Of a stretch of 28,516 nt of DNA, positions 1-28,516 are shown in pieces. The position numbers were made by a program, and so were the translations under genes. The DNA is from a virus, in the IMG/VR virus record IMGVR_UViG_3300036835_000414, positions 1 to 28,516 of that record. One strand, given 5' to 3'. Numbering within the stretch: the first letter of the stretch is position 1; the number at the start of each line of letters is the position of its first letter. The notes beneath the pieces are model-generated. The model did not search any database, was not told where the DNA came from, and was given only the letters and a program-made list of their open reading frames with translations.

Positions 1-1
1 C

Positions 2-886
2 GCCCAGCATCGTGTGGCTGTGTTTCCGCGCCCCGCCCTTAATCCCCGAGACTATAGGCGCCAGCCCCGCTCTCACCTCCGCCGCCGCCGCCGCCTCCAC
101 CGCCGCCACCGCCGCCACCGCCGCCGCCGCCGCCACCGCCGCCGCCACCGCCGCCGCCGCCCCCGCCCCCGCCGCCGCCTCCGCCGCCGCCGCCACCGCC
201 GCCGCCTCCACCGCCGCCGCCACCGCCGCCGCCGCCACCGCCACCGCCGCCGCCTCCACCGCCGCCGCCACCGCCGCCGCCGCCACCGCCTCCGCCACCG
301 CCGCCGCCGCCGCCGCCGCGTAGAACTTGTTCCACGCGGCATCGCGCACGTCCCACGCTTTGTCGCGAATCGTCGAGAGAGGACTGTAAATCGCGCGGAC
401 GGCGGCGAGCGTGACGAACTCCGGGACCCCGCGCATCTGCTCCGCTTCGGCGGTCATTCCCGCGGCGTCGAGCCACATCGGGAGCGCCGTGCGAAGCGCC
501 CAGTTCGCGGCCATGAGCGCGCGCGTCTCCCGATCCTCGCGCCCGGTCGCGGTCCCGAGAACGCGCTCGGCGTAGCTCCGAAGGATCTGCTGCGCATTCT
601 CAGGCGCGAACGGACGGAGCGACCCGTCCGAATGCAGCCAGCCGTCATTGAGCTGGATCATGAACGCGCGAATGCCGCGGTCGATCGACGGATGGTCGTC
701 GTTGAAGTATTTCGCGGCGCCGAAGCGATCGCGGAGGTCGACGCGGCAGGTCGCCAGGCGGTTGCTCATCTCGATGATGCAACACTGGCCGGTGAATTCG
801 CCGCCGTGCGATCCACCGGAGAGCATGAGCGTTTCCAAATCGGCGATCGAGAAATCGCCGCAGGGATTGGTCGTTGGGGGTGTCAT
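2..886 (-). CDS. Alanine-repeat phage protein (partial, runs off the left edge)
   Basis: I read this frame directly from the minus strand; it stays open from the ATG at 886 through the repeat to the window edge, about 295 codons. The ATG overlaps the stop of the upstream gene (TAATG). Residues 1-190 are ordinary globular sequence with a SGGSHGGEF segment near residue 24, a DDHPSID segment and FMIQLNDGW. From memory this pattern matches a widespread phage family of unknown function (SGSH motif, then SDHP, then a long Ala-rich tail). From about residue 190 the codons are almost all GCG with scattered GTG and GAG, giving about 80 residues of Ala with Val and Glu. After the tract it continues as VRAGLAPIVSGIKGG. 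The function is unknown. The other two frames of the tract give poly-Gly and poly-Arg and I regard them as shadows. Confidence 0.7.
   Translation of the reverse strand, partial: MTPPTTNPCGDFSIADLETLMLSGGSHGGEFTGQCCIIEMSNRLATCRVDLRDRFGAAKYFNDDHPSIDRGIRAFMIQLNDGWLHSDGSLRPFAPENAQQILRSYAERVLGTATGREDRETRALMAANWALRTALPMWLDAAGMTAEAEQMRGVPEFVTLAAVRAIYSPLSTIRDKAWDVRDAAWNKFYAAAAAAAVAEAVAAAAVAAAVEAAAVAVAAAAVAAAVEAAAVAAAAEAAAGAGAAAAVAAAVAAAAAVAAVAAVEAAAAAEVRAGLAPIVSGIKGGARKHSHTMLG
76..320. repeat. GC-rich trinucleotide repeat tract
   Basis: About 80 consecutive triplets of GCC type on the plus strand, interrupted by ACC and TCC. On the minus strand, in the frame of the gene that starts at 886, they read as GCG (Ala), GTG (Val) and GAG (Glu). 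The interruptions recur in similar groupings, which suggests growth by duplication of short blocks. Such a tract is prone to replication slippage and to assembly error, so its true length is uncertain. Confidence 0.9.
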
Positions 887-1407
887 TAGAGAGTCCTCTG
901 GCTGGCGAGATCGTCGAGGAACCGCGCGAGCGGCTCCGCCGGGACGACGATCGGCGTCTCGGCCAAATCCAGCGCGTTTTGGATTCTGGCGCGAATGGCG
1001 GCGACATCACTCGCGCCGTATTCGACGACATCCTCGAGCGCGCGGCCGCGCACGCGCCGCCACGCCGTGTTCAGAATTTGCAGCGCGTTCCTGAGCTGCT
1101 CGCCGATCGACTCCTCGATTACGCGGTCGTCGTCGGCGAAGCCGTCCCGCAGGAGATTGAGTTCGTCGGGCGGTGACACACGAAACGGGCCATCGCTCTC
1201 GTCCACGATGTGATCGCCCTGCCAGATCTCCCACCATACGAGGCCGTCGTATTCCACACATCCGCGGGCCTCGTCGAGCGTGTCGTAGACGCCGTGAGAC
1301 GTCGTGCGTACGGGGTCGTTTTTCTCGATGACCTCGTACGTGCTCGCTTCGCGCTGCCGCGAATACGGGCTCGTCACTGGTGAAGTTGCACTTCGCGTGT
1401 CAGCCAT
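886..1407 (-). CDS. Phage protein of unknown function, 173 aa
   Basis: The open frame extends further upstream, but the sequence before the ATG at 1407 is Arg/Pro-rich shadow sequence, so I start at MADTRSATSP. Residues 20-70 contain YEVIEKND, then VYDTLDEARGCVEYDGLVWWEIWQG, a pattern I recall from short phage and host domains in which a YDTLDEAR stretch precedes a strand-rich segment; no activity is known to me. The C-terminal half is acidic and helical. The start overlaps the end of the upstream gene by 8 bases, and the stop overlaps the next ATG (TAATG), so it is translated as part of the leftward early operon. No strong ribosome-binding site is visible, which fits translational coupling. 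Confidence 0.75.
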   Translation of the reverse strand: MADTRSATSPVTSPYSRQREASTYEVIEKNDPVRTTSHGVYDTLDEARGCVEYDGLVWWEIWQGDHIVDESDGPFRVSPPDELNLLRDGFADDDRVIEESIGEQLRNALQILNTAWRRVRGRALEDVVEYGASDVAAIRARIQNALDLAETPIVVPAEPLARFLDDLASQRTL

Positions 1408-1948
1408 TAGGATTCTCGGGAGTTGAAGGTCTCGACGCGGCCCGCGATCCCCTGCAAAAGGCGCGGGCTGTTGTCGTTTCGGTGGGGTTACTGCTCGGGT
1501 GGACGCAGGCGGGTGATGCGGTGCTTGTGGTGCTCGCACGCGATGATCGACTCGACGTGCACGGAGGGCAGGCTGGGGGCGGCGGGGACACGCTCGAATT
1601 CTCCGGCACCGATGTGTGCGTGTCCCTCGAAGGGACCGACGGTGCCCCGCCACGATCGAGCGCGAGCGGCTGACGCAGCTGCCGCCCGCAGTATTCCGGA
1701 TCCGGATGACGCGCTAGGGCTGTAGCCTTTCCCACCCCTTGCCCGGAGGCCGCAGCCGCTTTCGCTGCACTGCTCGGCGTGGCCCTGAGGCGATATTCCC
1801 GGAGTGTTCGCAACATCATCTCTTCGTCGAGGATCTCGCGCAGCTGCGCGCGGCGACGAGCAAGCAAGAACTCGATGATCAGCCACACGAGCGCGGCGCC
1901 GAGGGCGACGAGACTCCACGCGCCGAGGAAGCGCACGAAGGCGTTCAT
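1400..1948 (-). CDS. Small membrane-anchored early protein, with a probable frame change
   Basis: The start at 1948 overlaps the previous stop (ATGA). Residues 8-30 form one strong membrane segment (WSLVALGAALVWLIIEFLLA), followed by Arg-rich and charged helical sequence (ARRRAQLREILDEEMM), so the likely topology is a single anchor with a cytoplasmic tail. In this frame the protein is 182 aa, but its last 90 residues are a Ser/Thr/Pro/Cys-rich jumble. Between about 1660 and 1488 the -1 frame looks like genuine protein with strong G/C third positions, ending at a TAA at 1488-1490 after HHKHRITRLRPPEQ. A G GGA AAG heptamer lies in frame at 1733-1727. The real product may be a 153-aa -1 frameshift protein, or there may be a sequencing error. 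I do not recognise a family. Confidence 0.6.
   Translation of the reverse strand: MNAFVRFLGAWSLVALGAALVWLIIEFLLARRRAQLREILDEEMMLRTLREYRLRATPSSAAKAAAASGQGVGKATALARHPDPEYCGRQLRQPLALDRGGAPSVPSRDTHTSVPENSSVSPPPPACPPCTSSRSSRASTTSTASPACVHPSSNPTETTTARAFCRGSRAASRPSTPENPNG
1727..1733 (-). other. Possible -1 slippery site (GGGAAAG)
   Basis: On the minus strand the codons are GTG GGA AAG, giving G GGA AAG, the same heptamer that phage lambda uses for its G/GT tail chaperone frameshift. A -1 slip here would continue into the frame that ends at 1488 and give 74 + 79 = 153 residues. A 12-bp palindrome (TCCGGATCCGGA) lies about 20 nt downstream; that is further than is usual for a stimulatory stem. Coding character does not switch sharply at the heptamer, so this is tentative. 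Confidence 0.35.
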
Positions 1949-2217
1949 CGCGCGTCCCCGCGGGCCCGCTGGACGCGGTGCACGACGAACCACGCCATCT
2001 TCGCGGCCAGGTGCGCCATCTGCTCCTGAATCGCCTCGCACCGATTGACGTCATCGTCTGACGGGCGCTCGCCGCGGACACGCAGAGCCGCCCACGACTC
2101 GGTGATCTGGGAACGCTCATCCTGCAGCCGCTGGTATTCGTCGGCGGCTGCGACGATGTCCTCGCGATCGAGGAAGGGGCTTTTTCGATCGGCGGGCGCT
2201 GCGAGCGTGGCGGTCAT
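1945..2217 (-). CDS. Hypothetical early protein, 90 aa, helical
   Basis: It starts at an ATG that overlaps the stop of the preceding 39-aa gene (ATGA), and its own stop overlaps the next ATG in the same way. The sequence is rich in Glu, Arg, Gln and Ala (DEYQRLQDERSQITESW, then RCEAIQEQMAHLAAKM), consistent with two helices or a short coiled coil. There is no signal peptide or membrane segment. I recognise no family. Its position in the early operon suggests a small accessory protein. Confidence 0.7.
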   Translation of the reverse strand: MTATLAAPADRKSPFLDREDIVAAADEYQRLQDERSQITESWAALRVRGERPSDDDVNRCEAIQEQMAHLAAKMAWFVVHRVQRARGDAR

Positions 2218-2333
2218 TGCTCGACTCCGGCCGGCATCGCAACGCGATGCGTGGCGATGTAGGTGAGGCTGCCGACGACGGCGAGTGCCGTGAGCAGCGC
2301 GATGACGAGGGCGACGCGGCAGCGCGGGCTCAT
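2214..2333 (-). CDS. Short single-pass membrane protein, 39 aa
   Basis: The ATG at 2333 overlaps the stop of the preceding gene (ATGA) and the stop overlaps the next start in the same way, so although short it fits the operon exactly. The peptide is MSPRCRVAL, then a hydrophobic stretch at about residues 7-27 (VALVIALLTALAVVGSLTYI), then a short polar tail. One membrane span with a basic N-terminus is expected. The function is unknown. Confidence 0.6.
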   Translation of the reverse strand: MSPRCRVALVIALLTALAVVGSLTYIATHRVAMPAGVEQ

Positions 2334-2845
2334 GACACGAGCCTCAGATGCAATCCGGCCGACAGATCCTCGAGCGCGACCAGGTGCGCATCGATCCGAT
2401 CGGCGCAGTCCGCGAGCGCCTTGCGGTCGCCCACGGTCGCGAGACAGAGCTCCGTCTCCGCGACATCGGCATGCGCCTGGCTGATCGTCTCGCGGCGGAT
2501 CAGCGTCGGGAGATCGAGCTGCTCTGCGTGCTCGCGCTCGCGGAACCATCGATCGATGATCGCGAGGCCCGCGCGGAACGGCGCCTCGAGGATCCATCGC
2601 GGGGCGCGCCGCGCGAACGCGTTGTACAGCGGCGCGATGATGTGGTGGCCGAGATTCAGCCGGCCGGCGTTCATGCGCCGCGCGATGTTCTCGACGTGCC
2701 GATCGTCCTGCCGATCGTACGCGGCGCTCTGGCAGCGCGAGAACGCCTCTTTCATCGCGCGCTCGTCGCGGACGAGGTTCGGCACGCTTGCGCTCACGGC
2801 CGTGCCTTTCGGCGCGCGCGGGTCGATGACAGCGTGATCACGCAT
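2330..2845 (-). CDS. Hypothetical early phage protein, 171 aa
   Basis: This is the second gene of the leftward operon. Its ATG at 2845 overlaps the 3' end of the HTH gene by 8 bases. The sequence is mainly helical and charged, with HVENIARRMNAGRLNLGHHI near the middle and FRAGLAIIDRWFRERE after it. No membrane segment, signal peptide or catalytic motif is visible and I recognise no family. The gene order (HTH regulator first, then small unknown genes) resembles early left operons of temperate phages. Confidence 0.75.
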   Translation of the reverse strand: MRDHAVIDPRAPKGTAVSASVPNLVRDERAMKEAFSRCQSAAYDRQDDRHVENIARRMNAGRLNLGHHIIAPLYNAFARRAPRWILEAPFRAGLAIIDRWFREREHAEQLDLPTLIRRETISQAHADVAETELCLATVGDRKALADCADRIDAHLVALEDLSAGLHLRLVS

Positions 2846-3044
2846 TGGCGGTCTCCGGGCGGGCGAGATGCCGCTCGATCGAGGACCGCGAAACGACCGT
2901 GCGCCCGGCGATGTGCGCCGCGTCGATGTCTCCCTTGATGGCGAGATTCAGCGCCGCGAAGCGCGAGAGGTTGAGCAGCCGCGCAGCTTCAGCGAGCGTA
3001 ACCCAATCCTCCGTAGCGACTTCGGGCTTACCGACTGTACCCAT
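2838..3044 (-). CDS. Excisionase/MerR-like HTH DNA-binding protein, 68 aa
   Basis: The core (WVTLAEAARLLNLSRFAALNLAIKGDIDAAHIAGRTVVSRSSIERHLA) has the winged-helix pattern of HTH_17/excisionase-type proteins: an alanine-rich first helix, a turn, a recognition helix and a short beta wing before the final helix. It is the first gene transcribed leftward, divergent from the repressor gene at 3160, which is the usual place of Cro- or Xis-type proteins. The start at 3044 follows an AAGG/AGGG purine stretch (AAGGTAGGGCAA ATG). It may act as an antirepressor or Cro-like switch protein or as a directionality factor; no integrase is in view to decide. Confidence 0.75.
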   Translation of the reverse strand: MGTVGKPEVATEDWVTLAEAARLLNLSRFAALNLAIKGDIDAAHIAGRTVVSRSSIERHLARPETANA

Positions 3045-3093
3045 TTGCCCTACCTTGTACGTGTTAGCGCGATGTTACAACAACAACGACACT

Positions 3094-3122
3094 ATGCTAC
3101 ACAGAATATCTGTGAATATCAA
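3094..3122 (-). promoter_or_regulatory. Leftward early promoter (PR/PL-like)
   Basis: On the minus strand: -35 TTGATA (3122-3117, 5 of 6 to consensus), a 17-bp spacer, and -10 TAGCAT (3099-3094, 4 of 6). The predicted start near 3087 gives a leader of about 40 nt before the ATG at 3044. It lies between the divergent HTH genes, and the spacer is filled by a perfect 15-bp palindrome, as expected of a repressor-controlled early promoter. Confidence 0.6.
3100..3114. promoter_or_regulatory. Palindromic operator CACAGA-ATA-TCTGTG
   Basis: A perfect 6-3-6 inverted repeat lies inside the spacer of the leftward promoter. It is a good candidate binding site for the XRE repressor encoded at 3160; occupancy would block polymerase at the early promoter. 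A further half-site-like TTCTGT lies near 3149, and a GTTACA/TGTAAC pair flanks the control region at 3074 and 3152. No convincing rightward promoter for the repressor gene could be picked out. Confidence 0.55.
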
Positions 3123-3159
3123 GCCTGAATTGTGCTGCGTGGCACTATTTCTGTAACGC

Positions 3160-3516
3160 ATGAGCCTACTTGGGTTTGGCCAGCGTATCAGGCAGGCGAT
3201 GCTCGACCGCGCATCACAAATCGGTCGTCGCTATACGAATCGGGAGCTCGCCGCCGAAGTCGGCGAAGCTGAGCGCGGCGAGGGGTATTCCTCGCAGCTG
3301 GTCACCGAATGGCTCTCGGAACGCAGCCAGCCATCCATCGCCGCGTTTCGCGCGATGGCGTTCGTGACCGGCAAGGAGGCCGGTTGGCTTATGGCGCTAG
3401 ACGCACCCTGGGAGCCGGCGCCGAGGAGAAAGCACCCGGCGCCGAGGGCGGTCCACGAAATTGAGGATGTCCCGAAGCCAACGCGGTCGTCCGCGCGAAA
3501 GCGGAGAGCTAGATGA
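3160..3516 (+). CDS. XRE-family CI-like repressor, 118 aa
   Basis: Residues 1-80 fit a phage repressor HTH domain: a helix beginning [13 protein letters not shown], then [26 protein letters not shown] and an [12 protein letters not shown] helix followed by AGWLMA, the helix pattern of lambda-type repressors whose last helix packs on the HTH. The remaining 35 residues are basic and proline-rich ([12 protein letters not shown] and SSARKRRAR) and lack a LexA/CI-type peptidase domain, so SOS self-cleavage is not expected and induction must work differently. It is divergent from the excisionase-like gene and faces the operator at 3100-3114. Its 3' end overlaps the convergent minus-strand gene by 8 bases. 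Confidence 0.75.
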
Positions 3517-3721
3517 CCTTCAAGGCAGGGACCGGATCCAGTCGCTCGAGGAGCTCCCAGAGCTCGTCAGAGGCTCGAATGTCCGGCTCGCCGGCGGGGA
3601 TCAAACGCTTTTCGACGAAGCGATTCTGTCGGTCGACCGCGACGAGGATTCTCTCGCCATTCCGTCCATTCCACGGCGCCACGAAGACGCCGCGCCCGAC
3701 CCCAAACGTTGCAGTTCGCAC
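3509..3721 (-). CDS. Small hypothetical protein in the switch region, 70 aa
   Basis: The frame has strong G/C third positions and a compact protein-like sequence ([56 protein letters not shown]). I start at the GTG at 3721, which lies downstream of a good promoter (3796-3825). A longer start, the ATG at 3868, has a better ribosome-binding site (AGAGGATCTTTA ATG) and would give 119 aa, but the added 49 residues are Pro/Arg-rich with poor codon bias and run across the promoter and the dyad. It is convergent with the repressor gene and divergent from the second XRE gene. No family is recognised; the position suggests a regulatory or lysogeny-associated role. Confidence 0.55.
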
Positions 3722-3795
3722 CCTAACACGCGCCTCATGTCTGCGTTCCCCGCGCGACAATGCTCTGTGAGAAGGCGGCGCGGGGGAGCGGTCCC

Positions 3796-3825
3796 AGCAT
3801 ATCCCGAAGACGTACCGAACGTCAA
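3796..3825 (-). promoter_or_regulatory. Sigma70-like promoter for the 3721 gene
   Basis: On the minus strand: -35 TTGACG (3825-3820, 5 of 6), an 18-bp spacer, and -10 TATGCT (3801-3796, 4 of 6). The predicted start is near 3789. A TTGTCCACA/TGTGGATAA dyad ends 10 bp upstream of the -35 box, so the promoter may be controlled by whatever binds there. Confidence 0.5.
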
Positions 3826-3834
3826 GTGGGAATT

Positions 3835-3860
3835 TTGTCCACAGGGGATTGTGTGGATAA
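3835..3860. promoter_or_regulatory. Inverted DnaA-box-like dyad
   Basis: Plus strand: TTGTCCACA (3835-3843), 8 bp, then TGTGGATAA (3852-3860). The second arm is an exact reverse complement of the consensus DnaA box TTATCCACA and the first differs at one position. It lies between two divergent genes, next to a promoter. It can be read as a pair of DnaA boxes (host DnaA titration or an origin element) or as the operator of the second XRE protein. Confidence 0.45.
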
Positions 3861-3978
3861 CCGCTCATTAAAGATCCTCTAATCGTGCTTACCCGCTCGG
3901 GCCGTCCTGTCGTTACCGCGCTTCCGTCTTGGGAGCAAATGAGATATTCGGCAGTCTCGTCGGGAAATGCAAACCCGA

Positions 3979-3993
3979 CGACAACATTTGTCG
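3979..3993. promoter_or_regulatory. Palindromic site CGACAA-CAT-TTGTCG
   Basis: A perfect 6-3-6 inverted repeat, 31 bp before the ATG of the second XRE gene. It has the same architecture as the 15-bp operator at 3100-3114 but a different sequence, so it may be the autoregulatory operator of the second XRE protein. An 8-bp stem (TCGTCGGG/CCCGACGA, 3957-3981) overlaps its left edge. Confidence 0.35.
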
Positions 3994-4023
3994 CGGTCTT
4001 CCGAGACTCCGCGCGGTTCGCGC

Positions 4024-4254
4024 ATGCTCTGGGGGCCCGATTACGAGGCCTTCCGGAGGCGATTAGTCCAGGCGCGGAAGCTGGCGAAAATGACGCAACG
4101 CGATGCCGCGACAGCGCTTGGTCGATCGCCGAGCTATGTGGCCAAGTCCGAGAACGGCGAGCGGCGCGTCGACATCGTCGAGCTGCTGCATTTCGCACGG
4201 ATCTATCGCAGGTCGCTACAGTACTTTGCCGGATCCGGCCGACCGAAAGATTAG
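4024..4254 (+). CDS. Second XRE-family regulator, 76 aa
   Basis: A single HTH_3 domain: FRRRLVQARKLAKMTQRDAATALG, then SPSYVAKSENGERRVDIVELLHFARIYRRSL. The TQRDAA-x-x-LG-x-SPSYVAK-x-ENG-x-R pattern is the classic XRE recognition motif. The frame opens at an ATG at 3967, but the added 19 residues are polar and cross a palindrome, so I prefer the ATG at 4024 (MLWGPDYEAF), the usual start form of this family. The stop codon lies inside the stem of a terminator. It is divergent from the small 3721 gene. A second regulator or antirepressor for the lysogeny switch is the likely role. Confidence 0.75.
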   Translation: MLWGPDYEAFRRRLVQARKLAKMTQRDAATALGRSPSYVAKSENGERRVDIVELLHFARIYRRSLQYFAGSGRPKD

Positions 4255-4270
4255 AGCGCTCTAATCTTTT
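4246..4270 (+). terminator. Palindromic terminator after the XRE gene
   Basis: A perfect 24-bp palindrome with arms AAAGATTAGAGC (4246-4257) and GCTCTAATCTTT (4258-4269), followed by another T. The stop codon of the XRE gene is within the left arm. The hairpin followed by a T run suits a Rho-independent terminator; because it is symmetrical, it would also work on leftward transcripts. It separates the regulatory genes from the lipoprotein genes. Confidence 0.55.
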
Positions 4271-4358
4271 ACAGAGGCACGGACCGGAGGTTCGCCGTGT
4301 CTACCGCAACCCCGTCGTGCCTGTCATCTTCGATCGTGTGAACTCTTCAAGGACTCGT

Positions 4359-4826
4359 ATGCGCTTTGCGATGCCGGCTCTACTACTGGCCCTCGTGGCA
4401 GCCTGCGGAAGCGATTCGACCGCACCGAATCCGGCGGCATGGGCGACGGGGACATGGGTCGCGGTTCTGGCAAATGGGAAGCCACTTCCATTTCGCGATT
4501 CGCAAACCTATCCGTACGTTCAATATGACAGTCTCGTGATAATCGCCTATGCATCGCCGAGGGGACCCGAGTACTCCTTTGCCGGTGTCTTCCCGTCCGC
4601 GACGCTCTATTTTTCCTCAACAGTGGCGCCGAGTCAGATTATCTGCAGTGACCCGGGCACGACGCTGTTGGCCGACGCGACCGAATTCGCGACCCTTGCG
4701 AAAGGCACGCGGACCCTGATCGGAAACTGCAACGTCGCCTGGGTGAATCTGACGTTCAGGCGCGCGGGCGATTCACTCGCGGGGATCTGGAACGGCGCGG
4801 ACATCCGCCTGACTCGGCGTCAATGA
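4359..4826 (+). CDS. Gemmatimonadota-style lipoprotein 1 (probable phage cargo), 155 aa
   Basis: MRFAMPALLLALVAACGSDSTAP is a type II signal peptide with a lipobox (VAAC, Cys at residue 16). Gly, not Asp, follows the Cys, which under the usual rule predicts outer-membrane sorting. The mature part begins with AWATGTWVAVLANGKPLPF and is strand-rich, like small lipocalin-like lipoproteins. The open frame extends back to 3885 but overlaps the XRE gene, so the start is the ATG at 4359 with AAGGACTCGT before it. It shares the CGxDSTAP start and the G-x-W-x-x-V...NG...LPF pattern with the next gene, so the two are probably paralogs. Its place between the repressor region and the tail genes, on the repressor strand, suggests a lysogenic conversion gene, possibly for superinfection exclusion (inference). 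Confidence 0.75.
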   Translation: MRFAMPALLLALVAACGSDSTAPNPAAWATGTWVAVLANGKPLPFRDSQTYPYVQYDSLVIIAYASPRGPEYSFAGVFPSATLYFSSTVAPSQIICSDPGTTLLADATEFATLAKGTRTLIGNCNVAWVNLTFRRAGDSLAGIWNGADIRLTRRQ

Positions 4827-4861
4827 CTCCCTTCCGTATCCCGCCCTTTCAGGGATTCAAC

Positions 4862-5308
4862 ATGCGCTTCGTGACGCTGGCCCTCCTCGCAGTCCTCGTC
4901 GCCTGCGGCAGAGATTCGACCGCGCCGCCGCCACCGATCGACGATGCCTGGGCCGGGTCGTGGATGCTCGTCTCCGTGAACGGTTCCGCGCTGCCGTTCG
5001 ACTTCGAGGTTTCGGGCTACCCGGCCCGCATCACTTCGCGAGCGTTGGTGCTGCTATCGGGGGGCTCCGGAGTCTGGTCCGACTCGAGCGAAGCGCTGTG
5101 CGCGGGCGCCACGCCATCCTCGAAGAGGCTTTGCGAGGCGGGAGGCTCCGCCGTCATTTCCTGGGCGCCCACAGCTGATACGGTCGTGGTGAGCGCGACG
5201 CCGGCGAGTACGGGGACGGTATCGGCGATCAAGAGGTTCGTCGCGCAGAAAGACGGCTCGATTCTCAGAACAGACGGTGGCGAGACCGAGATCTATCGCA
5301 AGCGATAG
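4862..5308 (+). CDS. Gemmatimonadota-style lipoprotein 2 (probable phage cargo), 148 aa
   Basis: MRFVTLALLAVLVACGRDSTAP is a type II signal peptide with lipobox LVAC (Cys at residue 15). The mature protein starts with DAWAGSWMLVSVNGSALPF, like lipoprotein 1, and the rest is strand-rich with two further Cys (EALCAGA and KRLCEAG) that may form a disulfide. The start at 4862 has AGGGATTCAAC before it. An in-frame ATG at 4823 overlaps the stop of lipoprotein 1 and would add 13 residues ahead of the signal peptide; I think it unlikely, but it allows translational coupling. The stop (TAG 5306-5308) directly abuts the stop of the convergent gene (CTA 5309-5311), with no terminator between them. Confidence 0.75.
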   Translation: MRFVTLALLAVLVACGRDSTAPPPPIDDAWAGSWMLVSVNGSALPFDFEVSGYPARITSRALVLLSGGSGVWSDSSEALCAGATPSSKRLCEAGGSAVISWAPTADTVVVSATPASTGTVSAIKRFVAQKDGSILRTDGGETEIYRKR

Positions 5309-5668
5309 CTACGCGTTGATCTGTAGGATCACGTATTGCCCCTTCGGCCCCGGGACATGCACGTCGCCGGCCCCCGCGGGGAGGGTCACCGTCCACCGAA
5401 TGGCGAAGCGGCCAGGGGTCGCGACGTCGGCCGCCTGGAGCTTGTAGCTCACTTTCCGATTCGGCCCATCGGTGAGCGTCGCCGACGCGGTCGTGAGCCG
5501 ATCGCGCCCCGTGAGGCGCAGCTGCTCGTCGATGCCCAGGAGCGAGAGGGTGATCGTCGCGCCGGCGAGCGTGGTGAGGCCGCCGCCGTTGAGTTGTCCG
5601 GAGAGGGTGATCCCGGTGTCGCCAACGGTGATCTCGATCGTCGTGAGGACGTCGATGGGCGTGGACAT
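5309..5668 (-). CDS. BppU-N-like beta-sandwich tail-tip protein, 119 aa
   Basis: The start at 5668 has GAGGAG with 7-nt spacing; the longer frame upstream is a shadow of the next gene. The sequence is a single beta domain: ITVGDTGITLSGQLNGGG, TLAGATITLSLLG, KVSYKLQAADVATPGRFAIRW, then GQYVILQI. This order (a modest N-terminal strand, an x-A-x-I-x-L-x-L strand, a P-G-x-[FY] turn, a closing strand) resembles the N-terminal domain of baseplate upper proteins of siphophages. It is the last gene of the late operon and is next to the LamG-like protein, so a fibre or adhesin attachment role is likely. Confidence 0.6.
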   Translation of the reverse strand: MSTPIDVLTTIEITVGDTGITLSGQLNGGGLTTLAGATITLSLLGIDEQLRLTGRDRLTTASATLTDGPNRKVSYKLQAADVATPGRFAIRWTVTLPAGAGDVHVPGPKGQYVILQINA

Positions 5669-5678
5669 GCGCGTCTCC

Positions 5679-7106
5679 TCAGAAGAGATCGGGAATGAAC
5701 GACGTCTCGGCCGGATCCGGCGCGACGCTCGTCGCGATTGCATCGGCCGCAAAGGTGGCCTCGACCGCATCGGGCACGAAGATCGCCCGGGCCCAGATCG
5801 GCCCGAGCACAGTCGTCACGAGCGAGGCGAGACCGACGGACCCGAGCACGCCGACGATCACGCGCCCGATGGATTTCGCGAGCGCGCCGGTGGGCGCAAT
5901 CACGCCGCCGATCGCGCGGCGAGAGAGCCGCGTCACCGCGCCGCTGGCGGCGAGCGTGCCGGCGACGCCTTTCGCGGTCTGGCGCAGGACCGCGCCGCTC
6001 GATGCGATCGTGCCGCCGACGGCGCGCAGGATGACCTTCAGGAGACTGATCGCGCCGCTCGAGCCGATCGTGCCGGCTGCCGGCTTGGCGGCCGCTTTCG
6101 CGGGCGCACCGCTCGGCCCCGTGACACCGGCCGCCAGCTTCGCGGGCGCGCGCGTGATCGAGGCCGATGGCGCGACCGACCCACCGCGCCCCAGGAGCGC
6201 GGCGCGACTGACGGTGCCAGCGGGAGCGGCTCCGCCGGTCTTCACGAGCGCGGCGAGCCGCGTGATCGTGCCGGCCGGGCCGATCGAGCCGCCAGCGGTG
6301 GCGGTAAACGTCGTGCCACCGGCCGGGGGTTTGTAGGCGATGCGTCGGAGCGGACGGCGCCCGATCCGCGGCGGCCCGCTAAACCAGAGCGGCGTCGCGC
6401 TCGCGAGACCGGCGAACGCCGGCTGGCCATAGCCCGACCGATCGGGCTCGTACCCGAATCCCTCCTGCCCGTCGAGCGCGTAGTACGCGACAAGCCCGTA
6501 CGGGAAATCGAGCGGCGACGCCCCGAGAAAGAGCGCGAGGCCGATGCTGTCAGGGATCTTGTATGACCAGATGGCGAGATGCGCGATCGCGCCCGGCGCC
6601 CCGGCGTTGAAACTGGCGGAGCCGATGTTGCCGATCGCGAGCCGGGTCGGTGTGCCGGTCGCGGCCGGGTTATTTCCGTTGGCCGAGAATCCAACATTGC
6701 CCGCGTCGGCCATGCCGTTGAACATAAAGTCCATCGACGAACTATTCACTGAGGCGTGATTCGATTCGCGCGCGATCACATGTTGCCAGGTATTCAGGAC
6801 CGGCGACGCATTGGATTCATTGCGCTTCGATCCGCTCGTCGCGCTGCCGCCGACGAACCGCCAGCGCTGCGGCGTGCCGGTCGCGATCTGCAATTTCCAG
6901 CCGCCGGTGAAGACGTTGTCGCTCGCGTCCACGATCGTCCGCACCGTGGACACCGTCGCGGTGGGATAATACCAGCACGCGACGCTCATCGCCGAGAGAT
7001 CCGGATAGAGCGTCGTGGCGAATGGGATGCGGAGCCCCTGCGTGCCGCCGTTCGTGTGGAGGCGCGAGAGGTTGTGATTGGGGCCGACCGGCCGCACGAG
7101 GCCCAT
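5679..7106 (-). CDS. LamG-like lectin-fold tail protein with nine 18-aa repeats, 475 aa
   Basis: Residues 1-215 look like a concanavalin A/LamG-type jelly roll: LSAMSVACWYYPTATVSTVRTIVD, WKLQIATGTPQRWRFVGG, LNTWQHVIARES, FMFNGMADAG, AIGNIGSA, GAIAHLAIWSYKI, then LVAYYALDGQEG, the usual order of LamG motifs. Residues 272-425 hold about nine tandem units of about 18 residues with the core G-G-[TSV]-[ILV]-x-x-[SA]-[GS]-[AT]-[IV]. The C-terminus has a second set of short repeats (FVPDAVEATF, FAADAIATS, FIPDLF). A glycan-binding receptor adhesin at the tail tip is the likely role. The start at 7106 lies 7 bp after the upstream stop; no strong ribosome-binding site is seen. Confidence 0.65.
   Translation of the reverse strand: MGLVRPVGPNHNLSRLHTNGGTQGLRIPFATTLYPDLSAMSVACWYYPTATVSTVRTIVDASDNVFTGGWKLQIATGTPQRWRFVGGSATSGSKRNESNASPVLNTWQHVIARESNHASVNSSSMDFMFNGMADAGNVGFSANGNNPAATGTPTRLAIGNIGSASFNAGAPGAIAHLAIWSYKIPDSIGLALFLGASPLDFPYGLVAYYALDGQEGFGYEPDRSGYGQPAFAGLASATPLWFSGPPRIGRRPLRRIAYKPPAGGTTFTATAGGSIGPAGTITRLAALVKTGGAAPAGTVSRAALLGRGGSVAPSASITRAPAKLAAGVTGPSGAPAKAAAKPAAGTIGSSGAISLLKVILRAVGGTIASSGAVLRQTAKGVAGTLAASGAVTRLSRRAIGGVIAPTGALAKSIGRVIVGVLGSVGLASLVTTVLGPIWARAIFVPDAVEATFAADAIATSVAPDPAETSFIPDLF
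5802..6293 (-). repeat. Tandem protein repeat region (about 9 x 18 residues)
   Basis: The units start near residues 272, 291, 308, 326, 344, 364, 382, 400 and 418 of the 475-aa protein, spaced 17-20 residues apart. Examples are GGSIGPAGTITR, AGTIGSSGAISLL, GGTIASSGAVLRQ and AGTLAASGAVTR. The repeats are diverged at DNA level, so they are old or under selection, not a recent slip. Confidence 0.75.
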
Positions 7107-7112
7107 GAGCGT

Positions 7113-7598
7113 TTACTGAATCTCGTCCGGGAACGGCGTCCACGTAATCACGAAATCTGTCGCCGTCGCCGAGAGCGAATTGCTCGTGCCATTCCAGAGG
7201 ACCGGCGCCCAGTAGCGCGCACTCACCTCGAAATCCCACGAGCCCACCATGGGGACCGCCGCGTTCTCGTCGATCTGGATCACGCCGATCGGCCAGAGGT
7301 TGCGGAGCTTATCTTGCGCGCTCACCGCAATATCGCCGGTGCCGTCGTCGTTGTCTGGATTGGTGTTGTCGGACGTCTTGAGATAGACCTGCACCAATTC
7401 GCCGACGACGCGCGTGGCGCCGGGGACGATGCGCACACGGAGCGTGCCGCGGCGCGCTTTCGATGTCGATCCGAAATCATGGATCGCACCCTGACGCCCC
7501 GCGCCCGCGGCGAGCGAGGTTGCCGTGAGGAGTTCCGTCGTGCCCGCGGAGTTCCAGGTGACGGCGCTCTCCTGCGCCTCATAGATTTTGTTGGCCAA
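7113..7598 (-). CDS. Phage structural protein (tail-tip associated), 161 aa
   Basis: The start is a TTG at 7598 (GGGAGGACATAGCCC TTG). The sequence is beta-rich: NKIYEAQESAVTWNSAG, GRQGAIHDFGSTSKARRGTLRVR, GELVQVYLKTSDNTNPDNDDG, RNLWPIGVIQIDENAAVP, SWDFEVSARYWAPVLWNGT. From memory this pattern (an ARRG-x-[LY] strand, a VYLKTSD, a closing F-E-V-S-x-RY-x-x-P-V-[LV]-WN) is a common conserved phage structural protein found among tail-tip genes; its exact role is unknown to me. It lies in the run between the lysis cassette and the adhesin. Confidence 0.65.
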   Translation of the reverse strand: MANKIYEAQESAVTWNSAGTTELLTATSLAAGAGRQGAIHDFGSTSKARRGTLRVRIVPGATRVVGELVQVYLKTSDNTNPDNDDGTGDIAVSAQDKLRNLWPIGVIQIDENAAVPMVGSWDFEVSARYWAPVLWNGTSNSLSATATDFVITWTPFPDEIQ

Positions 7599-7601
7599 GG
7601 G

Positions 7602-8039
7602 CTATGTCCTCCCGAGCGCGTGCGCGATGTCCGTCGTCGAGACCACCGTGCCGTAGCCCCACAGCTCTTCGGCGCGCGACGGGTTGGCCCGCTGCGCGAT
7701 GGCCGTCAGGTTGGCGATCGTCGCCGTCTTGCCGGCGAACACGCCCGCGAAAAACGCGCGCACATTGGCGTTGGACGCATCGACCGTGAGCGGCACGAGC
7801 ATGACCTCGACGGCCTCCCACTGCGCGGCGGTGAATCCCGAGACTTCGGCCCAGACGATGCCGCCGAGGAGCTCGGCCGCCGCGACGTCGGTCCGCCATA
7901 CGGTGCCCACGCCGGGATACGTGCCGTTGATGAGGGCCGCGAGACCGGACAAACTCCCGGCCGCGACCGGCGCGGCATAGCCAAGCGCCTTCGGGTCGTT
8001 GGTGATCTCGGCGGCGAGCTGCGCGAGGGTGTAGCCCAT
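7602..8039 (-). CDS. Conserved phage protein of unknown function, 145 aa
   Basis: ATG at 8039; the stop lies 3 bp before the TTG of the next gene. The sequence is helical and alanine-rich: YTLAQLAAEITNDPKALGY, LINGTYPGVGTVWR, FTAAQWEAVEVMLVPLTVDASNANVRAFFAGVF, IANLTAIAQRANPSRAEELWGYGTVVST. The last motif (a small helix, then R-[AS]-x-[EA]-L-[WF]-G-x-G-T-x-[VI]) recurs in many phage tail-region proteins of unknown function. It is probably a virion or assembly component given its neighbours. Confidence 0.65.
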   Translation of the reverse strand: MGYTLAQLAAEITNDPKALGYAAPVAAGSLSGLAALINGTYPGVGTVWRTDVAAAELLGGIVWAEVSGFTAAQWEAVEVMLVPLTVDASNANVRAFFAGVFAGKTATIANLTAIAQRANPSRAEELWGYGTVVSTTDIAHALGRT

Positions 8040-8042
8040 GGA

Positions 8043-8738
8043 TCAGCCGCCCGACGTGAGCGTCAGCGTGTACGTCATCTGCAGCGAGTCCGCGCCGGCG
8101 TTGAGATTGACCGCGGCGAACTTCGAGCGATCGAGCAGCGTGCCGCCGGCGGTCGCCGCCTGCGTGAAGACGCCATGCTCGGTCACCGCGATCGTGCCGC
8201 CCGAATCCGGAGAGAGCGTCGCGATCGTGGTGTACGTGTTCGTCGCGTGCGCCTGGCTGCCGGTCGGGCGCGTGTTGTCCGGGTTGTATTGCGTCGTGAG
8301 CTCAGTCCCGAGCGCCGTGTCGCTCGTCGCCTCGGCGCCCGTACCGGTCCCGAATCCATGGAACTTGAACAGCTCGGGTTCGTTGGTGTTGTCGAAGCAC
8401 GCGGCGAGATAATTCACGCCGGCATCGGTGACGACGCGAAGCGAGGCCAGTCCGAGCTCCATCCAGACCCCGTTGCGCTGCACGCGGATGAAGACCGCGC
8501 CGTAGTGTGTCGGGATCGTGAGGAGCGAGGAGGCCCAGATGCGCCAGAGCCCGCGCCACACGTTCGGGAGATTCCGGAGGCGCCAGAGGTTGACCTCGCG
8601 CGAGAGACCCGGCCGCGGCAGCGCATGGATCAAGACGCTCAGGAGATGGTGCGGCGCTCGGCCCCGATAGGGATCGCGCCGCAGGACGAGCGGGCTGACA
8701 CTGCCGGAGGGACCGAGGTGGCCGATACGCGACGCCAT
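8043..8738 (-). CDS. Phage tail structural protein, 231 aa
   Basis: The start at 8738 has AGAGGAATTCCTC before the ATG; the frame upstream of it is a shadow of the holin-like gene. The N-terminal 100 residues are Arg/Trp-rich (RLRNLPNVWRGLWRIW), while the C-terminal 150 hold a conserved domain: YLAACFDNTNEPELFKFHGFGTGTGAEATSDTALGTEL, QYNPDNTRPTGSQA, TYTTIATLSPDSGGTIAVTEHGVFTQAA, LLDRSKFAAVNL and a closing DSLQMTYTLTLTSGG. This domain is common in siphovirus tail regions and looks like a beta-sandwich structural or decoration module. A tail-tip or fibre role is inferred from position. Confidence 0.65.
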   Translation of the reverse strand: MASRIGHLGPSGSVSPLVLRRDPYRGRAPHHLLSVLIHALPRPGLSREVNLWRLRNLPNVWRGLWRIWASSLLTIPTHYGAVFIRVQRNGVWMELGLASLRVVTDAGVNYLAACFDNTNEPELFKFHGFGTGTGAEATSDTALGTELTTQYNPDNTRPTGSQAHATNTYTTIATLSPDSGGTIAVTEHGVFTQAATAGGTLLDRSKFAAVNLNAGADSLQMTYTLTLTSGG

Positions 8739-8767
8739 GAGGAATTCCTCTCGTGTTCGAAAATGGG

Positions 8768-8956
8768 TTAGGACTGCGGAGGCTGGCTGCCGGTGGCCAC
8801 GTGCGTCCCGCCGTAGATCACGAAGCCCAGCGCGGTCGACGCGCCCGCCGCGAGCGCGGCCTTCCAATCGCCGCCGCCGGCGAGACTCGCGGCACCGGTG
8901 GCAACACCAGCGCCGAGCGCGCCGACCATACGCGAGCCGATTGCTTTCCAATTCAC
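8768..8956 (-). CDS. Small holin-like membrane protein, 62 aa
   Basis: GTG start at 8956 with AGGAG at 7-nt spacing. Two small-residue-rich hydrophobic segments (residues 7-27 GSRMVGALGAGVATGAASLAG, and 31-50 KAALAAGASTALGFVIYGG) are joined by GGGDW, with a short polar tail. Two glycine/alanine-rich membrane hairpins and the position beside the DUF5675 gene suit a small holin or pinholin. No family can be named with certainty, so holin is inferred from size, topology and context. Confidence 0.6.
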   Translation of the reverse strand: MNWKAIGSRMVGALGAGVATGAASLAGGGDWKAALAAGASTALGFVIYGGTHVATGSQPPQS

Positions 8957-8965
8957 AGCACGCTC

Positions 8966-9409
8966 CTAGGCCGCCCCCGGCGGCGGATCGAGGATAGTGA
9001 GCACCATGGTCTGCTCACCGGCCAACAGGTTCATGAGGTGCACGAACGCGATCTCGGATTCGCCGACGCCGTAGCCGCTGTCGCCGCTCGCGATCGCGAT
9101 TTCCCCGAAATGCGTCCCGGTCGCGATGCAGCCCTTGAGTTGACTCGGCAGATTCGCGACATGGATCTGGATCCCGTCGCGGTCCGGCACACCGACGAGG
9201 GCGAACGCTTCGTAGGTTCGGCCGTCGGCACTGTGATGGATCGAGCGATGCGCGGGATACTCGCCGGGCGGGACGCACGAGACATCGCGCGCGTTCTGCC
9301 ACCACGGGAGCTCGAGCGTCACGCAGAGGATTCGATTTTCCTCGTCGAGCAGCTGCCCGTACGTGGCGTAGCTGGTCCGGTGCAATCGCTGCAGGACGAG
9401 TCGTCTCAT
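8966..9409 (-). CDS. DUF5675-family protein, candidate lysin, 147 aa
   Basis: The pattern fits DUF5675: LVLQRLHRTSYATYGQLL, ILCVTLELPWWQN, SCVPPGEYPAHRSIHHS, FALVGVPDRDGIQIHVAN, LKGCIATG, ending in AFVHLMNLL. Conserved features are the ELPW strand, the C-V-P-P-G-E-Y turn (Cys45), His83 in IQIHVAN and Cys94 in KGCIATG. His then Gly-Cys-Ile recalls the catalytic His/Cys of YkuD L,D-transpeptidases, but this is my reading, not a known activity. The start overlaps the upstream stop (ATGA). It sits between a holin-like gene and a membrane-anchored coiled-coil gene, and no classic endolysin is in the window, so it may be the peptidoglycan-active lysis protein. Confidence 0.7.
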   Translation of the reverse strand: MRRLVLQRLHRTSYATYGQLLDEENRILCVTLELPWWQNARDVSCVPPGEYPAHRSIHHSADGRTYEAFALVGVPDRDGIQIHVANLPSQLKGCIATGTHFGEIAIASGDSGYGVGESEIAFVHLMNLLAGEQTMVLTILDPPPGAA

Positions 9410-9717
9410 CGGCGGATCTCTCGGCCCGGGGATGGATAGGACTGATGCGCCGCGCGATCGCGCTCGCGCTCGAGGATGCCCTTCACGTCGTCTTTGAGTT
9501 CGCGCACATCGCCGCGAATCCCGTTCTCGCCGTCGATCCCGATCATCGCGACCCTGAGCTCGCGGAGGCCCAGCTCCAGTTCATCGATGGCTTCGGTTGT
9601 CCGCGAGTTCGCGCGCTTGCCCTCGCGACCCTTGCGATGCGCAAGCCAGCCCTGCCCGACAACCGCAAGCAGGGTCAGGGCACTTGCCAGCGTCGGCGTC
9701 TCCGCGGGAATCGGCAT
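9406..9717 (-). CDS. Membrane-anchored coiled-coil lysis-cassette protein, 103 aa
   Basis: The start at 9717 has GGAG at 8-nt spacing (CCGGAGCATTGATG); the open frame upstream crosses the leader element and is not coding. Residues 8-25 form one membrane segment (TLASALTLLAVVGQGWLAH), followed by a basic stretch (RKGREGKRANSR) and a long heptad-like helix (EAIDELELGLRELRVAMIG, GDVRELKDDVKGILERERDRA). This layout fits an inner-membrane spanin (Rz-like) or an XhlA-type holin partner. Its start is immediately downstream of one copy of the repeated two-hairpin element. Confidence 0.65.
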   Translation of the reverse strand: MPIPAETPTLASALTLLAVVGQGWLAHRKGREGKRANSRTTEAIDELELGLRELRVAMIGIDGENGIRGDVRELKDDVKGILERERDRAAHQSYPSPGREIRR

Positions 9718-9721
9718 CAAT

Positions 9722-9810
9722 GCTCCGGAAAAACGAAACGCCCCCACCGCCGGCGAGCTGCCAGCAGCGAGGGCGACTTCCCTCTGGGATCGATCGATCC
9801 CGACTATGTC
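9722..9810 (-). promoter_or_regulatory. Two-hairpin leader element, copy B
   Basis: Read on the minus strand: GACATAG (9810-9804), a perfect 16-bp palindrome (GGGATCGATCGATCCC, 9786-9801), GGGAAGTC (9782-9775), an imperfect GCCC...GGGC hairpin (about 9740-9774), then the tract TTTCGTTTTTCCGGAG that ends as the ribosome-binding site of the gene at 9717. It resembles the element at 25805-25890 in order, spacing and sequence. The hairpin followed by T-rich sequence looks like a terminator placed just before a ribosome-binding site. The 139-bp gap 9718-9856 holds no gene. Confidence 0.6.
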
Positions 9811-9856
9811 CCGTTCGCTAGTATTTCTACAACACTTCGCGCTCCGGCGCCACTGT

Positions 9857-12130
9857 CTACAGGATCTGCGTGAGCAGCACCGGCAGGGTCGAGAGGCCGA
9901 GCGTCGATTGCTCCGGCCGTAGGAGATCGCGCTCGAGCCGGAGGAGCCGCACCGAGGCATCGACGCCAAGATCGGCATCGACCACGCGAACGTTTCCGCC
10001 AAGCGTCAACGCCGCGCGGGCCCAATCGGTCGGGTTCTGTCGCTCCAGATCCGCGATCGAGACCTCATACGCGATCGGCGGGGCGGCATTCGTGCCGAGA
10101 TGCCGGTTCCCGGCCTGGTGGAGGGACGCGGCATCGCCGAACTCGAAGATGTCCGTCGGATTATCGACGAAGCCGTAGACTTCGACCGTATCGTGATAGC
10201 AGGTACATCGGCCCGCCGCGGGCTGCGAGGTGGTGGTGAACGCGACCGCCAACCCGTACGGCGCTTTGTCGAGACCGAGATCGACGCCCTTGATCTCCAT
10301 CTCAACCCAGGCGCCCGTGGCGACCTTCGTCGCCCCGCCCGCGGAGTTCGTTGGCTCGATGATGTCCGAGCCGAGCGCCGCGCCGGTGATCGCCCCGCTC
10401 GCGTCGAGCGCGAAGAGCTCCATCTGGAAATTGAAATCCGTGGGCGAGGCGTTGAAGAGCGTGAACCAGAGCTGCGCGCGCACCGAGAGCCGCGTATTGC
10501 CCGCGCAATGCGCGAGATCGAACCGCGGCGTCACGACGAAGATGCTGCCGGTGCCCGAACTGTAGTCCATGAGCAGCGAGTTGCCGCCATATCGCGTGAA
10601 GCTCGGATTCGTATTTTGTGAGAACGTCGTCGGCGAATTGAGCGTCGACCACCCGTCGGGCATCGCCGCGGGGTTCGCCCAGTTCCGCATCCAGCCATTC
10701 GGGACGAATTGCGACACGCCGACCACGAGCGAGACGCCCAGGTCGCCCGCCTTCATCCCGTAGCCGGTCGGCGGCGCCTGGACCTTGGTCGCATCATCCA
10801 GGTAGCTCGGGATCTCGCCCGCGCCATCGAGCTGCACGAACTCGACAAACATCGTGGCGTTGAATCCCGCGCCCGATGCGACCCGGATCACGTCCGTCGC
10901 CGCGGTGGTGATCGAGATGCGTTGCGGCGTGCCCACGACGGTGCCGCCGCTCGACAGCGTCCAGACCTTCGCGTACCAATCGACGAGCTGCCCGTTGACG
11001 GTGATGGGGTTGCCGGACAGCGTGAGATCGTTCGTGGCGACATTCGAGATCGCGAAACGCGGGCTCGGGCTCGTGATCGTTCGGGTATTCGTGCCCGGTT
11101 CGGTCAACCGAAATTCGATCAGCTCGTTCGTGGCGAACGTCGAGACGTCGAGGAGCGTCACGGTTTGCGCGGTGGCGTCGGCCGCCTGGATCTGGAACGT
11201 GCGGCCCGTCTTCACCCGAAGCACATACGCCAGTTTCCACTGGTCGGTCATGCCGATCGGTCCGGCACCGCCCGATGGATCGGCGAGCGTCAGCTTCTTG
11301 TTCACGCCGTCGACGTTGGTCACGACCCAGCGCGAGCGACCCGGAATGCCCGGCGATCCCGATGGATCAGACTCGCCCGTCACGAAGAGCCGCGTCGACT
11401 GCTGCGACGCATCGATGCGTCGCTTGAGCGACTGCAGATTGCTCCGGGGCAGCAGGAGCGGCACGGTCGCCGTCGAGCCAATCTGCGTCACCAGATCGAG
11501 CTTGTAATCCGTTGTGCCGTTGCGCCGCAATCGAAGCTCGCACGAGATGTTCGACTTCCGGAGCTGATCGCGGATCTGCTGCGCCAGCGCGAGCGGCGTC
11601 AGACGGGACCAGGTGAGCTGGGCGATGAGCGCCGTCGGATCGATCGTCCCACGCGAGACCCAGCTCGGGCAATTCGGGATGACGTACGTATCCCACGCCT
11701 GCGTGGCCGTGATCGAGGTCGCCGTGAAGTCAAATGTCCGGAGACAGAGGGCCGTCGTGGAGACGAGGCCCTTGCCGGTCGACGAGTCCGCGCCTTCGGC
11801 GAGATCGAGCAGGAGCGCATTGGCGGTCACCGTGATCGGCCCGTTCAACCCGCGGGAGTCGTCGATCAGCGAGACGCGCCACTCGTCGAACGATCCATCG
11901 TCCCAGACGACGGTGACGATCGACCGCGCGGCCAACGACGAGAGAAATCCACGCGTGGCGCCACTCTTGTCGACGCGCGTGAAGGCGACGATGAGCGATT
12001 CCTGATCGTCGATCGCGCGAATGTCCGAGGCGGCGATGATGTCGCCGCGATCCGCGTAGAGCACGCCGAAGCGCGTGCCGCCCTGGCACTGCAACTTGGT
12101 CCAGAACTCGACGCGCTTGAAGGCCGGCAC
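9857..12130 (-). CDS. Tail hub/Tal-like baseplate protein with a CBM-like insertion, 757 aa
   Basis: GTG start at 12130, coupled to the upstream gene 3 bp away. Residues 1-240 and the C-terminal 680-750 look like a siphovirus tail hub: an early strand-rich part, then LTPLALAQQIRDQLRK, and at the end YEVSIADLERQNPTDWARAALTLGGNVRVVDADLGVDASVRLLRLERDLL, the closing segment typical of Tal/gp27-like hubs. Residues 310-450 contain a beta-rich stretch. Residues 478-655 (NGWMRNWANPAAMPDGW, then SLLMDYSSG...WVEMEIKGVD...YHDTVEVYGF) have the shape of a carbohydrate-binding jelly roll. It probably forms the tail tip and also binds cell-surface glycan. No muramidase or peptidase motif was found. Confidence 0.75.
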   Translation of the reverse strand: MPAFKRVEFWTKLQCQGGTRFGVLYADRGDIIAASDIRAIDDQESLIVAFTRVDKSGATRGFLSSLAARSIVTVVWDDGSFDEWRVSLIDDSRGLNGPITVTANALLLDLAEGADSSTGKGLVSTTALCLRTFDFTATSITATQAWDTYVIPNCPSWVSRGTIDPTALIAQLTWSRLTPLALAQQIRDQLRKSNISCELRLRRNGTTDYKLDLVTQIGSTATVPLLLPRSNLQSLKRRIDASQQSTRLFVTGESDPSGSPGIPGRSRWVVTNVDGVNKKLTLADPSGGAGPIGMTDQWKLAYVLRVKTGRTFQIQAADATAQTVTLLDVSTFATNELIEFRLTEPGTNTRTITSPSPRFAISNVATNDLTLSGNPITVNGQLVDWYAKVWTLSSGGTVVGTPQRISITTAATDVIRVASGAGFNATMFVEFVQLDGAGEIPSYLDDATKVQAPPTGYGMKAGDLGVSLVVGVSQFVPNGWMRNWANPAAMPDGWSTLNSPTTFSQNTNPSFTRYGGNSLLMDYSSGTGSIFVVTPRFDLAHCAGNTRLSVRAQLWFTLFNASPTDFNFQMELFALDASGAITGAALGSDIIEPTNSAGGATKVATGAWVEMEIKGVDLGLDKAPYGLAVAFTTTSQPAAGRCTCYHDTVEVYGFVDNPTDIFEFGDAASLHQAGNRHLGTNAAPPIAYEVSIADLERQNPTDWARAALTLGGNVRVVDADLGVDASVRLLRLERDLLRPEQSTLGLSTLPVLLTQIL

Positions 12131-12133
12131 GGA

Positions 12134-13312
12134 TCAGCCCTCGCGCATGTACGCGAGCGTCTGCACGCCAGCGGCGATGCGCATGGTGCGGAGCGCGAAA
12201 TAGCCGAGCTGCCCGTTGCCCGAGCCGATCGTGAGGGTCGTATCGTGCCAGGCGGCCGCCAGCGCGTTCGCCGCCGACGCGCCGGTCACGGTCTCGGCGC
12301 CGCCGTTGATCGATGCCCCCACCAGGACGGACCCGTCAGCCTGCAGCACGTGGCGGCCCTCGACGCGCTGGCCGAACGTCGGCGCGATCGCGGCCTGCGC
12401 GGTGACGAGCGCGGTCCCGTTGTGATGCTGGAGCTGCGGCTGCAGCGTCGAGCCGTCGAGCCGGCCGAGGAGATACGGATTCGTGCTGATCAGGTTCGAG
12501 AACGAATGAAAATTCGTCGTCGCGTCGGCGTTCACGTACCACACGGCGTCATGCAGCACGGTCAGCGCGCGCGGTGGCACATTCAGGGGGAAGGACAGCG
12601 CGTCGGCCGCGCGCGTCTCGGTCGCCGTGTTGTCCGCGGCCGTCCCGATCGGCGAGGAGGCGTGCTTGCCGTTCTCGTTCTGCACCCAGTCGATCGCGAA
12701 CTTGTCGCCGTTCGTGACGATCCGGAATCCGACCGTGGGATTGGCAAGCGTCTGCGCCGGAATCGTGGCGCGGGCCCAACTCGTCGTTGTGGGGACCGTC
12801 GTCCACGTCGAGCCGTTGTCCGTCGTCATCTGCAGGTTGCCGGCGCCGCTAATGCGCTTCACCCAGGCTGATTGCAGCCGGGCGCTTGAGCCCAACGTGA
12901 TCGCCTGCAGCACCGTGCCATTCGCGAGCGTCGAGACAATCGAGCTCGCGCTATTCGCCACTCCATCGATGCCGATCTGATCGCGCACTGCTGTGACGTT
13001 GCTCTTCGTCCAGGACGCGTTCGAGAGGTCGCGTTTGTGGAGCACGACGTTGGTTCGTGTATCCTCGAGCAGAAACCCCGGCGTCTCGAGGACGGAATCG
13101 CCATCGAGGTCGAGCCATTGAAACCGCGGCTCGGAATGCGCCGCGACGTGGAGGATCCCGTTGCTCCCGATCGCGCTTGCCGGAGATGTCCGCGTGAACG
13201 TCGCCGCCTGGCCGGTGACGGCGTTCAGGCTGTTGCGCTCGAGACACCAGCGCGCCTCGAGATCGAAGAGATAGCGCGAGTATTTGCGATCGCGCGGGAT
13301 GAGCACGGTCAT
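12134..13312 (-). CDS. Tail-tip protein with carbohydrate-binding-like module, 392 aa
   Basis: The start is the ATG at 13312 (MTVLIPRD), overlapping the Dit stop (ATGA); the open frame runs further upstream but is a shadow there. The N-terminus has the pattern of phage tail and adhesin proteins: ATFTRTSPASAIGSNGILHVAAHSEPRFQWLDLDGDSVLETPGFLLEDTRTNVVLHKRDLSNASWTKSNVTAV, in which a RFDYD-like line is followed by a G-[FL]-L-[IL]-E-x-x-x-TN-[LV] segment. The rest is a set of beta domains (about residues 110-250 and 250-392) of jelly-roll appearance. It lies between Dit and the hub, so it is probably a distal tail component that binds surface sugars. No active-site motif is visible. Confidence 0.65.
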   Translation of the reverse strand: MTVLIPRDRKYSRYLFDLEARWCLERNSLNAVTGQAATFTRTSPASAIGSNGILHVAAHSEPRFQWLDLDGDSVLETPGFLLEDTRTNVVLHKRDLSNASWTKSNVTAVRDQIGIDGVANSASSIVSTLANGTVLQAITLGSSARLQSAWVKRISGAGNLQMTTDNGSTWTTVPTTTSWARATIPAQTLANPTVGFRIVTNGDKFAIDWVQNENGKHASSPIGTAADNTATETRAADALSFPLNVPPRALTVLHDAVWYVNADATTNFHSFSNLISTNPYLLGRLDGSTLQPQLQHHNGTALVTAQAAIAPTFGQRVEGRHVLQADGSVLVGASINGGAETVTGASAANALAAAWHDTTLTIGSGNGQLGYFALRTMRIAAGVQTLAYMREG

Positions 13313-14103
13313 AGCCAGGCCTTCGCGAAGGTCGCCAGCCCGACGCCGCCGGAGAGCTCGAGCGTCGGAAACTGGCCGAGCTCGATCCACCCGTCGGCGC
13401 CGCGGAACGCCAGAAAATCGCCGGAGGTCCAGAGCGCCGTGCCGTCGGTCTTGACGCCGGCCGTCGACAGCGTGACCATCGGGCGCGCGCAGTCAATCGC
13501 CAGGTAGTCGTTCACGCCGAGGTTCACGGTGAACCCCATCGTCCCGATCGGATCGCCGGCGGCGTTGCGGTAGGTGAACGTCGGGTTGTTGAGCGTCGAT
13601 CCGCCGCCGGAGACCACGAGCTGCGGGAAGCTGACGCCCGTCCCCATCGGGAGCGATGCACGGGCCGTCGAGAGCGGGATGCCCTGCGGGTTCACGTCGT
13701 ACAGCTGCGGATCCGCGCAGTCGAACGCGATCGAAATGTCCGCGTCCAGGCTCGAGAAGATCGCCCGGCGCGGCGGCGCGATGAAATCGGTGAGGCGCCC
13801 GTCGCGAAGCTCTCGGTCTGGCCGATCGGCGAACCGGATCCGGACGGCGCCCTGGGCGCACAGCTGCTTGATCGCTTCGATCGCCGCGAGCTTCGCGGCC
13901 GACGACCCGGCGAGCACATGCCCGGAGATCGTGACGCGCCGGCTCTGCGCCTGCGTCGGCTCTCCGGACCAGGCTTGGCCGAGCACGCCGAGCAGCGCCA
14001 TCGTCGGATCCGAAAATGACGGCGTCGCTTGGTGATTCGGGTTCGCGCCGATCACAAAGCCGTAGTCGGCGAGATCGACGTCATTGATCCAGACTTCGCT
14101 CAT
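13309..14103 (-). CDS. Distal tail protein (Dit-like), 264 aa
   Basis: The N-terminus WINDVDLADYGFVIGAN, then WSGEPTQAQSRRVTISGHVLAGSSAAKLAAIEAIKQLC is the usual Dit pattern: a short strand ending in L-x-x-YG-[FV], then R-x-[IV]-x-[IV]-x-G and a helix that ends before a capped loop. The rest (RIRFADRPDRELRDGRL, ISIAFDCADPQLYDV, then a beta-rich C-terminal half with a TMGFTVNLGVNDYLAIDC segment) fits the galectin-like C-terminal domain of Dit proteins. It follows the tape measure gene, overlapping by ATGA, which is the normal position. It forms the ring joining tail tube and tip. Confidence 0.75.
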   Translation of the reverse strand: MSEVWINDVDLADYGFVIGANPNHQATPSFSDPTMALLGVLGQAWSGEPTQAQSRRVTISGHVLAGSSAAKLAAIEAIKQLCAQGAVRIRFADRPDRELRDGRLTDFIAPPRRAIFSSLDADISIAFDCADPQLYDVNPQGIPLSTARASLPMGTGVSFPQLVVSGGGSTLNNPTFTYRNAAGDPIGTMGFTVNLGVNDYLAIDCARPMVTLSTAGVKTDGTALWTSGDFLAFRGADGWIELGQFPTLELSGGVGLATFAKAWL

Positions 14104-17100
14104 TGGGAGCCTACAAAGGGCGAGGCCACGTCGATCGTGCCGCGGTTGATGGCCTGCTGAATGAGCCCGCGTCCGAGCGCGATGCTGATCTGCCGTGCGA
14201 GCTCGGCGCTGATTTGGCCGGCGAATGCCGAGGCATCCCCCGATGCTCCGTTGAGCGTCACGCCGCCGACGTTGACGACAACGGATGGCCCACCGCCGCC
14301 TCCGCCCCCCGAGCTGCTCTGCGGGGCGGACGATGGCGCGTTCACCGTCGTGAGCGCCGGCGGTTGAAATCGAATCGTCAGCGAATCGCGAATCTCCTTC
14401 AGGTAGTCGCGCGACTCGAGCGAGACATTCAGGTGGCGCAGCTCGAGGTCGGCCAGCCGATCGCCCTGGATCGTGGTGAGATTTTGATAGCCGGCGGCCA
14501 CCGCCGACGTGGCGCCGGATCCGGCGCCGCCGAGCGCGCCGAGGTCCGTGCTCCCGTCGAGCGGCGGCAGATGCCGAATGCTGTCGATGAGCGACTTCAC
14601 CTCGAGCTTGATGTTCGGATCGAGGCCCGGATAGTCCCAGAGGCCGACGAGGTAGGACAGGGCGCCGTCGCGGCCCGCTTTGGTCTTCAGATCGTACTGG
14701 CTGAGATCGATCTTGAACGCCTTCGACCGATCGCCGACCTGCTGGTACGGATCGGTGATGTCGTGCACGTCCTCGTAGTCGGAGATGCTGCTTGAGAGAT
14801 CGCTGAAGCTCCGCGCCGCGTTCTCCGCGCTCGATGACGCGTTCTGGGCGGACTTGTCGAGATCGAGCAGGGCCTGAATCAGATCGTCGATCGACAACCC
14901 GGCCGTGTCGACACTGTCCGGACTGTTCTTGATCTTGTCGAAGAGATCCTGAAAGCTCGCATCGAGTTTCGCAATGTCGCCCGGCGACAGATGCGCGAGA
15001 TCGAAACCCTTGAAGAGATCGCCGAGGGCGCCGCCGGCGCCGGCGTACGCTTTTGCTTTGTCGGCGAATTGCTGCGTTGGATCGGTGACGTGATGGATCT
15101 GGTCATACTGGTCGGCGAATGTCGTCGCGGCGTTAAGCAGATCCTCGGCGGCTTTCTGTGCCTGCTGCGCGTGAAACGCCGTCGCTTCAGCGGCCTGTGT
15201 GGTCGCGAGCGCGTCGATCGTCGCCTGGTCGGCGTGCGCTGCGATCGCCGCGTCCATCTCGCGCGTCTGCTTCTCGGCGAACTCTTCGGCGTCCGCCTCG
15301 GCGTTCAGCCCCTGCGCGCGGAGGAGTCGAACATGCAAATCCTCTTGTTCTTGCTTCTGCTGTTCGAGGTACGCCTTCTCAAGCCCCGGCTCTGCCTTGT
15401 CGATCGCGGCCTTCAGCTGCAGGAACGTCGCCTCAGTCCCGTCGAGCGTGATGCCGAGCGCCTTCGCTGCCGCGTTCAGTTCGTCGATCTGAAGCGGCGT
15501 CAGGCCGGAGAGATCGGCCTTCACGCCAATGCCCCCGAACGCGTACTGTGAGCCTGCCGTGCTGCCGTGCTTGATCAACGTGTCAATCGCCTGCCCGGCG
15601 GCCGAATACGCGCCAGGCGGGACGACGACGCCCTTGATCGTCTCTGAGAGATGCCGGAGCGCGGCGGAATTGTCCTCGATGACTTTCTGATGCTCGAGCT
15701 CCGCTTGATCCTTGCCGCCGAGCACAGAGGACGCGATCGTCGCGAGACCGCCGGCGATCGGAAGTATCGAGCCGACCACACTCCCGATCGTCGCGAGCGG
15801 ATTGCCCTGCGCATCGCTCTTGCCGAGGCCCGCGAGTTGCGAAGCGACGACGGGAATCTGCGTCGCGATCTCGACGACGGAGCGAAGCGTGTTCGTCGTT
15901 TTCTGATCGACGAGACCGAAGGCGCCGGCGAGCTGCAGCGCGCCGTCCGCGGCGTCGCGAATCGCGCGCGCCTGCTCGACGGTGTCCTGCATCGACCGCT
16001 TGAGATCGACGTTCCCGTCCTTCTGAACGGTGACCATGCCCTTCAGGATCTCCGCGCGCTTCTTATCGAGATCGAGCAGGGCTTTCTTGATGTCCGCGTC
16101 GGCGTTGTTGACTTTGAGGATCTCGACGTCGGATGCGATCAGCTCCTGTGCCGCCGCGTTGATCGCCGTGACGGAGTCTTGCGGCGTCGTTCCGGGTGCG
16201 CCGACACCGGCGATCGCGCCGGCGGCCTTCTGCAGCGCGGGCTGCGCGGCATTCTTCGCCTGATCGATCAGCCGCGTGAGCTCGACCTCGTTCAGGAGTC
16301 GCTCTTTCTGCGCGATGCTCAATTCGTTGTTGAGCGCGATCTCGTTCTTGAGTTTAAGCGCGCGCTCGTCGATCGCCGCGGCCGCGGCCTGGGCGGCGTG
16401 TCCCGTTGCAGCGGCCAGGGCGGATTCAACTGCAATGACGAGATCCTCGCCTTGCGCCTTCGCGAGCACGCGCGCGTTGTCTGCTGCGAGCTTTTCCTTT
16501 GTCGCGGTCTCGTCGAGTTGCAGCGCGAGCTTTTTCTGGGCTAGCGCCGCCTCTTCGGCCTGTTTCTTTTCCTCGGCCGTCATGACGTGCGGCGCCGCCG
16601 GATTCGCCGTACCAACGTTCGTGAATGTGCTCGAGAGAACCGGCGTCGATTTGAACGTCAGGGCGCGGTATGCGGCGGCCGTGCCGAGGAATCCCATCCG
16701 TTCCAACTGTCCAGAGACGCCGCCCATTTTCTCGAACAGCGTGTATGCGCCGGCGACGAAGGTCTGAATGTGGCCATAGATGCCCTCGAGCGATTCCTTC
16801 CACGAGTTTTTGAGCCGCTCGAGCGTCGCGGCCGTCGAGGCTTCGTTCAGCGCCGCGCGCTTGCTGAGCTGCTCCATCGCGTCGCCGGCGATCTTCGCTT
16901 GCGACGCGTATTCCTCGATTCCGGCTTTATCGAGCTGCCCGATCTCTGATCGCACCTGGCGCAAGCCGTCGCCTTTCTGGATCAGCGCAACGATCGCCTT
17001 GGTCGCCGTATCGACGTCGATGCCGAATTTTTGGAAGATTGGCGCCGAGGCCTGGAACGCCGAGAACAGCTCGGTCACCGAGACCTTGCCTTGCGTCGCC

Positions 17101-17618
17101 GAGGCGAGCTTCGCGGCCGTCTCGAGCGCCTCTTCGCCGGTGAGATGAAACTCCCGGCGCAACTGAATGAGCAGCTGCGCAGTTTCTTCGACGCTGGATC
17201 CCGTCGCGTCGGCGAGTTTAGTCGCCGCAGCGAGTTGCTGCTGGAGCTCCTCGGCGCTCGAGACGCCGAGCTTTGAGATCGTTGCCGCGGTCTGCTCGAG
17301 CTCTTCGATCGAACGGCCGGAGGCGTCGGCGAGCGATTCGATCTCTTCCTTCAGCCGGGCGATGCCCTCGGTGAAGGTCGGAAGATTCGCGGCAATCGTG
17401 CGAAAGGTCTTGTCGGCCGAAACCCCGAGCTCGACCATGTCTTTCACGATCTCGGCAAGGCTGAACGCTGCCGCGGCCGCGGTGAGATCCTTCAGAATGT
17501 CCTTGAAGCTGAAGAGCTTCTCGGTGACGTGATCGGCGGCCTTTTCGATCTCCTTCAGCGCGGCCGAGGCGGCGTCTTTGACGCGGACGGTAAACGAGAC
17601 TGACTGGTCGTTAGCCAT
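14100..17618 (-). CDS. Tape measure protein, 1172 aa
   Basis: It is the longest gene in the window and lies just after the tail chaperones. The N-terminus (MANDQSVSFTVRVKDAASAALKEIEKAADHVTEKLF) is typical of tape measures, followed by long alanine- and glutamate-rich coiled-coil stretches to about residue 300 and again over 340-560. A hydrophobic segment (LATIGSVVGSILPIAGGLATIASSVLGG) near the middle may be the membrane-inserting part. The C-terminal 120 residues are Gly/Ser-rich then beta-like. At about 0.15 nm per residue the tail would be about 175 nm long, a siphovirus size. No peptidoglycan hydrolase motif was seen. The ATG at 17618 follows the GT stop by 3 bp. Confidence 0.85.
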   Translation of the reverse strand: MANDQSVSFTVRVKDAASAALKEIEKAADHVTEKLFSFKDILKDLTAAAAAFSLAEIVKDMVELGVSADKTFRTIAANLPTFTEGIARLKEEIESLADASGRSIEELEQTAATISKLGVSSAEELQQQLAAATKLADATGSSVEETAQLLIQLRREFHLTGEEALETAAKLASATQGKVSVTELFSAFQASAPIFQKFGIDVDTATKAIVALIQKGDGLRQVRSEIGQLDKAGIEEYASQAKIAGDAMEQLSKRAALNEASTAATLERLKNSWKESLEGIYGHIQTFVAGAYTLFEKMGGVSGQLERMGFLGTAAAYRALTFKSTPVLSSTFTNVGTANPAAPHVMTAEEKKQAEEAALAQKKLALQLDETATKEKLAADNARVLAKAQGEDLVIAVESALAAATGHAAQAAAAAIDERALKLKNEIALNNELSIAQKERLLNEVELTRLIDQAKNAAQPALQKAAGAIAGVGAPGTTPQDSVTAINAAAQELIASDVEILKVNNADADIKKALLDLDKKRAEILKGMVTVQKDGNVDLKRSMQDTVEQARAIRDAADGALQLAGAFGLVDQKTTNTLRSVVEIATQIPVVASQLAGLGKSDAQGNPLATIGSVVGSILPIAGGLATIASSVLGGKDQAELEHQKVIEDNSAALRHLSETIKGVVVPPGAYSAAGQAIDTLIKHGSTAGSQYAFGGIGVKADLSGLTPLQIDELNAAAKALGITLDGTEATFLQLKAAIDKAEPGLEKAYLEQQKQEQEDLHVRLLRAQGLNAEADAEEFAEKQTREMDAAIAAHADQATIDALATTQAAEATAFHAQQAQKAAEDLLNAATTFADQYDQIHHVTDPTQQFADKAKAYAGAGGALGDLFKGFDLAHLSPGDIAKLDASFQDLFDKIKNSPDSVDTAGLSIDDLIQALLDLDKSAQNASSSAENAARSFSDLSSSISDYEDVHDITDPYQQVGDRSKAFKIDLSQYDLKTKAGRDGALSYLVGLWDYPGLDPNIKLEVKSLIDSIRHLPPLDGSTDLGALGGAGSGATSAVAAGYQNLTTIQGDRLADLELRHLNVSLESRDYLKEIRDSLTIRFQPPALTTVNAPSSAPQSSSGGGGGGGPSVVVNVGGVTLNGASGDASAFAGQISAELARQISIALGRGLIQQAINRGTIDVASPFVGSQ

Positions 17619-17621
17619 GCG

Positions 17622-18286
17622 CTAGTCCTCCGGATCCGGAAAGGCCTGCTCGAACACCTCGCGCCGCGCCCGGTCGCTGTCAGCACCGCTGCCCAGCGCC
17701 AACCCGATCCCACGTACGGTGTCGGTCACATCGATCGCCCGGTGCATCGTCAGCGAGTGGAACCGCGCCCACACGATCCGCACCGGCACGCACCCGTCGA
17801 GCGTGCCGTCCGGCCCGCGGCCCCACCGCTCGGGCGCGCACACCCACGCGGCGCCGAGACGGTCCTCGCAATGCGCCAGCGCGACGTCGAGCGAGAGGCG
17901 CGGCCCATCGCCGGCTACATCGTCCGGGATGGAGTTCGCCCGGGCGAGCGCATCCCATTCATCCTCGGGCTCTGCGGGGGAACCGGGCTCTCGCCCCGCA
18001 GGCGTCCGAAAAAATCGCGCAGCGCTGTCATGCGCTCGGCTGGCTCGAGCGCGAGAAGGATCCGCACCGGATCGCCGCGCAGGAGATACGACGGCCGCCA
18101 CGGAAACGCGCGGCGGAGGATCCAGCGGATCGCCGTCTGGCGTTGCCGCTCCCGCGTCGCGGTCGCCATCCACCCATCGAAGCGCTGGCAGTCCGGCGCG
18201 CTCACATGCCGCGCGATGAACGTCCGCCCCTGGTGGCGGAATTCCCAGGGGCGGTGCGCGGCGCGATACGCATCAACGTCGAACAT
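17622..18286 (-). CDS. Tail assembly chaperone, G-GT -1 frameshift product, about 221 aa
   Basis: Translation starts at 18286 in the G frame, slips -1 at T TTT TTC (18014-18008) and continues in the second frame to the TAG at 17622. This gives 93 G residues plus 128 GT residues. The GT part reads RTPAGREPGSPAEPEDEWDALARANSIPDD, then LSLDVALAHCEDRLGAAWVCAPERWG and ends FEQAFPDPED. The second frame has no plausible start near its beginning, so frameshifting is the natural explanation. The place, between tube and tape measure, matches lambda gpGT and its relatives, which bind the tape measure and tube protein during tail assembly. Confidence 0.75.
17915..18286 (-). CDS. Tail assembly chaperone G, 123 aa
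   Basis: The start at 18286 has GAGG with 6-nt spacing. The longer open frame upstream covers the tube gene and is a shadow. The protein (MFDVDAYRAAHRPWEFRHQGRTFIARHVSAP, then DGWMATATRERQRQTAIRWILRRAFPWRP, then EPAERMTALRDFFGRLRG) is helical and basic, in line with tail chaperone G proteins, and it lies between tail tube and tape measure as required. Ribosomes that do not slip end at 17915; the last 30 residues after the slip point (GESPVPPQSPRMNGMRSPGRTPSRTM) look low in complexity and are probably just the unshifted tail. Confidence 0.75.
   Translation of the reverse strand: MFDVDAYRAAHRPWEFRHQGRTFIARHVSAPDCQRFDGWMATATRERQRQTAIRWILRRAFPWRPSYLLRGDPVRILLALEPAERMTALRDFFGRLRGESPVPPQSPRMNGMRSPGRTPSRTM
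17972..18014 (-). promoter_or_regulatory. -1 programmed frameshift signal
   Basis: The slippery heptamer T TTT TTC is at 18014-18008 in the G frame. After a 6-nt spacer (18007-18002) comes a stem with arms CTGCGGGG (18001-17994) and CCCCGCAG (17979-17972), 8 perfect pairs and a 14-nt loop. After a -1 slip the next codon is CGG, which enters the open GT frame. The heptamer type, spacing and stem are all standard for -1 frameshifting in tail chaperones. Confidence 0.8.
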
Positions 18287-18294
18287 GCGCGGCC

Positions 18295-19323
18295 TCAGTC
18301 GTAGACGAAGTTGAAGTCGTCGTTCGAGCTGGCGGTCGAATTCGCCGGCTGGATCGTCAGCTCGCACTGCGGAATCGCGTTGTTGTTCACGAGCTTGTAG
18401 CCGACGACCTGCGCCTGCGGGAAATTGAGCTTCTCGCGGAAGTATTGCGTCGTGCCCTTCTGGATGATCATCGAGAAGATCTGGCCGCTGTCGTAGAGCC
18501 GGTACGGATCGAACGCCGTGGAGCTCGTGTACGGCGCGCCGACGACGAGCGCGGTCGCCTCGAGGACCACCTTCACCGTCGGTTTCCGATCGCCCGGCAC
18601 GAACCCGCGGTGCGTGCCGTTGCCGCTCTGGTTCACTCGAGGGAAGAGCTCGCGGCCCATGTCGAACGAGTGCGAGATGATCTCCGCGTTCGCGGAGAGC
18701 CCGCCGATCGTGAGCGCGATCGTGCCGGAGAGGAGCGGCAGGATCGTCTGCAGGGGATACGTGATCGCCGGCACGGCGGCATCCGTCGGCAGCGTCGCGA
18801 TGCCCATCGCATCCATCGTCCAGATGGGCGGCTTGGTCGTCGGCGCGTCGAACTTGAGATTCCCGAGCACGCCGGCGCCGACGTATTTCTCGCCGCGCGC
18901 ATAGAGTTCGGCGCCCAGCGACGTGTAGGTGAGTCCCGCCACCGTCGGCGCATAGGTCCACTTCTCGGTGCCCGGCGTCGTCACGACCGTGGCATCGAGC
19001 CCGCAGGCCTTGAAGATGTTGTGCAGCGACGGGAACACGCTGGCCGAATACGCGATCCCCGCCGTGCGCTGATAGAACGGGATCGAGCCTTTGAAGAAGA
19101 ATCCCGAGGGTGCGACGTTGGCGATCTGGCCCAACGCGCTTACCGAGGGGCCGAGGTCGCCGTCGTTGGCGTAGTCGAACTCGATCGGCGCGCCCTGGTA
19201 CCGGCTGGGATACTGCATCTGGATGCCGTCCGTCGCGCCGGCGAGCGTGGCCCCGGCGCCGTAGCTCGCCTCGGGCTTGCCGAGCAGCCCCATGATGTGA
19301 ATGACCTTCGCGAGTGCCGTCAT
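18295..19323 (-). CDS. Major tail tube protein, 342 aa
   Basis: The start at 19323 has AGGAG with 9-nt spacing. The sequence carries the tail tube pattern of long-tailed phages: an N-terminal VIHIMGLLGKPEASYGAGATLAGATDGIQM, then QGAPIEFDYANDGDLG, FFFKGSIPFYQRTAGIAYS, a SLHNIFKACGLDATVV helix-strand, and in the C-terminal half GFVPGDRKPTVKVVLEATALVV, FSMIIQKGT and VVGYKLVNNNAIPQCELTIQ. It lies upstream of the G/GT chaperones, in the standard order. It polymerises to form the tail tube through which DNA passes. Confidence 0.8.
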   Translation of the reverse strand: MTALAKVIHIMGLLGKPEASYGAGATLAGATDGIQMQYPSRYQGAPIEFDYANDGDLGPSVSALGQIANVAPSGFFFKGSIPFYQRTAGIAYSASVFPSLHNIFKACGLDATVVTTPGTEKWTYAPTVAGLTYTSLGAELYARGEKYVGAGVLGNLKFDAPTTKPPIWTMDAMGIATLPTDAAVPAITYPLQTILPLLSGTIALTIGGLSANAEIISHSFDMGRELFPRVNQSGNGTHRGFVPGDRKPTVKVVLEATALVVGAPYTSSTAFDPYRLYDSGQIFSMIIQKGTTQYFREKLNFPQAQVVGYKLVNNNAIPQCELTIQPANSTASSNDDFNFVYD

Positions 19324-19329
19324 GGCCGA

Positions 19330-19650
19330 TTACTCCTGAGGTCCGTCGGTGACCGGCGCCGCGGCGGTCGCGACGTCCGGATCCGGCGCAGCTGCCGGGA
19401 ACTGCGTCACGATCGACGCGACGGTCGTCTTGCGGGCCGCGGCGATGCTGTCGGGCGTGCGCGCCGTGCCATCCTCGGCCGGGACGAGATCCGCGAGCTC
19501 GATGGCGTCGCCACTGGCGAAGACCGCATGCGGAATCGTTCGCCGAGTGAGCTCCGCGGCGTGCCAGGCCTGCACGGCCGCGCGGCTCTCGGCGACCGCC
19601 TCGGCCGGCACGAGGACCCGCTCGCCGTTGATCAGGATGTATTCGGTCAT
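19330..19650 (-). CDS. Small phage protein between tail terminator and tail tube, 106 aa
   Basis: I start at the ATG at 19650 (MTEYILINGERVLVPAEAVAESRAAVQAWHAAELTRRT); the frame further upstream is a shadow of the next gene. The N-terminus is a strand-turn-strand followed by an Ala/Glu-rich helix, then an acidic, Ala/Pro-rich tail (FPAAAPDPDVATAAAPVTDG). No family is recognised. The position between tail terminator and tube suggests a tail assembly or minor tail role. Confidence 0.6.
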   Translation of the reverse strand: MTEYILINGERVLVPAEAVAESRAAVQAWHAAELTRRTIPHAVFASGDAIELADLVPAEDGTARTPDSIAAARKTTVASIVTQFPAAAPDPDVATAAAPVTDGPQE

Positions 19651-19667
19651 TCCAGGTTCCTCGAGTG

Positions 19668-20165
19668 TCAGGAGAGCAGGTCGCGGAACTCGAGCATGCC
19701 GGTGATCGCACCGGTCACGATCGCGCCCTCGATCGGCGTGAAGTCGGGTGCGGCCAGGAGCTGGTCGCAGTGATAGATCTGCAGATTGTTTCGGGTCGGC
19801 GGATTGAGATTGAACCGCCGCCACGACATGAGCACCGCGCGGAGGATGTAGCTCGTCTCCGCGGCGGCGACGGCCGTGTCCTGATCGGATCGCGCGATCC
19901 GCACGAGGATGTCGGCCGTGCCGTCACCCGTCACGGTGTTGTTCGCGCCGTCGAGCGGTGCGATCTGCCGCACGTTGACGGCGATCCCCGGGATCGACGG
20001 AAAGCGCAGCTGCGCGACGGCGTTGTCGGCGGTCTGCTCCGCGATCGTCCCGATGACGGGCAGCGCATCGCCCGGTTCGCGCGGCACGATCGCGAGACAC
20101 GCCGCGATCCCATGCAAGGGATCGTTGAACCATTCGGTGAGCGAGCGCGCGACTTCCAAGATCAT
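19668..20165 (-). CDS. Tail terminator/completion protein, 165 aa
   Basis: ATG at 20165, with GAGGG close before it. The sequence is beta-rich with conserved-looking runs: LTEWFNDPLHGIAACLAIVPREPGDALPVIG, AVAQLRFPSIPGIAVNVRQIAPLDG, TADILVRIARSDQDTAVAAAETSYILRAVLMSWRRFN, ending GAIVTGAITGMLEFRDLLS. The gene sits between the FII-like connector and the tube gene, the place of lambda Z/U, so I call it tail terminator or completion protein by position. Fold and family are not certain. Confidence 0.5.
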   Translation of the reverse strand: MILEVARSLTEWFNDPLHGIAACLAIVPREPGDALPVIGTIAEQTADNAVAQLRFPSIPGIAVNVRQIAPLDGANNTVTGDGTADILVRIARSDQDTAVAAAETSYILRAVLMSWRRFNLNPPTRNNLQIYHCDQLLAAPDFTPIEGAIVTGAITGMLEFRDLLS

Positions 20166-20172
20166 CGGGCCC

Positions 20173-20478
20173 TCATGCGAGGATCACCTTTTTCTGATGC
20201 TCGCCGACGTGCCGGCTGTCGCGCACGCGGTACGTCGTACCTTTAATCACGATGTCCGCATCGAAGACCGCGACGGCATCGAACGCCCGCCCCTTCACCG
20301 AGCCGAGCTCGAACGTGAACGTGCGCCGATTGATCGGCGTGAAGCCGCCGGCGGGATCCGGCTCGAGCACGTCCTCGGCATCGAAGAAGCCCGACGTCGA
20401 CACCGCGCCGATGCGCGCCGAGTCCGAGAGCACCGGATCGGCGTACATCGTCGCGAGGTCGTCGTCAAACATCGACAC
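20173..20478 (-). CDS. Head-tail connector, lambda FII-like, 101 aa
   Basis: I chose the GTG at 20478 because AGGA lies 7 nt before it; an ATG two codons later (20472) is 13 nt from AGGA. MSMFDDDLATMYADPVLSDSARIG opens like FII-type connectors, and the rest (FDAEDVLEPDPAGGFTPINRRTFTFELGSVKG, FDADIVIKGTTYRVRDSRH) is the small beta barrel with a DxIxIxGxxYxVxxxx strand common in that family. It lies between the head protein and the tail terminator, as FII does between D/E and Z. It joins the head to the tail. Confidence 0.65.
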   Translation of the reverse strand: MSMFDDDLATMYADPVLSDSARIGAVSTSGFFDAEDVLEPDPAGGFTPINRRTFTFELGSVKGRAFDAVAVFDADIVIKGTTYRVRDSRHVGEHQKKVILA

Positions 20479-20490
20479 GGCGAGATCCTC

Positions 20491-20970
20491 TTACGCCGTG
20501 TAGCTCGGCTGTGCCGCGCCGGCGTACATCGGCACGAGGTACACGACGCACGACGTGAAGTTGGCCGCGTTCGACGCACCGGTGCGCGGCGCGATGTACG
20601 TGAAGCCGTTCGCGAGATCGAGATCGGACGGGCCGACCTCGATGATCACGAGCTTTTCCTTCACCGCGGCGTCGGTCGTGAACGACAGCGCGTCGGTCTG
20701 GCGCGTGTACGTGTCGTTCGTCGCTTCGTCGAGATTGGTCCAGATCCGGCGGACGCCGGTCAGGACCTTGGCGTTGAGGCCGGCGGCGTTCTGCGCCTGG
20801 AGCAGATCGAGCGCAATCGTCGCGGCGTTGCCCTGATCGATCTCGAACACGAGATAGGCCTTGTGGGCGAAGGCCATGTTGAAATACCGGCCAGTGCGGC
20901 CGGCGGCGTCCGTCGCCGGCTTGAGGCCGCCGAACACCTTCGCGTTCTCGGGCAGCGTGAAGTTGTGCAT
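20491..20970 (-). CDS. Conserved phage head protein, possible decoration or minor capsid protein, 159 aa
   Basis: ATG at 20970, with GAGGA about 11 nt before it. The sequence matches from memory a widespread phage head-region protein: LPENAKVFGGLKPATDAAGRTGRYFNMAFAHKAYLVFEIDQGNAATIALDLLQAQNAAG, VRRIWTNLDEATNDTYTRQTDALSFTTDAAVKEKLVIIEVGPSDLDLANGFTYIAPRTGASNAANFTS. Adjacent to the capsid gene, it is probably a head structural or decoration protein; its exact place in the head is not known to me. The stop is 12 bp before the connector gene. Confidence 0.65.
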   Translation of the reverse strand: MHNFTLPENAKVFGGLKPATDAAGRTGRYFNMAFAHKAYLVFEIDQGNAATIALDLLQAQNAAGLNAKVLTGVRRIWTNLDEATNDTYTRQTDALSFTTDAAVKEKLVIIEVGPSDLDLANGFTYIAPRTGASNAANFTSCVVYLVPMYAGAAQPSYTA

Positions 20971-21002
20971 GTGATGAAATCCTCAAGCGGGAGTCGGAAG
21001 AC

Positions 21003-21054
21003 GAGCGGGCGGAATGGACTGCGCGCCCGCTCGAGCGCGAAGCATCGAGCGGGC
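21003..21054. repeat. Two mutually exclusive hairpins between capsid and head-protein genes
   Basis: GCCCGCTC (part of 21024-21034) can pair with GAGCGGGC on either side: with 21003-21011 (9 bp) or with TCGAGCGGGC at 21045-21054 (10 bp, perfect). Only one can form at a time. There is no T run, so it is not a plain terminator; it may set the ratio of capsid to head-protein expression or protect the capsid mRNA end. The 92-bp gap 20971-21062 holds no gene. Confidence 0.5.
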
Positions 21055-21062
21055 GAGATCGA

Positions 21063-22379
21063 TCAGGTGCGAGTGTTGAGCGTCGAGAAGAAGCCGCGCG
21101 CGGTCGATCCCTTGTACGGCGTGACCGTGGTGTTCCACACCGGCTTGCCATCTGCGCGATAGGTAATCCGGATCGTCGTCTCGTCGTTGAGAAAGCGGAC
21201 ATGGAGGCTCGTCGCCACCTGTGCGCCGCCTTTCTCGCCGAAGTGGTACTGCGACGGCGCGATCGCGATGATGTCGCCGGGCGTGCCCGGTGCCTCGCAC
21301 AGCTCCGACGCGAACGCCGGCGCACCGAGGATCCGATCGACGCCCGCCTGATCTCCCAGGTTGCCAGCGGCGACGAACACCGGAATCGTCGAGCTCCCCG
21401 TCCCGACCGTGGCGAGCATGAGCGTCGACAGGAGCTCCTGGTTGTACAACCAGATGATGTCCTTCCAGAGCGAGGCCGGGATATTGGCCTTCATCTTCGT
21501 CACGTTGGCGGCGATGAACTGCGCGCTGTTCGCGATGGTCTGTGTCGCCTCGATCGCCTGAACGACACCGCCCTTGCCCTTGAGGAAGCCGAGAATGTGG
21601 GATCCGCCGACGCCGCGGAACGCTTCGCTGGAGAGCATGAACTGCAGTTCAGTCGTGAACGCCGTCTGGAGCAACGCCGCCGCCGCCGGCGAGTCCTGCA
21701 TCTGCTCATCGGTCAGATAGCCGAGGCCCATGATCTTCTTGAGCAGCTGCTCGACCTGGCGCAGCTTGTACTTCTTCGCGGCGACCGTGTCGGCTTCGTC
21801 GGCATAGAACATCTGGATGCCGCCCCAGCGCGATCCGTCGACGCGCGAGCTCTCGTCGACCACGTTGTACACGGTGCGGTTGCTCGTCGAGCCGATCGGG
21901 ATGCGCGTGGTCCGCGACAGAAATGGATCCGTGGTGTAGACCGGCTCGATCACGCCAGGCAGAACCTCCGGCGCGATGAAGAAGCCGCCCTCCGAGCCAA
22001 CCGACTCGTTCATTCCACTGGGAGAGCCAGCCATCATGTCGAGCGCGCCCGCGCGATCGATCTGCATCGCGTTATGATTGACGCGCACCAGACGCGCATC
22101 GGCGCGGCCGAACCGCCTCGCCGCCACGATCGATTGCAGCTGATCACCGAGATTCGCGAAGGGCCTCTCGGCCTCGCGGTCCGCACCGACGACGATCGAC
22201 GGCGCGGCCTTGGCCTTCGCGTGCACGTGCTCGAGCACGCGCGTCGCGGTCTGATCTTCGGTGAGGCCTTCGTTCACCATCGCTTCGATGGCGTCGTCGG
22301 GAATCTGATGCGTCTTGCCGATGGCGCGGATCCGGCTGGCTCGCTTGCGCTCCGCGGCGAGGATCTCTTCTGCGGTCAT
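21063..22379 (-). CDS. Internal start: major capsid protein with scaffold-like N-terminus, 438 aa
   Basis: Met410 of the fusion is an ATG at 22379 preceded by AAGGACGTCCAC, giving AAGGA with 7-nt spacing, a better site than many genes here have. Translation from it would give a 438-aa protein: a scaffold-like helical segment of about 70 residues followed by the HK97-fold capsid. This is analogous to lambda C/Nu3, where the scaffold starts inside the protease gene, but here it is the capsid itself. It would allow many capsid copies per protease. The start is inferred from the sequence only. Confidence 0.5.
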   Translation of the reverse strand: MTAEEILAAERKRASRIRAIGKTHQIPDDAIEAMVNEGLTEDQTATRVLEHVHAKAKAAPSIVVGADREAERPFANLGDQLQSIVAARRFGRADARLVRVNHNAMQIDRAGALDMMAGSPSGMNESVGSEGGFFIAPEVLPGVIEPVYTTDPFLSRTTRIPIGSTSNRTVYNVVDESSRVDGSRWGGIQMFYADEADTVAAKKYKLRQVEQLLKKIMGLGYLTDEQMQDSPAAAALLQTAFTTELQFMLSSEAFRGVGGSHILGFLKGKGGVVQAIEATQTIANSAQFIAANVTKMKANIPASLWKDIIWLYNQELLSTLMLATVGTGSSTIPVFVAAGNLGDQAGVDRILGAPAFASELCEAPGTPGDIIAIAPSQYHFGEKGGAQVATSLHVRFLNDETTIRITYRADGKPVWNTTVTPYKGSTARGFFSTLNTRT

Positions 22380-23606
22380 GTGGACGTCCTTGTTCGAGGT
22401 GATGAGGGAGAGCGTTGGAGCAGCTGGAGCAACGGTTGACGCCGACGTGTCGTCGGCGGGTGAAGAGGCATTCGGCGACGCTCGCGCGCTCCGCCCGGCC
22501 GCCTCGTCGGTGCGGTAGCTACACGCGGTACAGGTCCCGTCGTCGTTCATCGGCGCGTTGCACTCGGGACAGAGATCATCCTCGTCGTCATCGGGCTCGG
22601 GCTCTGGCGATGGATCGTCCGCGCGGCGCGCGGCGCCGGTCTCGAGGACCACCGGAGGCACGGGCAGCTCGCTGTTGCCGTCGAAGGTGGCCGCAGATTG
22701 TCCGAGTGCGCGCCGTGGGCGGCCGCTCATGCCGACGTCCTTGGCGCCGAGCCGATTGAGCGTTTCCTCGAGCGTCGCGATTTTGTCGATCATGCCCGCG
22801 GCGAGCGCCTGCTTGGCGGTGAGGGAGCGGCCCTGGCCGAAATCGCTCTTCACCGCGGCGACTGAGACGCCGCGATGCTTCGAGACGGCCGCGACGAACA
22901 TCTGGCCCATTTCGTCGACCTGGCCCTGAATGAACGACTCGGCATCCGCGGAGAGCGGCTCCCACGGATTGCCCTCGGCCTTGTGCTCGCCGTACTTGAT
23001 GATCGTGTACTTGAGCCCGAGCTGCTCGTCGTAGCCCGACTCGTCGAGATGGACGCAAAAGACGCCGATCGATCCGGCTTCGCCCGACGGCGTGCAGACG
23101 ATCTCGTCGCAGGCCGAGCAGATCCAATACGCGGCGGAGCACATCTGCCCGTTCGAGACGGCGATGAGCTGCTTGCCTTTCCCGCGCGCGCCGAAAATCC
23201 GCTTCGCGAGCTCCGGCGTGCCGGTGACGTTGCCGCCCGGCGAGTCGCAGTCGATGACGATCGCCGACACATTCGGATCGTTCATCGCCGCGTCGAAATC
23301 GTCGGCGAAGCGTTCGGCCGACGTGCCGCCGCAGAGCGCCATCATGAGATCCATGCGCTGCGCGATGACGCCATACATCGGGAGCACGGCGATCGCGCCG
23401 CCGTTCTTCGTCACCGGGCGCCGCTCCGCGGCCTTCGGCGTGCGCTCGACCGCCGCGATCTCCTCGGCCGACAGTTGGCCGGCGGCGCGGAGCTCGACAT
23501 ACGCAAGCAGCTGCTGGCCGGCGCGCGGCTCGATCGCCCACGGCGTGGCGGCGATCGCGCGACGGACCGCGGGGAGCTTGAAGCGCGTGATCGTCGGCGT
23601 GGTCAT
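21063..23606 (-). CDS. S49 protease / zinc-ribbon / scaffold-like / HK97 major capsid fusion, 847 aa
   Basis: The start at 23606 has GAGGA with 5-nt spacing, at the end of the portal gene. Residues 70-290 are an S49 (SppA/gpC-like) protease: IDCDSPGG at 118-125 (oxyanion loop), the nucleophile Ser157 in MCSAAY, and Lys209 in GEHKAEGNPWEPLS as the likely general base. Residues 330-365 are an acidic linker with a CxxC...CxxC zinc ribbon (Cys346, 349, 359, 362). Residues 410-480 (TAEEILAAERKRASRIRAIG, then IPDDAIEAMVNEGLTEDQTATRVLEHVHAKAKA) look like the scaffold segment found at the C-terminus of phage prohead proteases. Residues 530-847 are an HK97-fold capsid (EGGFFIAPEVLPGVIEPVY, SRVDGSRWGGIQMFYADEAD). 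Head maturation is inferred: self-cleavage would release the capsid part. Confidence 0.8.
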   Translation of the reverse strand: MTTPTITRFKLPAVRRAIAATPWAIEPRAGQQLLAYVELRAAGQLSAEEIAAVERTPKAAERRPVTKNGGAIAVLPMYGVIAQRMDLMMALCGGTSAERFADDFDAAMNDPNVSAIVIDCDSPGGNVTGTPELAKRIFGARGKGKQLIAVSNGQMCSAAYWICSACDEIVCTPSGEAGSIGVFCVHLDESGYDEQLGLKYTIIKYGEHKAEGNPWEPLSADAESFIQGQVDEMGQMFVAAVSKHRGVSVAAVKSDFGQGRSLTAKQALAAGMIDKIATLEETLNRLGAKDVGMSGRPRRALGQSAATFDGNSELPVPPVVLETGAARRADDPSPEPEPDDDEDDLCPECNAPMNDDGTCTACSYRTDEAAGRSARASPNASSPADDTSASTVAPAAPTLSLITSNKDVHMTAEEILAAERKRASRIRAIGKTHQIPDDAIEAMVNEGLTEDQTATRVLEHVHAKAKAAPSIVVGADREAERPFANLGDQLQSIVAARRFGRADARLVRVNHNAMQIDRAGALDMMAGSPSGMNESVGSEGGFFIAPEVLPGVIEPVYTTDPFLSRTTRIPIGSTSNRTVYNVVDESSRVDGSRWGGIQMFYADEADTVAAKKYKLRQVEQLLKKIMGLGYLTDEQMQDSPAAAALLQTAFTTELQFMLSSEAFRGVGGSHILGFLKGKGGVVQAIEATQTIANSAQFIAANVTKMKANIPASLWKDIIWLYNQELLSTLMLATVGTGSSTIPVFVAAGNLGDQAGVDRILGAPAFASELCEAPGTPGDIIAIAPSQYHFGEKGGAQVATSLHVRFLNDETTIRITYRADGKPVWNTTVTPYKGSTARGFFSTLNTRT

Positions 23607-23613
23607 CGCATCC

Positions 23614-25191
23614 TCATAGGGCCGCCAGGTGGCGGGCGCCGGATCCGGACGACTTGCCCGTGCCGTCGCCGTCGCCCTGGTTCGTCTCGTCGGTCTCGCC
23701 TTCGGGGCTGACCGTCGTCGGCGTCGTGCCGCTCATCTGATTGCCGCTCGTATCGACGTCGTTCGCCTCGGCGTACTGCTGCTCGAGCGCGAGCTCGTCG
23801 ACGATGTCCTCGTAGTCGTACCCGCGTTCGCCGGCGAGCCGGGTGCGGCTGTTCAGGCCGAGATCGATCTCCATCTTCGCCGCGCGGAGATCGTTGTATG
23901 GCTCCGTCCATTTCCAGCCGCGGCCGTGCCACGTCACGGCATAGAAGTCGGCGCCGAGCCGGCCGTCGACGCCGATCGCCCCGCGCAGCGTCGCCTGATC
24001 GACCCAGTCGCGATAGGTGACGCGGTTGTCGTGCATCGCGAGCCAGCCCTGCAAACCGCGCCAGCGATCGCGTTCGGGGATCGTGCCCGCGCGCTGCGAG
24101 GCGTAGTTCGCCTGGCGGAGATCGCCGGTGAGGGTCATGTACGACGTGCGCAGTCCGCGCGCCGTCGCCCGGTGCACGGCCATCACGAATTGCTCATAAC
24201 CGACGCTCGGAAACGTCGGGTCGATCGACTCGATCTCCTGGCCCGGCAGGAGCTCCGGCATGATGCCGGGCTCCATCGCGAACGTCTTCGGCTGCTCGCC
24301 CTTCTTCGGCGGCTCCCACGCTTCGATCGCGTTCGGATTCTTGTTGAGAATCACCGCCATCTTCGACGCGCCGGCGCGCGCGGCGACGAGGTGGCTCAGC
24401 TCGTACTCTTGCTCGTGGCGCAGCGACGCGAGCACCGGCGCGAGCCAGGTCACGCCGCGCGGGATGTTCGCCCGGTGCCACCGCACGAAGAGATGCTGAA
24501 TGTCCTCGGCCGCGATGCGTTCCCGCGTGCGCTCGACCGTACTGTTCATGTCCTCGGCGTAACGATTCCACGCGTGTACCGCGACGGTGCGATTCCGCCG
24601 ATCCTTCTCGAGGCCCATGACGATGCGATTGCCGTTCGGCAGCGACGGGACGTTGTACGTCTCGTCGACGAGATCGGCATCGAGGATCTGCTGCGCGTAG
24701 CCGTACGGATTGTCGACGCCGCGGAGGCGCCGCACGAAGACTTCGCCGTCGACGGCAATCGTGATGATCTTCTGCCGCTGCAGCTCGATCCAGCTGTCCT
24801 GGCCGTCGGCGCTCGCGTACTCGGGCACGCCCCACGCATCCCACGCTTCTTCAATCGCCGCGTTCGTCGTTTTCGCCGGCTGGCCGAGCGCGTTCTTGAT
24901 CTGCGCGTGCAGGCGAATGCCGTTCGCGCCGACGACGTTGTTCGCGAGCTCGTCGAGGAAGCCGACGATCCACGGATTGTTCCGCGCGAAATACCGCGCG
25001 CGCGCGCGCATCGTCCGGAATCCGTAGCGCGTTTCGAACTCCGGCGAGACCGTCCAGGTGTCCCAGTCCTGGTAGAGGCGATCGTACGACGCGCCCTGCC
25101 AGACGCCCGTCGAGCTCCGCCGCGCCGGCGCCGGCGAGAGCCCGTGCGCGACACGGCGCAGCGCGTTGGCGAGGGATCCGCGGATCGTCAC
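23614..25191 (-). CDS. Portal protein, lambda B family, 525 aa
   Basis: GTG start at 25191, overlapping the upstream stop (GTGA). Lambda-type portal features: SPEFETRYGFRTMRARARYFARNNPWIVGFLDELANNVVGANGIRLHA at the N-terminus, LQRQKIITIAVDGEVFVRRLRG, QQILDADLVDE, RIAAEDIQHLFVRWHRANIPRGVTWLAPVLASLRHEQEYELSHLVAARAGASKMAVILN, then MTLTGDLRQANYASQRAGTIPERDRWRGLQ and a C-terminal AKMEIDLGLNSRTRLAGERGYDYEDIVDELALEQ. It forms the twelve-subunit ring at one vertex through which DNA enters and leaves. The acidic, Gly-rich C-terminus (GETDETNQGDGDG) is typical. Confidence 0.85.
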   Translation of the reverse strand: MTIRGSLANALRRVAHGLSPAPARRSSTGVWQGASYDRLYQDWDTWTVSPEFETRYGFRTMRARARYFARNNPWIVGFLDELANNVVGANGIRLHAQIKNALGQPAKTTNAAIEEAWDAWGVPEYASADGQDSWIELQRQKIITIAVDGEVFVRRLRGVDNPYGYAQQILDADLVDETYNVPSLPNGNRIVMGLEKDRRNRTVAVHAWNRYAEDMNSTVERTRERIAAEDIQHLFVRWHRANIPRGVTWLAPVLASLRHEQEYELSHLVAARAGASKMAVILNKNPNAIEAWEPPKKGEQPKTFAMEPGIMPELLPGQEIESIDPTFPSVGYEQFVMAVHRATARGLRTSYMTLTGDLRQANYASQRAGTIPERDRWRGLQGWLAMHDNRVTYRDWVDQATLRGAIGVDGRLGADFYAVTWHGRGWKWTEPYNDLRAAKMEIDLGLNSRTRLAGERGYDYEDIVDELALEQQYAEANDVDTSGNQMSGTTPTTVSPEGETDETNQGDGDGTGKSSGSGARHLAAL

Positions 25192-25796
25192 GCCGGATAC
25201 CCCGGAAACGCGAGCGCCTCGGCGTCACTCGGCCGTGAGGCCGGCTGGCCGAAGGCGACGACGTGATGCGGGAACGACACGCCCGGGTTGTCGGCGCGCC
25301 ATTTCTTCGCTTTGTAGGTGGCGAGCGTGCGTTTGATCTCGGCGAGATCGAGCTTGTCGACGAAGACGCCTTCGCGACCATAGCGCGCGACGTCGGACGA
25401 GAGTCGCCCCTCGAGCGCCGCTTCGCATGCGTCGATGATCCGATCGACGTGGCCGCGTGTGTCGTCCCACGTGACGACCGCGAGGTTCGGCAAGATCTCG
25501 ATCGCACCGTCGTAGATCGTGTACCGCTCGGCATTCACGCCGTCGACCCAGCCCATGAGGCGATACGTGCCGGCGATGAATCCCGCCGCCGCCGTCGCGG
25601 ACGCCGCGAGCGTCGCTTGCCACGTGCCATTCACGACCGTGACGGTCGGATCGCTCGCGAGCTCGTACGGCCCGATGATCCGGTAATGCAGCACCCACCC
25701 GTCGGCCGGCGAATAGCTCGAGAGCGTGCGAGTCCAGACGGCGGAATCGCCCGCGACGAGCTGCACAGGTTCGCACGACGGAATCGGAGCGCTCAC
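25188..25796 (-). CDS. gpW-like head-tail connector with N-terminal beta domain, 202 aa
   Basis: GTG start at 25796 with GGGAG before it, just after copy A of the two-hairpin element. Residues 10-110 are a beta-sandwich: VQLVAGDSAVWTRTLSSYSPADGWVLHYRIIGP, ATAAAGFIAGTYRLMGWVDGVNAERYTIYDGAIEILPNL. Residues 115-165 resemble gpW-type connectors (VDRIIDACEAALEGRLSSDVARYGREGVFVDKLDLAEIKRTLATYKAKKW), and the gene sits between terminase and portal as lambda W does. Proteins of this two-part layout are common between TerL and portal in many phages. It probably joins head and tail. Confidence 0.65.
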   Translation of the reverse strand: MSAPIPSCEPVQLVAGDSAVWTRTLSSYSPADGWVLHYRIIGPYELASDPTVTVVNGTWQATLAASATAAAGFIAGTYRLMGWVDGVNAERYTIYDGAIEILPNLAVVTWDDTRGHVDRIIDACEAALEGRLSSDVARYGREGVFVDKLDLAEIKRTLATYKAKKWRADNPGVSFPHHVVAFGQPASRPSDAEALAFPGYPA

Positions 25797-25804
25797 CGAA
25801 CTCC

Positions 25805-25890
25805 CGGAAAAACGAAAAGCCCGCGCTACCAGCGATGTGCTGGTGCGCGGGCGACTTCCCGCTGGCCGAAGGATCCGGCCGATCTATGTC
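25805..25890 (-). promoter_or_regulatory. Two-hairpin leader element, copy A
   Basis: Read on the minus strand: GACATAG (25890-25884), a GGCCG/CGGCC hairpin (25880-25864), GGGAAGTC (25860-25853), a 14-bp stem with one bulged T (arms 25839-25852 and 25819-25833, loop 5), then TTTTCGTTTTTCCGGGAG, whose end is the ribosome-binding site of the gene at 25796. It resembles the element at 9722-9810. The strong stem followed by a T-rich run is a good Rho-independent terminator signal placed directly before a ribosome-binding site. A weak promoter (TTGCTG, 18 bp, TATTGT) may lie upstream in the 152-bp gap. The gap 25797-25948 holds no gene. Confidence 0.6.
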
Positions 25891-25948
25891 TCGATCACAA
25901 TAACATAGCGGACATTCCGACAGCAATAGCCACGAGATCGCGCCAACT

Positions 25949-27952
25949 TCAACGGAGACGGCCCCACCATCCCGAGCGGCCATGCTCCCGGAGGCCGGTC
26001 CGCTCCGGCTCATTCGGCTCGACCGGTGTCGGCGCCTCCGGATCCGGCGGTGGCGCCTCCGCTTTCGCTTTCAGCTGCTTGCCCTCGTCCGCGAGCTCCT
26101 TCGCTAGCTCGCCGAGCCGCGAGGCGAACGTCGCGCCCCGCGACCGAAGGCCGGCGAGATTGCCAACATAGTGATCGATCGCCTCGTTTCGCTTCTGCGC
26201 CGGGTTGATGTATTTGACCACCGGACGATTGTTCACGAATTCGACGAGTCGCTGTTCGGCGGCGTACTGCAGGAAGTACGCATCGTCGGCGCCGGTCTGC
26301 GCCTCGAGGCCAAAATGCATGTAGCCCGGCCCGGGCGCCGTCTTTTTCAGCCGCGAGAACAGCACGTCCTTGAACGTCGTCGGGTTGATCGTGAATACGC
26401 GGACGCCGTCGCGATTCGCCTTACTCGCGCGCGACAACGGCACTTTCGCATTGTCGGCACCCTTCGAGGCGTGGACGCGGCCGCCGGGCATCGACTTCAC
26501 AAACCGAAACACTGGATCCTTCTTGAAGCCCGAGTCGACGAGGCAGACGGCAATGCGTATCGAGACGCCGGATTCGTGCTGCCATTCTCGATCGAGCATG
26601 GCGCGCGCGCGGTTCCACACGTCGTCAAACTCCGGATCGCCGATCAGTCGCTCGAGTCGAATGTGATAGGACTCCTCCTTCGCGGCCCAGCCGCGGACAT
26701 CGACTTCGATGCGGTCCCCGTGTACGTCGATGAAGGCGGTCAGTGCACCGACCGCGGCCGGGACTTCGGCCGCATATGCCTCACGCCGGGAGGCCAGCTT
26801 GCTCGGATCGACACGATCACCGATACCGACCCACAGCAGTCCGAGCGTCGTGTTGAAAAACGTCTTCAGCTGCTGCTCGTCATCCTTCTTCGCGAGGAAC
26901 TCCGCGGCGATCTCGCCCCACCGCACCCACGGCGACAAGAGACCGGGGATGTGCCAGCCCGCGAGTGAACTCGACGGATTGTGCTTCACCCATTCGCCCT
27001 TGGACACCATCCACGCTTTATAACTCTCGGCGATGAGGCATCCGCAATCCCGACAGAGATACTGCGCGGTCTCTGGTCGGTGAACGACGGCATCGCCCTC
27101 GCCTTCCTTCTCCCACACGAGGCGATAGATCCCGGTCCCTGGGGCGATGCCCGGCTGGCCGCCGGTGTCGCGCCACTCGAGTGGTTGCTTGTGGCCGCAG
27201 TGTGGACAGGGCACGTAAAAGTGCCGCTGATCGGAAAGCTTCCACTCGCCGGCGATGCGACTCTCGCCCTCATTGCCGGGCGACGACACCTTCACCGCTT
27301 TCTTCCGATGGCGAAAGGTCACCTGGCGCTTCTTCGCGAGCGACAGTGGGTCGCCCTCTGTACCGGCCGATTTCTCCCAGCGATCGATCTCGTCGGCGAG
27401 CACGACGCGGATCGGCCTCGAGGCGAGACCCGCCGGCGAGTTCGCGCCGGCGATCGTGATCTGGCCGCCCGGGAACGTCTTGTGAAACACAGTGTTGCCG
27501 GAGTCGCGCGATCGCGGATCCTTCACTTTGCCGCGCAGGCGCTCGCAATCGCGGATCATCGGCGCGATACGGTCTTTCGAGAACGCCTCGCCCATCGGCT
27601 TGACGTTCGGCTGAATGATCAGGATCGGACTCGGCTCCTGGTCCATGAAGAAGCCGGCGGCGTTGAGGAGTACTTCAGAGCCGGCCGATTGCGCGCACTT
27701 CACGATCGTGAGATCCTGCGTCGTGCGATCGCACGCGGCGTCGAGGATCTCGCGGAGATACGGCACGCGCTCCGTGCGCCACTGGCCGGGCTCGGCGGAG
27801 CTCTCGGGCGAGAGCATGCGATATCGATCGGCCCAGACGGATCCGGACAGCCGAGGCGCCGGCACGAGTCGCGCGCGGGCCGTCGCCGCCGCAACGCGCC
27901 GCGCGCGCCGGAGCGACGCGGAACTATTGATCGGCGATCGCCGCGGTGTCAT
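25949..27952 (-). CDS. Terminase large subunit, lambda GpA family, 667 aa
   Basis: Start at 27952 with GAGG before it; it overlaps the small subunit gene by 29 bases. Lambda-type order of motifs: a Walker A variant around residues 85-92 (KCAQSAGSE), a Walker B at 183-188 (VVLADEID, Asp187/Glu188), a CPHC/CRDC zinc site (Cys249, 252, 300, 303), and in the nuclease domain AFIDVHGDRIEV (Asp409) and VDSGFK (Asp473). The length fits GpA. It cuts concatemers and pumps DNA into the head with ATP. A GpA-type enzyme implies cos packaging, with the cos site expected near or beyond the right edge of the window. Confidence 0.9.
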   Translation of the reverse strand: MTPRRSPINSSASLRRARRVAAATARARLVPAPRLSGSVWADRYRMLSPESSAEPGQWRTERVPYLREILDAACDRTTQDLTIVKCAQSAGSEVLLNAAGFFMDQEPSPILIIQPNVKPMGEAFSKDRIAPMIRDCERLRGKVKDPRSRDSGNTVFHKTFPGGQITIAGANSPAGLASRPIRVVLADEIDRWEKSAGTEGDPLSLAKKRQVTFRHRKKAVKVSSPGNEGESRIAGEWKLSDQRHFYVPCPHCGHKQPLEWRDTGGQPGIAPGTGIYRLVWEKEGEGDAVVHRPETAQYLCRDCGCLIAESYKAWMVSKGEWVKHNPSSSLAGWHIPGLLSPWVRWGEIAAEFLAKKDDEQQLKTFFNTTLGLLWVGIGDRVDPSKLASRREAYAAEVPAAVGALTAFIDVHGDRIEVDVRGWAAKEESYHIRLERLIGDPEFDDVWNRARAMLDREWQHESGVSIRIAVCLVDSGFKKDPVFRFVKSMPGGRVHASKGADNAKVPLSRASKANRDGVRVFTINPTTFKDVLFSRLKKTAPGPGYMHFGLEAQTGADDAYFLQYAAEQRLVEFVNNRPVVKYINPAQKRNEAIDHYVGNLAGLRSRGATFASRLGELAKELADEGKQLKAKAEAPPPDPEAPTPVEPNEPERTGLREHGRSGWWGRLR

Positions 27953-28454
27953 CGGGCAGCGCCTCGAGCTCGTCAGCGCCGGCGCGGAGCAAGAGGGTCA
28001 GATCGTCCGCGATCGCTGTCAGCTCGGCTTCGGCTTTGGCGGCGTCGATGCCGAGCGCCTCGAGCCGGATCGAATAGTTGCCGGGCATATTCACGAGCGC
28101 AGCGCGGAACCGATCGCACAGCTCACCAACGACGACGTCGACGTGCGCTACTTCCACGAGTTCGCCCTCACGCTCGGCGACGTCCATCTCAGCGAGTTTC
28201 GTCTCCGCCTCCTCTCGCCGGCGTTGTAGCTCAGCGCGCGTGGATGTCGACGCCTCGCGGAGCTCACGCTCGATGCTCGCACGAGCCAGACGCACGGCGC
28301 GCTCGCCGTGCCAGGGAATTACGGTCGGCGGGTCAAATTCCCGCGCGCGACCGCGAAGGGTCGACGGAATCGGCGGGTCCTCGTTCAACCAGTTCGTCAG
28401 CGTGCGACGATTGATGCCGAAGATTTCACATACCTCGGCCGCGGTCCAGATCAT
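27924..28454 (-). CDS. Terminase small subunit, lambda Nu1-like, 176 aa
   Basis: Residues 3-25 form a winged HTH (TAAEVCEIFGINRRTLTNWL), then P-x-x-x-R-G-R-A-x-E-F-D-P-P-T-V-I-P-W-H-G-E-R-A, the pattern of Nu1 N-termini. Residues 60-95 are a charged helix (ERELREASTSTRAELQRRREEAETKLAEMD), followed by a helical C-terminal part that probably binds the large subunit. It is the first gene of the late operon, just before GpA. It binds the cos region and brings the large subunit to it. No strong ribosome-binding site precedes the ATG. Confidence 0.8.
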   Translation of the reverse strand: MIWTAAEVCEIFGINRRTLTNWLNEDPPIPSTLRGRAREFDPPTVIPWHGERAVRLARASIERELREASTSTRAELQRRREEAETKLAEMDVAEREGELVEVAHVDVVVGELCDRFRAALVNMPGNYSIRLEALGIDAAKAEAELTAIADDLTLLLRAGADELEALPDDTAAIADQ

Positions 28455-28516
28455 GGCAGGGAAACGCCACCCTCAGAGCATGTCACGCTAGTCAAATGTC
28501 GTACTCGGTCCGGACC
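28455..28516. other. Leader of the late operon (window edge)
   Basis: These 62 bases lie upstream of the terminase small subunit ATG. No gene fits. The last 10 bases (28507-28516) form the perfect palindrome GGTCCGGACC. A lambda-type cos site and the late promoter are expected in this direction but cannot be told from so little sequence. Confidence 0.3.

Follow-up and report, generated by a model that had tools for sequence, protein, structure and literature searches.

The two copies and their setting

Virus record IMGVR_UViG_3300036835_000414, the whole of which (28,516 bases, 66% GC) is the window analyzed here, carries on its minus strand a densely packed virion operon encoding the small and large terminase subunits, a head-tail joining protein, the portal, a protease-capsid fusion, tail genes, the tape measure, a tail protein and more small genes. 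The two largest gaps in this operon, of 152 nt (25797-25948) and 139 nt (9718-9856), hold two similar sequence elements, designated E2 and E1, respectively. The first-pass annotation had described these gaps as the only large ones; they are indeed the two largest, but a third, of 92 nt (20971-21062), follows the capsid gene and contains an unrelated GC hairpin without a T-run. E2 lies between terL and the gene for the head-tail joining protein, and E1 separates the tail protein gene from a gene for a 103-aa protein, which is perhaps holin-like. The latter gene is followed by one for a DUF5675 protein, and the two together could be a lysis cassette. Gemmatimonadota are the suspected hosts of the phage.

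E1 and E2 are diverged copies of one element of about 87 nt. In both copies, the order of the parts is GACATAG, a hairpin (P1), the spacer AGnGGGAAGTC, a GC hairpin (P2) of 14-15 bp, the tail TTTCGTTTTTCCGG, a Shine-Dalgarno sequence and a start codon (Table 1). The window contains the pattern GACATAG-N-GGGAAGTCGCCC twice, and 100 shuffles yield no instance of it; a blastn search with E2 as the query recovers E1 (E=6e-9), and so does a covariance model with E2 as its sole sequence, which scores E1 at 58.9 bits (E=6.5e-13). The same model detected no third copy in the window, its one reverse-strand match being the P2 palindrome itself. The folding energies of the two copies fall below those of shuffled sequences (z of -4.4 and -4.3), with none of 200 shuffles as good. 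The repeat is confirmed, with the positions, minus-strand orientation and order of parts originally read from the sequence. The conserved tail also ends as a ribosome-binding site, as had been proposed, with the arrangement GGAG-N5-ATG at 9717 and GGGAG-N4-GTG at 25796.

A separate 6 kb contig, L123, carries E2 letter for letter, with neighbors that are 100% identical, which argues against an assembly error in this record. A reading frame is open through E1, but GC content is flat across its codon positions (0.59/0.63/0.63), so that this copy is probably non-coding.

Table 1. Positions of the two elements, their predicted parts and the adjoining genes in the window
Feature	Positions	Strand	Basis
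Terminase large subunit, gene upstream of E2	25949..27952	-	phrog_15, E 7e-219
Head-tail joining protein, gene downstream of E2	25188..25796	-	phrog_5774, E 1e-17
Tail protein, gene upstream of E1	9857..12130	-	Prophage_tail endopeptidase domain
103-aa protein, gene downstream of E1; one N-terminal hydrophobic segment	9406..9717	-	no family match
Element E1, upstream of 103-aa gene	9725..9810	-	sequence repeat, covariance model, blastn
Element E2, between terL and head-tail joining gene	25804..25890	-	sequence repeat, covariance model; same sequence in contig L123
E1 possible -10 AATACT, 9 nt before GACATAG; weak, no -35	9820..9825	-	promoter scan
E2 possible promoter TTGCTG-18-TATTGT, 6 nt before GACATAG; weak	25897..25926	-	promoter scan
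E1 5' block GACATAG, conserved; GAC can pair with GTC of spacer	9804..9810	-	
E2 5' block GACATAG, conserved	25884..25890	-	
E1 P1, GGGATC-GATC-GATCCC	9786..9801	-	fold, -8.4 kcal/mol
E2 P1, GGCCGGA-TCC-TTCGGCC; structure as in E1, sequence unlike	25864..25880	-	fold, -9.3 kcal/mol
E1 alternative (antiterminator-like) hairpin GAGGG-AAGTCG-CCCTC, overlapping P2 5' arm	9769..9784	-	fold, -7.0 kcal/mol
E2 alternative (antiterminator-like) hairpin GCGGG-AAGTCG-CCCGC, overlapping P2 5' arm	25847..25862	-	fold, -8.3 kcal/mol
E1 P2, terminator-like hairpin, 15 bp, loop AGCTC	9740..9774	-	fold, -30.4 kcal/mol
E2 P2, terminator-like hairpin, 14 bp plus one bulged A, loop ACATC	25819..25852	-	fold, -28.8 kcal/mol
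E1 T-tail TTTCGTTTTT	9729..9738	-	terminator scan
E2 T-tail TTTTCGTTTTT	25808..25818	-	terminator scan
E1 Shine-Dalgarno GGAG, 5 nt before ATG at 9717	9723..9726	-	sequence
E2 Shine-Dalgarno GGGAG, 4 nt before GTG at 25796	25801..25805	-	sequence

Helices drift while unpaired blocks are fixed

P2 is 100% paired in both copies, although both partners differ between E1 and E2 in three base pairs and one partner does in two more. In P1, aligned by structure, GGGATC/GATCCC of E1 corresponds to GGCCGG/TCGGCC of E2, so that 4 of the 6 pairs are changed on both sides; this comparison was made by hand, and the automatic model alignment (A5) misplaces the gap in E1 and undercounts the paired changes. 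E1 and E2 do not differ in the unpaired blocks GACATAG, GGGAAGTC and TTTCGTTTTTCCGG, and the identity of the tail extends over 14 nt, reaching into CCGG. Compensatory change in the helices combined with fixed unpaired blocks, seen here as a handful of changes between only two sequences, which are paralogues, is a pattern that points to a functional RNA rather than to two unrelated terminators.

A terminator-like hairpin with a competing pairing

In a scan of both strands for hairpins followed by a T-run, E1 ranked first (-32.8 kcal/mol) and E2 second (-28.8), with the next candidate at -20.5. P2 and its tail have the makeup of an intrinsic (Rho-independent) terminator, that is, a GC-rich hairpin directly followed by a T-rich tract. 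The matches of a covariance model of the element (R2) in approximately 1,050 bacterial genomes are mainly ordinary sites consisting of a hairpin and a T-tail, which fits this assignment.

The most telling feature of the element, absent from the first-pass annotation, is a second possible pairing that involves the same hairpin arm. The P2 5' arm contains CCC-n'-C, which can pair with G-n-GGG of the spacer to give a 5-bp hairpin with the loop AAGTCG in both copies. As in an attenuator, the computed folds of both copies thus contain an alternative hairpin that uses one of the terminator arms. When the growing transcript is folded, the small hairpin is predicted to appear at a length of about 44 nt and to persist until the P2 3' arm is almost finished, at which point P2 replaces it, again in both copies. 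Across the 19-nt block AGnGGGAAGTCGCCCn'CGC, E1 and E2 differ only at n and n' (A/C and T/G, respectively). These two positions are partners in the small hairpin and are complementary in both copies, as A-U in E1 and C-G in E2; n' also stays paired within P2, as U-G in E1 and G-C in E2.

Random spacers produced an overlap like that observed in about 5-6% of cases (4% at the observed energy), and two random changes would land on one such pair and preserve its pairing with a probability of about 1.3%, but these figures were computed after the pairing had been noticed and are optimistic, so that, with two sequences only, they are suggestive and do not amount to proof. In a shuffle control on alignment A5, the alternative hairpin alone was not significant (246/500). 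Its predicted stability is -7 to -8 kcal/mol compared to about -30 kcal/mol for P2, so that switching between the folds would need a factor. Among the possibilities raised by the first-pass annotation, we favor a terminator or attenuator that permits read-through, given that the two copies are predicted to form the top two terminator-like hairpins and that both have the alternative hairpin over the 5' arm of P2.

Start of the unit and promoter signals

In both copies, the best -10-like hexamers are located 6-11 nt before GACATAG, in local AT-rich dips. The E2 combination TTGCTG-18-TATTGT ranks in the top 1.2% of 50-nt stretches, and the promoter scan upstream of E1 detected no -35 sequence. 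The DNA upstream of the two copies shows no conservation beyond the repeat itself. The unit starts just after the -10-like hexamers and ends at the Shine-Dalgarno sequence, and hence the repeat may be an entire 5' UTR. The earlier suggestion of a promoter with a structured leader draws weak support from the hexamers, but E1 lacks a -35.

Search for relatives of the element

In searches of viral contigs with DNA patterns of the element, the matches listed, other than the identical contig (L123/L124), were due to chance, as were those listed for genome contigs. No element was found in the TerL relatives among viral contigs, the nearest of which shows 46% identity in the best segment. We located terL and the homologue of the gene downstream of E2 in 16 relatives: the two genes abut or overlap in 8, are separated by short gaps of 26-63 nt without a comparable hairpin in 4, and have intervals of 324-623 nt in the remaining 4, the one inspected among these probably being an inserted gene. 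Given that these relatives lack the element and that the genes abut or overlap in half of them, the cassette appears to have been added within this lineage. No gap of the E1/E2 kind is present in Roseobacter phages of the CRP-8xx group. The one close relative found, contig L413, encodes a capsid protein with 68% identity and is collinear with the window up to the start of the tape measure, a stretch that covers neither element site.

The R2 model had no match beyond L123 in 125 phage or viral loci. In the approximately 1,050 bacterial genomes, taken from three classes outside the suspected host phylum that were picked without knowledge of the host, it detected no homologue; the best match, at 38.6 bits, and the others are mainly to P2 plus tail and represent ordinary terminators or GC hairpins. 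Searching for a host-derived mobile repeat of the REP-like kind yielded no copies beyond chance. Comparison with the Rfam covariance models gave no family match, the only hit being a chance match to a CRISPR repeat (E=4) on the opposite strand.

Comparison with known regulatory systems

Leaders that choose between a terminator and an antiterminator are familiar in bacterial operons, and phages employ N, Q and put antitermination. The closest working analogue of E1 and E2 is the set of operons controlled by ANTAR proteins (EutV/eut, NasR/nasF, AmiR/amiE), in which a dual-hairpin motif precedes terminators interspersed through one operon (PMC3369931). In both cases, an intrinsic terminator is preceded by a pair of small hairpins, the second of which base-pairs with nucleotides that the terminator depends on, and several copies are spread along one operon before separate genes. 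ANTAR targets have hexanucleotide loops in both hairpins, with A at position 1 and G at position 4 (PMC3369931), whereas in E1 and E2 the second loop, AAGTCG, is 6 nt long with A at position 1 and T at position 4, and the P1 loop has 3-4 nt, so that the element is not an ANTAR target RNA. No ANTAR protein was found among the phage proteins scanned. In the RAT sites of BglG, SacY and LicT, the antiterminator hairpin likewise shares part of its sequence with the terminator, so that only one of the two can form, but RAT is a single stem-loop of 29-30 nt (PMC3369931), whereas E1 and E2 have a 16-nt hairpin together with P1 and GACATAG. The general Rfam scan of the element gave no RAT match, and no BglG-type protein was found among the phage proteins scanned.

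The put RNA of phage HK022 consists of two side-by-side stem-loops of about 70 nt that suppress termination while the early genes are transcribed, and it is present as two similar copies per genome (PMC9378689). E1 and E2 resemble put in being a phage RNA with two hairpins and two related copies in the genome, but differ from it in their location in the late operon and in that P2 itself is terminator-like; an 11-nt spacer between P1 and P2 and a T-tail directly after P2 place them outside the put class. In the AlpA/Q scheme, a promoter is followed by a -10-like pause and a downstream intrinsic terminator, and the protein binds promoter DNA (PMC9371919). The likeness to lambda-type Q and AlpA is that an intrinsic terminator separates a possible promoter from late genes; the difference is that no conserved DNA lies upstream of the element. 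The -10-like sites are weak, and E1 lacks a -35. The start-associated sequences (ESAS) of cluster K mycobacteriophages, with 11-19 copies per genome of the 13-bp GGGATAGGAGCCC next to the start and inverted repeats (PMC3203893), are similar units of an inverted repeat and a motif, repeated just before the start codons of unrelated genes, but E1 and E2 have neither GGGATAGGAGCCC nor that copy number.

A proposed RNA switch and its alternatives

We propose, at a probability of about one half, that E1 and E2 are a duplicated terminator/antiterminator leader in which a choice between two RNA folds gates two blocks of the virion operon. By default, P2 and the T-tail would form an intrinsic terminator immediately ahead of the ribosome-binding site, and polymerase would mostly halt at P2, whether it arrives from upstream or starts at a promoter directly preceding GACATAG. 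In the alternative fold, GnGGG of the spacer and CCCn'C of the P2 5' arm would pair, and the inner stem that remains would be incomplete and too far from the T-tail to terminate. Read-through would then extend from the head-tail joining gene onward at E2 and, at E1, into the block after the tail genes, which possibly serves lysis; one shared signal may thereby control both blocks. The small hairpin would form first, and, P2 being far more stable, a factor would have to hold it, the likely recognition site of this putative factor being GACATAG, P1 and the AAGTCG loop. The 5' GAC could further pair with GTC in the loop of the small hairpin to form a pseudoknot, which, if formed, would explain the fixed GACATAG. 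A division of the late operon into three units by E1 and E2, suggested by the first-pass annotation, is plausible from their positions.

The simplest alternative is that E1 and E2 are plain partial terminators that lower expression of the head-tail and post-tail blocks in a fixed ratio, with no switch, following duplication of the whole intergenic region. The match of P2 plus tail on their own to ordinary intrinsic terminators in bacterial genomes, together with the predicted strength of the two sites, favors this explanation, which we nevertheless regard as unlikely because it leaves unexplained both the identical GACATAG, spacer and loop amid drifting helices and the co-varying pair of the spacer and the arm. 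That pair would also be superfluous in a leader for mRNA stability or translation, in which the hairpins shield the 5' end and the U-rich stretch by the Shine-Dalgarno sequence recruits ribosomes, as in a strong phage capsid-gene leader. Such a role would account for a conserved unit that stops at the Shine-Dalgarno sequence, with its 14-nt identical tail, but a stem followed by a T-run is the geometry of an intrinsic terminator, and we consider this reading distinctly improbable.

Nearly the same, if slightly lower, likelihood attaches to a late promoter with a leader terminator and a DNA-loaded antiterminator of the lambda-type Q or AlpA kind, in which transcription would start near GACATAG and stop at P2 until loading. 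The AT-rich dips with hexamers ending shortly before GACATAG in both copies agree with that known scheme (PMC9371919), but E1 has no -35, the upstream DNA differs between the copies although a DNA-loading factor should need a common site, and conservation tracks the RNA helices. An autonomous put-type antiterminator RNA, whose two hairpins (P2 being the second) would act on polymerase, appears highly improbable: two hairpins, a length of about 70-90 nt and two similar copies per genome as in HK022 (PMC9378689) speak for it, but a T-run directly after P2 runs counter to the requirements of an antiterminator, 11 nt separate P1 from P2, and the two elements are located in the late operon instead of directly behind early promoters.

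More speculatively, and with rather low likelihood, the duplicated leader might represent a kind of phage regulatory RNA not described before: a sensor able to form a pseudoknot (GAC:GTC, with P1 in between), which would respond to a signal from the phage or the host and release both blocks together. If so, a duplicated RNA switch would time the late genes inside the operon, in place of a promoter or a Q/N protein. With its small size and fully known sequence, the element lends itself to a direct reporter test of read-through, and its two copies offer a built-in comparison. If the proposed terminator/antiterminator leader is correct, it would give the phage a compact means of timing or balancing virion assembly, and possibly lysis, without separate late promoters.

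Structural genes and a sister-phage contig

The head maturation protease and the major capsid protein appear to be fused in a single 847-aa gene, similar in length to the 'major capsid' genes of Roseobacter CRP phages. The gap that follows it contains a GC hairpin, GCCCGCTCGA..TCGAGCGGGC, which lacks a T-run. At the same post-capsid position, a GC hairpin that differs from that of the window is also present in L413 (IMGVR_UViG_3300044770_000108), a 5.3-kb contig that spans the capsid to the start of the tape measure gene, shares 69–78% DNA identity with the window phage, and is derived from a sister phage. Of the two copies of the two-hairpin leader element, only E2 is preceded by CTATGT, complementary over 6 bp to the element's own ACATAG; E1 has no such match.

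Features of the window
Feature	Position	Strand	Detail
Repressor-like gene	3160-3516	+	weak match to phage transcriptional repressor (phrog_2328, E 5e-4)
Two small lipoprotein-like genes	4360-5308	+	contain ..LVAACGSDSTAP.. and ..AVLVACGRDSTAP..
Gap 3' of capsid gene	20971-21062	-	92 nt
Protease-capsid gene	21063-23606	-	847 aa
E2 upstream complementarity	25884-25909	-	CTATGT/ACATAG

Host and lifestyle

The lipoprotein-like gene pair, Gemmatimonadota-like in style, is a possible hint of the host, with Gemmatimonadota as the candidate; a search of plasmids with the first gene (..LVAACGSDSTAP..) returned 0 matches. The repressor-like gene adjoins an AT-rich region (3027-3195, GC as low as 34%), and the window phage may be temperate.

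Follow-up and report, generated by a model that had tools for sequence, protein, structure and literature searches.

The stretch of viral DNA analysed here (the window; 28,516 nt, IMG/VR record IMGVR_UViG_3300036835_000414) quite probably carries, on the evidence of sequence comparison, a tripartite capsid gene of an uncultured tailed virus, in which an internal start yields a scaffold-capsid protein next to the full-length product. The fusion is read as a lambda-type protease-scaffold gene running into an HK97-family capsid, with a Nu3-type start that would now make scaffold-capsid. The gene lies on the minus strand and is laid out as follows:

21063..23606 (-), protease - zinc-ribbon linker - scaffold - major capsid gene, one stop-free frame, 847 aa
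22749..23399 (-), S49 (SppA / lambda C-type) protease domain, residues 70-286, with Ser157 and Lys209
22521..22571 (-), four-Cys zinc-ribbon-like motif CPEC...CTAC, residues 346-362
22377..22502 (-), disordered linker, residues 369-410, pLDDT <50
22387..22391 (-), internal Shine-Dalgarno-like (SD) AAGGA, 7 nt before the Met410 ATG
22377..22379 (-), internal start ATG (Met410), predicted 438-aa scaffold-capsid product
22209..22373 (-), helical scaffold segment, residues 412-466, related to the PHROG 4523 protease-capsid fusion scaffold
21066..22163 (-), HK97-family major capsid region, running from the PFANLGDQL anchor at residue 482 to the C-terminus, with PF05065 at 540-825

An earlier note on this DNA had described one 847-codon frame of protease, ribbon, scaffold, and capsid, and this content was recovered by translation and Pfam; the minus strand went unmentioned there. 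Peptidase_S49 (PF01343) was matched above cut-off at residues 142-286 (1e-29), PHROG 53 (head maturation protease) was aligned to residues 9-491 (3e-90), and SppA was the closest PDB match of the protease, by sequence and by fold. The catalytic residues named earlier, Ser157 and Lys209, agree with Pfam and the alignment of fusions: Ser157 is kept in every fusion covering that residue, and the column of Lys209, which in the window sits in GEHKAEGNP, is K in 6 of 9 fusions, the other three having K two residues off in a gapped stretch. With its S49 domain and catalytic Ser and Lys, this part of the protein is a lambda C-type head maturation protease. The C-terminal part is an HK97-type major capsid protein, with Phage_capsid (PF05065) matched at residues 540-825 (6e-21, 75.6 bits against a cut-off of 24.2), a TIGR01554 score of 88.9 for the 847-aa protein against a cut-off of 27.5, and PHROG 10 (major head protein) aligned to residues 505-826.

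The sequence is a metagenome contig, and two genes could have been fused by an assembly or sequencing artefact; the chance of this is negligible, since L003, from another sample, is identical to the window over residues 1-355, and L171, L172, L010, and others, together with L002 (70% identity over residues 244-847, frame likewise uninterrupted), are uninterrupted fusions from other samples. The frameshift or sequencing error that the earlier note had considered is excluded by L002 and these other relatives. Split relatives (L043, L008, L011-L017), which it had likewise considered, do exist, but they lie on separate branches, and the nearest relative, L002, has no stop.

Further S49 fusions were sought by protein and alignment searches, and 15 fusions entered the junction count described below, with gene-start residues at some loci picked by eye from stop-to-stop frames. 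The first set of single-frame S49-capsid fusions comprised L010, L044, L045, L049, L055, L075, L076, L089, and L093, the later-found ones were L171, L172, L174, L214 (copies L213, L215), and L248. In all, the frame is unbroken in L002 and in about a dozen IMG/VR relatives more distant than it. The search for other S49-HK97 fusions proposed earlier thus succeeded in IMG/VR but found none among 50,697 phage records, where no locus covered 80% of the query (about 1,000 records matched, part of which were inspected); the best matches there, Bradyrhizobium phage ppBdUSDA122-1 and Caulobacter phage TMCBR2, both have separate protease and capsid genes. A fusion of an S49 protease with a PF05065 capsid seems not to have been described before.

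At the putative internal start, the DNA 5' of Met410 reads AACAAGGACGTCCAC-ATG, with AAGGA at 7-nt spacing as first noticed. The equivalent in L002, whose linker has diverged from that of the window and is 12 residues longer, is AACAAGGAGCAACCC-GTG, in which AACAAGGA is kept and the start has gone from ATG to GTG. The corresponding junctions read AGGGAGGATTCC-ATG (L010), GAGGGAGGAACCC-ATG (L045), GAGGAGGACCGCACG-ATG (L049), CAAGGAGAATACC-GTG (L055 and L075), CAGGAGGATCGCACC-ATG (L076), CGAGGAGAGCACC-GTG (L171), and CCAGGAGTTCGACC-ATG (L248; AGGAG, 7 nt, ATG). In the fifteenth S49 fusion, L089, the core is GGAG, 4 nt. Met293 was rejected as an alternative internal start, its AAGGA reading ACCGA in L002 and so not being kept. 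Products predicted from the internal starts are 429-448 aa long across the S49 fusions, a size like that of stand-alone capsid genes, which in split relatives have open frames of about 430-490 aa for the most part.

Recurrence of the site was counted in a junction zone 45-115 aa upstream of the PFASLG anchor, defined after the first fusions had been seen. An in-frame ATG or GTG with an SD core of at least 5 nt at 5-9 nt was present in this zone in 14 of 15 S49 fusions, in 11 of 247 other in-frame windows of equal size, and at 0 of 30 out-of-frame positions within the zone. Taken alone, the Met410 SD-start is weak evidence, with a predicted SD energy of -5.4 that ranks 8 of 43 in-frame starts, is among the weakest of the junction sites, and falls within the range of other genes of the same virus; it rises above chance because the same site recurs in relatives. 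Of the first 11 fusions, 8 had their best junction-zone start in first place by predicted SD energy (combined P 8e-5; 9e-4 when the 8 non-redundant ones are taken), as did all five found later (P 0.0015, four independent), these P values being optimistic and the independence overstated because the fusions are kin. In L248, the first-ranked site is inside the scaffold, and its junction site scores -6.9. In-frame junction sites were stronger than those in other frames (Wilcoxon P 0.002), and the predicted internal SD was stronger than the gene-start SD in 7 of 8 fusions. Synonymous-codon shuffling gave no significant excess of SD at the junction (Fisher P 0.24), because, with GC-rich codons, the amino acid sequence ahead of the start leaves the SD little freedom to vary; in principle, then, selection could be acting on the protein.

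As a method control, the same ranking was applied to lambda gene C, where codon 309 was the top-ranked in-frame start, with AGGAGGGCGA-ATG at lambda 5342 (L162:943), which we take to be the corrected Nu3 start. At the GenBank nu3 start, lambda 5132 (L162:733), there is practically no SD (0.5 kcal/mol, 30th among 37 in-frame starts). Unfused lambda-type protease-scaffold genes (L022, L025-L027, L029, L035, L036, L040, and L041) have a strong SD-ATG directly after the S49 domain, the same internal start in most cases. The predicted start of the fusions is of this Nu3 type, an in-frame SD-start at the protease/scaffold border that is conserved in relatives.

AlphaFold confidence was low (pLDDT 52 for the full protein, 49 for the 438-aa product), because only 10 sequences were available, and only the protease fold (SppA) and the scaffold helices are usable. 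Residues 369-411 were predicted to be disordered (pLDDT <50), and helices were predicted at residues 412-432, 437-445, and 450-466 (pLDDT about 75-84), which places Met410 on the linker/scaffold border. The scaffold segment matches PHROG 4523 ('major head and protease protein') in 8 of 10 fusions, at positions 222-279 of that family (9e-5 for the window, best 3.6e-8). Comparison by hhalign with Nu3-type scaffolds was not significant (probability 0.8%; the phrog_53 alignment spans residues 9-491), and no significant similarity was found by hhalign to the delta-like N-termini of split relatives. The capsid genes of the split relatives L043, L053, and L062 open with a coiled-coil-like N-terminus of their own. 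Linkers of L171 and L172 are ~140 aa longer, with an extra domain (SWSNTVSDEPDW...HVHTGGVNAAWSAAQGG), and the S49 proteins of L004 and L005 may hold similar inserts.

The four-Cys zinc ribbon reported earlier is present in the window, where Cys346, Cys349, Cys359, and Cys362 form CPEC-CTAC. Among the S49 fusions, it was found only in the window, L002, and L248 (three lineages), in each case 5' of the internal start, a position that confines it to the full-length form, and this distribution rules it out as a defining element of the fusions. With only three lineages carrying it, the ribbon is, judging from this distribution, a local addition and not essential, and the zinc-ribbon linker that the earlier note had singled out as a notable joint cannot be central; that it serves to fold or tether the protease arm is our guess. 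In a ClpP-capsid fusion (L052:2294-4333), a strong internal SD-ATG is followed at once by a zinc-ribbon motif, CKICGTVLVEGKCPTC, 3' of the start.

A tailed phage has to enclose a few protease molecules in a shell made of hundreds of capsid proteins. What the sequences show is the order of the domains, a frame without interruption, a conserved SD-start, and a product of matching size; initiation at codon 410, stoichiometry, co-assembly, and cleavage are inferred. Full-length translation would give protease-scaffold-capsid, and ribosomes that enter internally at codon 410, which corresponds to the Nu3 start within lambda gene C, would give the 438-aa scaffold-capsid. The short form, in excess, would build the procapsid with scaffold inside, a few full-length molecules would co-assemble via their own capsid domain, placing protease in every shell, and after assembly the protease would cut the scaffold and itself from the capsid. 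One gene would probably make little protease and much capsid in this way, the nested start settling both stoichiometry and protease packaging, with the protease entering as a capsid subunit. The capsid itself had been proposed earlier as the internal-start product; this main inference is well supported by the conserved junction SD-start in the S49 fusions, but the product would be scaffold plus capsid, not capsid alone, scaffold-capsid being likely because the position of the site matches that of the Nu3 start inside lambda gene C.

It is unlikely, by comparison, that the gene makes a pure polyprotein, all capsid being produced full-length and then cut, with the internal SD-ATG unused. The product of the MD8 gene has been described as 'a single propeptide' (PMC9855967), the S49 domain could self-process, and codon shuffling gave no sign of synonymous-site selection, all of which a polyprotein would accommodate; yet 14 of 15 fusions have a 5-nt SD core with an in-frame start at the same position, a combination that is almost absent from the rest of the frame, the start swaps between ATG and GTG while SD and product size stay, and several hundred protease domains per shell would presumably need room. 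The coupling of SD and residues, together with the non-significant shuffle, would also fit SD-like codons that merely encode a conserved protein motif, such as a cleavage site before the scaffold, with initiation irrelevant. This is very improbable, since the residues vary by lineage (NKDVHM, AREDSM, HEEDRTM, RAEESTV, TAETVSM), the constant parts are the SD core at 5-9 nt and the ATG or GTG, and ClpP and S78 fusions have unrelated residues there, yet SD-ATG again. Internal initiation at the protease/scaffold border, the preferred reading, offers a simple alternative to the single propeptide, a reading applied to at least one tripartite gene that would imply as much protease as capsid, and it is testable in the cultured phages F10, MD8, and RcBaka. 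It also carries a caution for gene callers, as the true capsid start in tripartite genes may be internal.

Mapping the S49-fused state onto the capsid tree (quick tree method) takes six changes, of which well-supported branches force at least four, so that either fused and separate states have alternated or capsids have been swapped. The fusion gene of the window is preceded by a packaging module:

23614..25191 (-), lambda-family portal (PF05136), directly upstream of the fusion gene
25949..27952 (-), GpA-type large terminase
27924..28454 (-), Nu1-like small terminase (PF07471), which completes the lambda-like packaging module

The resulting order of Nu1, GpA terminase, lambda-family portal, and fusion gene is the lambda order up to C. 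Elsewhere in the window, a long GC-only CCG tandem array at 79-319 yields frames consisting almost wholly of Gly or Ala; at 3885-5308 (+) lie two adjacent small lipoprotein-like frames whose signal peptides end in CG(S/R)DSTAP, possible surface or exclusion genes and a hint at the host group; and a protein with a Laminin_G_3 (concanavalin-like) domain at 5679-7106 (-) is possibly a tail or receptor-binding protein.

Genes joining protease, scaffold, and capsid are already known from Gifsy-2, MD8/F10, and RcBaka. The Gifsy-2 gene, reportedly described in 2010 (Virology 402:355), is said to join a ClpP protease, scaffold, and capsid. Gene 5 of Pseudomonas MD8/F10 holds protease, scaffold, and capsid in one gene, internal initiation not being discussed in the MD8 paper (PMC8508860), and gene 10 of Rhodobacter capsulatus phage RcBaka (RcC cluster) is a fused protease-scaffold-capsid (PMC8601537). 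Judged by its predicted domains, the window gene is of the same tripartite kind, one frame with an N-terminal protease, a C-terminal HK97-fold capsid, and scaffold between. It shares with Gifsy-2 and MD8/F10 the union of protease, scaffold, and major capsid, and differs in pairing S49 with PF05065, whereas those phages have a ClpP-like protease and the F10 capsid is PF25209. The NCBIfam fusion families scored far below cut-off (NF045540, 36.9 against 475 bits; NF045541, 22.6 against 525 bits). RcBaka has an S78 protease and a PF25209 capsid, and resembles the window in carrying AAGGA 6 nt before ATG214, directly before the scaffold.

At the protease/scaffold border, RcBaka (S78; L278:1454-3496) has an in-frame SD-ATG, F10 (ClpP; L163:2414-4495) has AGGAG before ATG220, and Pmp14 (ClpP; L169:2432-4465) has AAGGAG before ATG214. 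The fusions L052 (ClpP), L098 (S78), L141, and L144 likewise have SD-ATG at the scaffold border, and an S78-capsid fusion outside the S49 group, L152, is a counter-example in which no clear internal SD was seen. That internal initiation at this border is the expression rule of all tripartite capsid genes, S49, ClpP (F10, Pmp14), and S78 (RcBaka, L098) alike, is a tentative generalisation from few cases, to which we give slightly less than an even chance. If it holds, it would be mistaken to read the genes of known cultured phages as coding for a 'single propeptide', and with a nested start viruses could go from split to fused genes and back again, more than once.

Of the unfused systems, HK97 resembles the window in carrying a scaffold at the capsid N-terminus (the delta domain of gp5) and differs in that its protease, gp4, is a separate gene. 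Lambda C and Nu3 are like the window in that protease (S49) and scaffold lie in the same frame, that the scaffold has its own internal start (predicted in the window), and that the packaging module is ordered Nu1-A-B-C; the lambda capsid, E, is encoded separately and belongs to another family (PF03864), whereas in the window the capsid follows the scaffold in frame.
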